A stretch of DNA of 64,000 nucleotides from contig NZ_CP160035.1 in assembly GCF_040703125.1 (NCBI RefSeq), forward strand, positions 3,127,001 to 3,191,000, written 5' to 3'. A program made the translations under genes and the position numbers. Shown here one piece after another: positions 1 through 64,000 of the stretch (positions are counted from its first letter, which is position 1; each line of letters starts with the position of its first letter). The stretch is from Flavobacterium ovatum. Its GTDB lineage: Bacteria > Bacteroidota > Bacteroidia > Flavobacteriales > Flavobacteriaceae. The notes under the pieces were generated by a model. That model did no database searches. It saw nothing but the letters and a program-made list of their open reading frames with translations, and was not told where the DNA came from.

Positions 1-1224
1 AGAACGGTAAAATGTTGAGGCAACATTTTTTTCATTACTCACAATATCCCAGTTCGTGTATTTTCTAAAATACCCTGGTTCAGATCCGTTAAAAAGTGTT
101 CCTTCTCCAGCATTTGGAGTTAAATAATACGGTGTAAAATCATCATCTGCTAAAGCTAAAGACTGAGAAGCTCTTAAACTATATTTTCTTGCTTTTACAG
201 TGACTCCATCAGATGACAATGCCATATTTCTAGGATCTTTAGTGTCAGGCTTGTCTTTTTTATACGCCATAGTTAACCATGATGACGGCAATACTGTTCT
301 AAAACCTCCTAGATTTCCGGGAGCCATTGCGCTACCTAGTGTATTAGATACTTGCTGTAGATCATTGGCACTAATTCCATTTTTAAAATCAGTAGAATAA
401 TTAATTTCTAAAATAGATTCAGAATTATGTTCGTCCCTAGTTGTAAAATTGCTGCCAATATCTGCTGCCAAAGAATAACTAGTATTATTAATTATCTCCT
501 TGAAAAGCGAGGCTGCCATAATATAATTTTTTTCAAACAAATAACTTTGCCCCATCAAAGCGGTAACTGCAGTACTTGTAATTCTACCTTTCTCGGCTGT
601 AGCTCTTGTAGCTGGTAAGTTCGTTTTTGCATATAGCAAATCATCAAGGTAAAACTTTTGAATAGTTGCGGCTGGGCTTAATGGCTTGTGAAAATCGTTT
701 GTATCTGATGGGTCATGTTCAAATAACATCACAGAGCCATTGTTAAAAGAAGAGTACAAATAAAAATAAAACATCCCTCTCAAAGCTCGAGCTTCTGCAT
801 AATAAGCTTTTACTCGAGCAATATCTGTCACACTAGTCAGTGTAGGCAAAATTCGATCATAGGCGTCAATTACTTGATTGGCTCTAAAGATTCCGCGATA
901 CAAAGCCCCCCATTTATTATTTGGAGCAGAAGCCGAGTTATTAAAAATTTGCAAATAGTAGACATCGCCAGTATTTGGTTTCCCAAAACCTGGAAAAGCC
1001 AAATCGCTCCTTTTAGTTTCTTCACTAAGAAGCATGATGTCTTGGCTTTTTAAAGCATTATACACCGAAGTTGTTCCTATTAACAAATCATCTGCTGTTT
1101 TCCAAAAAGCAGCTACATTAGTTTGGTTCGGATTTGTTTGCTCCAAAAAACTATCGCTGCAGCCAGTGAACACTGTTGCAATTGCAACAACCACTACTAT
1201 TTTATTATAAATTGTTTTTTTCAT
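1..1224 (-). CDS. SusD/RagB-family outer-membrane lipoprotein (3' end outside window)
   Basis: Surface-exposed partner of the TonB-dependent channel encoded just upstream; SusD proteins bind glycans or peptides and act as a lid on the SusC barrel. The frame is open from the ATG at 1224 to the window edge (408 codons), so the C-terminus is missing. The first residues form a signal peptide ending in a lipobox with Cys22 (VFTGC), followed by SDSFLEQTNPNQT, a start typical of SusD. Residues further in (AEARALRGMFYFYL) match the TPR-like helical core of the family. It starts 47 bp after the SusC gene and is surely cotranscribed with it. The substrate cannot be told from the sequence; no glycosidase or regulator is visible next to the pair. 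Confidence 0.9.
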   Translation of the reverse strand, partial: MKKTIYNKIVVVVAIATVFTGCSDSFLEQTNPNQTNVAAFWKTADDLLIGTTSVYNALKSQDIMLLSEETKRSDLAFPGFGKPNTGDVYYLQIFNNSASAPNNKWGALYRGIFRANQVIDAYDRILPTLTSVTDIARVKAYYAEARALRGMFYFYLYSSFNNGSVMLFEHDPSDTNDFHKPLSPAATIQKFYLDDLLYAKTNLPATRATAEKGRITSTAVTALMGQSYLFEKNYIMAASLFKEIINNTSYSLAADIGSNFTTRDEHNSESILEINYSTDFKNGISANDLQQVSNTLGSAMAPGNLGGFRTVLPSSWLTMAYKKDKPDTKDPRNMALSSDGVTVKARKYSLRASQSLALADDDFTPYYLTPNAGEGTLFNGSEPGYFRKYTNWDIVSNEKNVASTFYRS

Positions 1225-1271
1225 TACTTTAAAGTTTAAATATTAAACTAACCTTTTGTTTGATGTATTAC

Positions 1272-4200
1272 TTAAAATTCTAATTGAACCCCTCCTCTTA
1301 ATTGAGAAGTAATAGGGTAATTACCACGATCAATTCCTTTAGTACTTAGTCCGTTGTTTCCAACTTCAGGATCAAATCCAGTGTACTTTGTCAAGGTAAT
1401 GATGTTTTGCGCTGCCAAATAGAAACGTAATTTTGAAATGGTTAGTTTAGACAATGCTTTTTTGGGAACTGAATATCCAATAGCAATATTTTTTAGTCTT
1501 GCAAATGTCCCATCCTCTAACCAATAATCGGTGTATCCTCTGTAGCTAAGGTAATCTCTCCCTCTATCTGCAGGTATGTTTGAATCAGGATTTTGTGGAG
1601 TCCAAGCGTAAACTAGATCACGGTGAGAACCGTATTTGTAACCAGCCGCTTTACTACCATTAATTACTTCGGCTCCAAAAGAAGCGTACCATTGCATAGA
1701 AAAATCAAAGTTTTTATAATTGGCTCCAAGGTTCCATCCCATTTCAAAATCAGGAGTTCCGCTTCCTGCATATTGGCGATCATTGTTATCAATAATACCA
1801 TCTCCTTTATCTAGTATTCCATCACCATTTGAATCAATAGTCAAAGCATCGACAAATTTTAGATCACCTAGTTTTGCTCCCAATGTTGGAAATTGTGCAT
1901 TATATTCGGATAATTCAATTGGGTCATTAATAACGCCATCTGTTTTTAAAAGATAAAACGAACCTGCTTCATGTCCCAAAGCTAATGCTGAAACGACATC
2001 TTCATTTGGAACCCCAGTCACAACGGTACTAAAAGCTAAATAGGATATTTTAGTATTTCCGTTTAATCTTGTGATTTGATTCTTATTCTGAGAAAAAGTC
2101 ATTGCAGAATTCCAATTGAATTTCCCTTTATTTGCCGATTTATAATTTACAGCATATTCAACTCCTAAATTCTCCATGTCTCCAATATTTTGAATAAATG
2201 TTCCATTATTACCATTGGATATAGTACCTGCCGAATTAGGCAAAAGACTTCCTACCAATAAGTTTTTCTTTGTTGTTTTATATAAATCAGCAGTAAGCGT
2301 CAATCTGCTTTTTAGAAAAGAAAGGTCATACCCAAAATTAGTTTGGACAGAAGTTTCCCATTTTACATTCAAATTAGCAAAATCTGTTTGTGAAGCGCCA
2401 CTGAATAAGGTTTGACTTGAACCATTTCCAAATACATAGTCTTGCTTAAGTGCAATGGTATTGGAATAACTATAATCTGGTAAACCTTGATTTCCGGTTG
2501 TACCATGACTCAGCCTAAGTTTAAAGCTATTGGCAACTCCTTTATAAGGTTTCCAGAAATCCTCGTCTGAAACATTCCAACCCATAGAGATCGATGGGAA
2601 TATTTCGAATCTATTATCCGCAGAAAATCGAGAAGAACCATCTCTTCTTGCACTCAAACTCAATAAATATTTTCCTTTATAATTGTATTGAAATCTAGCT
2701 AACGTACCTGTAAGTGTATTTACTCTATCAGGCCCAGAAACTGCGATAGCTTCATCTGCAAGTGTACCGTTAAGTGTCGTATTGTTATTCTCAAAAATAT
2801 CATACTTTTCAACAGAAAACGCAGTGAATTTATATTGTTCTGCTGAATAAACCCCCAATAAATTTATATTATGATCACCAAAAGATTTTTTGTAGCTAAC
2901 AATATTCTCAATCGAATAGTTACTTGCAGCACTATCATAATTATAAACGGAAGTTCTAATTTGGGATGGAATTGCAGCACCCGTAAGATCATATGCCTTA
3001 AAGGATGGATTAATTCTTATTCTATTGTTATTAGTATAACCAATACCTGATCTAGAAGTGAATTTTAAATTTTTTGTTAGATCAAAATCAATAGTTAAGT
3101 TTCCTGTAAAGTTGTTCCCTTTGTTATTATCTTCTCTTTTGATAAGTGCATTAAGAATAGATGTTCCCACAGCATCATTATTGGTTCCGTTTGCAGAAAC
3201 TTCATCAATAACTGGTTTTGCAGGATCTACATCTGGTTGATAAGGGAAATAGTTGTAAATCCTTGTCAACATGTCACCCGATAGATACTGTTTATTTTCA
3301 ATTCTTGCTCCAAAACCAGTTGTAACAGTCCATTTTCCACTTTTTAACTGGGAATTTGCACGTATATTAAATCGATCATATCCTGAATTAATTACAGAAC
3401 CTTCTTGATTGAAATAAGTCCCCACTACGCTATACGTAGCACCTTGTCCTCCACCAGAAACAGATAAAGAGTGGTTTTGAATTGGAGCATTTTGCACTAA
3501 AAGTCTATTTGACAAATCGGTATTGTTGGTAAATTGTGATTTGTTATTCTCAAAAGTGGTAAACGAATTATTGTAAAAAGTACCATTAAGAGTTTGTAAC
3601 CTATTAAAACGGATATAGATATCTTCTTCAAAATTTGCTTTAGGCATTTCAGAGTAGATGTCTTGTACACCATAATAACTATCCAATTTAATTTTCATTT
3701 TACCTTCTTTCCCTTTTTTGGTGGTAATCAAGATAACTCCACCGGCACCACGAGTACCATAGATTGCAGACGAGGCAGCATCTTTTAATACATCAATAGT
3801 TTCGATTTCATTATTACTAATGTTAGGATTACCATCTTGAGGGATACCATCTACTACATACAATGGCCCATTGTACCCAAGAATAGAAGAAAGTCCACGA
3901 ATCGAAATATTTGATTCTGAACCAGGTTCTCCAGAGCTAGCGATTACGTTCACCCCCGAAATTTGACCTTGCAAGGCTTGCCCTAAATCTGAAGTGGAGT
4001 TTTGAATTAAGTTTTCTCCTTTAAGTTGCGCCACAGATCCTGTTACTTCCTTTTTCTTTTGTGTTCCATAACCTACCACTACAACTTCGTCTAGAGACGA
4101 TGCTATTGCTTTTAAAGTAACATTCAAAACTAATTTATTGACCTTGAATTCTTGACTTACAAAACCAATATATGAAAACACTAGGACATCAGTTTCTTTA

Positions 4201-4415
4201 GCCTTGATTTTATAATTACCATCAAGATCAGTAACAGTACCTACCTTGGTCCCTTTGATAAGAATACCTGCCCCTGGCAGTACGTCCCCATCACCCTTTA
4301 CTACTCCAGTTACATTCACAGCGTTTTGTGCTTGTACCCCTCCTACGCTAATTATCAGTAAAATTGCTAATAATTTGCTCTTGAGTTTCCATTTAAAAAA
4401 TAATCCTAATCGCAT
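1272..4415 (-). CDS. SusC/RagA-family TonB-dependent outer-membrane transporter
   Basis: A 1047-residue TonB-linked outer-membrane barrel that imports a substrate together with the SusD lipoprotein downstream. Signal peptide about residues 1-29 (ends GGVQAQ). A carboxypeptidase-regulatory-like beta domain spans about 33-105. Then comes the LDEVVVVGYG signature at 108-117 and a plug domain containing GPLYVVDGIPQ and the run DVLKDAASSAIYGTRGAGGV. The rest is beta-barrel, ending in an aromatic C-terminus (VQLEF) as expected for outer-membrane assembly. Length is normal for SusC. The ATG at 4415 is in frame with the signal peptide; another ATG four bases upstream is out of frame. No substrate can be assigned. 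Confidence 0.95.
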   Translation of the reverse strand: MRLGLFFKWKLKSKLLAILLIISVGGVQAQNAVNVTGVVKGDGDVLPGAGILIKGTKVGTVTDLDGNYKIKAKETDVLVFSYIGFVSQEFKVNKLVLNVTLKAIASSLDEVVVVGYGTQKKKEVTGSVAQLKGENLIQNSTSDLGQALQGQISGVNVIASSGEPGSESNISIRGLSSILGYNGPLYVVDGIPQDGNPNISNNEIETIDVLKDAASSAIYGTRGAGGVILITTKKGKEGKMKIKLDSYYGVQDIYSEMPKANFEEDIYIRFNRLQTLNGTFYNNSFTTFENNKSQFTNNTDLSNRLLVQNAPIQNHSLSVSGGGQGATYSVVGTYFNQEGSVINSGYDRFNIRANSQLKSGKWTVTTGFGARIENKQYLSGDMLTRIYNYFPYQPDVDPAKPVIDEVSANGTNNDAVGTSILNALIKREDNNKGNNFTGNLTIDFDLTKNLKFTSRSGIGYTNNNRIRINPSFKAYDLTGAAIPSQIRTSVYNYDSAASNYSIENIVSYKKSFGDHNINLLGVYSAEQYKFTAFSVEKYDIFENNNTTLNGTLADEAIAVSGPDRVNTLTGTLARFQYNYKGKYLLSLSARRDGSSRFSADNRFEIFPSISMGWNVSDEDFWKPYKGVANSFKLRLSHGTTGNQGLPDYSYSNTIALKQDYVFGNGSSQTLFSGASQTDFANLNVKWETSVQTNFGYDLSFLKSRLTLTADLYKTTKKNLLVGSLLPNSAGTISNGNNGTFIQNIGDMENLGVEYAVNYKSANKGKFNWNSAMTFSQNKNQITRLNGNTKISYLAFSTVVTGVPNEDVVSALALGHEAGSFYLLKTDGVINDPIELSEYNAQFPTLGAKLGDLKFVDALTIDSNGDGILDKGDGIIDNNDRQYAGSGTPDFEMGWNLGANYKNFDFSMQWYASFGAEVINGSKAAGYKYGSHRDLVYAWTPQNPDSNIPADRGRDYLSYRGYTDYWLEDGTFARLKNIAIGYSVPKKALSKLTISKLRFYLAAQNIITLTKYTGFDPEVGNNGLSTKGIDRGNYPITSQLRGGVQLEF

Positions 4416-4440
4416 ACATGGTTAATTAAAAGTTAAATAA

Positions 4441-4474
4441 CGAAAGTATTGAATATGTCATAACACAAATCAAA
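4441..4474 (-). promoter_or_regulatory. Possible promoter of the susCD pair
   Basis: On the minus strand, TACTTTCG (4448-4441) differs by one base from the Bacteroidota -7 consensus TANNTTTG. Two TTTG boxes lie 17 and 22 bases upstream of it. Predicted transcription start is about 20-25 bases before the SusC ATG. The rest of the spacer 4416-4779 holds only a short unconvincing reading frame and the terminator of the next operon. Confidence 0.3.
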
Positions 4475-4720
4475 CAGATGGTTAAAATACTGTAACATAT
4501 GAGCTAAATTTTTAAAAATTTGATAACTAAAAACGGAAAAACAACACCTACAAAAGCAACTGACTAGATTTTTTAACATATTTTTGTAGTCTTTAAGAGT
4601 ATGTAACCTCTTAAATATCAGCAATCCCAACTAGACAACAAAAAAAAAAGAATTTTTGTCTAGTTCTACCAAAGGCGACACCCCTCTTATTGATGATCTT
4701 CTAATCTGTCATTTTATAAA

Positions 4721-4755
4721 ATAAAAAAGCCAATAGAAATCAAATTCCTATTGGC
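4721..4755 (-). terminator. Rho-independent terminator of the ResB-CcsA gene
   Basis: Perfect 8-bp stem GCCAATAG (4729-4736) / CTATTGGC (4748-4755) with an 11-base loop. Read on the minus strand it is followed by a run of six T (4728-4723). It sits 25 bp after the stop codon of the upstream minus-strand gene. Confidence 0.8.
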
Positions 4756-4779
4756 TCATTTTGGTTATTATTACAACAA

Positions 4780-7700
4780 CTATTTCTTATAATACTTTCT
4801 ATATTTTGGATAAGTAATCGCTCCAATTACCGAAATCCCGCCTAACATATAGTAAATCCAATCTAGTGATTTGGCTTCACCACTTGCGTAAGAGTGTAAT
4901 CCTACCAAGTGAAAGTTCACCCCATAATACGTAAACAAAATGGAAACAAAAGCAAACATACTCATCAGGTTAAAGATCCATTTCCCTCTTAGTGACGGAA
5001 CAAATCGAGCGTGAATCACAAAGGCATACACCATAATACTAATTAAAGCCCAAGTTTCCTTTGGATCCCATCCCCAGTAGCGTCCCCAGCTTTCATTGGC
5101 CCATTGTCCTCCAAGGAAGTTTCCTATGGTTAACATTATCAATCCAATTGTCAAGGCCAACTCATTTATATAGGTAATCTCTTGAATATTCAAATCCATT
5201 TTGGTTTTGTTCTTTTCGTTGGTAAAAAAGATTAGCAATAACGAAACAAAACCTAAAATCATTCCTAAGGCAAACGGCCCGTAACTCGCCACAATCACTG
5301 CTACGTGAATCATCAACCAATACGAATTCAATACCGGCTGTAAATTGGCAATTTCTGGGTCAATCCAGTTCATGTAAGCTGCCATCAAAATCATTGCAGA
5401 AACAAAAGCAGATGAAGCTACGGTTAATTTTGATTTAATATCAAAAGCCAAACCAAAGAACATCGTTGCCCAGGCAATATAAATAATCGATTCGTACGCA
5501 TTACTCCAAGGCGCATGTCCTGAAATGTACCAACGTGCGATCAATCCCAAAGTGTGTAATCCAAACAACAAACCTATAATAACGTGCATCGTGTTCACCG
5601 CTATATTCAAAATCTTACGCTCTTTGAAAATTTGTATGATAGTAAAAAACAACATTAAAATAGATGCGTAGATATACCAATAAGAAAGGTTTTGAAACAC
5701 ATCGTATTTGTTATATAAAATCTCAGCAGTTACTTTATCTTCAGACGGCATTACTTTAGTTCCAAATTTACGTTGAAAACCATGTAAGCTTTCCAATAAT
5801 TCATCGGCATTTTTATAGTCGCTAGATATTGAAGCATTGTTTAAAGAACCAAAATACAAAGGCAAAATACTCTTTGTATAAGTAGAATCCATCCCCTTTA
5901 ATCCTGCGTGTTCTGTCTCCAAATACGAAATCCATTTATTGTTGGCATCACTAGGTATTGGGAAAATTTTCATAATAGAACCACTCAAAGCCGATTCCAT
6001 CAAGTTCACTTTTTTATCTGTTTCTACAAAATCCTTTTGGAACTGATTTGGGTTTGCCGTTTTATAAGCATCATCTAGATAAGGCGATAATTTGTAATTC
6101 CCTTTTTCATCAAAAAAGGCAATAAAAGGTGCATATTTTGCTTTTGCATCAATTCCAATTATTTTTCGAATACTATCATTTCCTGATTTTATATAAATAA
6201 TAGGTACTTCTATCCATAGTTTAGCATATTGCGACATTGACAAAAATACTTGATCAGAATTCAATCCCTTATAATCATTTGCATGACTAACTTTTCGCAA
6301 CAACTCCGATGCAAAAGTATTAATTGGTTTCATTCTTCCACCGGCATCTTGCACGACCAAACGACCAAATTTAGCCGCATGTTCAGGAGATACTTTGAAC
6401 CTCGTAATCAACGAATCCAATTCTTTTTCCGTTGGTCTTCTTTGTACATGAGCACTGCTCGAGCTTTGTGTTTGCTCTTGTGCATGATCATGGTCGTGCC
6501 CATCCTCGTGGTCATGATCATGCGTTTGTGCAAAGCCATTAAAACTCAATACCAATACAAGAATCGTAATTAATTTTGCTTTTTTCTCTTTCACCACTTC
6601 CAGTTTGCGTTTGATATCAGCAAAACGAGAATGTTTGGTAAACATAATTGCCATCATAGCAAAGAACAACATAAAATACCCAAAATAAGTAATATTCGTT
6701 CCCCAAAAGTCGTGGTTTACAGACAATACGGTCCCTTTTTCGTCAGGGTCAAATGACGATTGAAAAAAGCGGTAGCCTCTATAATCCAAAATGTTATTCA
6801 TAAAAATATGAGCATCAAAAGTTTCCGTATCTTGTACCGTTACCAAACTTTCAAAAGACGAATAACTCTTCTCCGTACCCGGATATTTCTTAGCAATAAA
6901 ATCGTTTAGTTTTATTTTAAACGGCAATTCATACGCCTTACTACCGTAAAAAATACTGTAATCCTTGTTACCAATTTTTACCGTTTTGGACTCCCCTACT
7001 TTCCCTTTTGAGCCAGTAAGCGTTACCATTTTCTCTTGCCCTTCGGCAATTACTTTTACAATCAGCGCATTGTCGCCACCTTTGGCTTTGTAATCTTTTT
7101 TTGACTCATAAGCAATCACACCTTTTACAGGCATATCTGGCAATACAAAACGCATTTCGCCTATGCTGTATAACGAGCGCATCATTAACGGCTGCACATT
7201 ATCTTTGGTCACTTTTCCTTGCAATTTATCTGCCATTCGCATAAAATCACCTTCAAACGGAGTCTGAATCGTAAAGGCCGTACCTGTAGTATTGATGTTG
7301 ATAGCACCATCGGTCTGCTTGTTCAACGAGAATAAAACGTTGTGAATATTCTGCACCTCGCCCTCTTTCAAGAAATGTTCATGACGCCCACCATCACCGG
7401 CTTCGACAATCTTCATATACAAAATACCGTTTTTATCTTCCTTGATATACTCAGTGGCATTCATGATAAAATCTTGGTATTCTACCGCAAAAGGTGTTTC
7501 ATCAAATTTCCCCGTAAGCGCAAAGTCATTGTTAGTAGCAGGCGAAAGCAACACTGGTTTGTCAAAAACCCTACGTTTCATTTCCCCCTTGTATTCCCCA
7601 TCTACAAAAACAGTCAAAAAAGTTTTGTCCGAGTAAAACTGGTTTTCGGCAGCGCCTTCCCGTATTGGCATCACCCCTTCAAAACTAATGTAACGTGTCA

Positions 7701-7983
7701 CAAAAGCCCCCATCAGGATAAATACAAAAGCCAAATGCAGCATCAAAGTCGCCCATTTCTCTTTTTTCCACAATTGGTAGCGCTTGATATTTCCGGCGAA
7801 ATTAATCATAAAGAACACCATAATTCCCTCAAACCACCAAGCATTATATACTAAAATTCGAGCTGTATCCGTATTGTACTTGCTTTCAATAAAAGTTCCC
7901 GTAGCCATAGCAATTGCAAAAGTCAAAAAAAGCACCGCCATCAGTCGGGTCGAAAACAAGAAAGAAACTATTTTTTTATCCAT
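4780..7983 (-). CDS. ccsA: Cytochrome c biogenesis protein, fused ResB-CcsA (system II haem lyase)
   Basis: Membrane haem-delivery and cytochrome c synthase of system II, which attaches haem to apocytochromes in the periplasm. The 1067 residues combine a ResB-like N-terminal half (transmembrane helices near 10-30, 45-65 and 80-97, a large periplasmic domain, another helix near 425-445) with a CcsA C-terminal half. The CcsA part carries the tryptophan-rich WWD-type motif WGRYWGWDPKETWAL around 965-980 and several conserved histidines in transmembrane segments (for example HAPWSNAYES and LHSYASGE). A histidine/aspartate-rich stretch (HDHDHEDGHDHDH) at about 485-500 follows a second signal-like hydrophobic segment at the fusion point. 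Fusion of the two subunits is common in Bacteroidota. It is a single gene with its own terminator. Confidence 0.93.
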   Translation of the reverse strand: MDKKIVSFLFSTRLMAVLFLTFAIAMATGTFIESKYNTDTARILVYNAWWFEGIMVFFMINFAGNIKRYQLWKKEKWATLMLHLAFVFILMGAFVTRYISFEGVMPIREGAAENQFYSDKTFLTVFVDGEYKGEMKRRVFDKPVLLSPATNNDFALTGKFDETPFAVEYQDFIMNATEYIKEDKNGILYMKIVEAGDGGRHEHFLKEGEVQNIHNVLFSLNKQTDGAININTTGTAFTIQTPFEGDFMRMADKLQGKVTKDNVQPLMMRSLYSIGEMRFVLPDMPVKGVIAYESKKDYKAKGGDNALIVKVIAEGQEKMVTLTGSKGKVGESKTVKIGNKDYSIFYGSKAYELPFKIKLNDFIAKKYPGTEKSYSSFESLVTVQDTETFDAHIFMNNILDYRGYRFFQSSFDPDEKGTVLSVNHDFWGTNITYFGYFMLFFAMMAIMFTKHSRFADIKRKLEVVKEKKAKLITILVLVLSFNGFAQTHDHDHEDGHDHDHAQEQTQSSSSAHVQRRPTEKELDSLITRFKVSPEHAAKFGRLVVQDAGGRMKPINTFASELLRKVSHANDYKGLNSDQVFLSMSQYAKLWIEVPIIYIKSGNDSIRKIIGIDAKAKYAPFIAFFDEKGNYKLSPYLDDAYKTANPNQFQKDFVETDKKVNLMESALSGSIMKIFPIPSDANNKWISYLETEHAGLKGMDSTYTKSILPLYFGSLNNASISSDYKNADELLESLHGFQRKFGTKVMPSEDKVTAEILYNKYDVFQNLSYWYIYASILMLFFTIIQIFKERKILNIAVNTMHVIIGLLFGLHTLGLIARWYISGHAPWSNAYESIIYIAWATMFFGLAFDIKSKLTVASSAFVSAMILMAAYMNWIDPEIANLQPVLNSYWLMIHVAVIVASYGPFALGMILGFVSLLLIFFTNEKNKTKMDLNIQEITYINELALTIGLIMLTIGNFLGGQWANESWGRYWGWDPKETWALISIMVYAFVIHARFVPSLRGKWIFNLMSMFAFVSILFTYYGVNFHLVGLHSYASGEAKSLDWIYYMLGGISVIGAITYPKYRKYYKK

Positions 7984-8017
7984 TATTTGAGGAATATTAT
8001 AAATTTTAAAAGTGCAA

Positions 8018-8025
8018 CAAAAGTA
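8018..8025 (-). promoter_or_regulatory. Possible -7 box for the ResB-CcsA gene
   Basis: TACTTTTG on the minus strand matches TANNTTTG exactly and lies 35 bp before the ATG at 7983. No convincing TTTG box is present at the expected distance upstream, so this is only a candidate. Confidence 0.3.
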
Positions 8026-8109
8026 CTCAAAAATGTTCAGTTTGCCCGACGCTCAGTTGTTAATTTAATCCAAAAATAAGCGTATTTACTTCTTTTTTAG
8101 CCCGTTCAT

Positions 8110-8240
8110 TTGGGCGTGCCACCAGTAGAAAAATGGGCTTATTTCACTTTGTCTTTATAAAGCCCCTTTCTCTACTTCCGTCGGGCTTTACGCGCTACTT
8201 CGGTAGCCTGCTTCAATCCCTCACGCACAACATCATTAAG
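8110..8240. repeat. Dispersed intergenic element, copy A
   Basis: Shares ordered blocks with a second intergenic stretch at 42507-42630: TTTGGGCGTGCC at the left, then GTCGGGCT, CGCTA, and ATCCCTCACGCA followed by AACA and CATT at the right. It is GC-richer than its surroundings and has no open frame. The spacer 7984-8382 contains nothing else recognised. It may be a mobile or structured-RNA repeat; its identity is unknown to me. Confidence 0.55.
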
Positions 8241-8382
8241 ATAAGTATTTACACTACTTAAAACCAACAACTTAAGCCTACTTACCCCTAAACTCACAAT
8301 ACTATTTAACATCATTTAATTCGCCATTAGGTCAGTTTAAAACAATATCTTTACAAAAAATAATCCATTCCAATTTACACCT

Positions 8383-9450
8383 GTGGCAAAAGAATCAGTA
8401 CGCTTAAATAAAACCTGCCAAAATTGTAATCATTTGGTTGAAGAACGTTTTTGTCCTAATTGTGGACAAGAAAACATTGAAACTCGAGTAAGTTTTCATC
8501 ATATATTTAAACATTTTCTAGAAGATTTAACTCATTATGATAATACATTTTGGAAAAGCATCTTTTATTTACTTTTAAAACCAGCGTCATTATCTATAGC
8601 GTATATTAATGGTAAACGGTTACACTATTTAAATCCTTTTCGTCTTTATATTTTCATCAGCTTTATAACCTTTCTTACTTTATCATTATTTTCAAATGAA
8701 ATTGGTGTGGAAGCTACGCCTCCTAATGAAAAAAAAGAAGAGAAGACCAATGTTATAACTATTGATTCGTTACATATTAAAGATAAAAGTATTGAAGGAC
8801 TCACAAAAATTGGTGTGATTAGTCAAGATAATAATGATACCATAAAAAAAATACTTAGTGGCACTGATAAAATTAATACAGAAGGAATTGTAAATTTGGG
8901 GTTTAAAAAAATTGACAAACTAGATTCTTTTAAAACAACAAGTTCTAATACATTAGAGGAAAACAGATCTGAAAACTGGCTTCTAAACAAATGGCAAACT
9001 ATAAGCAAAGAGCATACAGAAGACGCAAATATTAATGATTTCTCAAAATCTTTTAATATTAATTTTCAAAAGATTTTGTTTTTATACATGCCTGTTTTTG
9101 CATTTATTTTATGGCTTTTTCATGATAAAAAAAGGTGGTTTTATTTTGACCATGGTATTTTTACACTTCATTATTTTTCATTTTTACTTTTAATGTCATT
9201 ACTCATTTTTGGTTTAAATAAGTTAGAATATTTGGCAAATATATCACCCCTTTTGGGTTGGATTCAATTTAGTTTAAAAACATTAGGATATTTATATATG
9301 CTCTATTATTTTTTTCCAGCACACCGACTTTTCTACGGCGATAAATTTTTCCTTTCGTTTTTTAAAAGTTCTATTGTTTTTATAATAAACATAGTGGTTT
9401 TTGGTCTAATTATGGTGGCCTTTAGCTTGTACACTTATCTAAATTTATAA
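8383..9450 (+). CDS. DUF3667-type zinc-ribbon membrane protein
   Basis: An uncharacterised Bacteroidota membrane protein of 355 residues. The N-terminus has a zinc-ribbon of four cysteines, Cys12-x2-Cys15 and Cys24-x2-Cys27 (TCQNC ... FCPNCGQ), followed by a conserved region (LLLKPASL...INGKRLHYLNPFRLYIFISF), as in DUF3667. Membrane helices are visible near 87-105, 235-250, 262-280, 295-315 and 325-350. A hydrophilic insert of about 115 residues lies between the first helix and the rest. The start is GTG at 8383; no ATG is available upstream. No operon partner: it stands alone between two gene-poor spacers. Function unknown. Confidence 0.75.
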   Translation: MAKESVRLNKTCQNCNHLVEERFCPNCGQENIETRVSFHHIFKHFLEDLTHYDNTFWKSIFYLLLKPASLSIAYINGKRLHYLNPFRLYIFISFITFLTLSLFSNEIGVEATPPNEKKEEKTNVITIDSLHIKDKSIEGLTKIGVISQDNNDTIKKILSGTDKINTEGIVNLGFKKIDKLDSFKTTSSNTLEENRSENWLLNKWQTISKEHTEDANINDFSKSFNINFQKILFLYMPVFAFILWLFHDKKRWFYFDHGIFTLHYFSFLLLMSLLIFGLNKLEYLANISPLLGWIQFSLKTLGYLYMLYYFFPAHRLFYGDKFFLSFFKSSIVFIINIVVFGLIMVAFSLYTYLNL

Positions 9451-9529
9451 AATACAAAACCTGATAGTGGCGATTTACAATCCATGTCCACAACATTGTA
9501 CCATAATCTAAACCAAATAAAGTACCGCT

Positions 9530-9547
9530 AACACTTTTGTGTTTTTT
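9530..9547 (+). terminator. Weak terminator after the DUF3667 gene
   Basis: AACAC (9530-9534) / GTGTT (9539-9543) with a TTTT loop runs into a T-rich tail. The stem is only 5 bp, so this is tentative. Confidence 0.35.
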
Positions 9548-9748
9548 ATATTTTTAAGAAACTCTCATTTTACTCATTGTCAACCTTTACAGGCACAGAA
9601 AGTTCTTAGGAACACATTCCCTGCAATTAAGACTTTTATTATTGGTAATTATTTCTCCTTTCTTAAAAGCAAACGAATTTTCTTTGGAAAGGGTCTCTAA
9701 TACTCAAATTGTAAATTCACAGATAAAAGGTGAAGAATTTAAGAAATT

Positions 9749-9796
9749 TATACTACACAATTTAATAACGAAACTGTTATTAAATTGTGTAGTATA
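9749..9796. repeat. Perfect 21-bp inverted repeat (long hairpin) in a gene-free spacer
   Basis: Arms 9749-9769 and 9776-9796 are exact reverse complements around the 6-base loop GAAACT. The arms are AT-rich (core ACACAATTTAATAAC). Neither side has the T-run of a normal terminator. The spacer 9451-10094 otherwise holds a weak terminator and a candidate promoter for the kinase downstream. A possible operator pair, small RNA or transposon remnant. Confidence 0.8.
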
Positions 9797-9945
9797 GCAA
9801 AAATTCACATAACTTACAATATGAAGTTACGGAATACAACAAACTTCAAAAAAAATCATCCTAAGCAAAGAAAAGAGAATCCAGTCCTACTCAAAATGAA
9901 TCTTTAAAAATGTTCCGCATAACGCAGTTAATCAATATATAAAGC

Positions 9946-9979
9946 TTTGGTGGAATTACCGTTTTAATTCGTATTTTTG
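9946..9979 (+). promoter_or_regulatory. Possible promoter of the hybrid histidine kinase
   Basis: TATTTTTG (9972-9979) matches the -7 consensus TANNTTTG exactly, with TTTG (9946-9949) 22 bases upstream. This predicts a leader of about 110 nt before the ATG at 10095. Just after the predicted start lies a small inverted repeat, CGGT (9996-9999) / ACCG (10004-10007). Confidence 0.4.
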
Positions 9980-10094
9980 TTCAACAGAAAATACTCGGTT
10001 TCTACCGCATATAAATCATGTAGCCGCCAAACGGTATAGCTAATACTAAGAGAACAGCAACGTATACGATTTCATCCTTTAAAACAATATTATT

Positions 10095-13082
10095 ATGGAC
10101 ATTGAGGATAAAACCAATGACGAACTCAGAACCAAGTTAAATAAATTACTTCAAGAAAAAAATTCCTTATGGGGTCAAATAGAAAAACTTGCAGCAGGGT
10201 TAGTCATTGCAAATGAAAAACTTTCTATTCAAAATAAAGAAAAAGAAAAACGTGCAGCTGAATTAATCATTGCTAACAAAGAACTTCTCTTTCAAAATGG
10301 AGAAAAAGAAAAACGTGCTGCTGAATTAGTTATTGCTAACAAAGAACTTGCTTTTCAAAATGAAGAAAAAGAAAAACGTGCTGCTGAATTAATCATTGCC
10401 AACAAAGAACTCCTCTTTCAAAATGAAGAAAAAGAAAATCGTGCAGCTGAATTAGTGGTTGCCAATAAGGAACTTGATTTTCAACACAAACAAAAAGAAA
10501 AACGTGCAGCTGAATTAATTGTTGCCAACAAAGAACTTGCTTTTCAAAATAAACAAAAAGAAAATCGTGCTGCTGAATTAATCATTGCCAACAAAGAACT
10601 TGCTTTTCAAAATGAAGAAAAAGAAAAACGTGCAGCTGAATTAATTGTTGCTAACAAAGAACTTCTCTTTCAAAATGTAGAAAAAGAAAAACGTGCAGCT
10701 GAATTAATTGTTGCCAACAAAGAACTTCTCTTTCAAAATGGAGAAAAAGAAAAACGTGCAGCTGAATTAGTGGTTGCGAATAAGGAACTTGCTTATCAAA
10801 ACAAACAAAAAGAAAAACGTGCTGCTGAATTAGTGGTTGCCAATAAGGAACTTGCTTTTCAAAATAAACAAAAAGAAAATCGTGCTGCTGAATTAGTGGT
10901 TGCTAATAAAGAACTTGCTTTTCAAAATAAACAAAAAGAAAATCGTGCTGCTGAATTAGTGGTTGCTAATAAAGAACTTGCTTTTCAAAATAAACAAAAA
11001 GAAAATCGTGCTGCTGAATTAGTGGTTGCCAATAAGGAACTTGCTTATCAAAATAAACAAAAAGAAAAACGTGCAGCTGAATTAATCATTGCCAATAATG
11101 AACTTCAATTTCAAAGTGAAGAAAAGGTAAAGCGTGCTGCTGAATTAATTGTATCGAAAGAAAAGGCGGAACTTTATCTGGACATGGCCGGAAGTGCTTT
11201 TGTATCTCTGGATCAAAAAGGGAATATCCTTTTAGTAAATCAGAAGTGTTTGGAAATCCTAGAGTATGATAGAAGTGAAGATTTGAAAGGTAAAAACTGG
11301 TTTGAAACCTGTATTCCTTCAGAAATTAACAAGGAGGAAAAGCAAGACTATTCCAAAATTATGAAAGGTAAGATGGAATTAGTAGAGTATTACGAAAATG
11401 AAGTTATTACAAAATCAGGTAAGCGAAGATTAGTTTACTGGAATAACTCTCTCATCAAAGACGAAGAGGGCCAGATTAAGGAGTTACTTAGCTCAGGAAT
11501 TGATATCACCAAACGAAAGCAATCGGAAGAAGCATTGATTAAAATTAAAGATGAGTTTCACTTGTTAGCAGAGTCAATGCCTCAAATTGTATGGATTACT
11601 CTTCCTGATGGGATGAACATTTACTTTAACCAACAATGGGTGGAATACACAGGTCTAACATTGGAAGAAAGTTACGGCGAAGGGTGGATTAAACCTTTCC
11701 ATCCTGAAGACCAAGAACACGCATGGAATGCTTGGCAAAATGCGGTTATAAACAATGCTGGATATTCGCTTGAATGTCGTCTGCGTCAAAAGGACGGTGC
11801 CTATTTTTGGTGGTTAGTTCGGGCGGTACCTATTTTCGATAAAAAAGGAAATATCATCAAGTGGTTTGGGACCTGTACAGATATACAGAACATCAAAGAA
11901 ACAGAAATAGAATTATTGAAGGCAAAAGAAAAAGCCGAAGAATCAGACCTATTAAAATCTGCTTTTCTAGCCAATATGAGCCACGAGATACGCACTCCAA
12001 TGAATGGCATTCTAGGGTTTGCTGAATTATTGAAAGAACCTGGTCTAACAGGTGAAATGCAACAAGTATATATATCAATCATAGAGGAAAGTGGTGCTCG
12101 CATGCTCAATGTTATTAATGATATAGTGGACATTTCAAAAATCGAAGCTGGACTAATGGAAGTTAATATACTGGAATCAAATATTAACAAGCAAATCGAA
12201 TTCATCCATACTTTCTTTAACCCTCAAATTAAAGAAAAAGGATTACATTTTTTAATTAAAAAAACTTTATCTGAAAAAGAGGCCTTTATAAAATCCGACA
12301 GTGAAAAAATTTATTCAATACTTACCAACCTTGTTAAAAATGCAATTAAATTTACCGATGAAGGAACAATAGAATTGGGCTATACTTTAAAAACAGAAAA
12401 CGGGTCTGCTGAACTGGAATTTTACGTGAAGGACATGGGCATTGGTATACCTAAAAATAGACAGGTAGCCATATTTGAGCGTTTTATTCAAGCCGATATA
12501 TCAGATAAAATGGCACGTCAGGGAACAGGTTTGGGGTTGTCAATTTCAAAAGCCTATGTGGAAATACTTGGAGGGAAAATATGGGTTGAAAGTGAAGAAG
12601 GAAAAGGTTCAATATTCTATTTTACTCTTCCGTATCAAACTGAACCAGTTGAAAAAATCGTTCCTGATAGAGATAATTGGTCTGAAAAATTAACTTACGA
12701 GGCTAGTACTAGCCTTTCTAGTCTTAAAATATTAGTTGCAGAGGACGATAAAATATCGAGAATGTTGATATCCAAAATAGTAAAAGGAAATAGTAAAGTA
12801 TTACTAGAAGCAAGTAATGGTATTGAAGCTGTAGCTATTTGCCGTAATAATCCTGACATTGATTTAATATTAATGGATATACAAATGCCTGAATTGAATG
12901 GATATGTAGCAACGCAGCAAATCAGACAATTTAACAAAGACGTAATCATAATAGCACAATCAGCTTTTGGACTAGCTGACGATAGAGAAAAATCAATAGT
13001 AGCAGGTTGTACTGATTATATTTCAAAACCCATTAACAAAATAGAATTACTTACATTAATACAGAAGTATTTTAATAAATAA
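10095..13082 (+). CDS. Hybrid sensor histidine kinase with a 21-residue repeat coiled coil
   Basis: Signal-transducing kinase of 995 residues with no transmembrane segment, so probably cytoplasmic. Order: a short leader; a coiled coil of 14 exact-length 21-residue repeats (residues 49-342, pattern EKEKRAAEL-x2-ANKEL-x-FQN) with a degenerate unit on each side; two PAS domains (about 359-475 and 485-605, the second with WVEYTG and FHPED of the PAS_3 type); HisKA with the phospho-acceptor His630 (NMSHEIRTPMNG); an ATPase domain with N-box NLVKNAIKF near 744 and G-boxes DMGIGIP and GTGLGLSI; and a receiver domain with phospho-acceptor Asp928 (LILMDIQMPELNG) and Lys in SKPIN. All catalytic residues are present. 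It is monocistronic, so the input signal and downstream partner are unknown. Confidence 0.93.
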   Translation: MDIEDKTNDELRTKLNKLLQEKNSLWGQIEKLAAGLVIANEKLSIQNKEKEKRAAELIIANKELLFQNGEKEKRAAELVIANKELAFQNEEKEKRAAELIIANKELLFQNEEKENRAAELVVANKELDFQHKQKEKRAAELIVANKELAFQNKQKENRAAELIIANKELAFQNEEKEKRAAELIVANKELLFQNVEKEKRAAELIVANKELLFQNGEKEKRAAELVVANKELAYQNKQKEKRAAELVVANKELAFQNKQKENRAAELVVANKELAFQNKQKENRAAELVVANKELAFQNKQKENRAAELVVANKELAYQNKQKEKRAAELIIANNELQFQSEEKVKRAAELIVSKEKAELYLDMAGSAFVSLDQKGNILLVNQKCLEILEYDRSEDLKGKNWFETCIPSEINKEEKQDYSKIMKGKMELVEYYENEVITKSGKRRLVYWNNSLIKDEEGQIKELLSSGIDITKRKQSEEALIKIKDEFHLLAESMPQIVWITLPDGMNIYFNQQWVEYTGLTLEESYGEGWIKPFHPEDQEHAWNAWQNAVINNAGYSLECRLRQKDGAYFWWLVRAVPIFDKKGNIIKWFGTCTDIQNIKETEIELLKAKEKAEESDLLKSAFLANMSHEIRTPMNGILGFAELLKEPGLTGEMQQVYISIIEESGARMLNVINDIVDISKIEAGLMEVNILESNINKQIEFIHTFFNPQIKEKGLHFLIKKTLSEKEAFIKSDSEKIYSILTNLVKNAIKFTDEGTIELGYTLKTENGSAELEFYVKDMGIGIPKNRQVAIFERFIQADISDKMARQGTGLGLSISKAYVEILGGKIWVESEEGKGSIFYFTLPYQTEPVEKIVPDRDNWSEKLTYEASTSLSSLKILVAEDDKISRMLISKIVKGNSKVLLEASNGIEAVAICRNNPDIDLILMDIQMPELNGYVATQQIRQFNKDVIIIAQSAFGLADDREKSIVAGCTDYISKPINKIELLTLIQKYFNK
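10239..11120 (+). repeat. 63-bp in-frame tandem repeat array (14 units)
   Basis: Fourteen consecutive 63-bp units inside the kinase gene, each coding three heptads. Units alternate between variants (EEKEK/QKEN linkers, ANKELLFQN/ANKELAFQN/ANKELAYQN). Neighbouring units near the 3' side are almost identical at the DNA level, which suggests recent expansion by slippage or unequal crossing-over. Confidence 0.92.
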
Positions 13083-13211
13083 TGTAATATTTAATCAATT
13101 AAAGACCAAAAAACAAAGCAGACAGCTGTAATCGTAGTTATATAAAATTGAGGTGTTTAGGTGAATTCTCCACTAATACTAGCAGGAACTTTTTGCTAGC
13201 CTAAGGGAATT

Positions 13212-13247
13212 AATTTAATTGAAGTTTTAAATTAAATTGCTTTTTTT
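13212..13247 (+). terminator. Terminator of the hybrid kinase gene
   Basis: Stem AATTTAATT (13212-13220) / AATTAAATT (13230-13238) followed by seven T (13241-13247). The stem is all A/T. A stronger hairpin follows within 25 bp. Confidence 0.5.
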
Positions 13248-13260
13248 AACTGTAATAAAC

Positions 13261-13339
13261 AAAAAAACTAAAATTTAAAAAGTGAATATGATTGTAAAAA
13301 AGTTTTACATCAAATACTTTTAAAATTTTAGTTTTTTTT
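13261..13339. terminator. Bidirectional terminator between convergent genes
   Basis: Long inverted repeat: the arm 13261-13283 pairs with 13316-13339 with about one mismatch, around a 32-base loop. A-run on the left and T-run on the right give a T-tail in both directions. It lies between the plus-strand kinase and the minus-strand barrel gene, which converge here. Confidence 0.65.
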
Positions 13340-13375
13340 TATTGAATAAATAATCATAAAATGATTGAATTCAAT

Positions 13376-13939
13376 TTATTTTCCTAATGGTAAATTATAG
13401 CCTATTCCAAGACCTAAAGCACCTACTGAATAATCTTGAGAACCTATGTTACCTTCATTACCTGTAAATACTTTTGTGTATTGTAAAGCGAAATTCCAAT
13501 TGATATTATGATATCCTACTTCTGGTTTAAAATACAAACCACCTGAAGGTCTTTCTACTGGAGAATTTGAAGCTACATATTTATCACCAGTAATAAATCC
13601 ATAACCTAAATCAGCACCTAGATAAAAACCGCTCGTTTGTGGATAATATCTAAAAAGAGCCGCTAATGGCACTACTGCAAAATCATTGTTTTTAATCCCA
13701 CCATTGTCTTTTCCAAAAAATTGATTGTATCCCGTTACTATACCTAGGCCAAAACCTGGTGTAACTAAATGTTGATACCCTAAATCTAAACCTAAATTTG
13801 ATGAAGCATTTTCTGAAGGTACTGAAATACCTCCATTAACACCTACTTTTAGCATATTTGTATAAGCAGTATCTTGCGCACTTGCCATCATCCCACTTAA
13901 TAAAAATAAAGCTAAAACTGTCTTTTTTATATTTTTCAT
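13376..13939 (-). CDS. Small outer-membrane beta-barrel protein
   Basis: A 187-residue exported protein. Signal peptide about 1-21 (ends MMASAQ), followed by alternating hydrophobic/polar strands rich in Gly and aromatic residues (LKVGVNGGISVP, GFGLGIVTGYNQFFG, GFYLGADLGYGFITG, YFKPEVGYHNINWNFALQYTKVF, GALGLGIGYNLPL). This is the pattern of an eight-stranded barrel of the OmpA/PorT-like size class. No enzymatic motif. Probably structural or of unknown function; many Flavobacterium genomes encode several such proteins. A tiny frame lies 52 bp upstream on the same strand. Confidence 0.75.
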   Translation of the reverse strand: MKNIKKTVLALFLLSGMMASAQDTAYTNMLKVGVNGGISVPSENASSNLGLDLGYQHLVTPGFGLGIVTGYNQFFGKDNGGIKNNDFAVVPLAALFRYYPQTSGFYLGADLGYGFITGDKYVASNSPVERPSGGLYFKPEVGYHNINWNFALQYTKVFTGNEGNIGSQDYSVGALGLGIGYNLPLGK

Positions 13940-13991
13940 AATTTCATGTTTTAATTAATTATTCTCTTTTGTTACTTATTTGATTAATATC

Positions 13992-14141
13992 CTACCTTAC
14001 TTTTGAGTTTGCTGAAGTTTCAATTCTTTTGTTTTCTTCAGTAATAGAAAATGTTTTTTGATCTCTAGTGCCTTTTGTATCTAATACAGTACTTCTTATC
14101 TTTGGATAGATTCTTCCCACCCTTGAATATTGTATATTCAT
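13992..14141 (-). CDS. Possible small protein of 49 residues
   Basis: An ATG-initiated frame ending 52 bp before the barrel gene, on the same strand. The product is hydrophilic and basic (begins MNIQYSRVGRIYPK, ends ANSKVR), with no signal peptide. On the minus strand, AATCTTTG about 30 bases before the ATG is one base off the -7 consensus. It may be a real small gene or a leader frame of the barrel transcript; I do not recognise it. The rest of 14142-14527 shows no gene. Confidence 0.25.
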   Translation of the reverse strand: MNIQYSRVGRIYPKIRSTVLDTKGTRDQKTFSITEENKRIETSANSKVR

Positions 14142-14527
14142 AATCCTATTTTTTTACGTTATTTTTCTTTTACAAAGATTTAAAAAAAACACAGGATCCG
14201 CCTTATACAATTTGCATAAAATATTACATAATTAAATATGAGATTTAATTATGAGAAATTTAATTTATTTATACGAATGAAAATAATGAGCGCCAAAAGG
14301 AAAAAAACCTCCTGTTTGTACATAATCTATTGGGCATAAAAATTGTAGAGCAATCGAGAAACTATGAAATATTGGAACTGTTGATGAGGGCTATTTCTGG
14401 AAGATACACAAAAAACCATATATCTTATTTAGTATAAAAAACTCAGTGGATCTTTATGTTTTCTCTGAGCAGTACTGTAAAGCAGCAAATTTCTTATGGA
14501 TTCATTAGCAAATTAGGATTCATAATA

Positions 14528-14575
14528 AAAAAAAACATAGCAGTAACACCAATATTTTGGTAGTCAACTGCTATG
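14528..14575 (-). terminator. Terminator of the RNA helicase gene
   Basis: Stem CATAGCAGT (14536-14544) / ACTGCTATG (14567-14575) with a smaller inner ACCAA/TTGGT pairing. On the minus strand it is followed by a T-run (the A-run 14527-14535). It sits 33 bp after the helicase stop. Confidence 0.8.
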
Positions 14576-14607
14576 CTTTTATCTTATAGAATTTGCTGTC
14601 TGAGCTT

Positions 14608-15891
14608 TTAACTTCTCCTATCCGTATTGCGTTTTGGAGCTCTAGATCTGTTATCGTTATTAGAATTTTTATTAGTGCTTCCAGATGGTTTTGTGTTATT
14701 TCTAGGGGTTCTATTTTGACTCCCTCGACCTATTTTTACGGGTTCTGTTGATTCGTTTGGATCGGGTTCAAAACCTTTAATGATTTCAACTGGAAGTTTT
14801 ATTTCAATCAACTTTTCAATATCTCTTAAAAAAGTAGTTTCATCAGAACTTACTAGTGATAAAGCTTCCCCACTTGCTCCTGCTCTACCTGTTCTTCCTA
14901 TTCGATGCACATAATCTTCAGGAATATTTGGAATTTCATAATTAATAACATGTGGTAATAAAGGAATATCCAATCCACGCGCGGCAATATCTGTTGCTAC
15001 CAAAACACGTAAGCTTCCGTTTTTAAAACCAGCCAATGCTTTTGTTCTAGCTCCTTGACTTTTGTTTCCATGAATTGCGGCACCTGAAATTCCAGCTTTC
15101 TCCAATTTTTCGCAAAGATTATTCGCACCATGTTTCGTACGAGTAAAAACTAAAACCTGTTTCCAATTTCCATCAGAAATCAACTTAATCATCAAATCTG
15201 TTTTGAGATCTTTTGCAACTCTATATACTTTTTGATCAATAGCGTCGACAGTTGTGTTTTCTGGTGTGGCTTCTACCTGAACTGGGTGTTGTAAAATACC
15301 GTGTGCTAATTTTTTAATATCCTTAGAAAATGTTGCCGAAAACATCAAATTTTGACGTTTGGTTGGCATCATCTTTATAACACGTTCAATATCTCTCAAA
15401 AAACCCATATCCAGCATTCGGTCTGCTTCGTCTAAAACAAAAATTTCAACACGTTTAAGTGATAATAATCCTTGCTTTTCTAAATCTAATAAACGTCCTG
15501 GAGTAGCCACCAAAATATCCACACCTTGGCGAATAGTAGCCGCTTGTGGATTCTGGTTTACACCACCAAAAATAACAGCACTACGTAAATCTAAAAATTC
15601 ACTATACTCTTTTACGTTAGCATAAACTTGTGCTGCAAGCTCACGAGTAGGTGTTAAAATTAAAGCACGAATAGGCCTGTATTTTTCTTTTGGGTTTTCA
15701 GAAAGTAGGTGTAAAACGGGTAACGTAAACCCTGCCGTTTTTCCAGTACCTGTTTGCGCAGATGCTAATACATCTTTGCCTTGTAAAACAGCTGGAATAG
15801 CTTTTTGTTGAATTGGTGATGGAGTTGTGTATCCTTTTTTGCTAATAGCTTTTAGCAAGGCTTCAGATAAGCCTAAAGATTTAAATGACAT
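14608..15891 (-). CDS. rhlE: DEAD-box RNA helicase, RhlE type
   Basis: ATP-dependent RNA helicase of 427 residues, likely acting in ribosome assembly, RNA decay or cold adaptation. Complete motif set: Q motif ([11 protein letters not shown] ... PSPIQ, residues 3-28), Walker A AQTGTGKT (45-52), [16 protein letters not shown] (154-157), SAT (185-187), a second RecA domain with [10 protein letters not shown], and HRIGRTGR (329-336). The C-terminal tail from about 370 is basic and Asn/Arg/Ser-rich, typical of RhlE paralogues and probably RNA-binding. The assignment to RhlE rather than DeaD/CsdA rests on the short tail and overall length. Single gene with its own terminator. Confidence 0.92.
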
Positions 15892-16490
15892 ATAATGTGT
15901 TTATGAAGTAAACACTATTTATTTAGGTCACTCCTTTACTGTTGGCAAAGGTACATCTAATTTTAGTATTACATTTTAAATAGTTGATTTTGAATAAAAA
16001 AATCCGTTAAAGCATATTTACAACACACACTAACTACCTTAATCAGTGTGCTTTATAATTAAATATTTTTTATTTTATCCATTTAAAGAATTAACCTACT
16101 TCCCATCTTTGTTTGTAAAGAAAAACAATATATTGAGCAGGAAATTCAAAATCATGGGGCAAAACACTAATGTTTTAATTATTTTCATTATCAAAAAAAA
16201 CAACTTTCCTTATCTTTTCTGGATAATATTTTGAAGTATAAAACCTTCTATTTTTCATATTTAATTCCAATTATTTTATCAACTATTTTAGAATACATTC
16301 TTTTAGATTTTGCTCTAAACACAAAAAAAGTCTTAGGTTTTGTGGTTCATAAAAAGTCGCTCCTAATCAACGTATGCACGGTCAAAAAAATAATAAGCAG
16401 ACCGTTCACAATCTATAACTCCACCAATTACAGGTGTTTAATTTTTTACATCAAAACTAGTGATCACATATAGCAACTTAACTTAAAACA
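15892..16490. other. Gene-free spacer
   Basis: About 600 bp of AT-rich sequence upstream of the helicase gene. Two short plus-strand frames (16046-16234 and 16231-16473, the second from TTG) have no recognisable features and look like chance openings. A helicase promoter is expected near 15900-15960, but no clean consensus was found. Confidence 0.5.
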
Positions 16491-16516
16491 GAAAAAGAGG
16501 CTTTTCGGCCTCTTTT
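16491..16516 (-). terminator. Terminator of the minus-strand redox/envelope cluster
   Basis: Stem AAAAGAGGC (16493-16501) / GCCTCTTTT (16508-16516) with a 6-base loop and T-tails in both directions. It lies 22 bp after the last gene of the cluster. Confidence 0.85.
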
Positions 16517-16537
16517 ATACTTTATATACTGTTACTA

Positions 16538-17020
16538 TTAAAAGAAACGACTATGCCAACTGTCCATTGCTTCCACTTCCCAAGATTCATTGAATTCTTG
16601 AACATTATTGATCAGGTTATTGAAGACAATCGTATTTTCGGTAACTGATTTGTCTTTAACCATTTTCTTAAAATCAATTAATGGTTTATGTGCAATGTGT
16701 TCCCCTTGCTTGAAGGTTACGTTCATTTTGTCTAACAAGTCAACGTTGTATTTTTTCTCTAAGCTTTGAATAAATACTACTGAGGAATCAATAGAACAAC
16801 CAGTTGCAGCTTGTACTTCTGGATTCACTGCTAATATGATGAATCTATTGTATTTTAATTGGTACGAAGATTCTAAACTAGTTCCGTGAGCAGCCCAACC
16901 TTCTAGAAATGCTAGCAAATCTGTTTCTATATCCGCCATCTCTGCATCCGAAAACTTTCTATTGGATTGGTAAATCCAAATTCTAGATTCTTCGGGTAAA
17001 TTTTCAAAAGGTACGTACAT
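16538..17020 (-). CDS. Conserved Bacteroidota protein of unknown function
   Basis: A 160-residue soluble protein starting MYVPFENLPEESRIWIYQ, without signal peptide or membrane helix. Homologues sit next to the Fe-S oxidoreductase genes in many Flavobacteriia and are often labelled 'ABC transporter ATPase' in databases. No Walker A, Walker B or ABC signature is visible here, so I do not accept that label. Conserved-looking stretches are SNRKFSDAEM, FLEGWAAHGTSL and ATGCSIDSSVVFIQSLEKKYNVDLLDK. It is last in the minus-strand cluster, 181 bp after the Fe-S gene. Function unknown; a link to the redox proteins is only suggested by position. Confidence 0.7.
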   Translation of the reverse strand: MYVPFENLPEESRIWIYQSNRKFSDAEMADIETDLLAFLEGWAAHGTSLESSYQLKYNRFIILAVNPEVQAATGCSIDSSVVFIQSLEKKYNVDLLDKMNVTFKQGEHIAHKPLIDFKKMVKDKSVTENTIVFNNLINNVQEFNESWEVEAMDSWHSRFF

Positions 17021-17201
17021 GGTATTTCTCTATTATTTATTACTCATCTCATAATTCAAAATTATTTGATGAATGGATTTAGATTTATTTTAGATTTATG
17101 ATTATCGAATGGAGATTCCTGATTTAGAAAGACTCATCATTCTATTAACTAGCTAGTTAAAGTGAAACTTCTTCAATAATGATTCTGTACTGATAACTAA
17201 A

Positions 17202-17993
17202 TTACAAATCCTGTGCATTGGCAATCAACTCAGCAATATCCATCACTTTTACATCACCTTCTTTTTCTTTATTCTTTATTCCGTCTGTCATCATGGTGTT
17301 GCAAAAAGGACAACCTGTGGCTATGATTTCTGGAGTAGTTTCTAAGGCGTCTTCGGTTCTTAACACATTCACCTCTTTGTCTCCAGGTTCTGCATCTTTG
17401 AACATTTGAGCACCACCTGCACCACAGCATAATCCATTGGCTCGAGAACGTTTCATTTCGACCAATTCAGAATCTAACTTTTGAATTAAATCTCTTGGTG
17501 CTTCATATACTTTATTAGCTCTTCCTAAATAGCAAGGGTCGTGAAAAGTAATTCGTTTTCCTTTGAACTGTCCTCCTTCGATGGTTAATCTTCCATCGTC
17601 TAATAATGATTTTAAGAACTCTGTATGATGTACTACTTCGTATTGACCACCGAGTTCAGGATATTCATTTTTCAAAGTATTAAAACAATGCGGACAAGCC
17701 GTCACTATTTTTTTAGCTTCATAAGCATTTAAAACTTCAATGTTCATCATTGCTTGCATTTGGAACAAAAACTCATTCCCTGCTCTTTTTGCTGGATCTC
17801 CAGTACAACTTTCTTCTGTACCCAAAACCGCAAAAGGAACATTGGCACGATTTAGAATTCGAACAAACGCTTTGGTTATTTTTTTGGCTCTATCATCAAA
17901 ACTACCTGCGCAACCTACCCAAAACAAAACCTCTGGTTGTTTTCCTTGAGCTAGCATTTCTGCCATTGTGGGTACTATTAAAACTTCTGACAT
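17202..17993 (-). CDS. Fe-S oxidoreductase with two cysteine-rich CCG domains (HdrB/GlpC-like)
   Basis: A 263-residue soluble subunit resembling heterodisulfide reductase subunit B and the C-terminal parts of GlpC/LutA. Two cysteine-rich domains are visible: Cys28, Cys63, Cys100 and Cys103 in the first, and Cys154, the CCG pair Cys189-Cys190, Cys228 and Cys231 in the second. These motifs bind a non-cubane Fe-S cluster or act in electron transfer. It follows the membrane 4Fe-4S protein gene, with which it presumably forms an electron-transfer complex at the inner membrane. The physiological donor and acceptor are not known. A perfect 50-bp palindrome occupies the spacer before its start. Confidence 0.85.
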   Translation of the reverse strand: MSEVLIVPTMAEMLAQGKQPEVLFWVGCAGSFDDRAKKITKAFVRILNRANVPFAVLGTEESCTGDPAKRAGNEFLFQMQAMMNIEVLNAYEAKKIVTACPHCFNTLKNEYPELGGQYEVVHHTEFLKSLLDDGRLTIEGGQFKGKRITFHDPCYLGRANKVYEAPRDLIQKLDSELVEMKRSRANGLCCGAGGAQMFKDAEPGDKEVNVLRTEDALETTPEIIATGCPFCNTMMTDGIKNKEKEGDVKVMDIAELIANAQDL

Positions 17994-18000
17994 TGTTTTT

Positions 18001-18050
18001 TGTTTAATCGGTTAATCGGTTAAACGTTTAACCGATTAACCGATTAAACA
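18001..18050. repeat. Perfect 50-bp palindrome between two Fe-S genes
   Basis: The segment equals its own reverse complement over all 50 bases, centred on AAAC/GTTT at 18025/18026. Each arm contains two direct ATCGGTTA units. It starts 7 bp before the ATG of the CCG-domain gene in transcription order and lies 15 bp beyond the stop of the membrane Fe-S gene, so it is transcribed and can fold into a 25-bp hairpin or act as a DNA operator. No T-tail suited to termination follows. Confidence 0.95.
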
Positions 18051-18064
18051 TTTAAACTTTTCAA

Positions 18065-19366
18065 CTATATTTCGTTCTTCCAATTCAATCGATCTTGTTG
18101 ATTGTATTGCCAAGGAGCACCGTTATTTTCAACATTGGTCATCATTGCATTCAATGGCATAGGAGCCGCGCTTTGTTCCATTACTAAATAACGACGCATA
18201 TCTATGATAATTGACAATGGACTAATACTTATTGGACATTCTTCCACACAAGCATTACATGAGGTACACGCCCATAATTCCTCAGGAGTGATGTAATCGT
18301 TTAATAAGGATTTATTATCCGGAATAAAAAGGCCTTTGTTGGTATCAATATTCTTCCCTACTTCTTCCAAACGGTCTCTAGTGTCCATCATAATTTTACG
18401 AGGAGACAACTTTTTCCCTGTTTGATTTGCAGGACAAACGGAAGTACATCTTCCACATTCGGTACAAGTATAAGCGTTTAATAATTGTACCCAATTCAAA
18501 TCTTGCACATCGCTGGCTCCAAATTTAACATGAACATCTCCTTCTGGAGGTGTTGCATATGGATCAGCATTAGGGTCCATCATTAGCTTAACTTCCTTGG
18601 TTACGGCTTCTAGGTTATCCAATTGCCCTAACGGATTCAAATCTGCAAAATAGGTATTAGGAAATGCTAATAAAATATGAAGATGTTTTGAAAAATATAA
18701 ATAATTCAAGAAAATTAGTATTCCAGAAATGTGCAACCACCATGCTGTTCTTTCGATTAGATGAAGAGAATTATCAGAAATACCAGTAAAGATTGGCGCT
18801 ATAAATTGTGAAATTACATTTCCAGAGTTACTCAATTGAAAATGAACATCGGTGGCATTCATCACTAAGAAAAGTGTCATCAAGACCATTTCAAAATAAA
18901 GAATATAATTGGCATCATTTTTAGGAAAACCTTTTAGATCAGGATTGATAAAACGTTTTAGTTTGATAACATTTCTTCTAATCCAAAAGACAGTCACTGC
19001 TACTAAAACAAGAAAAGCTAATATTTCAAAAGATCCGATTAAAACACCATAGAGAGTTCCTAAAGAAGAAAAGATTCTATGTGTTCCAAATAATCCATCA
19101 ATGATTATTTCTAACAATTCGATATTGATAATAACAAAACCTACATAAACAATGATGTGAAGGATTCCCGCAATAGGTCTTTTGACCATTTTTGACTGAC
19201 CTAAAGCAATCATTGCCATGTTTTTCCAACGAATATTAGAATTATCGGTACGGTCAACAGCTTTACCTAGATTGATATTTCGGCTTATTTTTTTTATATT
19301 GATAAAAAAATAACCAAAACCAAGCACGAGTAATACCGCAAAAATTATATTATCTAAATAGTTCAT
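18065..19366 (-). CDS. Membrane-bound 4Fe-4S oxidoreductase
   Basis: A 433-residue protein that joins a membrane domain to a ferredoxin domain. The N-terminal part has about five to six hydrophobic helices (near 5-22, 62-85, 95-120, 150-170 and 205-225), resembling a NarI/HdrE-like cytochrome b membrane part, with histidines such as LHIIVY and WWLHISG that could bind haem. Two 4Fe-4S motifs follow: CTECGRCTSVCP at about 299-310 and CTSCNACVEECP at about 364-375. It probably passes electrons between a membrane carrier and the CCG-domain protein downstream. The gene begins one base after the MCE gene stops, so the two are translationally close. Confidence 0.85.
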   Translation of the reverse strand: MNYLDNIIFAVLLVLGFGYFFINIKKISRNINLGKAVDRTDNSNIRWKNMAMIALGQSKMVKRPIAGILHIIVYVGFVIINIELLEIIIDGLFGTHRIFSSLGTLYGVLIGSFEILAFLVLVAVTVFWIRRNVIKLKRFINPDLKGFPKNDANYILYFEMVLMTLFLVMNATDVHFQLSNSGNVISQFIAPIFTGISDNSLHLIERTAWWLHISGILIFLNYLYFSKHLHILLAFPNTYFADLNPLGQLDNLEAVTKEVKLMMDPNADPYATPPEGDVHVKFGASDVQDLNWVQLLNAYTCTECGRCTSVCPANQTGKKLSPRKIMMDTRDRLEEVGKNIDTNKGLFIPDNKSLLNDYITPEELWACTSCNACVEECPISISPLSIIIDMRRYLVMEQSAAPMPLNAMMTNVENNGAPWQYNQQDRLNWKNEI

Positions 19367-19367
19367 A

Positions 19368-20336
19368 CTATTCGTTTTTATTAATGGAAAGAGTATCTTT
19401 TACAGGAGCTTTATAAGGTTTATTCTTTTTTCCAAAAAGAGAAACATTTACATATCGAGTAGGGTTTAACCTTAGATCTTGTAAAAGCAATTCTAACTCT
19501 TTGGACGATTTAGAGAAATTCGTGTATAAAGCTTCATCTTTAAACAATTTACCCATGGTCCCTTTTCCTGATTCTAAACCAGTCATTATACCATTAACTT
19601 TTCCTAATGTTGAATTTAAACTTTTAATGGTTTTACCAATATTAGCCTTATTGATTGAATCGGAAATTTTAGAAAAATCGTCGGAAATTTTATTAAAGTT
19701 TGTTACCATTCCTTTAATTTGACCTTTATTATCATCTAAAATAGTATTCACGTTAGCAGAAGCTTTGTGAAATTGTTCCATAGTTTCACTTAATTCAGCT
19801 AAACTTTTCTTCAAGTCATCCTGTCCTTTTTTGTCTAAAACATTATTAAGTCCCGAAATTAATTGATCTGCATTAATTAACAATTTCTCAATTTTAACTT
19901 GTAGCGGAACTAATTGATCGCCAATTTTTTGTGTAAGACCTAATCGAACGTTCCCATTGAATTTGTCACCAGACTCTGCTAAAATTTTATCTTCAAAATT
20001 TGGCTCAATAGCAATTTGCTTTCCTCCTATAAATCCGGGTTCATATATAACTGCTGAACTTGATTTAGATATAGGGAAATCGGTTTTAACCTGAAATTCT
20101 ACTAACAATTTCCCTGTAATAGGATTGATAGAAATTTTATTTATTTTTCCGATCACTAGTCCATTCAAAGTAATAGGTGCTGACTTTGCTAAGCCTTCTA
20201 CATTTTCATATTCTACATAGAAAGTCTTGTAACTAGTAAACAGATCTCTCCCTTTTAAGAAACTGTATCCCCAAATAAATAATAAAATAGATGCAATTAC
20301 TAAGATTGCCGTTTTAATCTCTCTTGTTAATTTCAA
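19368..20336 (-). CDS. MCE/MlaD-family lipid-transport substrate-binding protein
   Basis: A 322-residue membrane-anchored periplasmic protein. One N-terminal helix (about 9-26, TAILVIASILLFIWGYSF) is followed by an MCE domain (about 38-115, with VEGLAKSAPITLNGLVIGKI and PGFIGGKQIAIEP), then a long helical segment (about 135-290). MlaD-like proteins form hexameric rings that carry phospholipids between the membranes. No permease or ATPase of an Mla system is next to it. The only in-frame start is TTG at 20336. It lies 49 bp after the amidase gene and 1 bp before the Fe-S membrane gene, so it is in the same transcript. Confidence 0.85.
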   Translation of the reverse strand: MKLTREIKTAILVIASILLFIWGYSFLKGRDLFTSYKTFYVEYENVEGLAKSAPITLNGLVIGKINKISINPITGKLLVEFQVKTDFPISKSSSAVIYEPGFIGGKQIAIEPNFEDKILAESGDKFNGNVRLGLTQKIGDQLVPLQVKIEKLLINADQLISGLNNVLDKKGQDDLKKSLAELSETMEQFHKASANVNTILDDNKGQIKGMVTNFNKISDDFSKISDSINKANIGKTIKSLNSTLGKVNGIMTGLESGKGTMGKLFKDEALYTNFSKSSKELELLLQDLRLNPTRYVNVSLFGKKNKPYKAPVKDTLSINKNE

Positions 20337-20385
20337 AATGTATGAATTTTGTACAAATTTAATATAAAATATTCAGAACCTAACT

Positions 20386-21546
20386 TTATTTAATAGCTTC
20401 TTGAACACTAACTTTTTTACCTCCTACAAAAGCAGTTATAAATGCAAACTCATAACCCTTTGACTTAGCCTCATCTAATAATTTTTTAGCCTCATTATAA
20501 TCTTTAGTATCCCCATACATATAACGGTATAAACTATCTTCATAATTCACTGAAATTTCATTTAAGCCTTTAAAATTTTTGGCAATTAAAGGAATTTTTT
20601 TACTTATCGCTGAGATTTGAACTTTAAAAACAGTATCGGCAGAAGATTGATTTACTCCAGCATTTGATTTAACGCCTTCTATAATTCTTGTTACTGGACT
20701 GGTGGTATCTTTTGCTACAGGTTTGTTCACCACCTTAGGAGCCGATTTCAGCGTTTCTACAGGCTCCGAACCATTACCATAATATTCATTTTTATACCTA
20801 ATAATTGCATTAGTAATAGACCTTGCAATTTCTCTTTGTCCGTTTTCAGAATCTAAATACACCCCTTCAGAAGGATTCGAAATAAAACCCGTTTCAATTA
20901 AAACCCTAGGCATATAAGCCTTATGAAGAACCATAAATGGGGCTTGCTTCACTCCTCCTCCTCGTATTATCTTTCCGATTTTATCAAATTCATCTTCTAT
21001 TTTACTTGCCAAAGAAATACTATTTTCTAAATATTCTTCTTGCATCAACATCATCCCAATCATAGTTTCAGGAGAATTAGGGTCAAATCCCTCATATTTT
21101 CTCTTATAATCTTTCTCTAAAGTAATAACAGAGTTTTCCTTTTTAGCCACTTCCATGTTTGAACTAATTTTATTCATACCCATTACATAGGTCTCAGTTC
21201 CAAGAGCAGCTGTGTTTTTGTTAGCATTACAATGAATAGAAACAAATATGCTAGCATTTTCTCTATTGGCAATATTAGCTCTTTCGACTAAATCAATAAA
21301 AACATCCGTTTTTCTGGTATAATTAACATTGATTCTTGGATATGCCTCAAGCATTTCTCCAACTTTAAGGACAATTGCTAAAGCAACATTTTTCTCTACA
21401 CGTCCACTATAAACAGCCCCAAAATCATGACCACCATGGCCTGCATCTAATGTCACTTTAAAGATATTAGATTGACTATAAGCTGATAATGATGAAACTA
21501 TTACAAGAAATGTAAAAATTACTTTAATTTTATTCAAAACGTTCAT
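20386..21546 (-). CDS. amiC: N-acetylmuramoyl-L-alanine amidase with SPOR-like tail
   Basis: Periplasmic zinc amidase that cleaves the peptide side chain from muramic acid in peptidoglycan, as AmiA/B/C do during cell separation. Signal peptide about 1-24. Amidase_3 domain about 28-255 with zinc and catalytic residues in VTLDAGHGGHDFGA, the Glu of EKNVALAI, FVSIHCNAN and LIETGFISNPSEG. A low-complexity linker (about 260-305) precedes a C-terminal segment (FKVQISAISKKIPL ... YRYMYGDTKDYNEAKKLLDEAKSKGYEFAFITAF), which looks like a SPOR peptidoglycan-binding domain. First gene of the minus-strand cluster; divergent from the LptD-like gene. The symbol follows the family, not an orthology test. Confidence 0.88.
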   Translation of the reverse strand: MNVLNKIKVIFTFLVIVSSLSAYSQSNIFKVTLDAGHGGHDFGAVYSGRVEKNVALAIVLKVGEMLEAYPRINVNYTRKTDVFIDLVERANIANRENASIFVSIHCNANKNTAALGTETYVMGMNKISSNMEVAKKENSVITLEKDYKRKYEGFDPNSPETMIGMMLMQEEYLENSISLASKIEDEFDKIGKIIRGGGVKQAPFMVLHKAYMPRVLIETGFISNPSEGVYLDSENGQREIARSITNAIIRYKNEYYGNGSEPVETLKSAPKVVNKPVAKDTTSPVTRIIEGVKSNAGVNQSSADTVFKVQISAISKKIPLIAKNFKGLNEISVNYEDSLYRYMYGDTKDYNEAKKLLDEAKSKGYEFAFITAFVGGKKVSVQEAIK

Positions 21547-21661
21547 AAATTATAAAGTTAATTTAATTAAAAAGCTATCGTTATAATTTGGGCAATTGAT
21601 TATTTTTGGAAAAAAATAATATGTAAGTTTGCCACTTCAAATAGCGAGCCATAATTTTTTA

Positions 21662-21692
21662 CAAAAATAGTATTTAAACCTTTGCAGACAAA
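21662..21692 (-). promoter_or_regulatory. Promoter of the amidase-MCE-Fe-S cluster
   Basis: Minus-strand TATTTTTG (21669-21662) matches the -7 consensus exactly. TTTG (21692-21689) is 19 bases upstream, the canonical Bacteroidota spacing. The predicted leader is about 110 nt. The upstream box lies within the first codons of the divergent gene. Confidence 0.5.
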
Positions 21693-24372
21693 CTTATTTA
21701 ATATCGTTTTATTATCATTTATCCTTACACTTGGATATAATAATTTATACTCTCAAGATTTGCCAAAAAAGCCAAGGGCTATTCCTATTATAAAACAAGC
21801 AGATACTGTACCAAAAACTACTATTAAAGACAAATCAGTAATAACTAAAGTTTCTGATACCCTAAAAAAAAGGGATACTATCAAAACACAAAAACCTTTT
21901 TTAGACGGAATTGTAAAATACAAAGCCAATAAATACGCTAAAATTGATCAGAAAAAAAAATTGATCACCCTTTACGATCAAGCTGAACTTTACTATCAAG
22001 ATATAGAACTGAAATCGGGCATCATCGTTTTAAACTATGAAAAAAATGAAGTTTATGCTGGTAGAATTAAAGACTCAACGGGTAAATTTACACAATATCC
22101 TAATTTCAAACAGGGCGAAAATGTTATTGAACCTGACTCCATTCGCTTTAACTTTAAATCAAAAAAGGCTTTAATTTGGAATTCAAGAACGGAACAAGGA
22201 GAATTTAAAGTAAAAGCTAGTATTACCAAAAAAGAAAATGATTCGGTTTATTTTCTAAAAGGCGCTCGATTTACCACTTCAACTAACGTGGATAACCCTG
22301 AATATTACTTCCAAACCAGTAAAGTGAAATTTATACCTGGAAAAAAAGTAATTACTGGGATGACACATATGGTTATTGCCAATGTTCCTACGCCAATAGC
22401 ATTTCCCTTTGCTTATTTCCCAATGAGCAAAGAAACTAATGTTTCAGGAGTAATACTACCTAGTTACAACGACTCTAATACCCGAGGTTTTTCATTGCAA
22501 AATGGAGGATATTATTTTGCGTTAAGCGATAACTATGACTTAACTGCTATTGGAGACTACTATACTAATGGTAGTTATGGATTGCGATTTGAGTCTGCTT
22601 ATGCCAAGCGCTACCAATTTAGAGGGAATTTCAATTTTAGATATGAAAATTTAATTTCTAGCGAAAGAGGTTATCCAGATTATTCAAAACAAAAAATTTA
22701 CAACATTCAATGGTCTCACTCTAGAGATACAAAAGCAAATCCTAATTCTAGCTTTTCTGCCTCAGTCAACCTTGGTAGTAGTAAATATTTTAACCAATCT
22801 ATCAATCAATCTAATATTGGCTCTAGACTAAACAACACTTTAAGTTCATCTGTTTCGTACTCAAAAACATTCAACAGTGTTCCTGAGGTTAGAATGTCTC
22901 TTACAGCAACACATTCACAAAACACACAGACAGAAACTATAGATATGACATTACCTACACTACAATTAAGTGTAGATAGAATCTATCCGTTTGCGGGTAA
23001 AAATGACACTAAAAAAGGGTTTATCAAGAATATCAACCTGCAATACAATTTGAACGGAAAAAATAGTTTTACCACTACTGATTCTTTATTTTTTAAACCA
23101 CAAATGTTTGACAATGCTAAAATAGGAGCACAACACAGTATCCCTCTTAGTACAAACTTTAAGTTATTCAAATATTTCAGTGCTTCCACTTCTGCAAATT
23201 ATGAAGAAGTTTGGTATGCCAAAACAATCAAAAAAAGTTATGACACTGACCAAAGTGCAGTTGTTAGCGAGCTTCAAAATGGTTTTGATGCCTATAGAAC
23301 CTACTCCTTTTCATCAAGCTTAGGGACTACAATTTATGGTACTTTTAATTTTGGTGAAGATAAAAAAATAAAATCGCTAAGACACGTCATGCGTCCTTCA
23401 CTTTCCTATAGTTATACTCCTAGTTTTGAAAAATACTATGATACCTACGCAACAGATGCTACCGGGACTACCGCACAATATTCAAGATTTGAAGACGGTA
23501 TATATGGCGCTCCTGGACTCACAAAATCAAGCAATCTAGGTTTCAGTTTAAGCAACACTTTTGAAGCCAAAGTAACAGACAGAGATAGCACTAAAACTGA
23601 AGCTAAAAAGATAATGTTACTTAATAATCTAAATTTATCTACCAGTTACGACTTAAATGCAGATGGAGTAACTAGTTTAGCTTGGTCTCCTGTAAGAGTT
23701 AGCGGTGGAACGCAATTATTTAAAGATAAAATGATTGTTAATTTTGGTACTACACTTGACCCCTACGCTATTGACAATTCAGGAAATAGAATTAACACTT
23801 TTAATATTGATAACGGTGGTAGTTTATTCAGAATGACAAGTGCTAATATGACTATCAATTATTCGCTTTCTAGTAAGGATAGCGATAAGAATGACAAAGA
23901 AAAGGATTCTCAAACTCAAAGAAATGGTGGAAGGGAGGATGATCTTTTTGGTTCAGCTTCTGACCTTGGCAATAACAAAAAGAGTCTTTTTGATGGTAGT
24001 GAAGAAAAAGGTGAGGATGTCGTGTCTGAATTTTTTAAATCTAAAATACCATGGGACATGACTTTTGCCTATTCCTTAACTTATAGCAATACGAATCGAG
24101 AAAAAACGTTTTCTGGAAATTCATTAATGATTTCTGCTAATACTGATTTGACACCAAAGTGGAAAATTGGAATTTCTACAGGTTATGATTTTGTTCAAAA
24201 AGGAGTTACCTACACACAATTACGCTTAGAGAGAGACTTGTCGAGCTGGAGAATGAGTGTTAACTGGACACCATTTGGAACTAATGCTAATTGGAATTTC
24301 TTTATTGGAATAAAATCAGGAATCCTTAGCGACATTAAGTGGGACAAGAATAGTACTACTACAACACGTTAA
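21682..24372 (+). CDS. lptD: LptD-like outer-membrane LPS-assembly protein
   Basis: An 896-residue outer-membrane protein resembling the Bacteroidota LptD/OstA family, which inserts lipopolysaccharide into the outer leaflet. Signal peptide about 1-24 (ends NNLYSQ). A basic Lys/Thr-rich segment follows, then an OstA-like beta-jellyroll (about 68-225, with ELYYQDIELKSGIIVLNYEKNEVYA) and a long C-terminal barrel with FPFAYFP and many aromatic strands. A Ser/Asp/Lys-rich loop near 735-785 is an insertion. The start is TTG at 21682, since the frame above it has no ATG before the stop at 21652. On the plus strand TAAGTTTG (21624-21631) matches the -7 consensus and could drive it. Confidence 0.85.
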   Translation: MQTNLFNIVLLSFILTLGYNNLYSQDLPKKPRAIPIIKQADTVPKTTIKDKSVITKVSDTLKKRDTIKTQKPFLDGIVKYKANKYAKIDQKKKLITLYDQAELYYQDIELKSGIIVLNYEKNEVYAGRIKDSTGKFTQYPNFKQGENVIEPDSIRFNFKSKKALIWNSRTEQGEFKVKASITKKENDSVYFLKGARFTTSTNVDNPEYYFQTSKVKFIPGKKVITGMTHMVIANVPTPIAFPFAYFPMSKETNVSGVILPSYNDSNTRGFSLQNGGYYFALSDNYDLTAIGDYYTNGSYGLRFESAYAKRYQFRGNFNFRYENLISSERGYPDYSKQKIYNIQWSHSRDTKANPNSSFSASVNLGSSKYFNQSINQSNIGSRLNNTLSSSVSYSKTFNSVPEVRMSLTATHSQNTQTETIDMTLPTLQLSVDRIYPFAGKNDTKKGFIKNINLQYNLNGKNSFTTTDSLFFKPQMFDNAKIGAQHSIPLSTNFKLFKYFSASTSANYEEVWYAKTIKKSYDTDQSAVVSELQNGFDAYRTYSFSSSLGTTIYGTFNFGEDKKIKSLRHVMRPSLSYSYTPSFEKYYDTYATDATGTTAQYSRFEDGIYGAPGLTKSSNLGFSLSNTFEAKVTDRDSTKTEAKKIMLLNNLNLSTSYDLNADGVTSLAWSPVRVSGGTQLFKDKMIVNFGTTLDPYAIDNSGNRINTFNIDNGGSLFRMTSANMTINYSLSSKDSDKNDKEKDSQTQRNGGREDDLFGSASDLGNNKKSLFDGSEEKGEDVVSEFFKSKIPWDMTFAYSLTYSNTNREKTFSGNSLMISANTDLTPKWKIGISTGYDFVQKGVTYTQLRLERDLSSWRMSVNWTPFGTNANWNFFIGIKSGILSDIKWDKNSTTTTR

Positions 24373-24451
24373 TAAATATATTTTTTTATCTTTAACACAC
24401 TATTTTAGTAAAAAAAATGATTGCCATTTATTTCTTAAAAATACTTTCATT

Positions 24452-24832
24452 ATGAAAACAATAATTTTCACAGCAGAAGCTCCTGCACCAATTGGACCTT
24501 ATAGTCAAGGCATATTACATAATGATACTTTGTACATTTCAGGTCAAATTGCCATTAACCCAGAAACTGGTGATATAACTACCAATAGTATAGAAGTAGA
24601 AACCATACAAGTAATGGAGAACTTAAAAGCGATACTTAAAGCTGCAAATATGACCTTTGAAAATGTTGTAAAAGCTACTATTTTCATCACTAATATGAAT
24701 GATTTTGGGAGCATCAATACAGTATACGGTTCTTATCTAAATGAAAAAACCGCTCCAGCTCGTGAAACGGTTCAAGTGGCAGGTTTGCCAAAAAATGTAA
24801 ATGTTGAAATTTCTATGATTGCAATGCTATAG
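24452..24832 (+). CDS. ridA: RidA family enamine/imine deaminase
   Basis: A 126-residue cytosolic YjgF/YER057c/UK114-type protein. It hydrolyses reactive enamine/imine intermediates such as 2-aminoacrylate made by PLP enzymes, protecting them from damage. Motifs: IGPYSQ at 14-19, the active-site arginine Arg104 in APARETVQV and the conserved Glu119 in NVEISMIA, both at positions seen in the E. coli protein. Full length for the family. It starts 80 bp after the LptD-like gene and overlaps the convergent mgsA gene by 20 bp at its 3' end. Confidence 0.93.
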   Translation: MKTIIFTAEAPAPIGPYSQGILHNDTLYISGQIAINPETGDITTNSIEVETIQVMENLKAILKAANMTFENVVKATIFITNMNDFGSINTVYGSYLNEKTAPARETVQVAGLPKNVNVEISMIAML

Positions 24833-25193
24833 TAATTGCATTCAATAACAACTGTGCCGAAGCTTCATTGGTTGCAATAGGCACATTGTGCACATCACAT
24901 ACTCTAAGCAACATATTGATATCTACTTCGTGTGCATGACTTGCTAAAGGGTCTTTAAAAAACAAAACCATTTTAGTTTTTCCCTCCGCTACTCTTGCGG
25001 CAATTTGAGCATCCCCACCCAATGGCCCAGAGAGCATTTTTTTAACTTTAAAACCAGCTTTTTCAGCCTTACCACCAGTAGTCCCTGTAGCGATGATTCT
25101 AATTTTCTCCGTTTGTAAAATTTTAATATTTTTATTCAAAAACTGAACCATATCTACTTTTTTACCATCGTGTGCTATTATTGCTATTTCCAT
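24813..25193 (-). CDS. mgsA: Methylglyoxal synthase
   Basis: Converts dihydroxyacetone phosphate to methylglyoxal and phosphate, a bypass of lower glycolysis. 126 residues, slightly shorter than the E. coli enzyme. Catalytic and phosphate-binding residues are visible: His8 in IAHDGKK, the TGTTG loop (36-40), SGPLGGDAQ with Asp61 (equivalent to E. coli Asp71), Asp81, His88 and Asp91. It begins 5 bp after the kinase-like gene stops, so the two form a short minus-strand operon next to pfkA-gapA, consistent with a glycolytic/amino-sugar setting. Confidence 0.93.
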   Translation of the reverse strand: MEIAIIAHDGKKVDMVQFLNKNIKILQTEKIRIIATGTTGGKAEKAGFKVKKMLSGPLGGDAQIAARVAEGKTKMVLFFKDPLASHAHEVDINMLLRVCDVHNVPIATNEASAQLLLNAITIALQS

Positions 25194-25198
25194 AAAAA

Positions 25199-26053
25199 TT
25201 ATTTATTTTCAGAATGATGTGCGATTAAACCATCTATTGGTCTTCTTAGTACATTCCCTAATTGAAGTCCGTATTTATCAAAAGTAATTTGTAATTCTTC
25301 TCTCAAATAGTAGGCAATAGAACCTACGAAATGAACGGGAACTTCTTTGCAATTATCGTACTGTTTTACATAATTTTTCACAAAAGATTTCATTCCTTTG
25401 AAAATAATTTTTTTACAAAACTCGGTGTCTTTATGCTGAATTAAGAATTTAGCAAATGTCGCCATATAAGCATTAGGGTTTGGTTCTTTGTATAATTTTG
25501 CCTTTAAAAAATCTGGCTCTAAATTATATTCTTTTTCAAATTCAACCGCTAATTCTTTAGGCATTTTATTGAAATAATATTTACGTATTAATTCTTTTCC
25601 AAAAACATTACCACTACAATCATCCATGATAATATAGCCTAAAGACTGTACTTTTTGATGTAATATTTTACCATCAAAATAACTACAATTAGATCCAGTA
25701 CCAAGGATACATACTATTGCTTTCTCATCTTTAGGAGTCGTTGCATATACTGCTGCATAGGTATCTTCTTCAACTACAACTGTGGTAGCATTAGAAAAAT
25801 ATTCCTTGAAAATTGTTGAAAGTGAACTTTTCATTCTATCTGTTCCACAACCAGCTCCATAAAAATACAAATGTGTTGCTTTATCTTTATTTTGCTCAAT
25901 ATCAAAACGATCATTAATACGTTCAATTATGACTTCCTTACTTAGTACCTCTGGATTCAAACCTAAAGTTTGTGTGGTAAATAAAACTTTACCTTCATCA
26001 TCAATCGCAATCCAATCTGCTTTGGTTGAACCACTATCCACTAATAATCTCAT
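25199..26053 (-). CDS. N-acetylglucosamine kinase-like ATPase (BadF/BadG family)
   Basis: A 284-residue sugar kinase of the ASKHA fold. The N-terminal phosphate-1 motif LLVDSGSTKADW is at 3-14, adenosine/phosphate-2 region CILGTGSNCSYFDG near 115-128, and a C-terminal VHFVGSIAYYLREEL matches the BadF/BadG/BcrA/BcrD and mammalian NAGK-type family. It most likely phosphorylates GlcNAc or another amino sugar, perhaps from peptidoglycan recycling; substrate not shown by sequence. Followed by mgsA at 5 bp. Separated from gapA by a terminator. Confidence 0.8.
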   Translation of the reverse strand: MRLLVDSGSTKADWIAIDDEGKVLFTTQTLGLNPEVLSKEVIIERINDRFDIEQNKDKATHLYFYGAGCGTDRMKSSLSTIFKEYFSNATTVVVEEDTYAAVYATTPKDEKAIVCILGTGSNCSYFDGKILHQKVQSLGYIIMDDCSGNVFGKELIRKYYFNKMPKELAVEFEKEYNLEPDFLKAKLYKEPNPNAYMATFAKFLIQHKDTEFCKKIIFKGMKSFVKNYVKQYDNCKEVPVHFVGSIAYYLREELQITFDKYGLQLGNVLRRPIDGLIAHHSENK

Positions 26054-26112
26054 GCGTTTTGGTTTTTTATGGTTATTATATTTTTATGAAAGATAATTTA
26101 TTTATTGAATAT

Positions 26113-26150
26113 AAAAAAATCCCGTTAATTGTTAAAAAAACGGGATTTTT
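26113..26150 (-). terminator. Terminator of the pfkA-gapA operon
   Basis: Stem AAAAATCCCGTT (26115-26126) / AACGGGATTTTT (26139-26150) with A/T runs on both sides. It lies 24 bp after the gapA stop and ends minus-strand transcription before the sugar-kinase gene. Confidence 0.9.
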
Positions 26151-26173
26151 ATTATAAAATTTCAATCAATTGA

Positions 26174-27193
<1,020 letters not shown>

Positions 27194-27222
27194 TTATTAT
27201 TGTTTATTTTTTTTCTTATGTA

Positions 27223-28209
27223 TTATGTTGACATAATATCTGAAACGCGTAATAATTCAATATCAATTTCTGATTTTGATTTAATAGCTTGTTCCAATGG
27301 TGTCAACTCCACTTTATTATTTTGTAAACCTACCATGTAGTTTGATTTACCTTCCATTAAAGACTCTACAGCCTTCACACCTAAACGGCTCGCCAAAACT
27401 CTGTCAAAACATGAAGGAGAACCTCCTCTTTGCATGTGACCTAAAACAGATACTCTTACATCATATTCAGGCAAATTAGCCTCAACATAATCTTTTAGTT
27501 CAAAAACCGTTTTACCAATTTTATCCCCTTCAGCAATTACAACAATACTAGATGATTTACCTGATGCTTTACTCTTTTTCAAAGACTCTAAAAGTCTATC
27601 TAAACCTAATTTTTCTTCAGGAATCAATATTTCTTCAGCTCCAGCTCCAATTCCTGCATTTAATGCAATATGACCAGCATCTCTACCCATAACCTCTACA
27701 AAGAATAGACGGTTGTGAGAAATAGCGGTATCTCTAATTTTATCAATACATTCTACAACAGTATTTAAAGCAGTATCATAACCAAGTGTATGACTTGTAC
27801 CAAAAATATCGTTATCAATTGTTCCTGGAATTCCAATTATTGGAAAATTATACTCTGAATTAAAAAGTAATCCTCCTGTAAAGGTTCCGTCTCCTCCAAT
27901 TACTACCAAAGCATCAATACCAGCTTTTAGCAATTGTTCGTGTGCTTTTTTACGACCTTCTGTTGTTCTAAATTCAGTTGAACGTGCTGATTTTAAAATA
28001 GTACCTCCTTTATTCACAATATTATTTACTGAACGTGGACCCATTTCGGCAAAATCACCTTCAATCATTCCTTGGTAACCTCTATAAATACCTACACACT
28101 CAATTTTATGATAAGCACAAGTTCTAACAACAGAACGAATAGCAGCATTCATTCCAGGTGAATCACCACCTGAAGTCAAAACTCCTATTTTATTAATCTT
28201 ATTTGACAT
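27223..28209 (-). CDS. pfkA: ATP-dependent 6-phosphofructokinase (intact copy)
   Basis: Phosphorylates fructose 6-phosphate, the committed step of glycolysis. 328 residues from the ATG at 28209 (MSNKINKIGVLTSGGDSPG). The frame continues 16 codons further upstream, but that stretch does not fit the family's N-terminus. Motifs: GGDSPG at 14-19, ATP-binding GGDGT at 105-109, and PGTIDND at 128-134 with the catalytic aspartates. The C-terminus is complete. The 5' two thirds (from 27533) lie inside the 18.5-kb duplicated unit; a truncated second copy appears at 46005-46682. Confidence 0.96.
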   Translation of the reverse strand: MSNKINKIGVLTSGGDSPGMNAAIRSVVRTCAYHKIECVGIYRGYQGMIEGDFAEMGPRSVNNIVNKGGTILKSARSTEFRTTEGRKKAHEQLLKAGIDALVVIGGDGTFTGGLLFNSEYNFPIIGIPGTIDNDIFGTSHTLGYDTALNTVVECIDKIRDTAISHNRLFFVEVMGRDAGHIALNAGIGAGAEEILIPEEKLGLDRLLESLKKSKASGKSSSIVVIAEGDKIGKTVFELKDYVEANLPEYDVRVSVLGHMQRGGSPSCFDRVLASRLGVKAVESLMEGKSNYMVGLQNNKVELTPLEQAIKSKSEIDIELLRVSDIMST

Positions 28210-28442
28210 TGTTTTTAGTTTAAGTCGTAAATTTAAGAAACATATCGCACTTTTCAACCTTATGAAATACTAAATTACTCAACCTCAGTAAATTCAAACG
28301 TTTTCGTTAATAAGTTTTCAAAAAAACAAAAAAAAATCAGTTTAACTAACATAAATCTATTTTTTTCATGTTTAACTAACAATTAATCATAATTTGAAAA
28401 TTTTTAAATAAAAACAACAATCCTGAATTTTCTATCTACAAC

Positions 28443-31400
28443 TTATTCTTCATCAGGTACAATTGCCTCCCTATTGGGTTTTGATTCTACTGGTTTTGGT
28501 TCTTTTTGTTTAGAAAAATTAATGTATTCAGGTGCTAAATTTGAATCTTGAAACTGGTCAATGTATTGAATTGTTGAATTTGACTTTTGATTTTTAAATA
28601 TTTTATTTACCAATTCTCGGAACGTATCAAAATCCACCTCATAAGAAACCCCTAATCCTTGCGTATAACCAATACCTTGTCCTATATAGTTAACATCATT
28701 TTCACGATTAAAGATTCGTAAGTTTAAAGTACCGTCATCATTGACTCTGTATTGTACTTCTAAGTCACCTACAACTGCTGATTCATTGATTCCTCCAAAT
28801 GGAACCCCTACTTTACCATTAATAGTAAATCTTTCATTTATTTTTGAAGAAATAGTAGCTACTACTCTACCATCAGTTTCTTGACCAATACGTTTGTCAG
28901 CTGATACATAATTAAAACCAACTTTAAATTTATCATCATCAGTTCTTATAATCCCTCCTAACAAACTAGAAGCCGTTTCAAACAAACTTCCTGAAAAATC
29001 AGATTGATTCACTCCTTCTGAACTTAAAAAACCTCCTGAAGATAGTAAATACAACGCTTGAGTTTGTCTAACATCCTTATCATATAACTTATATTGAATT
29101 TCAGATTTCAACACATTACTAACGGTAGGGAACTCAATATTAAAATCAGGTTCGGGACTAGCTAAATCTCCCTTAATACCAATAATCACATTCACGGGTA
29201 CTTTTCTATTAAAAGAAGAATTTTCTAAAAGTACCGCCGGATTCGCAATGGTTTTATATACGGCTTCTAAATTCAACTGAGCACGCATTGGATTTCCTTC
29301 CCAAGAAATAGATCCTCCTTTTTTTACATCAAATTTCTTATCAATAAGACCTCCATATTTGAAATTATAAGAACCTTCATAGGCTTGAAAATTCCCCCAC
29401 ATATTGAATTTCCCTAAAGTATTAATTTTGAATAATAACGACCCGTACCCCTTACCTTTCATTCCGTGTCCTGAATTTCGGTCTAAAATCACTTCTACTT
29501 CTGCATCAGGTGTTATATCTAAATCAAACTCTAACTCTAATCCTTTATAATTTCTAGAATTATCTAAAATCCCTTTCTTGATATTACTTTTTTCTTTTGC
29601 ACTTAAAAAATGTAATAGACTATTATCACCAAGGCTTTCTGCTTGATTTATTGGGATTTTCAAAGCAGACCCCTTCTCTGACTTAGCTTCCACTTTTATA
29701 AACAAACCGTTTGTAGGTCCTGTAATACTAGCATTTCCGTCAATAAATGCAGTTCCATAATATGCTGCATCTTCACTATCTTGAGTATCTAGAACTAACA
29801 ATCGTTTGGAATTGATAGCTAAATCTAATTTCCAATCCATAAATTTATCATGCTGAATACTTCCTCTCAATACTCCTTTAGTACCAAATTTAGAATCTGT
29901 GAGTATATTATTTCTTAACAGGAAGCTCTCGTCTAATAAGTCCACTATAGAACCCTCCGCCAATTTATAATCAACATTTAAGTATGGAATTGTTAGTCCT
30001 GCTCCATCTACAAAAAGTCGTCCACTAATTTTAGGCTGATTAACCGTTCCTCCTATATGTGAATTCCCTGAAACAAATCCTCTTATATTTGATAAAACAC
30101 TACCTCCAAGGGAACTTAAAATTCCTAGATTAAATTTATCCAATTTTAAATCCAAATCTAAGGCCGCTTCTTTACCTACAATTGTAAAATTTCCTTTTGC
30201 GTTGAACGATTCTAGATTTTTATTCTCCAAATAGGAATCAATTGAAAATTTTTCCAGGTTTTGGTCTCCTTCAATTTCAAACTTTAAAACCCCTAAATCA
30301 GTTTCGTTAATATTCAAATGATCTATTACCAATGCGGCTGTAGGTTTATATACCGTATTATTTTGAAAAAAATTAACTTCTCCATTTAAATTTCCCTTAA
30401 AAACAAACTTATCATCAGCAGGAGTAATCTTAAACAAATCAACATCTTTAAAACTCAATTTTAAATCTTTGTTGGTTTTACCGCCTGTTTTTCCTTTTAG
30501 AATAATTTCCTGATTTTCATGTGATAAAATAATATTATTGATAGAAAAATTCTTCAATAGCTTATCAAAGACAATTTGATTATCTGCTGTCTCTTTTTCG
30601 TTCAAAAACCATAGATTGTCTTTAATTTTTAATTCAGATTTGCTAATCCCTACAACATTTTCATTTTCCTTATTGATAGTATGGTATAAATTCAAATTGA
30701 AATAATCTTCTCCTTTTGACCCTCCTTTAAACTCTGACCTAAAAAACAAGGTATCTTTATTGGTCACGTTTATCAAACTAAAATCGCGTATTTTATAATA
30801 TTTAGTTTTAATACTATCTAATTCTAAATAAGCATTATACAAAGGATTTTTGTTATCTATTGCAATTCTAATATTATCAAATGTATTATCATCCGCAACA
30901 ATCTTAGGTGAATTAAAATTAAGTTTAAATTCCTGAGAATCTGATTTAATACTCCCCTTAATAACCGTATTTGATCCAATCGTTATATTTGGATAAAATA
31001 TTTCGATGATTTTATTATATACTGAAAAATTAAATTTTAAAAATTGTCCCTTATTAACTGGCTCCGGTTTAAAGTTGGTGTACAAGCTACCGATCGAGTT
31101 CCTAACTAAAACCCCTAACTCACTAAATTTAAACCTCCCTACAATTTCACCTTCAACAATGTCCGGAGAATTTAAGGTAATTGTTCTAATTTTACCTGCA
31201 TCAAAATTAGAATTGATTGAAAAGTCATTGAACGTATAAATATCTTTTTCATTCTGATAAGAGGTGTTTTTAAAATATACATTTCCCTGTAAATTTTCAA
31301 TCGTATTACCATCAACTTGAACAATAACATCCCCTTTAAAATTAGAAATAGTATCATTTACAAAATTCAATTTATGAAAATCAGCATTTCTAACATCTAT

Positions 31401-32873
31401 ATGAAAGTCATATTTACTGTCTTTTTTACTTAAATCGACCAAACCATCAAAATCCATATTTAGATTAGGATCGTCAACATTTACTTTACCTCTATAATAG
31501 GGGGGCTTAAAATTACCATTTACGGCTATATTTCTATAGTTATACTTATTATAATAAATCTTAGAAACTACTCCTTTTACACCCGTATCTAAATATTTTT
31601 TGGTAAAACCAACGCCTTCAATCTCTACATCCATGGTCACTTTACCTAAATCTTTCTCATCAAGAAAAATCCCTAAGTCAAAATCTTTGGTCACTACATT
31701 TCCATTGTATGAAGCTTTATCTATAAAGTCAATTTGATTGATACTCAAGTCTGACTTCACATCTCCGATGTCTGTAATCATTGAAAAATCAGCGTCCAAA
31801 TCGGTGGCGCTCCACTGGATATTACCTTTAATATTGAAGTTTCCAATTCTTTTTAATTCAATAGGTAGTTTTTTTCCTAAAACATTCGGAATCAATTGAA
31901 CTAAATTGTCATAGGAAGAAGATAATTTACTAAGATTAGCATCCATCAAAAAGCGTTGATGCTGTTTCCCCCAAATATTTTTGAAATTGATTGCTCCAAA
32001 TAACCTTGTATTCTTAGAGTCGTATAAACTCAAATTATTCAAGGTCAAGTTATTCAAGGTTCCTTTTACTTTTGTCGCCAAATTAAAAGACAAATCTTTA
32101 CCTAAATCATTGTAAAAAGGTCGAATGTCATTTGACGAAACTAATGACGGATATATTGTACCTTCAAATTTTACTTTGTCGTTGAAATCTGCAAAATCAG
32201 TAATTTTATAACTCAGTACGATATCTGCTTTAATCATGGACTCTTTGGTTTTGATGTCCAAATTCTTGAGTACTATTTGCTTTTTGGTATAACTAAATTT
32301 TGTATTTAATTCAGACACATATACTCCACGATGATCCAAAAACGACATTTTTTTTATTACGGAAGTAACTTCTGGCCCGTATAACTTGAAGTTTATTAAT
32401 AGGGCATTTAACTTGGTAAAATCAACATCTTTGGGAGCTACTCTATTTTCGTCGCTCAAAATAAAATGACTATTTACAATTGTTGCAACATCAGCCTCAA
32501 AAAGAGTATGTTTTCCTGTAGAAGGTTTTCCGTCATCAAAAGATTTTATAAATACATCAATATTAGTATCGTCTTCGTTCTTATAGGTTTTTAAATTAAA
32601 TAATAGGTTTTCTAATCTGATATCACCAAACATCAAATCACCATCTAATAACTTTTTGACATCTAAAATATTTGTATTAAGGATTTCACTGTAAATCAAA
32701 GTATCTTTATGATGGTCTCTAATTAAAACCTCTCTCAATTTAACACCTCCAAAAATATTTATTTTAGCGGTCCCCACATTGATATCAACCCCAAAATCAT
32801 TATTTAAGTTCTGGGTAACATAATGTGCAATTTTAGTTTGAACGAAAGAAGTTGAAAGAGCAATTCCTAACAA
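28443..32873 (-). CDS. tamB: TamB-like translocation/assembly module protein
   Basis: A giant AsmA/TamB-family protein (1476 residues) thought to bridge inner and outer membranes and to help lipid transport or outer-membrane protein assembly. The body is a long run of beta-strand repeats. The C-terminal DUF490-type domain is clear (GSLLFKINTLGKFNMWGNF, FDVKKGGSISWEGNPMRAQLNLEAVYKT, VNVIIGIKGDLASPEPDFNIEFP). The annotated start is TTG at 32873, the first standard start codon. However, codons upstream of it, back to the stop at about 32955, encode a Lys-rich segment and a hydrophobic helix that look like the natural membrane anchor. Translation may therefore begin at a non-standard codon such as ATT. 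Divergent from tsaD. Confidence 0.88.
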   Translation of the reverse strand: MLGIALSTSFVQTKIAHYVTQNLNNDFGVDINVGTAKINIFGGVKLREVLIRDHHKDTLIYSEILNTNILDVKKLLDGDLMFGDIRLENLLFNLKTYKNEDDTNIDVFIKSFDDGKPSTGKHTLFEADVATIVNSHFILSDENRVAPKDVDFTKLNALLINFKLYGPEVTSVIKKMSFLDHRGVYVSELNTKFSYTKKQIVLKNLDIKTKESMIKADIVLSYKITDFADFNDKVKFEGTIYPSLVSSNDIRPFYNDLGKDLSFNLATKVKGTLNNLTLNNLSLYDSKNTRLFGAINFKNIWGKQHQRFLMDANLSKLSSSYDNLVQLIPNVLGKKLPIELKRIGNFNIKGNIQWSATDLDADFSMITDIGDVKSDLSINQIDFIDKASYNGNVVTKDFDLGIFLDEKDLGKVTMDVEIEGVGFTKKYLDTGVKGVVSKIYYNKYNYRNIAVNGNFKPPYYRGKVNVDDPNLNMDFDGLVDLSKKDSKYDFHIDVRNADFHKLNFVNDTISNFKGDVIVQVDGNTIENLQGNVYFKNTSYQNEKDIYTFNDFSINSNFDAGKIRTITLNSPDIVEGEIVGRFKFSELGVLVRNSIGSLYTNFKPEPVNKGQFLKFNFSVYNKIIEIFYPNITIGSNTVIKGSIKSDSQEFKLNFNSPKIVADDNTFDNIRIAIDNKNPLYNAYLELDSIKTKYYKIRDFSLINVTNKDTLFFRSEFKGGSKGEDYFNLNLYHTINKENENVVGISKSELKIKDNLWFLNEKETADNQIVFDKLLKNFSINNIILSHENQEIILKGKTGGKTNKDLKLSFKDVDLFKITPADDKFVFKGNLNGEVNFFQNNTVYKPTAALVIDHLNINETDLGVLKFEIEGDQNLEKFSIDSYLENKNLESFNAKGNFTIVGKEAALDLDLKLDKFNLGILSSLGGSVLSNIRGFVSGNSHIGGTVNQPKISGRLFVDGAGLTIPYLNVDYKLAEGSIVDLLDESFLLRNNILTDSKFGTKGVLRGSIQHDKFMDWKLDLAINSKRLLVLDTQDSEDAAYYGTAFIDGNASITGPTNGLFIKVEAKSEKGSALKIPINQAESLGDNSLLHFLSAKEKSNIKKGILDNSRNYKGLELEFDLDITPDAEVEVILDRNSGHGMKGKGYGSLLFKINTLGKFNMWGNFQAYEGSYNFKYGGLIDKKFDVKKGGSISWEGNPMRAQLNLEAVYKTIANPAVLLENSSFNRKVPVNVIIGIKGDLASPEPDFNIEFPTVSNVLKSEIQYKLYDKDVRQTQALYLLSSGGFLSSEGVNQSDFSGSLFETASSLLGGIIRTDDDKFKVGFNYVSADKRIGQETDGRVVATISSKINERFTINGKVGVPFGGINESAVVGDLEVQYRVNDDGTLNLRIFNRENDVNYIGQGIGYTQGLGVSYEVDFDTFRELVNKIFKNQKSNSTIQYIDQFQDSNLAPEYINFSKQKEPKPVESKPNREAIVPDEE

Positions 32874-32999
32874 TAGTAAGAGGAGAATTAACCCAATAAT
32901 TAAACTTAAAAATATTTTAATGTACTTTTTGATCTTCTTGATTTTTAATTTTTTCTAAAAACAGGATATTGCACAAAGAAAGAGTCTTTCCTTTCGCAA

Positions 33000-33040
33000 A
33001 AATTCTTTAATTTTGGCTGCGCCGTAAAATTAAAGAATTT
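33000..33040. promoter_or_regulatory. 15-bp inverted repeat in the tamB/tsaD divergent promoter region
   Basis: AAATTCTTTAATTTT (33000-33014) is the exact reverse complement of 33026-33040, around an 11-base GC-rich loop GGCTGCGCCGT. The left arm overlaps TAATTTTG (33008-33015), a perfect -7 box in the tsaD direction. It may be an operator or an mRNA leader hairpin. In the tamB direction TATATTTG (33062-33055) also matches the -7 consensus. Confidence 0.6.
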
Positions 33041-33083
33041 AAAATTCGGTTTGTCAAATATAATTCAAAATTTGTGCCTTTTT

Positions 33084-34106
33084 ATGCAAAATCCCGAGGT
33101 TTTTATTCTTGCCATCGAAAGTTCCTGTGATGATACTGCTGCCGCTGTTTTAAATAACGATAAAGTATTGTCAAATGTTGTTGCTAATCAGCTAATTCAT
33201 TCACAATATGGAGGTGTAGTACCTGAACTAGCTTCGAGAGCACACCAACAAAATATTGTTCCCGTAATTGATGCCGCTCTTAAAAAAGCCAATATTCAAA
33301 AAGAACAACTCAGTGCCATTGCTTTTACCCAAGGTCCAGGACTTATGGGTTCACTACTCGTGGGGAGTTCTTTTGCGAAGTCAATGGCTAGTGCATTAAA
33401 CATCCCTTTGATTGCCGTAAATCATATGCATGCACATATTTTAGCCCATTTTATTGATGAAGAAGGCTATGACAAACCAGAATTTCCGTTTTTAGCCTTA
33501 ACCATTAGTGGTGGACATACTCAAATTGTGAGAGTTGAAGGTTTTTTTGATATGACCATAATTGGCGAAACAACTGATGATGCGGTTGGAGAAGCATTTG
33601 ATAAAACTGCAAAAATATTAGGACTTCCCTATCCTGGTGGTCCATTAGTTGATAAAAATGCACAATTAGGAAATCCAATAGCTTTTAAGTTTACCAAGCC
33701 TAAAGTTCCGGGATTGGATTTTAGTTTTTCTGGTCTCAAAACGGCTATTTTGTATTTTATCCAAAAGAAAAAACTTGAGAACGAAAATTTCATTGACGAA
33801 AACATCAATGATATTTGTGCTTCGGTTCAACATACTATCATCGAGATTTTGATGGACAAACTAAAATTAGCTGTCAAAGAAACTGGCATCAATAAAATAG
33901 CAATTGGCGGCGGCGTTTCTGCTAATTCAGGTATTAGAAAAACGCTAAAAGAAGGCGAACAAAAATACGGGTGGAAAACCTATATCCCCAAATTTGAATA
34001 CACCACAGATAATGCTGCAATGATAGGAATTGTAGGTTATCAAAAATATTTAACACAACAATTTGAAACCGCTACAGTTGTTTCAAAAGCACGAATCCAA
34101 TTTTAA
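33084..34106 (+). CDS. tsaD: tRNA N6-threonylcarbamoyladenosine transferase TsaD (copy 1)
   Basis: Transfers the threonylcarbamoyl group onto A37 of ANN-decoding tRNAs, together with TsaB/TsaE. 340 residues from the ATG at 33084 (MQNPEVFILAIESSCDDTAAAV). A TTG 11 codons upstream is in frame but adds residues unlike the family start. ASKHA-fold motifs: metal ligands His114 and His118 in NHMHAHILAHF, the SGGHTQIV phosphate loop, GEAFDKTAK, and the C-terminal IGGGVSANSGIR and YTTDNAAMIG. Normally an essential single-copy gene, so its appearance twice in this window is notable. Starts a plus-strand operon with rsmE. Confidence 0.96.
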   Translation: MQNPEVFILAIESSCDDTAAAVLNNDKVLSNVVANQLIHSQYGGVVPELASRAHQQNIVPVIDAALKKANIQKEQLSAIAFTQGPGLMGSLLVGSSFAKSMASALNIPLIAVNHMHAHILAHFIDEEGYDKPEFPFLALTISGGHTQIVRVEGFFDMTIIGETTDDAVGEAFDKTAKILGLPYPGGPLVDKNAQLGNPIAFKFTKPKVPGLDFSFSGLKTAILYFIQKKKLENENFIDENINDICASVQHTIIEILMDKLKLAVKETGINKIAIGGGVSANSGIRKTLKEGEQKYGWKTYIPKFEYTTDNAAMIGIVGYQKYLTQQFETATVVSKARIQF

Positions 34107-34109
34107 GCT

Positions 34110-34820
34110 ATGCAATTATTTTACAATATTGACCTAAACGAATCTACAGAAAGCTTTTCTTTTGACAAAGAAGAAAGCAGGCACATCATTAAAGTATTGC
34201 GGAAAAAAGATGGTGATATACTACACGTTACCAATGGATTAGGACTTTTATTTGAAACTAAAATTAATTTGGCCTCCGATAATAAATGTACGGTTGATAT
34301 TTTATCTTTCACAAAAAAAGAACCTTCTAAATATCATTTGCATTTGGCAGTAGCCCCTACCAAAATGAACGATCGATTTGAATGGTTTTTGGAAAAAGCA
34401 ACTGAAATAGGTATTCATGAAATTACACCAATTATTTGTGATCGTTCTGAAAGAAAAGTGATCAATCAAGATCGTTATGAGAAAATAATCTTATCGGCTT
34501 TAAAACAAGCTAACGAGCTTTATTTACCCAAATTAAACCCTGCCATTTCATTTAAAGATTTTGTTGGTCAAACAGAAAAAAAAGGCCTTCAATTAATTGC
34601 TCATTGCGAAGAAACGGATAAAAAAACACTTAAATCTATTTTGAAACCAAATGAAGATGTCACCATGCTGATAGGACCTGAGGGAGATTTTTCAGATAAA
34701 GAAATCCAACTAGCATTAGAGAATAACTTCCAAGCCGTATCTTTGGGAAATACTAGATTACGAACTGAAACAGCTGCAATGGTAGCCTGTCATAGTATTG
34801 CTTTTTTTAATGAGAATTAA
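34110..34820 (+). CDS. rsmE: 16S rRNA m3U1498 methyltransferase RsmE (copy 1)
   Basis: SPOUT-class enzyme that methylates U1498 of 16S rRNA. 236 residues: N-terminal PUA-like domain with ESRHIIKVLRKKDGD (about 22-36) and a C-terminal SPOUT domain with the trefoil-knot motifs MLIGPEGDFSDKE and LGNTRLRTETAA. Length is typical. It starts 3 bp after tsaD and 5 bp before the DUF4159 gene, so it is clearly in one transcript. Confidence 0.94.
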   Translation: MQLFYNIDLNESTESFSFDKEESRHIIKVLRKKDGDILHVTNGLGLLFETKINLASDNKCTVDILSFTKKEPSKYHLHLAVAPTKMNDRFEWFLEKATEIGIHEITPIICDRSERKVINQDRYEKIILSALKQANELYLPKLNPAISFKDFVGQTEKKGLQLIAHCEETDKKTLKSILKPNEDVTMLIGPEGDFSDKEIQLALENNFQAVSLGNTRLRTETAAMVACHSIAFFNEN

Positions 34821-34825
34821 ATCAG

Positions 34826-35464
34826 ATGAAAAAAATCTATTTCGTTTTTCTTTTTCTGTCCTTGAACATTTTTGCTCAAGAAATTGCCTTATTGAAATAT
34901 AGTGGCGGTGGTGATTGGTATGCAAATCCCACTTCATTGCCTAATTTAATTCAATTTTGCAACACCAACATTAACACCACTTTAAAAACAAAACCAGCAA
35001 CTGTAGAACCAGGAAGCCCCAATCTTTTTACGTACCCATTTATTCATTTGACAGGTCATGGAAATGTGGTTTTTAGTGATGCCGAAGTAAAAAACCTTCA
35101 GGATTACTTAAACTCTGGTGGTTTTTTACACATTGACGATAATTATGGTTTAGACCAATATATTCGAAAAGAAATCAAAAAATTGTTTCCTAATACAGCC
35201 TTAATAGAAATTCCGGCAACGCATTTAATTTTTCAAAAGCCGTATGCTTTTCCGAATGGTTTACCTAAAATTCACGAACATGATGGCAAACGACCACAAG
35301 CTTTTGGAATATTTGTAAAAAGTAGATTAGTCTTACTATACACTTATGAGTGCGACTTAGGAGATGGTTGGGAAAATCCCGAAGTCAATAATGACCCACT
35401 TTCCGTTCGAGAAAAAGCGTTGAAAATGGGTGCCAATATTATACATTATATATTCAACAACTAG
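34826..35464 (+). CDS. DUF4159 exported protein (copy 1)
   Basis: A 212-residue periplasmic protein of unknown function. Signal peptide about 1-17 (ends NIFAQ), followed by a class-I glutamine amidotransferase-like fold as in DUF4159: ALLKYSGGGDWYANPTSL, YPFIHLTGHGNVVFSD, LQDYLNSGGFLHIDDNYGLD and SRLVLLYTYECDLGDGWE. Members of this family occur in Bacteroidota and myxobacteria, often near MoxR/vWA gliding or stress clusters; no such cluster is seen here. Cotranscribed with rsmE at 5 bp spacing. Confidence 0.8.
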   Translation: MKKIYFVFLFLSLNIFAQEIALLKYSGGGDWYANPTSLPNLIQFCNTNINTTLKTKPATVEPGSPNLFTYPFIHLTGHGNVVFSDAEVKNLQDYLNSGGFLHIDDNYGLDQYIRKEIKKLFPNTALIEIPATHLIFQKPYAFPNGLPKIHEHDGKRPQAFGIFVKSRLVLLYTYECDLGDGWENPEVNNDPLSVREKALKMGANIIHYIFNN

Positions 35465-35528
35465 ACTAGACTAATTTAATTTTTAGTCGGTTTTTAAACT
35501 ACATTTGAATCCATATCTATCCCTTTTT

Positions 35529-36620
35529 ATGATTACATCTAAAATAATTGCAAACGGAATTTTGAAAGCTATTGCTTTTTTAATCATCACATGTTTAGTA
35601 CTTTTCTTTTTGTACCAAATTCAGACCGTCATTCTCTATCTTGTAATTTCGTTAATCCTTTGTTTAATAGCCAATCCCTTTGTTTCTTTCTTAAAAAAAA
35701 GACTGAAATTTAATAATACCATGGCGACTGTTGCAACACTTATATTATTCATTTCATTACTTATAGGTTTTGTCCTTTTATTTGTACCACTAATCATATC
35801 ACAAGCAGAAAATTTATCCTTATTGGATACTAATTTACTCCAAAATCAATTTATTGTTATCGAAAAAAACATAGAGAATTATTTCAATATCAATCACATC
35901 AATTTAGAAGAACTATTGAAAGAATCAAACTTATCTTCTAAAATCAACTATAACTATTTTACAGATTTCATCAATTCAATCTTAAACCTCATTGCTAGTT
36001 TTGGAATGGGATTAGCGTCCGTTTTTTTTATCACTTTTTTCTTCCTGAAAGACCAATTACTATTTAAAGAAAAAGCTAAAATGATTCTTCCTGATGAGAA
36101 TGAAGATAAAATCTTAAATTCTATCGAAAAGACTAACCAACTATTAACACGTTATTTTATTGGTTTATTGATCCAATTGACAGCTGTATTTGTCATGTAT
36201 TTGATTGTTCTTTTAATCTTTAATTCAAAAAATGCTTTTATCATTGCGTTTTTATGTGCCTTACTAAATATCATACCTTATATAGGACCAATCATAGGAA
36301 CTGTTTTAGCTGCTATTCTAACTTTAATTGGCGGAATAGGGACTGATTTTAGAACTGAAATGCTTCCTACGACGATTTATATTGTTATTGGTTTTTTAAT
36401 CGTTCAAGTGATTGATAACAACATCAACCAACCGATTATTTTCTCAAAAAGTGTCAAATCTCATCCTTTAGAAATTTTCTTAGTAATCCTTATTAGTGGA
36501 ATTACATTTGGTGTTTTTGGAATGGTAGTGGCAATTCCTATTTATACAATATTGAAAGTAGTATTGAAAGAATTCTTTCCTAAGAATAAAATAGTCTCTG
36601 TTTTAACCGAAAATATTTAG
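35529..36620 (+). CDS. AI-2E/PerM-family membrane transporter (copy 1)
   Basis: A 363-residue inner-membrane protein of the AI-2 exporter (PerM/TqsA) superfamily. About eight hydrophobic segments are visible, with the usual large soluble loop between helices 3 and 4 (about residues 105-155) and a conserved late region ALLNIIPYIGPIIGTVLAAI and the closing run GMVVAIPIYTILKVVLKE. Substrate is uncertain; family members have been linked to AI-2 export and Na+/H+ antiport. I chose the ATG at 35529 over an in-frame TTG eight codons earlier. The next gene starts 2 bp after its stop. Confidence 0.85.
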   Translation: MITSKIIANGILKAIAFLIITCLVLFFLYQIQTVILYLVISLILCLIANPFVSFLKKRLKFNNTMATVATLILFISLLIGFVLLFVPLIISQAENLSLLDTNLLQNQFIVIEKNIENYFNINHINLEELLKESNLSSKINYNYFTDFINSILNLIASFGMGLASVFFITFFFLKDQLLFKEKAKMILPDENEDKILNSIEKTNQLLTRYFIGLLIQLTAVFVMYLIVLLIFNSKNAFIIAFLCALLNIIPYIGPIIGTVLAAILTLIGGIGTDFRTEMLPTTIYIVIGFLIVQVIDNNINQPIIFSKSVKSHPLEIFLVILISGITFGVFGMVVAIPIYTILKVVLKEFFPKNKIVSVLTENI

Positions 36621-36622
36621 CT

Positions 36623-37804
36623 TTGAATACCTCTATTTTAGCACCTAAAATTCAGCATTTTATAAACCAAAACATTGGTGTTTCTTTGTCTAAATTAGCG
36701 TTGCAAAAGAATCCATTTCCAGAAATAGAATGGATTGACATTTTAAAACAAATGGAAGCAAAATCAAAAGCTAAGGACAAATTACCAACTTGGTTTCAAA
36801 CGAAAGACATCCTCTACCCTACTAAAATTTCGGTAGAGCAAACATCCTCTGAAAAGACAGCGTATTACAAATCGAGTTTAATATCCGGAGAAAGTCTCAT
36901 CGATTTGACTGGAGGTTATGGCGTTGATGATTTTTATTTTGCTAAAAAAATAAAAAAAGTAGTTCATTGTGAAATCAATGAAGAACTTTCAAACCTTGTC
37001 AAACACAATTTGGAGCAACTAAAGGTTTCAAACATTCAATGTTATATAGGAGATAGTAGAGAAACATTGATAGATCTCCACCAAAAATGGGATTGGATAT
37101 ACATTGATCCTTCGAGACGAAATGATGCCAAAGGCAAAGTTTTTATGCTTCAAGATTGTTTACCGAATGTTCCTGAAAACTTGGATTTTTATTTCACCCA
37201 TTCTGACAAAATCCTGATTAAAACAGCACCTTTGCTAGACATAAGCTCAGCTTTATCCGAATTAAAAAATGTAAAAACTATTCATATTATTGCATTGGAG
37301 AATGAGGTAAAAGAATTGTTGTGGGAAATACATAAAGACTACCAAGGCGATATTTCTATAAAAACGGTTAATCTCATCAAAGATAAAACAGAAACGTTTG
37401 AATTTATTTTGGGAGAAAATACAAATTCACCTCTTTTTGGAACTCCAAAAAAATATATTTATGAGCCTAACAGTGCTGTCATGAAATCAGGTGGATTTGA
37501 TGAAGTCGCATTGCATTTTAATTTAGAAAAACTTCACAAGCACTCCCATTTATATACTTCAGAAGAACGCATTGACTTCCCGGGTCGTGTATTTGAGATC
37601 CATAAAATCATACCTTATAACAAAGGAGAACTAAAAGCGACATTAGAAAACACCAAAGCCAATATTACCACCCGAAATTTTCCAGAAACGGTAGAGAATA
37701 TTCGGAAGAAATGGAAAATAAAAGATGGAGGAGATACCTATTGTTTTTTTACAACCATTGAAAATAACGATAAAATAGTTTTAATTTGCAACAAAACACA
37801 ATAA
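36623..37804 (+). CDS. Class I SAM-dependent methyltransferase with THUMP-like domain (copy 1)
   Basis: A 393-residue cytosolic methyltransferase. The Rossmann core has the SAM-binding LIDLTGGYGVDDFYF (about 92-106), acidic loop HCEINEE, and DWIYIDPSRR (about 155-164), where other families have NPPY. The C-terminal third corresponds to the THUMP-like domain with FPGRVFEIHKIIPYNK. THUMP domains bind RNA, so an RNA substrate is likely, but the modified position is unknown. The start is TTG at 36623, 2 bp after the transporter gene. Confidence 0.8.
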   Translation: MNTSILAPKIQHFINQNIGVSLSKLALQKNPFPEIEWIDILKQMEAKSKAKDKLPTWFQTKDILYPTKISVEQTSSEKTAYYKSSLISGESLIDLTGGYGVDDFYFAKKIKKVVHCEINEELSNLVKHNLEQLKVSNIQCYIGDSRETLIDLHQKWDWIYIDPSRRNDAKGKVFMLQDCLPNVPENLDFYFTHSDKILIKTAPLLDISSALSELKNVKTIHIIALENEVKELLWEIHKDYQGDISIKTVNLIKDKTETFEFILGENTNSPLFGTPKKYIYEPNSAVMKSGGFDEVALHFNLEKLHKHSHLYTSEERIDFPGRVFEIHKIIPYNKGELKATLENTKANITTRNFPETVENIRKKWKIKDGGDTYCFFTTIENNDKIVLICNKTQ

Positions 37805-37812
37805 CCATAACC

Positions 37813-38379
37813 ATGAAAAATACCATCCTCGCCTTTTTATTAATCGCAAGCTTTCCCGTTTTTTCCCAAAAAGATTGTGAATACAGTGCTAATGTAAAAG
37901 ATTCTTTAGGAGTCTATAAATTAACAAAAGAATATTTAGTCTCTGAGAAAAACTTCGCTGGAAAATCGGAATACATCTTTTGTTCTTTGGTTTCTAATGA
38001 TGGATTTCCTGCTTTGAATGTACAGTTGATTCAAAAAAGTAAAGAATTTTTATCTGCAAATTGTTTTGATAAAAGTTCCAAATTATATTTACAATTACAA
38101 AACGGAAAAATCGTCACACTTTTACATGTTAACAAAGAAAGTTGCGGATCATTAATCAGAAACGACGAAGGATTTGATAACAGAGTGACAATGGGAACCT
38201 TTATGTTTGTTAAAGGAGCAATCGAAGAACTTAAAAGTTCACCTGTAAATTTGATGCGAATTAAATTCTTAACCAGTACAGATGATTTTATAGTTAAAAA
38301 AGAAATTACTTCAGAGATGAACCAAAAAGTTTATTTCCCTGAAACTTATTTTATGGATTACTTAAAATGTATTGACTAA
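37813..38379 (+). CDS. Small exported protein of unknown function (copy 1)
   Basis: A 188-residue protein with a clear signal peptide (about 1-19, MKNTILAFLLIASFPVFSQ) and a mature domain without recognisable motifs. Three cysteines are present in the mature part near residues 22, 74 and 111. I chose the ATG at 37813; an earlier in-frame start would overlap the methyltransferase gene and put nine residues ahead of the signal peptide. It is the last gene of the tsaD operon by spacing (8 bp). Likely periplasmic; function unknown. Confidence 0.65.
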   Translation: MKNTILAFLLIASFPVFSQKDCEYSANVKDSLGVYKLTKEYLVSEKNFAGKSEYIFCSLVSNDGFPALNVQLIQKSKEFLSANCFDKSSKLYLQLQNGKIVTLLHVNKESCGSLIRNDEGFDNRVTMGTFMFVKGAIEELKSSPVNLMRIKFLTSTDDFIVKKEITSEMNQKVYFPETYFMDYLKCID

Positions 38380-38476
38380 GACTTTATATAGACCTGCAAT
38401 CCTTAATTTTAGGATAAATAAAATCTTTATTCTGAATTAAAATACGGCTTTACACAAAAGTATAATTCATTCACTT

Positions 38477-39340
38477 CTAGTTTTTTCCCATAACATATTT
38501 GTTAATCATATACTGTGTTATGGGTTTCAATGGTTTATCATTTTCTGGATGATATCCAGGATTATTATAAAATTCCAATTCATTTCCTTTTTTGCAATAC
38601 CACACTATCGGCTTATTATGTTTAAAAAAAGTCGTGCTATCGCAAACTTGAATTTTTCTAAAATTGAGCATATTCTCATCTAAAGGTATTTTAGAATATA
38701 AATTCAATACCCCCACTTTATTCTCTTCACAAGTTACCATTTCATAATGGTCATTCTGCCACTGCATACACTTCTCTTTTGGCAAAAGAAAAAATCCCAC
38801 ACCACAAATTACAAAAGTGATCAGTACAGCAATACTTATTTGTTTATAAAAAAACCTATTCCCATTTAGCTCTACACTTGACGCAGCCTTTAGTACCTCA
38901 ATAACATTCTTTTCCTGATTTTTTATTTCATTATTTACAAGACCATCACTTTCTATTTGATTTTCACTCCTCAAATGATTTTCTGCTTTAGAAAATTTTA
39001 AATAAGGTCTTGGTTCAAAACCTACCAAAATTGCGGTAATATTCACTGCTTCCATATCTACTAAATCGGTCTCCCCTTTCAAGAAAGTCTCTATAGGTCT
39101 AAATTTATCCGTCAAATCCTTTAATTTATTGAAAGACGTAGGACTAAACTCAAAGCCGCAGAAAGAGGCAAAACTCATTAAATCATCCTTCTTGGAATTG
39201 TCCTTAAACAATTCAAAACACAAATTCCTCAATTTGGCACGTGACGGATTAAATAAGAAAGTAGAATAATTCCCATATTTCTCAAGCTCATATTGAACTT
39301 TTATGGCTTTTTTATAATCCTCTAAAGTGTTTTTTTTCAT
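38477..39340 (-). CDS. Single-pass membrane protein of unknown function (copy 1)
   Basis: A 287-residue protein taken from the ATG at 39340 (MKKNTLEDYKKAIKVQYELEK); an upstream ATG at 39385 adds 15 residues that do not look native. The N-terminal soluble part of about 140 residues contains SPSRAKLRNLCFELF-like and DKFRPIETFLKGETD stretches that I recall from multi-copy Flavobacterium proteins. One transmembrane helix lies at about 168-190, followed by a roughly 95-residue extracytoplasmic tail with four cysteines. No enzymatic motif. Convergent with the preceding operon and transcribed away from the peptide/sensor genes. Confidence 0.6.
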   Translation of the reverse strand: MKKNTLEDYKKAIKVQYELEKYGNYSTFLFNPSRAKLRNLCFELFKDNSKKDDLMSFASFCGFEFSPTSFNKLKDLTDKFRPIETFLKGETDLVDMEAVNITAILVGFEPRPYLKFSKAENHLRSENQIESDGLVNNEIKNQEKNVIEVLKAASSVELNGNRFFYKQISIAVLITFVICGVGFFLLPKEKCMQWQNDHYEMVTCEENKVGVLNLYSKIPLDENMLNFRKIQVCDSTTFFKHNKPIVWYCKKGNELEFYNNPGYHPENDKPLKPITQYMINKYVMGKN

Positions 39341-39749
39341 GCGTAGATAATATTTTTTTATAGGAATATCGAATTCGCATTTCATTATTAGTGTTTGCGA
39401 CCAAATCTAGACCATGTTCATTTCATAAGCGAATCGGAATTTTCAGGAATCCAAAGGAATTCTAGGAATCTTAGGAATTCCCTGCTATTATCACTTCAAA
39501 ACCTGCTGTTCTTTGCATCAGAATTTGTTGCTGTTCTATTTCGCGATAAGAACAAATGTACAAAACAACTTCTAAAAAAGTGTTGCTATACAGAACTGAA
39601 TTATTATTCCGGGAAGTATAATAAAACCGCTCTGTACCAGCGCACTTCACTTCCCAAAAAACTAGTAATCAATACCGTTAGGCCTTGAAAATTATTCGAT
39701 TCTCATTATCGAACGGCCCAACCTATGTCCAATTTTTAAACTTAAAATC
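39341..39749. other. Gene-free spacer with phased GGAAT repeats (copy 1)
   Basis: GGAAT occurs at 39436, 39446, 39456, 39465 and 39474, that is every 9-10 bp, about one helical turn. A 7-bp inverted repeat GGGAAGT/ACTTCCC follows near 39615-39655. A plus-strand frame at 39395-39688 (TTG start) covers these repeats but codes nothing recognisable, so I do not call it a gene. Confidence 0.5.
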
Positions 39750-39971
39750 ATGAGAAAATTATTTTTTATTGCCGTTTTATCCGTGTCAAGCTTAGTTAAT
39801 GCATCAAATGTTGTATTGAGTACAACAACAACTTTAAAACCAATACTAACCTCCAAAAACAATGAAAAACATGTCGAAAAAGAGAGCTGTATTAGTGTCC
39901 TATTTATAGCAAACGATGGTCCTGGAGATGGTGATATTATTATTTATCCTCCAAAAAGAAAAACAATATAG
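39750..39971 (+). CDS. Small exported peptide precursor (copy 1)
   Basis: A 73-residue product with a typical signal peptide (about 1-18, MRKLFFIAVLSVSSLVNA) and a mature part of about 55 residues ending in NDGPGDGDIIIYPPKRKTI. The C-terminal stretch is Gly/Asp-rich followed by PPKRK. It lies 46 bp upstream of a sensor kinase whose TPR domain is predicted outside the cytoplasm, so it could be a ligand or accessory factor for that kinase; this is inference. No homologous family is known to me. Confidence 0.6.
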   Translation: MRKLFFIAVLSVSSLVNASNVVLSTTTTLKPILTSKNNEKHVEKESCISVLFIANDGPGDGDIIIYPPKRKTI

Positions 39972-40017
39972 ACACATAGTCTAAAATTATTATTATTTTC
40001 GGGGAAAGTTACAGCTA

Positions 40018-41739
40018 ATGCAACGTTCCCCGATTATTATACTTTTCTTATTTTTATTTCTGTTGCCTTTTGTCTGTTGTCAAAAGGAGGCAAAAACTAT
40101 AGAAAAAAACTTTTCTCCTAGCGCAAAATACCAACTTGCTGCAAAATTATCAGCATCGGCTGACTCCTACTTTAAAACAGCAAAATTTGATAGTGCTTTT
40201 TTTAATTACAATAAATCCAAAGAACTTTTTAAAGAAGAAAAAGACAGTACCTTCACCGCTTACAACTTAATAAAACTGGCTAAAATTCAGCAAATATTTG
40301 GCGATTACACTAGTTGTGAAGAAACACTTACTGAAGCTTTAGACTATTCAAAAGATAAGCCCGAATACCTACTAGCCATTCATAACCTATTAGGAATTAC
40401 TTCCAAAGAATTGAAAAATTATGAAGACGCTATTATTTATTATAAAATTGTTTTAAATAAGATACAACAGGAGCATTTGAAAGTTATACCATTGAATAAC
40501 ATTGCTTCTGTTTATATTGAACAAAAAAAATATTCCCAAGCCATACTACTATTAGAACCTAGTTTACAAACTGATATACTAGACAGCCATCCCAAAACAA
40601 AAGCTATTCTGATGGATAATTTAGGTTTTGCATACTCTAAAAATGGTGAATCAAAAAAAGGATTGTCTTTGATGAACAAAGCATTAGCCATTCGTGTTCA
40701 AACCAACGATTCCTACGGAAACATCTCCAGTTATTTGCATTTAGCCGATTATTATCAGGATATTGATTCTCAAAAGTCAAATAAAAATGCTGTCTTAGCA
40801 TACCAAAAAGCGACTCAAACTAAAAGTATAGATGAACAGCTACAAGCGCTTTCATTCTTAATGCTAAATAATCCCCAAAAAGGACAAAATTCTTCTGCAC
40901 AATTATTTGTAAACCTAAATGACAGTATCAAAAAAGTGCGCAATAATGCCAAAAATCAATTTGCCAAAATCAAATACGACGCGAGTAAAGCCACATTAGA
41001 AAACATCAAATACAAAGAAGAAAGATCCGAGATTGCACTTCAACTTCAAACCAAAAAAAATCAAACTTATTTATTTGGATTTGGCTTCCTGCTACTACTC
41101 ATTACCATTATATTTTTGGTGCATTATTTCAAAAATAAAAACAAACAAGCACGCTTACAAGCAAGTTACTCTACGGAAACTCGTATTTCCAAAAAACTTC
41201 ATGATGAACTCGCTAATGATGTTTTCTATGCCATGACTTTTGCCGAAACTCAGGATTTACAAAATCCACTCAAGAAAGAAACCTTATTGGATAATTTGGA
41301 TAAAATTTACAAGCGAACCCGAAATATTTCCAAAGAGAATAGTCCAATTGATACCGGCGAAAACTTTGTTTTTAATTTAAAACAAATGCTCAATAGCTAC
41401 AAATCAAATACGGTTGAAGTTATCATAAAAACCCAAAACCCTATCGATTGGTCCCAAATAGAGGACAATAAAAAAATCGCAATTCAAAGAGTTTTACAAG
41501 AATTGATGGTAAATATGAAAAAATATAGCCAAGCAAATTTTGTTGTAATTGGCTTCGATTCCAACCAAAACAGCCTGTTAATAGACTATTCAGACAACGG
41601 GATTGGCTTCTCCGAAAAATTAATTTTGAAAAATGGTTTGCAAAATGCGGAAAACCGTATTCATGCTATCAATGGACTTCTTACTTTTGACACACAAACC
41701 CATAAAGGATTTAAGGCTAAAATTATAATTCCTAACTAA
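40018..41739 (+). CDS. TPR-containing sensor histidine kinase (copy 1)
   Basis: A 573-residue two-component sensor. The N-terminus has a signal sequence with a possible lipobox (PFVCCQ, Cys20/21), then about six to seven tetratricopeptide repeats (about 35-310, e.g. YEDAIIYYKIVLNKIQ, YSQAILLLEPSLQ, SKKGLSLMNKALAIR), predicted periplasmic. One transmembrane helix is at about 349-371, followed by a dimerisation helix with His395 in LHDELANDVFYAM (HisKA_3-like) and an ATPase domain with ELMVNMKKYSQA (N-box) and DNGIGF. It overlaps in function with the response regulator 9 bp downstream. TPR sensors bind peptides or proteins in other systems. Confidence 0.9.
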   Translation: MQRSPIIILFLFLFLLPFVCCQKEAKTIEKNFSPSAKYQLAAKLSASADSYFKTAKFDSAFFNYNKSKELFKEEKDSTFTAYNLIKLAKIQQIFGDYTSCEETLTEALDYSKDKPEYLLAIHNLLGITSKELKNYEDAIIYYKIVLNKIQQEHLKVIPLNNIASVYIEQKKYSQAILLLEPSLQTDILDSHPKTKAILMDNLGFAYSKNGESKKGLSLMNKALAIRVQTNDSYGNISSYLHLADYYQDIDSQKSNKNAVLAYQKATQTKSIDEQLQALSFLMLNNPQKGQNSSAQLFVNLNDSIKKVRNNAKNQFAKIKYDASKATLENIKYKEERSEIALQLQTKKNQTYLFGFGFLLLLITIIFLVHYFKNKNKQARLQASYSTETRISKKLHDELANDVFYAMTFAETQDLQNPLKKETLLDNLDKIYKRTRNISKENSPIDTGENFVFNLKQMLNSYKSNTVEVIIKTQNPIDWSQIEDNKKIAIQRVLQELMVNMKKYSQANFVVIGFDSNQNSLLIDYSDNGIGFSEKLILKNGLQNAENRIHAINGLLTFDTQTHKGFKAKIIIPN

Positions 41740-41748
41740 TACTGTTTT

Positions 41749-42417
41749 ATGTTTACAAAAGTTTTAATTGCAGATGATATTGATTTCAATGATGTAGGTG
41801 CCGCCCAAATTCTAAACGAATTAGAGGTACTCGAAGTACAATATGCCAAATATTGTGACGAAGCCTTGCTGAAAATAAAAAAAGCACATCAAGATAATAA
41901 TCCGTTTCAATTGCTCATCTCCGATTTGTCTTTCAAGGCAGATCATCAAGTCAACAAACTAAACTCAGGTGAGGAATTGATTCAAGCAGTCAAAGAACTC
42001 TTTCCAGAGATTAAAATAATTGCATTTTCTATCGAAGATCGTCCACATAAAATAAAAGGACTTTTTGATGATCTCAATATCGATGGCTATGTACTAAAAG
42101 GTCGCAATACTATTTATGATCTTAAAGTAGCAGTTCAAAAAACTTTTAACAATGAACCCGATAACATTTCGCCTGAATTGTTATACCTCATGCAAGACAA
42201 AACCACCAGCGAAATCAACCAATACGATATTGTACTCCTCAAAAAACTCTCTTTGGGCATCAGCCAAGAAGGTATGGAAGCCGTTTTAAAACAAGAAGGC
42301 ATCACTCCAAATAGCAAGAGCTCCATCGAGAAACACATCAATAAACTCAAAATATACTTTAAGGCCAACAACGCCACCCATCTAGTAGCCATTGCCAAAG
42401 ATTTAGGCGTCATATAA
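41749..42417 (+). CDS. Response regulator with LuxR-like C-terminal domain (copy 1)
   Basis: Cognate regulator of the TPR kinase. 222 residues: receiver domain about 1-130 with acidic pocket ADD (8-10), phospho-acceptor Asp59 in LLISDLSF and Lys in GYVLKGR; C-terminal helix-turn-helix segment about 160-222 (LSLGISQEGMEAVLKQEG ... SSIEKHINKLKIYFKANNATHLVAIAKDLGVI), which has the arrangement of LuxR/FixJ DNA-binding domains with an insertion. Targets are unknown; the TTACGG palindromes 0.5-0.9 kb downstream are candidates by position only. Followed by a strong terminator. Confidence 0.88.
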   Translation: MFTKVLIADDIDFNDVGAAQILNELEVLEVQYAKYCDEALLKIKKAHQDNNPFQLLISDLSFKADHQVNKLNSGEELIQAVKELFPEIKIIAFSIEDRPHKIKGLFDDLNIDGYVLKGRNTIYDLKVAVQKTFNNEPDNISPELLYLMQDKTTSEINQYDIVLLKKLSLGISQEGMEAVLKQEGITPNSKSSIEKHINKLKIYFKANNATHLVAIAKDLGVI

Positions 42418-42440
42418 ATTTCCGTTTATAATTGCCATAC

Positions 42441-42466
42441 AAAAGCTTCCTTCGGGGAGCTTTTTG
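42441..42466 (+). terminator. Terminator of the TPR kinase/regulator operon (copy 1)
   Basis: AAAAGCTTCC (42441-42450), UUCG tetraloop (42451-42454), GGGAGCTTTTT (42455-42465). It starts 23 bp after the regulator stop. Confidence 0.9.
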
Positions 42467-42506
42467 TTGTTTATACCCTAAGTTAATTTAAGATAGCTTA
42501 AGTATT

Positions 42507-42630
42507 TTGGGCGTGCCCCGCCAAAAAAAGCGGGTCGGGCTAAACGTTACAAGTCCTCAACAAGTTCCGCTATCGCTACACTTGTTTGTGGGCTTTCCTC
42601 TTTTATCCCTCACGCAAAACAGCATTCAGC
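42507..42630. repeat. Dispersed intergenic element, copy B (duplication copy 1)
   Basis: Same ordered blocks as at 8110-8240: TTTGGGCGTGCC, GGGTCGGGCT, CGCTA, ATCCCTCACGCA, then AACAGCATT. Here the left half forms a CCCGCC/GGCGGG-like hairpin. A frame at 42507-42779 over this element is not credible as a gene. 42631-42880 shows nothing else. Confidence 0.55.
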
Positions 42631-42880
42631 TAAACGATTTTGAATTTATAACAACGATTTTTAAATCGTACATGAAAGAGCAAATTGACAAAACATTTCA
42701 TTATTTGTTTAGCATAAATAAGTGTATTGGTTTCCTAAAATCCCCTCTGACATCAAAAAATGTTAATCAAATAGCTTAAATCTATCACCTAAAAGGTATT
42801 TCCCGCATACGCTCAACACTTAAGTCAATGATTAACACAGAAAACAATTCCCAAAATTAACTTTTTCACATTTTTTTACT

Positions 42881-42928
42881 GTGGTTACGGTTTACCGTAA
42901 GGAAATCGTTTTTTATGAAGGTAATTTT
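42881..42928 (+). promoter_or_regulatory. 48-bp repeat with TTACGG palindrome, element R1 (copy 1)
   Basis: Contains the palindrome TTACGGTTTACCGTAA (42885-42900) followed by AAGGAAAT and TTTATGAAGGTA. It matches element R2 at 43273-43320 at roughly three quarters of positions. It lies 62 bp before a small lipopeptide gene and is probably an operator or promoter. Confidence 0.6.
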
Positions 42929-42990
42929 ACCAAAAATCAAGTCGTCATATTAAAATGAAGACGAGCTTATATCCTTAAAAACAAAATAAA

Positions 42991-43131
42991 ATGAGAATTT
43001 TTAAAAATCTAGTTGTCATAACTGCTTTAGTATTTTCTACTGTTATATTAATAAACTGTGAAGGAAGAAAAGGTAAAATTAATGCTTCAATCATAGAAAC
43101 TTCTATTTCCCCTCCAGTTCCAAACAAGTAA
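42991..43131 (+). CDS. Tiny lipopeptide precursor, 46 residues (copy 1)
   Basis: ATG-initiated frame with a hydrophobic signal (residues 7-22) and a possible lipobox LINC with Cys23. The mature part is 24 residues, beginning CEGRKGKINAS and ending in a proline-rich SISPPVPNK. It is preceded by element R1 and followed by two hairpins, giving it the layout of a separate transcription unit. Too short for standard gene finders. I do not recognise it; together with the 73-residue peptide it brackets the TPR sensor genes. Confidence 0.5.
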   Translation: MRIFKNLVVITALVFSTVILINCEGRKGKINASIIETSISPPVPNK

Positions 43132-43196
43132 ATTTTATAATTCATTCACAAAAAAATTAATTACCTACCTATTCACGATTTCAAATCCTTTTACTT

Positions 43197-43247
43197 AAAT
43201 GAAGTTCATAAAACTTCATTTATAAAAGCTTCAAAAGTGGAAGCTTT
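43197..43247 (+). terminator. Two hairpins after the lipopeptide gene (copy 1)
   Basis: AAATGAAGTT (43197-43206) / AACTTCATTT (43212-43221), and AAAAGCTTC (43224-43232) / GAAGCTTT (43240-43247). The T-tail is interrupted, so termination is likely but not certain. Confidence 0.5.
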
Positions 43248-43272
43248 CTGGTTTTTCTGGTATTTAGTTTTT

Positions 43273-43320
43273 GTGATTACGGTTTCCCGTAAGGGAATGA
43301 ATATTTATGGGGGTAGGTTT
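43273..43320 (+). promoter_or_regulatory. 48-bp repeat with TTACGG palindrome, element R2 (copy 1)
   Basis: Palindrome TTACGGTTTCCCGTAA (43277-43292; one asymmetric centre) followed by GGGAATGAATATTTATGG. It lies upstream of the HTH-lipoprotein operon. Between it and the HTH gene is a 21-codon frame (43407-43472) of uncertain reality. Confidence 0.6.
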
Positions 43321-43504
43321 GGAGAATAATAAAACAGAGGCACTTTTCAGCAAATACACACCCTATGTTTCTAAACAAAATTAATTCTAGTAAAAAAATT
43401 TCAGTGATGATCAAATTGAATGCTAGTGAATTAAATAATTTTCGCAAACCAATTCTGATCACTGCATTCTAGTTGCAGTAACGAACAGTATAATTGTAAT
43501 CTAA

Positions 43505-43723
43505 ATGGATATTAGAATCATTATAAGAATACACAATTGCATAAAGAGCAGTTTAACTGGTACTCCTGGTGAACTTAGTCAAAGACTGGAAGTTTCTGAG
43601 CGCACTTTATACAATTATATTTCTTTTATGAAGAACGACTTAAAAGCACCTATACAATTTTGTAAGATTAAAAGAACCTATGAGTATAAAGGAGAGTGTT
43701 ATTTAAAATTTGAGCATAAATAA
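43505..43723 (+). CDS. Small HTH DNA-binding protein (copy 1)
   Basis: A 72-residue protein made up almost entirely of one winged-helix/HTH_11-like domain: GTPGELSQRLEVSERTLYNYI is the helix-turn-helix (about 19-39), preceded by a helix with RIHNCIKSS and followed by a wing-like RTYEYKGECYLKF. Similar single-domain HTH proteins in Bacteroidota often lie beside small secreted-peptide genes. It is probably an autoregulator of the operon it heads (next gene 6 bp downstream) or binds the nearby palindromes; both are inference. Confidence 0.7.
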   Translation: MDIRIIIRIHNCIKSSLTGTPGELSQRLEVSERTLYNYISFMKNDLKAPIQFCKIKRTYEYKGECYLKFEHK

Positions 43724-43729
43724 AATATT

Positions 43730-44140
43730 ATGGGTATTAATTTACAGAAGAAGCTAATTATAAAATTAAGATCAAAATTGATTTGTTTGCTTTTTATTTT
43801 AAGCCTTTCATCATGTCAATCTTTCAAGAAAGATAATTTTTTGAACAGCTTTGAATCATTTGTTAACGATGTTGAATTGAATAGTAAAAATTACAATAAA
43901 AAAGAATGGGCAGATTCAGATAAAGAATATTATGCTTATGTCGAAATAAAATATCCTGAATTTAGAGAGACCATGACTGATGCGGAAATAAATACGACAA
44001 ATGTATTAATAGGGAAATATCAGGCGCTAAAAATCAAATCAGAGATATTGAATATTAAACAAGGTTTAAATGATATTTTGGATCAAGCATCATCTTTTGC
44101 AAATGAAATCGTATCTGACACAACTTCAAATAATAAATAA
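43730..44140 (+). CDS. Small lipoprotein of unknown function (copy 1)
   Basis: A 136-residue product with a basic N-terminus, hydrophobic segment and lipobox SLSSC (Cys29). The mature part is helical and acidic: SFESFVNDVELNSKNYNKKEWADSDKEYYAYVEIKYPEF, then MTDAEINTTNVLIGKYQALKIKSEI. This resembles a family of small Bacteroidota lipoproteins (possibly DUF6565), though I am not certain. It sits between the HTH gene (6 bp) and the large lipoprotein gene (14 bp) and is clearly in the same operon. Confidence 0.65.
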   Translation: MGINLQKKLIIKLRSKLICLLFILSLSSCQSFKKDNFLNSFESFVNDVELNSKNYNKKEWADSDKEYYAYVEIKYPEFRETMTDAEINTTNVLIGKYQALKIKSEILNIKQGLNDILDQASSFANEIVSDTTSNNK

Positions 44141-44154
44141 TTTTAATAATAACC

Positions 44155-45708
44155 ATGAAAAATTTCATAAAAATCAGCTTACCAATAGTCACTTTATTTT
44201 GTCTACAAGGTTGTTGTAAAAAAGAAGATTCAAGTGCTTGGTCAAAATATAAGCCTCTAAACGAGATTGAAAAACATATTGAGGGATATTATGGTGCTTC
44301 ATTAGGAGGAGAAGCTAATCCTAAAACGGGTAATACAGCTGTGTTTGTAGACTTTTCAGACGGATTGATTCAGGCCTATAATAATAATCCTTCAAATGCT
44401 ATTATCATTCAAGCAATTACAAACAAACTTGTTAGTCCAGATATAGAGTGGTTTGCTTTGGGAAACTCAAAAATTACAAAGCTTGATTTAGCAAGTAATC
44501 AAATTTACAATAAAGTTACAGATCCCAAAGAATATAAAGATATAATGGCTCCAATTAAGGGTGCTCTGCAAAAAATAACATCTTCAAATAATGATGCATT
44601 ATTAATTACCGATTTTGAAGAATATACAGGTGATGGCAAAGAGCAATTCGAGAATTATCCTAAAGAATATTTTACAAATTGGTTGGCAAAGGGAAATTCA
44701 ATTACATTTTTCTATACTGATTACTCGGAAATAAACAAAAAATCTGGAATTACTACTTCAAAACATCTCTATTATACAGTGTTTACTCACGGGAAGGCAA
44801 CAGAAACAAGTATGGTTTCACAAATAAGAAATGCTTTAAAAGGAAGGGTAACAACTAAGATATTTGAATTAAATAATAGTCCATATACTATTTCAAATGA
44901 CTATGGAGGTAAAGATAAAACCGGAATAGCTAATAACACTTTATCACAAGTGGCAACAACTATTTTAAATGCATCTGCAGATAAGAATTTACCTTATGAA
45001 GTAATCGGTGTAGAAAATAATTGGGATGATGGTTTAGATAAATATGTTCAAAATATAATTCAAAAAGAAAAAGGACTTTTTATGAATAAATTACTATTGA
45101 ATGCATCTGATCAATCTTCTTATAAATTAAAAAAGATAGCTGTAAAGGTTTATGATGTTTCCGATGATTTTGAAAAATATGCCCGTTGCAACAAAGCTAA
45201 AAATCATATTCCAGTTCTTACCAAAAATGACAAAAAGGATTTGGTTTGGGATGAAAAATCAAAAAATGACCCAATTACTGTTGAATGCTACCAACCTAAC
45301 GAGAAAACAATTGTACCCAACTACCTTTACAAATCAAAGGATTCAACTGCTAATGAATGGTCTGAAGTATTTGATGTTGATAGTGGAATATTCAATAGTC
45401 ATTTAAAAAACGATCCAAAAAAAATCGAGCTAAAATTGATCTTTCATAAGAATTATAAAAAAGATAATTTTAAAAAAGAGGATGCATTAATTAGAATTGA
45501 TTACATAATTGAAGATGTTACTTTCAATGATACAAATCCCCAATTAAATGATTTTCAATGGACTTCCAGTACTGTAAGGGGAAATATTAATACTTCTCTA
45601 TCAGAAGCTATACGAAACACTCTTCAAGATCCAAAAGTAAATCCAAAAAGCAAAATATTATATTCTTATTTCATAAAATTTGGAAATACTACCTCGACAA
45701 GTAATTAA
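44155..45708 (+). CDS. Large lipoprotein with vWA-like domain (copy 1)
   Basis: A 517-residue lipoprotein. Lipobox CLQGC with Cys21, followed by a second Cys22. Residues about 60-210 have an order resembling a von Willebrand A-like Rossmann fold: a first strand NTAVFVDFSDGL, helix, strand IEWFALGNS, then DALLITDFEEY and a strand ITFFYTDYSE. The DFSDG and TDFEE acidic pairs are where metal-binding residues would fall, but a full MIDAS motif is not seen. The C-terminal half is Lys/Asn-rich with no recognisable domain. Function unknown. Followed 27 bp later by a small membrane-protein gene in the same operon. Confidence 0.6.
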   Translation: MKNFIKISLPIVTLFCLQGCCKKEDSSAWSKYKPLNEIEKHIEGYYGASLGGEANPKTGNTAVFVDFSDGLIQAYNNNPSNAIIIQAITNKLVSPDIEWFALGNSKITKLDLASNQIYNKVTDPKEYKDIMAPIKGALQKITSSNNDALLITDFEEYTGDGKEQFENYPKEYFTNWLAKGNSITFFYTDYSEINKKSGITTSKHLYYTVFTHGKATETSMVSQIRNALKGRVTTKIFELNNSPYTISNDYGGKDKTGIANNTLSQVATTILNASADKNLPYEVIGVENNWDDGLDKYVQNIIQKEKGLFMNKLLLNASDQSSYKLKKIAVKVYDVSDDFEKYARCNKAKNHIPVLTKNDKKDLVWDEKSKNDPITVECYQPNEKTIVPNYLYKSKDSTANEWSEVFDVDSGIFNSHLKNDPKKIELKLIFHKNYKKDNFKKEDALIRIDYIIEDVTFNDTNPQLNDFQWTSSTVRGNINTSLSEAIRNTLQDPKVNPKSKILYSYFIKFGNTTSTSN

Positions 45709-45735
45709 TCAAAAAAAACAATAAATTTTAACATT

Positions 45736-46023
45736 ATGACAGCATACTTTATTTCAGCAATTTTTGCAGGAGCAATGATACTTCTAGCAGCATTTATCTC
45801 AAATTCTATCAAGTTTGAAGGAGGTAGCAATCCAACTGACCCTGGTAAAAGAAAAATGTGGTTTTGGATTATGGCTATAATTAATCCTATAGTTTGTTAT
45901 ACTATTGGATGGCTAGTGTTGGCTCCAAATGCAGAGAGTAAACAAATGCAATTTGATGAATATATGGCTGTGCTACCTATTGCAACAGTTGTAGGTTTCT
46001 TTATGCAATTACAACAATACTAG
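45736..46023 (+). pseudogene. Membrane protein gene truncated by the duplication junction
   Basis: The frame codes two clear transmembrane helices (about 4-20 and 43-63) separated by KFEGGSNPTDPGKRKM, and the start of a third (ATVVGFF). Native sequence ends at 46004, within codon 90. The last six residues (MQLQQY) and the stop come from antisense pfkA sequence at the start of copy 2. A complete gene with a longer C-terminus should exist after copy 2, beyond the window. It is the fourth gene of the HTH-lipoprotein operon; function unknown. Confidence 0.75.
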
Positions 46024-46682
46024 ATGATTTACCTGATGCTTTACTCTTTTTCAAAGACTCTAAAAGTCTATCTAAACCTAATTTTTCTTCAGGAATCAAT
46101 ATTTCTTCAGCTCCAGCTCCAATTCCTGCATTTAATGCAATATGACCAGCATCTCTACCCATAACCTCTACAAAGAATAGACGGTTGTGAGAAATAGCGG
46201 TATCTCTAATTTTATCAATACATTCTACAACAGTAATTTAAAGCAGTATCATAACCAAGTGTATGACTTGTACCAAAAATATCGTTATCAATTGTTCCTG
46301 GAATTCCAATTATTGGAAAATTATACTCTGAATTAAAAAGTAATCCTCCTGTAAAGGTTCCGTCTCCTCCAATTACTACCAAAGCATCAATACCAGCTTT
46401 TAGCAATTGTTCGTGTGCTTTTTTACGACCTTCTGTTGTTCTAAATTCAGTTGAACGTGCTGATTTTAAAATAGTACCTCCTTTATTCACAATATTATTT
46501 ACTGAACGTGGACCCATTTCGGCAAAATCACCTTCAATCATTCCTTGGTAACCTCTATAAATACCTACACACTCAATTTTATGATAAGCACAAGTTCTAA
46601 CAACAGAACGAATAGCAGCATTCATTCCAGGTGAATCACCACCTGAAGTCAAAACTCCTATTTTATTAATCTTATTTGACAT
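46005..46682 (-). pseudogene. pfkA: Truncated and frameshifted pfkA copy
   Basis: Carries the first 225 codons of 6-phosphofructokinase from the ATG at 46682, then is cut by the junction. An extra A near 46234 shifts the frame after residue 149, and translation stops five codons later (GYDTALN then YCCRMY). ATP-binding GGDGT and PGTIDND lie before the break, but the substrate-binding C-terminus is gone, so the product cannot be active. The intact gene is at 27223-28209. Confidence 0.95.
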
Positions 46683-46915
46683 TGTTTTTAGTTTAAGTCG
46701 TAAATTTAAGAAACATATCGCACTTTTCAACCTTATGAAATACTAAATTACTCAACCTCAGTAAATTCAAACGTTTTCGTTAATAAGTTTTCAAAAAAAC
46801 AAAAAAAAATCAGTTTAACTAACATAAATCTATTTTTTTCATGTTTAACTAACAATTAATCATAATTTGAAAATTTTTAAATAAAAACAACAATCCTGAA
46901 TTTTCTATCTACAAC

Positions 46916-49900
46916 TTATTCTTCATCAGGTACAATTGCCTCCCTATTGGGTTTTGATTCTACTGGTTTTGGTTCTTTTTGTTTAGAAAAATTAATGTAT
47001 TCAGGTGCTAAATTTGAATCTTGAAACTGGTCAATGTATTGAATTGTTGAATTTGACTTTTGATTTTTAAATATTTTATTTACCAATTCTCGGAACGTAT
47101 CAAAATCCACCTCATAAGAAACCCCTAATCCTTGCGTATAACCAATACCTTGTCCTATATAGTTAACATCATTTTCACGATTAAAGATTCGTAAGTTTAA
47201 AGTACCGTCATCATTGACTCTGTATTGTACTTCTAAGTCACCTACAACTGCTGATTCATTGATTCCTCCAAATGGAACCCCTACTTTACCATTAATAGTA
47301 AATCTTTCATTTATTTTTGAAGAAATAGTAGCTACTACTCTACCATCAGTTTCTTGACCAATACGTTTGTCAGCTGATACATAATTAAAACCAACTTTAA
47401 ATTTATCATCATCAGTTCTTATAATCCCTCCTAACAAACTAGAAGCCGTTTCAAACAAACTTCCTGAAAAATCAGATTGATTCACTCCTTCTGAACTTAA
47501 AAAACCTCCTGAAGATAGTAAATACAACGCTTGAGTTTGTCTAACATCCTTATCATATAACTTATATTGAATTTCAGATTTCAACACATTACTAACGGTA
47601 GGGAACTCAATATTAAAATCAGGTTCGGGACTAGCTAAATCTCCCTTAATACCAATAATCACATTCACGGGTACTTTTCTATTAAAAGAAGAATTTTCTA
47701 AAAGTACCGCCGGATTCGCAATGGTTTTATATACGGCTTCTAAATTCAACTGAGCACGCATTGGATTTCCTTCCCAAGAAATAGATCCTCCTTTTTTTAC
47801 ATCAAATTTCTTATCAATAAGACCTCCATATTTGAAATTATAAGAACCTTCATAGGCTTGAAAATTCCCCCACATATTGAATTTCCCTAAAGTATTAATT
47901 TTGAATAATAACGACCCGTACCCCTTACCTTTCATTCCGTGTCCTGAATTTCGGTCTAAAATCACTTCTACTTCTGCATCAGGTGTTATATCTAAATCAA
48001 ACTCTAACTCTAATCCTTTATAATTTCTAGAATTATCTAAAATCCCTTTCTTGATATTACTTTTTTCTTTTGCACTTAAAAAATGTAATAGACTATTATC
48101 ACCAAGGCTTTCTGCTTGATTTATTGGGATTTTCAAAGCAGACCCCTTCTCTGACTTAGCTTCCACTTTTATAAACAAACCGTTTGTAGGTCCTGTAATA
48201 CTAGCATTTCCGTCAATAAATGCAGTTCCATAATATGCTGCATCTTCACTATCTTGAGTATCTAGAACTAACAATCGTTTGGAATTGATAGCTAAATCTA
48301 ATTTCCAATCCATAAATTTATCATGCTGAATACTTCCTCTCAATACTCCTTTAGTACCAAATTTAGAATCTGTGAGTATATTATTTCTTAACAGGAAGCT
48401 CTCGTCTAATAAGTCCACTATAGAACCCTCCGCCAATTTATAATCAACATTTAAGTATGGAATTGTTAGTCCTGCTCCATCTACAAAAAGTCGTCCACTA
48501 ATTTTAGGCTGATTAACCGTTCCTCCTATATGTGAATTCCCTGAAACAAATCCTCTTATATTTGATAAAACACTACCTCCAAGGGAACTTAAAATTCCTA
48601 GATTAAATTTATCCAATTTTAAATCCAAATCTAAGGCCGCTTCTTTACCTACAATTGTAAAATTTCCTTTTGCGTTGAACGATTCTAGATTTTTATTCTC
48701 CAAATAGGAATCAATTGAAAATTTTTCCAGGTTTTGGTCTCCTTCAATTTCAAACTTTAAAACCCCTAAATCAGTTTCGTTAATATTCAAATGATCTATT
48801 ACCAATGCGGCTGTAGGTTTATATACCGTATTATTTTGAAAAAAATTAACTTCTCCATTTAAATTTCCCTTAAAAACAAACTTATCATCAGCAGGAGTAA
48901 TCTTAAACAAATCAACATCTTTAAAACTCAATTTTAAATCTTTGTTGGTTTTACCGCCTGTTTTTCCTTTTAGAATAATTTCCTGATTTTCATGTGATAA
49001 AATAATATTATTGATAGAAAAATTCTTCAATAGCTTATCAAAGACAATTTGATTATCTGCTGTCTCTTTTTCGTTCAAAAACCATAGATTGTCTTTAATT
49101 TTTAATTCAGATTTGCTAATCCCTACAACATTTTCATTTTCCTTATTGATAGTATGGTATAAATTCAAATTGAAATAATCTTCTCCTTTTGACCCTCCTT
49201 TAAACTCTGACCTAAAAAACAAGGTATCTTTATTGGTCACGTTTATCAAACTAAAATCGCGTATTTTATAATATTTAGTTTTAATACTATCTAATTCTAA
49301 ATAAGCATTATACAAAGGATTTTTGTTATCTATTGCAATTCTAATATTATCAAATGTATTATCATCCGCAACAATCTTAGGTGAATTAAAATTAAGTTTA
49401 AATTCCTGAGAATCTGATTTAATACTCCCCTTAATAACCGTATTTGATCCAATCGTTATATTTGGATAAAATATTTCGATGATTTTATTATATACTGAAA
49501 AATTAAATTTTAAAAATTGTCCCTTATTAACTGGCTCCGGTTTAAAGTTGGTGTACAAGCTACCGATCGAGTTCCTAACTAAAACCCCTAACTCACTAAA
49601 TTTAAACCTCCCTACAATTTCACCTTCAACAATGTCCGGAGAATTTAAGGTAATTGTTCTAATTTTACCTGCATCAAAATTAGAATTGATTGAAAAGTCA
49701 TTGAACGTATAAATATCTTTTTCATTCTGATAAGAGGTGTTTTTAAAATATACATTTCCCTGTAAATTTTCAATCGTATTACCATCAACTTGAACAATAA
49801 CATCCCCTTTAAAATTAGAAATAGTATCATTTACAAAATTCAATTTATGAAAATCAGCATTTCTAACATCTATATGAAAGTCATATTTACTGTCTTTTTT

Positions 49901-51346
49901 ACTTAAATCGACCAAACCATCAAAATCCATATTTAGATTAGGATCGTCAACATTTACTTTACCTCTATAATAGGGGGGCTTAAAATTACCATTTACGGCT
50001 ATATTTCTATAGTTATACTTATTATAATAAATCTTAGAAACTACTCCTTTTACACCCGTATCTAAATATTTTTTGGTAAAACCAACGCCTTCAATCTCTA
50101 CATCCATGGTCACTTTACCTAAATCTTTCTCATCAAGAAAAATCCCTAAGTCAAAATCTTTGGTCACTACATTTCCATTGTATGAAGCTTTATCTATAAA
50201 GTCAATTTGATTGATACTCAAGTCTGACTTCACATCTCCGATGTCTGTAATCATTGAAAAATCAGCGTCCAAATCGGTGGCGCTCCACTGGATATTACCT
50301 TTAATATTGAAGTTTCCAATTCTTTTTAATTCAATAGGTAGTTTTTTTCCTAAAACATTCGGAATCAATTGAACTAAATTGTCATAGGAAGAAGATAATT
50401 TACTAAGATTAGCATCCATCAAAAAGCGTTGATGCTGTTTCCCCCAAATATTTTTGAAATTGATTGCTCCAAATAACCTTGTATTCTTAGAGTCGTATAA
50501 ACTCAAATTATTCAAGGTCAAGTTATTCAAGGTTCCTTTTACTTTTGTCGCCAAATTAAAAGACAAATCTTTACCTAAATCATTGTAAAAAGGTCGAATG
50601 TCATTTGACGAAACTAATGACGGATATATTGTACCTTCAAATTTTACTTTGTCGTTGAAATCTGCAAAATCAGTAATTTTATAACTCAGTACGATATCTG
50701 CTTTAATCATGGACTCTTTGGTTTTGATGTCCAAATTCTTGAGTACTATTTGCTTTTTGGTATAACTAAATTTTGTATTTAATTCAGACACATATACTCC
50801 ACGATGATCCAAAAACGACATTTTTTTTATTACGGAAGTAACTTCTGGCCCGTATAACTTGAAGTTTATTAATAGGGCATTTAACTTGGTAAAATCAACA
50901 TCTTTGGGAGCTACTCTATTTTCGTCGCTCAAAATAAAATGACTATTTACAATTGTTGCAACATCAGCCTCAAAAAGAGTATGTTTTCCTGTAGAAGGTT
51001 TTCCGTCATCAAAAGATTTTATAAATACATCAATATTAGTATCGTCTTCGTTCTTATAGGTTTTTAAATTAAATAATAGGTTTTCTAATCTGATATCACC
51101 AAACATCAAATCACCATCTAATAACTTTTTGACATCTAAAATATTTGTATTAAGGATTTCACTGTAAATCAAAGTATCTTTATGATGGTCTCTAATTAAA
51201 ACCTCTCTCAATTTAACACCTCCAAAAATATTTATTTTAGCGGTCCCCACATTGATATCAACCCCAAAATCATTATTTAAGTTCTGGGTAACATAATGTG
51301 CAATTTTAGTTTGAACGAAAGAAGTTGAAAGAGCAATTCCTAACAA
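46916..51346 (-). CDS. tamB: TamB-like translocation/assembly protein (copy 2)
   Basis: Same 1476-residue product as at 28443-32873, including the TTG start problem: a hydrophobic anchor is encoded just upstream without a standard start codon. Envelope-spanning AsmA/TamB-family protein with C-terminal DUF490-type domain. Its leader toward the truncated pfkA copy is also preserved. Confidence 0.88.
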   Translation of the reverse strand: MLGIALSTSFVQTKIAHYVTQNLNNDFGVDINVGTAKINIFGGVKLREVLIRDHHKDTLIYSEILNTNILDVKKLLDGDLMFGDIRLENLLFNLKTYKNEDDTNIDVFIKSFDDGKPSTGKHTLFEADVATIVNSHFILSDENRVAPKDVDFTKLNALLINFKLYGPEVTSVIKKMSFLDHRGVYVSELNTKFSYTKKQIVLKNLDIKTKESMIKADIVLSYKITDFADFNDKVKFEGTIYPSLVSSNDIRPFYNDLGKDLSFNLATKVKGTLNNLTLNNLSLYDSKNTRLFGAINFKNIWGKQHQRFLMDANLSKLSSSYDNLVQLIPNVLGKKLPIELKRIGNFNIKGNIQWSATDLDADFSMITDIGDVKSDLSINQIDFIDKASYNGNVVTKDFDLGIFLDEKDLGKVTMDVEIEGVGFTKKYLDTGVKGVVSKIYYNKYNYRNIAVNGNFKPPYYRGKVNVDDPNLNMDFDGLVDLSKKDSKYDFHIDVRNADFHKLNFVNDTISNFKGDVIVQVDGNTIENLQGNVYFKNTSYQNEKDIYTFNDFSINSNFDAGKIRTITLNSPDIVEGEIVGRFKFSELGVLVRNSIGSLYTNFKPEPVNKGQFLKFNFSVYNKIIEIFYPNITIGSNTVIKGSIKSDSQEFKLNFNSPKIVADDNTFDNIRIAIDNKNPLYNAYLELDSIKTKYYKIRDFSLINVTNKDTLFFRSEFKGGSKGEDYFNLNLYHTINKENENVVGISKSELKIKDNLWFLNEKETADNQIVFDKLLKNFSINNIILSHENQEIILKGKTGGKTNKDLKLSFKDVDLFKITPADDKFVFKGNLNGEVNFFQNNTVYKPTAALVIDHLNINETDLGVLKFEIEGDQNLEKFSIDSYLENKNLESFNAKGNFTIVGKEAALDLDLKLDKFNLGILSSLGGSVLSNIRGFVSGNSHIGGTVNQPKISGRLFVDGAGLTIPYLNVDYKLAEGSIVDLLDESFLLRNNILTDSKFGTKGVLRGSIQHDKFMDWKLDLAINSKRLLVLDTQDSEDAAYYGTAFIDGNASITGPTNGLFIKVEAKSEKGSALKIPINQAESLGDNSLLHFLSAKEKSNIKKGILDNSRNYKGLELEFDLDITPDAEVEVILDRNSGHGMKGKGYGSLLFKINTLGKFNMWGNFQAYEGSYNFKYGGLIDKKFDVKKGGSISWEGNPMRAQLNLEAVYKTIANPAVLLENSSFNRKVPVNVIIGIKGDLASPEPDFNIEFPTVSNVLKSEIQYKLYDKDVRQTQALYLLSSGGFLSSEGVNQSDFSGSLFETASSLLGGIIRTDDDKFKVGFNYVSADKRIGQETDGRVVATISSKINERFTINGKVGVPFGGINESAVVGDLEVQYRVNDDGTLNLRIFNRENDVNYIGQGIGYTQGLGVSYEVDFDTFRELVNKIFKNQKSNSTIQYIDQFQDSNLAPEYINFSKQKEPKPVESKPNREAIVPDEE

Positions 51347-51472
51347 TAGTAAGAGGAGAATTAACCCAATAATTAAACTTAAAAATATTTTAATGTACTT
51401 TTTGATCTTCTTGATTTTTAATTTTTTCTAAAAACAGGATATTGCACAAAGAAAGAGTCTTTCCTTTCGCAA

Positions 51473-51513
51473 AAATTCTTTAATTTTGGCTGCGCCGTAA
51501 AATTAAAGAATTT
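51473..51513. promoter_or_regulatory. 15-bp inverted repeat, tamB/tsaD promoter region (copy 2)
   Basis: Exact second copy of the inverted repeat at 33000-33040, overlapping the tsaD-facing -7 box. Confidence 0.6.
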
Positions 51514-51556
51514 AAAATTCGGTTTGTCAAATATAATTCAAAATTTGTGCCTTTTT

Positions 51557-52579
51557 ATGCAAAATCCCGAGGTTTTTATTCTTGCCATCGAAAGTTCCTG
51601 TGATGATACTGCTGCCGCTGTTTTAAATAACGATAAAGTATTGTCAAATGTTGTTGCTAATCAGCTAATTCATTCACAATATGGAGGTGTAGTACCTGAA
51701 CTAGCTTCGAGAGCACACCAACAAAATATTGTTCCCGTAATTGATGCCGCTCTTAAAAAAGCCAATATTCAAAAAGAACAACTCAGTGCCATTGCTTTTA
51801 CCCAAGGTCCAGGACTTATGGGTTCACTACTCGTGGGGAGTTCTTTTGCGAAGTCAATGGCTAGTGCATTAAACATCCCTTTGATTGCCGTAAATCATAT
51901 GCATGCACATATTTTAGCCCATTTTATTGATGAAGAAGGCTATGACAAACCAGAATTTCCGTTTTTAGCCTTAACCATTAGTGGTGGACATACTCAAATT
52001 GTGAGAGTTGAAGGTTTTTTTGATATGACCATAATTGGCGAAACAACTGATGATGCGGTTGGAGAAGCATTTGATAAAACTGCAAAAATATTAGGACTTC
52101 CCTATCCTGGTGGTCCATTAGTTGATAAAAATGCACAATTAGGAAATCCAATAGCTTTTAAGTTTACCAAGCCTAAAGTTCCGGGATTGGATTTTAGTTT
52201 TTCTGGTCTCAAAACGGCTATTTTGTATTTTATCCAAAAGAAAAAACTTGAGAACGAAAATTTCATTGACGAAAACATCAATGATATTTGTGCTTCGGTT
52301 CAACATACTATCATCGAGATTTTGATGGACAAACTAAAATTAGCTGTCAAAGAAACTGGCATCAATAAAATAGCAATTGGCGGCGGCGTTTCTGCTAATT
52401 CAGGTATTAGAAAAACGCTAAAAGAAGGCGAACAAAAATACGGGTGGAAAACCTATATCCCCAAATTTGAATACACCACAGATAATGCTGCAATGATAGG
52501 AATTGTAGGTTATCAAAAATATTTAACACAACAATTTGAAACCGCTACAGTTGTTTCAAAAGCACGAATCCAATTTTAA
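51557..52579 (+). CDS. tsaD: tRNA threonylcarbamoyladenosine transferase TsaD (copy 2)
   Basis: Identical 340-residue t6A37-forming enzyme with metal ligands His114/His118 (NHMHAHILAHF) and SGGHTQIV intact. Heads the second copy of the tsaD-rsmE-DUF4159 operon. If the duplication is real, the gene is present at double dose. Confidence 0.96.
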   Translation: MQNPEVFILAIESSCDDTAAAVLNNDKVLSNVVANQLIHSQYGGVVPELASRAHQQNIVPVIDAALKKANIQKEQLSAIAFTQGPGLMGSLLVGSSFAKSMASALNIPLIAVNHMHAHILAHFIDEEGYDKPEFPFLALTISGGHTQIVRVEGFFDMTIIGETTDDAVGEAFDKTAKILGLPYPGGPLVDKNAQLGNPIAFKFTKPKVPGLDFSFSGLKTAILYFIQKKKLENENFIDENINDICASVQHTIIEILMDKLKLAVKETGINKIAIGGGVSANSGIRKTLKEGEQKYGWKTYIPKFEYTTDNAAMIGIVGYQKYLTQQFETATVVSKARIQF

Positions 52580-52582
52580 GCT

Positions 52583-53293
52583 ATGCAATTATTTTACAAT
52601 ATTGACCTAAACGAATCTACAGAAAGCTTTTCTTTTGACAAAGAAGAAAGCAGGCACATCATTAAAGTATTGCGGAAAAAAGATGGTGATATACTACACG
52701 TTACCAATGGATTAGGACTTTTATTTGAAACTAAAATTAATTTGGCCTCCGATAATAAATGTACGGTTGATATTTTATCTTTCACAAAAAAAGAACCTTC
52801 TAAATATCATTTGCATTTGGCAGTAGCCCCTACCAAAATGAACGATCGATTTGAATGGTTTTTGGAAAAAGCAACTGAAATAGGTATTCATGAAATTACA
52901 CCAATTATTTGTGATCGTTCTGAAAGAAAAGTGATCAATCAAGATCGTTATGAGAAAATAATCTTATCGGCTTTAAAACAAGCTAACGAGCTTTATTTAC
53001 CCAAATTAAACCCTGCCATTTCATTTAAAGATTTTGTTGGTCAAACAGAAAAAAAAGGCCTTCAATTAATTGCTCATTGCGAAGAAACGGATAAAAAAAC
53101 ACTTAAATCTATTTTGAAACCAAATGAAGATGTCACCATGCTGATAGGACCTGAGGGAGATTTTTCAGATAAAGAAATCCAACTAGCATTAGAGAATAAC
53201 TTCCAAGCCGTATCTTTGGGAAATACTAGATTACGAACTGAAACAGCTGCAATGGTAGCCTGTCATAGTATTGCTTTTTTTAATGAGAATTAA
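52583..53293 (+). CDS. rsmE: 16S rRNA m3U1498 methyltransferase RsmE (copy 2)
   Basis: Identical 236-residue SPOUT methyltransferase with the knot motifs LIGPEGDFSDKE and LGNTRLRTETAA. Begins 3 bp after tsaD, as in copy 1. Confidence 0.94.
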   Translation: MQLFYNIDLNESTESFSFDKEESRHIIKVLRKKDGDILHVTNGLGLLFETKINLASDNKCTVDILSFTKKEPSKYHLHLAVAPTKMNDRFEWFLEKATEIGIHEITPIICDRSERKVINQDRYEKIILSALKQANELYLPKLNPAISFKDFVGQTEKKGLQLIAHCEETDKKTLKSILKPNEDVTMLIGPEGDFSDKEIQLALENNFQAVSLGNTRLRTETAAMVACHSIAFFNEN

Positions 53294-53298
53294 ATCAG

Positions 53299-53937
53299 AT
53301 GAAAAAAATCTATTTCGTTTTTCTTTTTCTGTCCTTGAACATTTTTGCTCAAGAAATTGCCTTATTGAAATATAGTGGCGGTGGTGATTGGTATGCAAAT
53401 CCCACTTCATTGCCTAATTTAATTCAATTTTGCAACACCAACATTAACACCACTTTAAAAACAAAACCAGCAACTGTAGAACCAGGAAGCCCCAATCTTT
53501 TTACGTACCCATTTATTCATTTGACAGGTCATGGAAATGTGGTTTTTAGTGATGCCGAAGTAAAAAACCTTCAGGATTACTTAAACTCTGGTGGTTTTTT
53601 ACACATTGACGATAATTATGGTTTAGACCAATATATTCGAAAAGAAATCAAAAAATTGTTTCCTAATACAGCCTTAATAGAAATTCCGGCAACGCATTTA
53701 ATTTTTCAAAAGCCGTATGCTTTTCCGAATGGTTTACCTAAAATTCACGAACATGATGGCAAACGACCACAAGCTTTTGGAATATTTGTAAAAAGTAGAT
53801 TAGTCTTACTATACACTTATGAGTGCGACTTAGGAGATGGTTGGGAAAATCCCGAAGTCAATAATGACCCACTTTCCGTTCGAGAAAAAGCGTTGAAAAT
53901 GGGTGCCAATATTATACATTATATATTCAACAACTAG
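53299..53937 (+). CDS. DUF4159 exported protein (copy 2)
   Basis: Identical 212-residue periplasmic protein of unknown function with signal peptide and amidotransferase-like motifs (HLTGHGNVVFSD, GGFLHIDDNYG). Confidence 0.8.
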   Translation: MKKIYFVFLFLSLNIFAQEIALLKYSGGGDWYANPTSLPNLIQFCNTNINTTLKTKPATVEPGSPNLFTYPFIHLTGHGNVVFSDAEVKNLQDYLNSGGFLHIDDNYGLDQYIRKEIKKLFPNTALIEIPATHLIFQKPYAFPNGLPKIHEHDGKRPQAFGIFVKSRLVLLYTYECDLGDGWENPEVNNDPLSVREKALKMGANIIHYIFNN

Positions 53938-54001
53938 ACTAGACTAATTTAATTTTTAGTCGGTTTTTAAACTACATTTGAATCCATATCTATCCCTTTT
54001 T

Positions 54002-55093
54002 ATGATTACATCTAAAATAATTGCAAACGGAATTTTGAAAGCTATTGCTTTTTTAATCATCACATGTTTAGTACTTTTCTTTTTGTACCAAATTCAGACC
54101 GTCATTCTCTATCTTGTAATTTCGTTAATCCTTTGTTTAATAGCCAATCCCTTTGTTTCTTTCTTAAAAAAAAGACTGAAATTTAATAATACCATGGCGA
54201 CTGTTGCAACACTTATATTATTCATTTCATTACTTATAGGTTTTGTCCTTTTATTTGTACCACTAATCATATCACAAGCAGAAAATTTATCCTTATTGGA
54301 TACTAATTTACTCCAAAATCAATTTATTGTTATCGAAAAAAACATAGAGAATTATTTCAATATCAATCACATCAATTTAGAAGAACTATTGAAAGAATCA
54401 AACTTATCTTCTAAAATCAACTATAACTATTTTACAGATTTCATCAATTCAATCTTAAACCTCATTGCTAGTTTTGGAATGGGATTAGCGTCCGTTTTTT
54501 TTATCACTTTTTTCTTCCTGAAAGACCAATTACTATTTAAAGAAAAAGCTAAAATGATTCTTCCTGATGAGAATGAAGATAAAATCTTAAATTCTATCGA
54601 AAAGACTAACCAACTATTAACACGTTATTTTATTGGTTTATTGATCCAATTGACAGCTGTATTTGTCATGTATTTGATTGTTCTTTTAATCTTTAATTCA
54701 AAAAATGCTTTTATCATTGCGTTTTTATGTGCCTTACTAAATATCATACCTTATATAGGACCAATCATAGGAACTGTTTTAGCTGCTATTCTAACTTTAA
54801 TTGGCGGAATAGGGACTGATTTTAGAACTGAAATGCTTCCTACGACGATTTATATTGTTATTGGTTTTTTAATCGTTCAAGTGATTGATAACAACATCAA
54901 CCAACCGATTATTTTCTCAAAAAGTGTCAAATCTCATCCTTTAGAAATTTTCTTAGTAATCCTTATTAGTGGAATTACATTTGGTGTTTTTGGAATGGTA
55001 GTGGCAATTCCTATTTATACAATATTGAAAGTAGTATTGAAAGAATTCTTTCCTAAGAATAAAATAGTCTCTGTTTTAACCGAAAATATTTAG
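54002..55093 (+). CDS. AI-2E/PerM-family membrane transporter (copy 2)
   Basis: Identical 363-residue multi-pass inner-membrane protein; ATG start at 54002 chosen over the TTG at 53978. Substrate unknown. Confidence 0.85.
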   Translation: MITSKIIANGILKAIAFLIITCLVLFFLYQIQTVILYLVISLILCLIANPFVSFLKKRLKFNNTMATVATLILFISLLIGFVLLFVPLIISQAENLSLLDTNLLQNQFIVIEKNIENYFNINHINLEELLKESNLSSKINYNYFTDFINSILNLIASFGMGLASVFFITFFFLKDQLLFKEKAKMILPDENEDKILNSIEKTNQLLTRYFIGLLIQLTAVFVMYLIVLLIFNSKNAFIIAFLCALLNIIPYIGPIIGTVLAAILTLIGGIGTDFRTEMLPTTIYIVIGFLIVQVIDNNINQPIIFSKSVKSHPLEIFLVILISGITFGVFGMVVAIPIYTILKVVLKEFFPKNKIVSVLTENI

Positions 55094-55095
55094 CT

Positions 55096-56277
55096 TTGAA
55101 TACCTCTATTTTAGCACCTAAAATTCAGCATTTTATAAACCAAAACATTGGTGTTTCTTTGTCTAAATTAGCGTTGCAAAAGAATCCATTTCCAGAAATA
55201 GAATGGATTGACATTTTAAAACAAATGGAAGCAAAATCAAAAGCTAAGGACAAATTACCAACTTGGTTTCAAACGAAAGACATCCTCTACCCTACTAAAA
55301 TTTCGGTAGAGCAAACATCCTCTGAAAAGACAGCGTATTACAAATCGAGTTTAATATCCGGAGAAAGTCTCATCGATTTGACTGGAGGTTATGGCGTTGA
55401 TGATTTTTATTTTGCTAAAAAAATAAAAAAAGTAGTTCATTGTGAAATCAATGAAGAACTTTCAAACCTTGTCAAACACAATTTGGAGCAACTAAAGGTT
55501 TCAAACATTCAATGTTATATAGGAGATAGTAGAGAAACATTGATAGATCTCCACCAAAAATGGGATTGGATATACATTGATCCTTCGAGACGAAATGATG
55601 CCAAAGGCAAAGTTTTTATGCTTCAAGATTGTTTACCGAATGTTCCTGAAAACTTGGATTTTTATTTCACCCATTCTGACAAAATCCTGATTAAAACAGC
55701 ACCTTTGCTAGACATAAGCTCAGCTTTATCCGAATTAAAAAATGTAAAAACTATTCATATTATTGCATTGGAGAATGAGGTAAAAGAATTGTTGTGGGAA
55801 ATACATAAAGACTACCAAGGCGATATTTCTATAAAAACGGTTAATCTCATCAAAGATAAAACAGAAACGTTTGAATTTATTTTGGGAGAAAATACAAATT
55901 CACCTCTTTTTGGAACTCCAAAAAAATATATTTATGAGCCTAACAGTGCTGTCATGAAATCAGGTGGATTTGATGAAGTCGCATTGCATTTTAATTTAGA
56001 AAAACTTCACAAGCACTCCCATTTATATACTTCAGAAGAACGCATTGACTTCCCGGGTCGTGTATTTGAGATCCATAAAATCATACCTTATAACAAAGGA
56101 GAACTAAAAGCGACATTAGAAAACACCAAAGCCAATATTACCACCCGAAATTTTCCAGAAACGGTAGAGAATATTCGGAAGAAATGGAAAATAAAAGATG
56201 GAGGAGATACCTATTGTTTTTTTACAACCATTGAAAATAACGATAAAATAGTTTTAATTTGCAACAAAACACAATAA
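55096..56277 (+). CDS. SAM-dependent methyltransferase with THUMP-like domain (copy 2)
   Basis: Identical 393-residue probable RNA methyltransferase (DLTGGYGVDD, DPSRR), TTG start, 2 bp after the transporter gene. Confidence 0.8.
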   Translation: MNTSILAPKIQHFINQNIGVSLSKLALQKNPFPEIEWIDILKQMEAKSKAKDKLPTWFQTKDILYPTKISVEQTSSEKTAYYKSSLISGESLIDLTGGYGVDDFYFAKKIKKVVHCEINEELSNLVKHNLEQLKVSNIQCYIGDSRETLIDLHQKWDWIYIDPSRRNDAKGKVFMLQDCLPNVPENLDFYFTHSDKILIKTAPLLDISSALSELKNVKTIHIIALENEVKELLWEIHKDYQGDISIKTVNLIKDKTETFEFILGENTNSPLFGTPKKYIYEPNSAVMKSGGFDEVALHFNLEKLHKHSHLYTSEERIDFPGRVFEIHKIIPYNKGELKATLENTKANITTRNFPETVENIRKKWKIKDGGDTYCFFTTIENNDKIVLICNKTQ

Positions 56278-56285
56278 CCATAACC

Positions 56286-56852
56286 ATGAAAAATACCATC
56301 CTCGCCTTTTTATTAATCGCAAGCTTTCCCGTTTTTTCCCAAAAAGATTGTGAATACAGTGCTAATGTAAAAGATTCTTTAGGAGTCTATAAATTAACAA
56401 AAGAATATTTAGTCTCTGAGAAAAACTTCGCTGGAAAATCGGAATACATCTTTTGTTCTTTGGTTTCTAATGATGGATTTCCTGCTTTGAATGTACAGTT
56501 GATTCAAAAAAGTAAAGAATTTTTATCTGCAAATTGTTTTGATAAAAGTTCCAAATTATATTTACAATTACAAAACGGAAAAATCGTCACACTTTTACAT
56601 GTTAACAAAGAAAGTTGCGGATCATTAATCAGAAACGACGAAGGATTTGATAACAGAGTGACAATGGGAACCTTTATGTTTGTTAAAGGAGCAATCGAAG
56701 AACTTAAAAGTTCACCTGTAAATTTGATGCGAATTAAATTCTTAACCAGTACAGATGATTTTATAGTTAAAAAAGAAATTACTTCAGAGATGAACCAAAA
56801 AGTTTATTTCCCTGAAACTTATTTTATGGATTACTTAAAATGTATTGACTAA
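56286..56852 (+). CDS. Small exported protein of unknown function (copy 2)
   Basis: Identical 188-residue protein with N-terminal signal peptide; no recognised domain. Confidence 0.65.
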   Translation: MKNTILAFLLIASFPVFSQKDCEYSANVKDSLGVYKLTKEYLVSEKNFAGKSEYIFCSLVSNDGFPALNVQLIQKSKEFLSANCFDKSSKLYLQLQNGKIVTLLHVNKESCGSLIRNDEGFDNRVTMGTFMFVKGAIEELKSSPVNLMRIKFLTSTDDFIVKKEITSEMNQKVYFPETYFMDYLKCID

Positions 56853-56949
56853 GACTTTATATAGACCTGCAATCCTTAATTTTAGGATAAATAAAATCTT
56901 TATTCTGAATTAAAATACGGCTTTACACAAAAGTATAATTCATTCACTT

Positions 56950-57813
56950 CTAGTTTTTTCCCATAACATATTTGTTAATCATATACTGTGTTATGGGTTT
57001 CAATGGTTTATCATTTTCTGGATGATATCCAGGATTATTATAAAATTCCAATTCATTTCCTTTTTTGCAATACCACACTATCGGCTTATTATGTTTAAAA
57101 AAAGTCGTGCTATCGCAAACTTGAATTTTTCTAAAATTGAGCATATTCTCATCTAAAGGTATTTTAGAATATAAATTCAATACCCCCACTTTATTCTCTT
57201 CACAAGTTACCATTTCATAATGGTCATTCTGCCACTGCATACACTTCTCTTTTGGCAAAAGAAAAAATCCCACACCACAAATTACAAAAGTGATCAGTAC
57301 AGCAATACTTATTTGTTTATAAAAAAACCTATTCCCATTTAGCTCTACACTTGACGCAGCCTTTAGTACCTCAATAACATTCTTTTCCTGATTTTTTATT
57401 TCATTATTTACAAGACCATCACTTTCTATTTGATTTTCACTCCTCAAATGATTTTCTGCTTTAGAAAATTTTAAATAAGGTCTTGGTTCAAAACCTACCA
57501 AAATTGCGGTAATATTCACTGCTTCCATATCTACTAAATCGGTCTCCCCTTTCAAGAAAGTCTCTATAGGTCTAAATTTATCCGTCAAATCCTTTAATTT
57601 ATTGAAAGACGTAGGACTAAACTCAAAGCCGCAGAAAGAGGCAAAACTCATTAAATCATCCTTCTTGGAATTGTCCTTAAACAATTCAAAACACAAATTC
57701 CTCAATTTGGCACGTGACGGATTAAATAAGAAAGTAGAATAATTCCCATATTTCTCAAGCTCATATTGAACTTTTATGGCTTTTTTATAATCCTCTAAAG
57801 TGTTTTTTTTCAT
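56950..57813 (-). CDS. Single-pass membrane protein of unknown function (copy 2)
   Basis: Identical 287-residue protein from the ATG at 57813: N-terminal soluble domain with DKFRPIETFLKGETD, one transmembrane helix, Cys-containing extracytoplasmic tail. Confidence 0.6.
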   Translation of the reverse strand: MKKNTLEDYKKAIKVQYELEKYGNYSTFLFNPSRAKLRNLCFELFKDNSKKDDLMSFASFCGFEFSPTSFNKLKDLTDKFRPIETFLKGETDLVDMEAVNITAILVGFEPRPYLKFSKAENHLRSENQIESDGLVNNEIKNQEKNVIEVLKAASSVELNGNRFFYKQISIAVLITFVICGVGFFLLPKEKCMQWQNDHYEMVTCEENKVGVLNLYSKIPLDENMLNFRKIQVCDSTTFFKHNKPIVWYCKKGNELEFYNNPGYHPENDKPLKPITQYMINKYVMGKN

Positions 57814-58222
57814 GCGTAGATAATATTTTTTTATAGGAATATCGAATTCGCATTTCATTATTAGTGTTTGCGACCAAATCTAGACCATGTTCATTTCATA
57901 AGCGAATCGGAATTTTCAGGAATCCAAAGGAATTCTAGGAATCTTAGGAATTCCCTGCTATTATCACTTCAAAACCTGCTGTTCTTTGCATCAGAATTTG
58001 TTGCTGTTCTATTTCGCGATAAGAACAAATGTACAAAACAACTTCTAAAAAAGTGTTGCTATACAGAACTGAATTATTATTCCGGGAAGTATAATAAAAC
58101 CGCTCTGTACCAGCGCACTTCACTTCCCAAAAAACTAGTAATCAATACCGTTAGGCCTTGAAAATTATTCGATTCTCATTATCGAACGGCCCAACCTATG
58201 TCCAATTTTTAAACTTAAAATC
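57814..58222. other. Gene-free spacer with phased GGAAT repeats (copy 2)
   Basis: Same spacer as 39341-39749; the five GGAAT units start at 57909, 57919, 57929, 57938 and 57947. Confidence 0.5.
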
Positions 58223-58444
58223 ATGAGAAAATTATTTTTTATTGCCGTTTTATCCGTGTCAAGCTTAGTTAATGCATCAAATGTTGTATTGAGTACAACA
58301 ACAACTTTAAAACCAATACTAACCTCCAAAAACAATGAAAAACATGTCGAAAAAGAGAGCTGTATTAGTGTCCTATTTATAGCAAACGATGGTCCTGGAG
58401 ATGGTGATATTATTATTTATCCTCCAAAAAGAAAAACAATATAG
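58223..58444 (+). CDS. Small exported peptide precursor (copy 2)
   Basis: Identical 73-residue precursor with signal peptide and Gly/Asp-rich, PPKRK-containing C-terminus, 46 bp before the TPR kinase gene. Confidence 0.6.
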   Translation: MRKLFFIAVLSVSSLVNASNVVLSTTTTLKPILTSKNNEKHVEKESCISVLFIANDGPGDGDIIIYPPKRKTI

Positions 58445-58490
58445 ACACATAGTCTAAAATTATTATTATTTTCGGGGAAAGTTACAGCTA

Positions 58491-60212
58491 ATGCAACGTT
58501 CCCCGATTATTATACTTTTCTTATTTTTATTTCTGTTGCCTTTTGTCTGTTGTCAAAAGGAGGCAAAAACTATAGAAAAAAACTTTTCTCCTAGCGCAAA
58601 ATACCAACTTGCTGCAAAATTATCAGCATCGGCTGACTCCTACTTTAAAACAGCAAAATTTGATAGTGCTTTTTTTAATTACAATAAATCCAAAGAACTT
58701 TTTAAAGAAGAAAAAGACAGTACCTTCACCGCTTACAACTTAATAAAACTGGCTAAAATTCAGCAAATATTTGGCGATTACACTAGTTGTGAAGAAACAC
58801 TTACTGAAGCTTTAGACTATTCAAAAGATAAGCCCGAATACCTACTAGCCATTCATAACCTATTAGGAATTACTTCCAAAGAATTGAAAAATTATGAAGA
58901 CGCTATTATTTATTATAAAATTGTTTTAAATAAGATACAACAGGAGCATTTGAAAGTTATACCATTGAATAACATTGCTTCTGTTTATATTGAACAAAAA
59001 AAATATTCCCAAGCCATACTACTATTAGAACCTAGTTTACAAACTGATATACTAGACAGCCATCCCAAAACAAAAGCTATTCTGATGGATAATTTAGGTT
59101 TTGCATACTCTAAAAATGGTGAATCAAAAAAAGGATTGTCTTTGATGAACAAAGCATTAGCCATTCGTGTTCAAACCAACGATTCCTACGGAAACATCTC
59201 CAGTTATTTGCATTTAGCCGATTATTATCAGGATATTGATTCTCAAAAGTCAAATAAAAATGCTGTCTTAGCATACCAAAAAGCGACTCAAACTAAAAGT
59301 ATAGATGAACAGCTACAAGCGCTTTCATTCTTAATGCTAAATAATCCCCAAAAAGGACAAAATTCTTCTGCACAATTATTTGTAAACCTAAATGACAGTA
59401 TCAAAAAAGTGCGCAATAATGCCAAAAATCAATTTGCCAAAATCAAATACGACGCGAGTAAAGCCACATTAGAAAACATCAAATACAAAGAAGAAAGATC
59501 CGAGATTGCACTTCAACTTCAAACCAAAAAAAATCAAACTTATTTATTTGGATTTGGCTTCCTGCTACTACTCATTACCATTATATTTTTGGTGCATTAT
59601 TTCAAAAATAAAAACAAACAAGCACGCTTACAAGCAAGTTACTCTACGGAAACTCGTATTTCCAAAAAACTTCATGATGAACTCGCTAATGATGTTTTCT
59701 ATGCCATGACTTTTGCCGAAACTCAGGATTTACAAAATCCACTCAAGAAAGAAACCTTATTGGATAATTTGGATAAAATTTACAAGCGAACCCGAAATAT
59801 TTCCAAAGAGAATAGTCCAATTGATACCGGCGAAAACTTTGTTTTTAATTTAAAACAAATGCTCAATAGCTACAAATCAAATACGGTTGAAGTTATCATA
59901 AAAACCCAAAACCCTATCGATTGGTCCCAAATAGAGGACAATAAAAAAATCGCAATTCAAAGAGTTTTACAAGAATTGATGGTAAATATGAAAAAATATA
60001 GCCAAGCAAATTTTGTTGTAATTGGCTTCGATTCCAACCAAAACAGCCTGTTAATAGACTATTCAGACAACGGGATTGGCTTCTCCGAAAAATTAATTTT
60101 GAAAAATGGTTTGCAAAATGCGGAAAACCGTATTCATGCTATCAATGGACTTCTTACTTTTGACACACAAACCCATAAAGGATTTAAGGCTAAAATTATA
60201 ATTCCTAACTAA
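58491..60212 (+). CDS. TPR-containing sensor histidine kinase (copy 2)
   Basis: Identical 573-residue sensor: exported N-terminal TPR domain, one membrane helix, HisKA_3-like His395, ATPase domain. Confidence 0.9.
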   Translation: MQRSPIIILFLFLFLLPFVCCQKEAKTIEKNFSPSAKYQLAAKLSASADSYFKTAKFDSAFFNYNKSKELFKEEKDSTFTAYNLIKLAKIQQIFGDYTSCEETLTEALDYSKDKPEYLLAIHNLLGITSKELKNYEDAIIYYKIVLNKIQQEHLKVIPLNNIASVYIEQKKYSQAILLLEPSLQTDILDSHPKTKAILMDNLGFAYSKNGESKKGLSLMNKALAIRVQTNDSYGNISSYLHLADYYQDIDSQKSNKNAVLAYQKATQTKSIDEQLQALSFLMLNNPQKGQNSSAQLFVNLNDSIKKVRNNAKNQFAKIKYDASKATLENIKYKEERSEIALQLQTKKNQTYLFGFGFLLLLITIIFLVHYFKNKNKQARLQASYSTETRISKKLHDELANDVFYAMTFAETQDLQNPLKKETLLDNLDKIYKRTRNISKENSPIDTGENFVFNLKQMLNSYKSNTVEVIIKTQNPIDWSQIEDNKKIAIQRVLQELMVNMKKYSQANFVVIGFDSNQNSLLIDYSDNGIGFSEKLILKNGLQNAENRIHAINGLLTFDTQTHKGFKAKIIIPN

Positions 60213-60221
60213 TACTGTTTT

Positions 60222-60890
60222 ATGTTTACAAAAGTTTTAATTGCAGATGATATTGATTTCAATGATGTAGGTGCCGCCCAAATTCTAAACGAATTAGAGG
60301 TACTCGAAGTACAATATGCCAAATATTGTGACGAAGCCTTGCTGAAAATAAAAAAAGCACATCAAGATAATAATCCGTTTCAATTGCTCATCTCCGATTT
60401 GTCTTTCAAGGCAGATCATCAAGTCAACAAACTAAACTCAGGTGAGGAATTGATTCAAGCAGTCAAAGAACTCTTTCCAGAGATTAAAATAATTGCATTT
60501 TCTATCGAAGATCGTCCACATAAAATAAAAGGACTTTTTGATGATCTCAATATCGATGGCTATGTACTAAAAGGTCGCAATACTATTTATGATCTTAAAG
60601 TAGCAGTTCAAAAAACTTTTAACAATGAACCCGATAACATTTCGCCTGAATTGTTATACCTCATGCAAGACAAAACCACCAGCGAAATCAACCAATACGA
60701 TATTGTACTCCTCAAAAAACTCTCTTTGGGCATCAGCCAAGAAGGTATGGAAGCCGTTTTAAAACAAGAAGGCATCACTCCAAATAGCAAGAGCTCCATC
60801 GAGAAACACATCAATAAACTCAAAATATACTTTAAGGCCAACAACGCCACCCATCTAGTAGCCATTGCCAAAGATTTAGGCGTCATATAA
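60222..60890 (+). CDS. Response regulator with LuxR-like domain (copy 2)
   Basis: Identical 222-residue regulator with Asp59 receiver site and C-terminal helix-turn-helix; partner of the kinase 9 bp upstream. Confidence 0.88.
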   Translation: MFTKVLIADDIDFNDVGAAQILNELEVLEVQYAKYCDEALLKIKKAHQDNNPFQLLISDLSFKADHQVNKLNSGEELIQAVKELFPEIKIIAFSIEDRPHKIKGLFDDLNIDGYVLKGRNTIYDLKVAVQKTFNNEPDNISPELLYLMQDKTTSEINQYDIVLLKKLSLGISQEGMEAVLKQEGITPNSKSSIEKHINKLKIYFKANNATHLVAIAKDLGVI

Positions 60891-60913
60891 ATTTCCGTTT
60901 ATAATTGCCATAC

Positions 60914-60939
60914 AAAAGCTTCCTTCGGGGAGCTTTTTG
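60914..60939 (+). terminator. Terminator of the TPR kinase/regulator operon (copy 2)
   Basis: Same UUCG-loop hairpin with T-tail as at 42441-42466. Confidence 0.9.
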
Positions 60940-60979
60940 TTGTTTATACCCTAAGTTAATTTAAGATAGCTTAAGTATT

Positions 60980-61103
60980 TTGGGCGTGCCCCGCCAAAAA
61001 AAGCGGGTCGGGCTAAACGTTACAAGTCCTCAACAAGTTCCGCTATCGCTACACTTGTTTGTGGGCTTTCCTCTTTTATCCCTCACGCAAAACAGCATTC
61101 AGC
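60980..61103. repeat. Dispersed intergenic element, copy B (duplication copy 2)
   Basis: Exact second copy of 42507-42630; blocks GGGCGTGCC, GTCGGGCT and ATCCCTCACGCA also occur at 8110-8240. Confidence 0.55.
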
Positions 61104-61353
61104 TAAACGATTTTGAATTTATAACAACGATTTTTAAATCGTACATGAAAGAGCAAATTGACAAAACATTTCATTATTTGTTTAGCATAAATAAGTGTAT
61201 TGGTTTCCTAAAATCCCCTCTGACATCAAAAAATGTTAATCAAATAGCTTAAATCTATCACCTAAAAGGTATTTCCCGCATACGCTCAACACTTAAGTCA
61301 ATGATTAACACAGAAAACAATTCCCAAAATTAACTTTTTCACATTTTTTTACT

Positions 61354-61401
61354 GTGGTTACGGTTTACCGTAAGGAAATCGTTTTTTATGAAGGTAATTT
61401 T
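61354..61401 (+). promoter_or_regulatory. 48-bp repeat with TTACGG palindrome, element R1 (copy 2)
   Basis: Exact second copy of 42881-42928, upstream of the second lipopeptide gene. Confidence 0.6.
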
Positions 61402-61463
61402 ACCAAAAATCAAGTCGTCATATTAAAATGAAGACGAGCTTATATCCTTAAAAACAAAATAAA

Positions 61464-61604
61464 ATGAGAATTTTTAAAAATCTAGTTGTCATAACTGCTT
61501 TAGTATTTTCTACTGTTATATTAATAAACTGTGAAGGAAGAAAAGGTAAAATTAATGCTTCAATCATAGAAACTTCTATTTCCCCTCCAGTTCCAAACAA
61601 GTAA
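61464..61604 (+). CDS. Tiny lipopeptide precursor, 46 residues (copy 2)
   Basis: Identical to 42991-43131: hydrophobic signal, Cys23, 24-residue mature part ending SISPPVPNK. Confidence 0.5.
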   Translation: MRIFKNLVVITALVFSTVILINCEGRKGKINASIIETSISPPVPNK

Positions 61605-61669
61605 ATTTTATAATTCATTCACAAAAAAATTAATTACCTACCTATTCACGATTTCAAATCCTTTTACTT

Positions 61670-61720
61670 AAATGAAGTTCATAAAACTTCATTTATAAAA
61701 GCTTCAAAAGTGGAAGCTTT
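61670..61720 (+). terminator. Two hairpins after the lipopeptide gene (copy 2)
   Basis: Same pair of 8-10-bp stems as at 43197-43247. Confidence 0.5.
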
Positions 61721-61745
61721 CTGGTTTTTCTGGTATTTAGTTTTT

Positions 61746-61793
61746 GTGATTACGGTTTCCCGTAAGGGAATGAATATTTATGGGGGTAGGTTT
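61746..61793 (+). promoter_or_regulatory. 48-bp repeat with TTACGG palindrome, element R2 (copy 2)
   Basis: Exact second copy of 43273-43320, upstream of the HTH-lipoprotein operon. Confidence 0.6.
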
Positions 61794-61977
61794 GGAGAAT
61801 AATAAAACAGAGGCACTTTTCAGCAAATACACACCCTATGTTTCTAAACAAAATTAATTCTAGTAAAAAAATTTCAGTGATGATCAAATTGAATGCTAGT
61901 GAATTAAATAATTTTCGCAAACCAATTCTGATCACTGCATTCTAGTTGCAGTAACGAACAGTATAATTGTAATCTAA

Positions 61978-62196
61978 ATGGATATTAGAATCATTATAAG
62001 AATACACAATTGCATAAAGAGCAGTTTAACTGGTACTCCTGGTGAACTTAGTCAAAGACTGGAAGTTTCTGAGCGCACTTTATACAATTATATTTCTTTT
62101 ATGAAGAACGACTTAAAAGCACCTATACAATTTTGTAAGATTAAAAGAACCTATGAGTATAAAGGAGAGTGTTATTTAAAATTTGAGCATAAATAA
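61978..62196 (+). CDS. Small HTH DNA-binding protein (copy 2)
   Basis: Identical 72-residue HTH_11-like protein (GTPGELSQRLEVSERTLYNY); first gene of the second copy of the lipoprotein operon. Confidence 0.7.
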   Translation: MDIRIIIRIHNCIKSSLTGTPGELSQRLEVSERTLYNYISFMKNDLKAPIQFCKIKRTYEYKGECYLKFEHK

Positions 62197-62202
62197 AATA
62201 TT

Positions 62203-62613
62203 ATGGGTATTAATTTACAGAAGAAGCTAATTATAAAATTAAGATCAAAATTGATTTGTTTGCTTTTTATTTTAAGCCTTTCATCATGTCAATCTTTCAA
62301 GAAAGATAATTTTTTGAACAGCTTTGAATCATTTGTTAACGATGTTGAATTGAATAGTAAAAATTACAATAAAAAAGAATGGGCAGATTCAGATAAAGAA
62401 TATTATGCTTATGTCGAAATAAAATATCCTGAATTTAGAGAGACCATGACTGATGCGGAAATAAATACGACAAATGTATTAATAGGGAAATATCAGGCGC
62501 TAAAAATCAAATCAGAGATATTGAATATTAAACAAGGTTTAAATGATATTTTGGATCAAGCATCATCTTTTGCAAATGAAATCGTATCTGACACAACTTC
62601 AAATAATAAATAA
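62203..62613 (+). CDS. Small lipoprotein of unknown function (copy 2)
   Basis: Identical 136-residue helical lipoprotein with Cys29 lipobox (SLSSC). Confidence 0.65.
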   Translation: MGINLQKKLIIKLRSKLICLLFILSLSSCQSFKKDNFLNSFESFVNDVELNSKNYNKKEWADSDKEYYAYVEIKYPEFRETMTDAEINTTNVLIGKYQALKIKSEILNIKQGLNDILDQASSFANEIVSDTTSNNK

Positions 62614-62627
62614 TTTTAATAATAACC

Positions 62628-64000
62628 ATGAAAAATTTCATAAAAATCAGCTTACCAATAGTCACTTTATTTTGTCTACAAGGTTGTTGTAAAAAAGAAG
62701 ATTCAAGTGCTTGGTCAAAATATAAGCCTCTAAACGAGATTGAAAAACATATTGAGGGATATTATGGTGCTTCATTAGGAGGAGAAGCTAATCCTAAAAC
62801 GGGTAATACAGCTGTGTTTGTAGACTTTTCAGACGGATTGATTCAGGCCTATAATAATAATCCTTCAAATGCTATTATCATTCAAGCAATTACAAACAAA
62901 CTTGTTAGTCCAGATATAGAGTGGTTTGCTTTGGGAAACTCAAAAATTACAAAGCTTGATTTAGCAAGTAATCAAATTTACAATAAAGTTACAGATCCCA
63001 AAGAATATAAAGATATAATGGCTCCAATTAAGGGTGCTCTGCAAAAAATAACATCTTCAAATAATGATGCATTATTAATTACCGATTTTGAAGAATATAC
63101 AGGTGATGGCAAAGAGCAATTCGAGAATTATCCTAAAGAATATTTTACAAATTGGTTGGCAAAGGGAAATTCAATTACATTTTTCTATACTGATTACTCG
63201 GAAATAAACAAAAAATCTGGAATTACTACTTCAAAACATCTCTATTATACAGTGTTTACTCACGGGAAGGCAACAGAAACAAGTATGGTTTCACAAATAA
63301 GAAATGCTTTAAAAGGAAGGGTAACAACTAAGATATTTGAATTAAATAATAGTCCATATACTATTTCAAATGACTATGGAGGTAAAGATAAAACCGGAAT
63401 AGCTAATAACACTTTATCACAAGTGGCAACAACTATTTTAAATGCATCTGCAGATAAGAATTTACCTTATGAAGTAATCGGTGTAGAAAATAATTGGGAT
63501 GATGGTTTAGATAAATATGTTCAAAATATAATTCAAAAAGAAAAAGGACTTTTTATGAATAAATTACTATTGAATGCATCTGATCAATCTTCTTATAAAT
63601 TAAAAAAGATAGCTGTAAAGGTTTATGATGTTTCCGATGATTTTGAAAAATATGCCCGTTGCAACAAAGCTAAAAATCATATTCCAGTTCTTACCAAAAA
63701 TGACAAAAAGGATTTGGTTTGGGATGAAAAATCAAAAAATGACCCAATTACTGTTGAATGCTACCAACCTAACGAGAAAACAATTGTACCCAACTACCTT
63801 TACAAATCAAAGGATTCAACTGCTAATGAATGGTCTGAAGTATTTGATGTTGATAGTGGAATATTCAATAGTCATTTAAAAAACGATCCAAAAAAAATCG
63901 AGCTAAAATTGATCTTTCATAAGAATTATAAAAAAGATAATTTTAAAAAAGAGGATGCATTAATTAGAATTGATTACATAATTGAAGATGTTACTTTCAA
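62628..64000 (+). CDS. Large vWA-like lipoprotein (copy 2, cut by window end)
   Basis: Same gene as 44155-45708. The frame is open from the ATG at 62628 to the window edge, covering about 457 of 517 codons, including the lipobox and the whole vWA-like region. The missing part is the last ~60 residues. Confidence 0.6.
   Translation, partial: MKNFIKISLPIVTLFCLQGCCKKEDSSAWSKYKPLNEIEKHIEGYYGASLGGEANPKTGNTAVFVDFSDGLIQAYNNNPSNAIIIQAITNKLVSPDIEWFALGNSKITKLDLASNQIYNKVTDPKEYKDIMAPIKGALQKITSSNNDALLITDFEEYTGDGKEQFENYPKEYFTNWLAKGNSITFFYTDYSEINKKSGITTSKHLYYTVFTHGKATETSMVSQIRNALKGRVTTKIFELNNSPYTISNDYGGKDKTGIANNTLSQVATTILNASADKNLPYEVIGVENNWDDGLDKYVQNIIQKEKGLFMNKLLLNASDQSSYKLKKIAVKVYDVSDDFEKYARCNKAKNHIPVLTKNDKKDLVWDEKSKNDPITVECYQPNEKTIVPNYLYKSKDSTANEWSEVFDVDSGIFNSHLKNDPKKIELKLIFHKNYKKDNFKKEDALIRIDYIIEDVTF

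Follow-up and report, generated by a model that had tools for sequence, protein, structure and literature searches.

An exact 18.5-kb tandem repeat in the Flavobacterium ovatum chromosome record, very probably left by an untrimmed circular overlap

The chromosome record of Flavobacterium ovatum carries one long segment twice, head to tail, within the stretch of 64,000 bp analysed here (the window, positions 3,127,001-3,191,000 of a single contig of 4,249,485 bp). The window ends before copy 2 does, and the full second copy was seen with the following 15 kb of the contig (L004), where it extends for 477 bp beyond the window to contig position 3,191,477, i.e. position 64477 in window coordinates. 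The coordinates of the features are collected in Table 1. The whole ORFs of the unit encode a TamB-domain protein, TsaD, an RNA methyltransferase (PF04452), a DUF4159 protein, an AI-2E-type transporter, a THUMP-like-domain protein and a DUF6565 protein, along with ORFs of 197, 302 and 517 aa. The remaining two are a TPR protein resembling a sensor kinase, its kinase part having been recognised by eye, and a receiver-domain protein that scores below the cut-off of Pfam.

Table 1. Features of the repeat and of its three edges (window coordinates unless L004 is given)
Feature	Position	Strand	Remarks
pfkA (phosphofructokinase), whole	27223-28257	-	Crosses the left outer edge at 27533; PFK domain
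Copy 1	27533-46004	+	18,472 bp; would be the end of the original linear contig
Twelve whole ORFs of at least 136 aa inside the unit	28443-45708		Present twice
Membrane-protein-like gene cut by the joint	45736-46023	+	Chimeric 95-aa ORF
Joint	46004-46005		Sole novel adjacency; blunt, 0 bp of microhomology, no inserted bases
Copy 2	46005-64000 in the window, on to 64477	+	18,473 bp; would be the start of the original linear contig
Second pfkA, truncated by the joint and frame-shifted	46005-46730	-	Remaining ORF 46215-46730; PFK domain positions 1-147 of 277
Only difference between the copies	46236		Copy 2 one base longer, 232 bp inside the joint
Membrane-protein-like gene, whole 111-aa version	L004 409-744, across 64477		Whole at the right outer edge

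The unit is confirmed as an exact two-copy head-to-tail repeat. A BLASTN comparison of the window with itself gave one match of 17,996 columns, which pairs 27533-45527 with 46005-64000 and has no mismatch and a single gap. This agrees, as does the extension into the contig, with the original prediction that the sequence from 27533 repeats from 46005 with one indel, and the repeat can now be followed to 64477. Between the two full copies, 231 of 231 bases ahead of the indel and 18,241 of 18,241 bases beyond it agree, with 0 substitutions, so that all 18,472 bases of copy 1 are matched in copy 2, which has 1 extra base. Identity over 18.5 kb cannot have arisen by chance. When the 4.25-Mb genome was searched with a 400-base probe spanning the joint, the joint was found once, the end of the unit at one further place and the start of the unit at one further place. 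An interior 1-kb probe found 2 full places in the whole genome, plus two 41-bp matches on the opposite strand inside those same places. The presence of more than two copies was rejected on these genome probes, which give two copies and one joint.

Both outer edges of the repeat are natural sequence, and hence the only new adjacency is 46004|46005. Both sides of this joint lie within genes, as had been claimed: the antisense pfkA, with its PFK domain, and a small membrane-protein-like gene without a Pfam match are each cut. When the flanks of the breakpoint were compared in register, 0 bp were common in the forward direction and 0 bp in the backward direction. The longest direct words common to both outer edges are 6, 6, 7 and 10 bp within 25, 50, 100 and 300 bp, respectively, and the corresponding means for random pairs of places are 5.7, 6.7, 8.1 and 9.8 bp (60 pairs per distance, 15 pairs for 300 bp); for inverted words at the edges, the lengths come without such a random control. 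The 10-bp word lies across the left edge and has its second occurrence 252 bp inward of the right edge, where it is out of register; its length is no more than chance would give. No transposase was found by Pfam among the 18 ORFs of at least 80 aa in or across the unit. With no edge repeat above chance and no transposase in the scanned ORFs, recombination between flanking repeats or through an insertion sequence was rejected as the origin of the repeat, and the earlier claim that neither element is present stands on the 0 bp at the joint, the near-random words within 300 bp and the 18 ORFs scanned.

The left outer edge at 27533 is continuous in related genomes. Four related sequences were compared there, one of which (L017) does not reach 27533, and in the other three (G025, G042 and G045) the alignment runs straight across the edge, the longest over 15,015 columns at 78.6% identity. 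For the right edge a protein comparison was used, because a 1,850-base DNA probe of the right end of the unit, run against nine relatives (G025 plus eight one- or two-contig genomes), matched just one of them, over only 100 bases. The whole membrane-protein-like gene has its best homologue from another source in P0002, which aligns with it over 111 of 111 residues, without a gap and across 64477. The match of the chimeric ORF to the same homologue stops at residue 92 of 95. A protein search with this chimeric ORF matched 121 proteins, and among the 120 matches listed none covers more than 98% of the query. The comparison with related genomes, which the original prediction had proposed as a check, thus finds both outer edges matched in relatives, the left by DNA and the right by a protein homologue. 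We also searched 61 genomes drawn evenly from a larger group of the genus, the window's own included, with a pfkA probe. It matched 58 of the 60 other genomes (59 of 61 with the window's own) and none has a second copy; two of the matching genomes gave a second row, one with the match split on two contigs (G031) and the other with a match of ~50 bp (G004).

The right end of the unit lies in what appears from the sequence comparison to be a species-variable insert at ~38.4-76.4 kb, ~19.6 kb long in single copy. In three of the four sequences compared (G025, G042 and G045), the core block to ~38.4 kb adjoins the gene at ~76.4 kb directly, and in the fourth (L017) parts of the insert are present near both insert edges; this comparison covers alignments of more than 250 columns. 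We considered and rejected a duplicated genomic island, as the repeat starts in the core gene pfkA and ends inside the variable insert, not at the edges of an island. A cluster in the insert (window 43730-46004 and L004 409-11187) encodes two TerD-domain proteins, a TerC protein, an OmpA-domain protein, a tubulin-like protein (a weak match, below the cut-off of Pfam) and two proteins of 1292 and 445 aa without a Pfam or NCBIfam match. When 10 proteins were run through PADLOC, only the OmpA-domain protein was matched, weakly, by a ZorB model.

The two copies differ by a single inserted base close to the joint. The offset between them shifts from 18,472 to 18,473 at 27764/46236, and the original prediction, which placed the only indel about 230 bp inside the junction, was accurate to within a few bases (232 bp into copy 2). 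Of the 58 genomes that matched the pfkA probe, the nine relatives whose loci the probe returned in addition to that of the window were compared with both copies, and all nine align to copy 1 gap-free and to copy 2 with one gap. The indel breaks the frame of the copy-2 pfkA fragment, already truncated by the joint. The chance that an indel at a random position falls no more than 232 bp from the start of copy 2 is 1.3%, and it is 2.5% for that distance on either side of the joint. A lone indel without any substitution, 232 bp from what would be the end of a contig, has the look of a long-read consensus error. The further detail of the original prediction, that errors cluster at contig ends, would depend on this one indel (n=1), which carries little weight, with no difference at the other original contig end or elsewhere in the unit.

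The record starts at a place suggesting that its present ends are not those of the original contig. The contig starts 15 bp ahead of the ATG of dnaA, which encodes a 475-aa protein carrying DnaA_N, Bac_DnaA and Bac_DnaA_C domains. Finished chromosomes are usually rotated to start near dnaA, and the start of this record probably came from such a rotation. No long overlap was found between the first and the last 12 kb of the record, where the only matches are of 166 bp and 62 bp. The 166-bp stretch is 81% identical and lies near both record ends (L006 3373-3528 and L005 6423-6588), and part of it also matches L006 4413-4473. The start beside dnaA and the lack of a long end overlap together make it probable that the original contig has its ends within the record, and the joint at 46004|46005 is their natural candidate. 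In an unrotated record the original ends would be at the first and last base and the idea of an overlap would fail; this record was probably rotated.

Taken together, the data make it very probable that the 18.5-kb repeat is an assembly artefact, an untrimmed overlap of the circular chromosome with itself, and not a real doubling of genes. A long-read assembler would have written the circular chromosome as a linear contig starting at the present position 46005. This contig would have gone once round, run 18,472 bp over its own start and ended at the present position 46004. The two ends would then have been joined and the sequence rotated to begin near dnaA with the redundant end still in place, and within the record the overlap would thereby show up as a tandem repeat. 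It was directly observed that the repeat is exact, that the joint is blunt, that both outer edges are natural sequence, that the record starts next to dnaA and that a single indel lies near the joint. An untrimmed 18.5-kb overlap, once rotated, accounts for all of these observations; the behaviour of the assembler, the rotation and the omitted trimming are what we infer from them. The untrimmed overlap, as originally predicted, is supported in that three potentially contrary tests, on rotation, homology at the joint and the outer edges, did not go against it. By arithmetic only, the true chromosome would be of ~4,231,012 bp if the repeat is an artefact.

Two other origins were weighed against the untrimmed overlap. 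A real and very recent tandem duplication of 18.5 kb, formed by illegitimate joining without homology and fixed or frequent in the sequenced culture, is unlikely, even if one new joint between two intact outer edges is also the anatomy expected of it. The zero substitutions would set, by our reasoning, only a loose limit on its age, and the pfkA fragment that carries the indel would escape selection in a real duplication as well. Against it stand the 0 bp of homology at the joint with no edge repeat above chance, the lack of a transposase among the 18 scanned ORFs, and the fact that the copies, with 0 substitutions over 18.5 kb, differ solely by one inserted base next to the joint. In recombination-proficient cells, large exact tandem repeats are moreover unstable. 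A local mis-join in finishing, through a chimeric read or similar and unrelated to the original contig ends, would also leave a blunt joint without homology. Such a mis-join is highly improbable, as it needs an exact 18.5-kb stretch to be re-inserted beside itself, whereas the route through overlapping ends needs no further steps, and the original contig ends, to judge from the start beside dnaA, are somewhere inside the record.

Published duplications bear on the missing homology at the joint. A study of spontaneous rearrangements in Salmonella (PMC3411829), in which five of eight tested duplications were verified, describes tandem duplications that are head-to-tail with one new joint, as here. 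At least four of the verified duplications have microhomology, of 11, 13, 14 and 16 bp, against 0 bp here; the study screened for long microhomology and the comparison with a 0-bp joint is biased to that extent. In the experiments of another study (PMC11111574), duplications reportedly formed without a need for microhomology. A genuine tandem duplication usually, though not always, has homology, microhomology or a mobile element at its joint, and finding none here lowers the likelihood of a real duplication.

The untrimmed overlap has close parallels in descriptions of long-read assembly. Long-read assemblers are documented in parts of PMC6966772 to leave kilobases of overlap between the start and the end of a contig. 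Sections of that paper and of PMC4699355 describe, for Canu and NextDenovo, kilobases of near-identical sequence at both ends of a circular contig, longer with longer reads, which if untrimmed lead to duplicated sequence, as here. The overlaps in those sections are at contig ends, whereas ours is inside a record that begins beside dnaA. Circularisation errors move to mid-sequence when assemblies are rotated, as a portion of PMC8442456 reports: with the start moved, missing or duplicated end bases appear mid-sequence, and polishing did not remove them. The Flye errors in that portion averaged 3.7 bp versus 18.5 kb in our case, which is nearer to an overlap of 80 kb mentioned there for other assemblies.

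The repeat matters as a question of quality control, and the chromosome is probably ~18.5 kb too long in the record, with twelve genes too many. If the repeat is an artefact, the 95-aa ORF is a chimera, the pfkA pseudogene is false, and comparative work would pick up spurious gene duplications from the record. The combination of an exact tandem repeat, a blunt mid-gene joint, a single contig starting at dnaA and a lone indel at the side of the joint could serve as a signature to screen other "complete" genomes. If the duplication were real, twelve genes would be doubled, including tsaD and a probable pair of sensor and response regulator, and the truncated pfkA fragment would already be decaying.

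Outside the repeat the window has further features. Rfam gave no match in the window or in the first and last 12 kb of the contig, and no tRNA was found in the window. A perfect 50-bp palindrome (18001-18050) lies between two ORFs of the same strand, and the genome has similar sequence at 9 further places, of which 7 match on both strands, as in a dispersed palindromic element. A 995-aa protein (10095-13082) has PAS, histidine-kinase and receiver domains, and near its N-terminus a 63-bp unit is repeated 15.4 times in frame (21 residues; 10177-11147).
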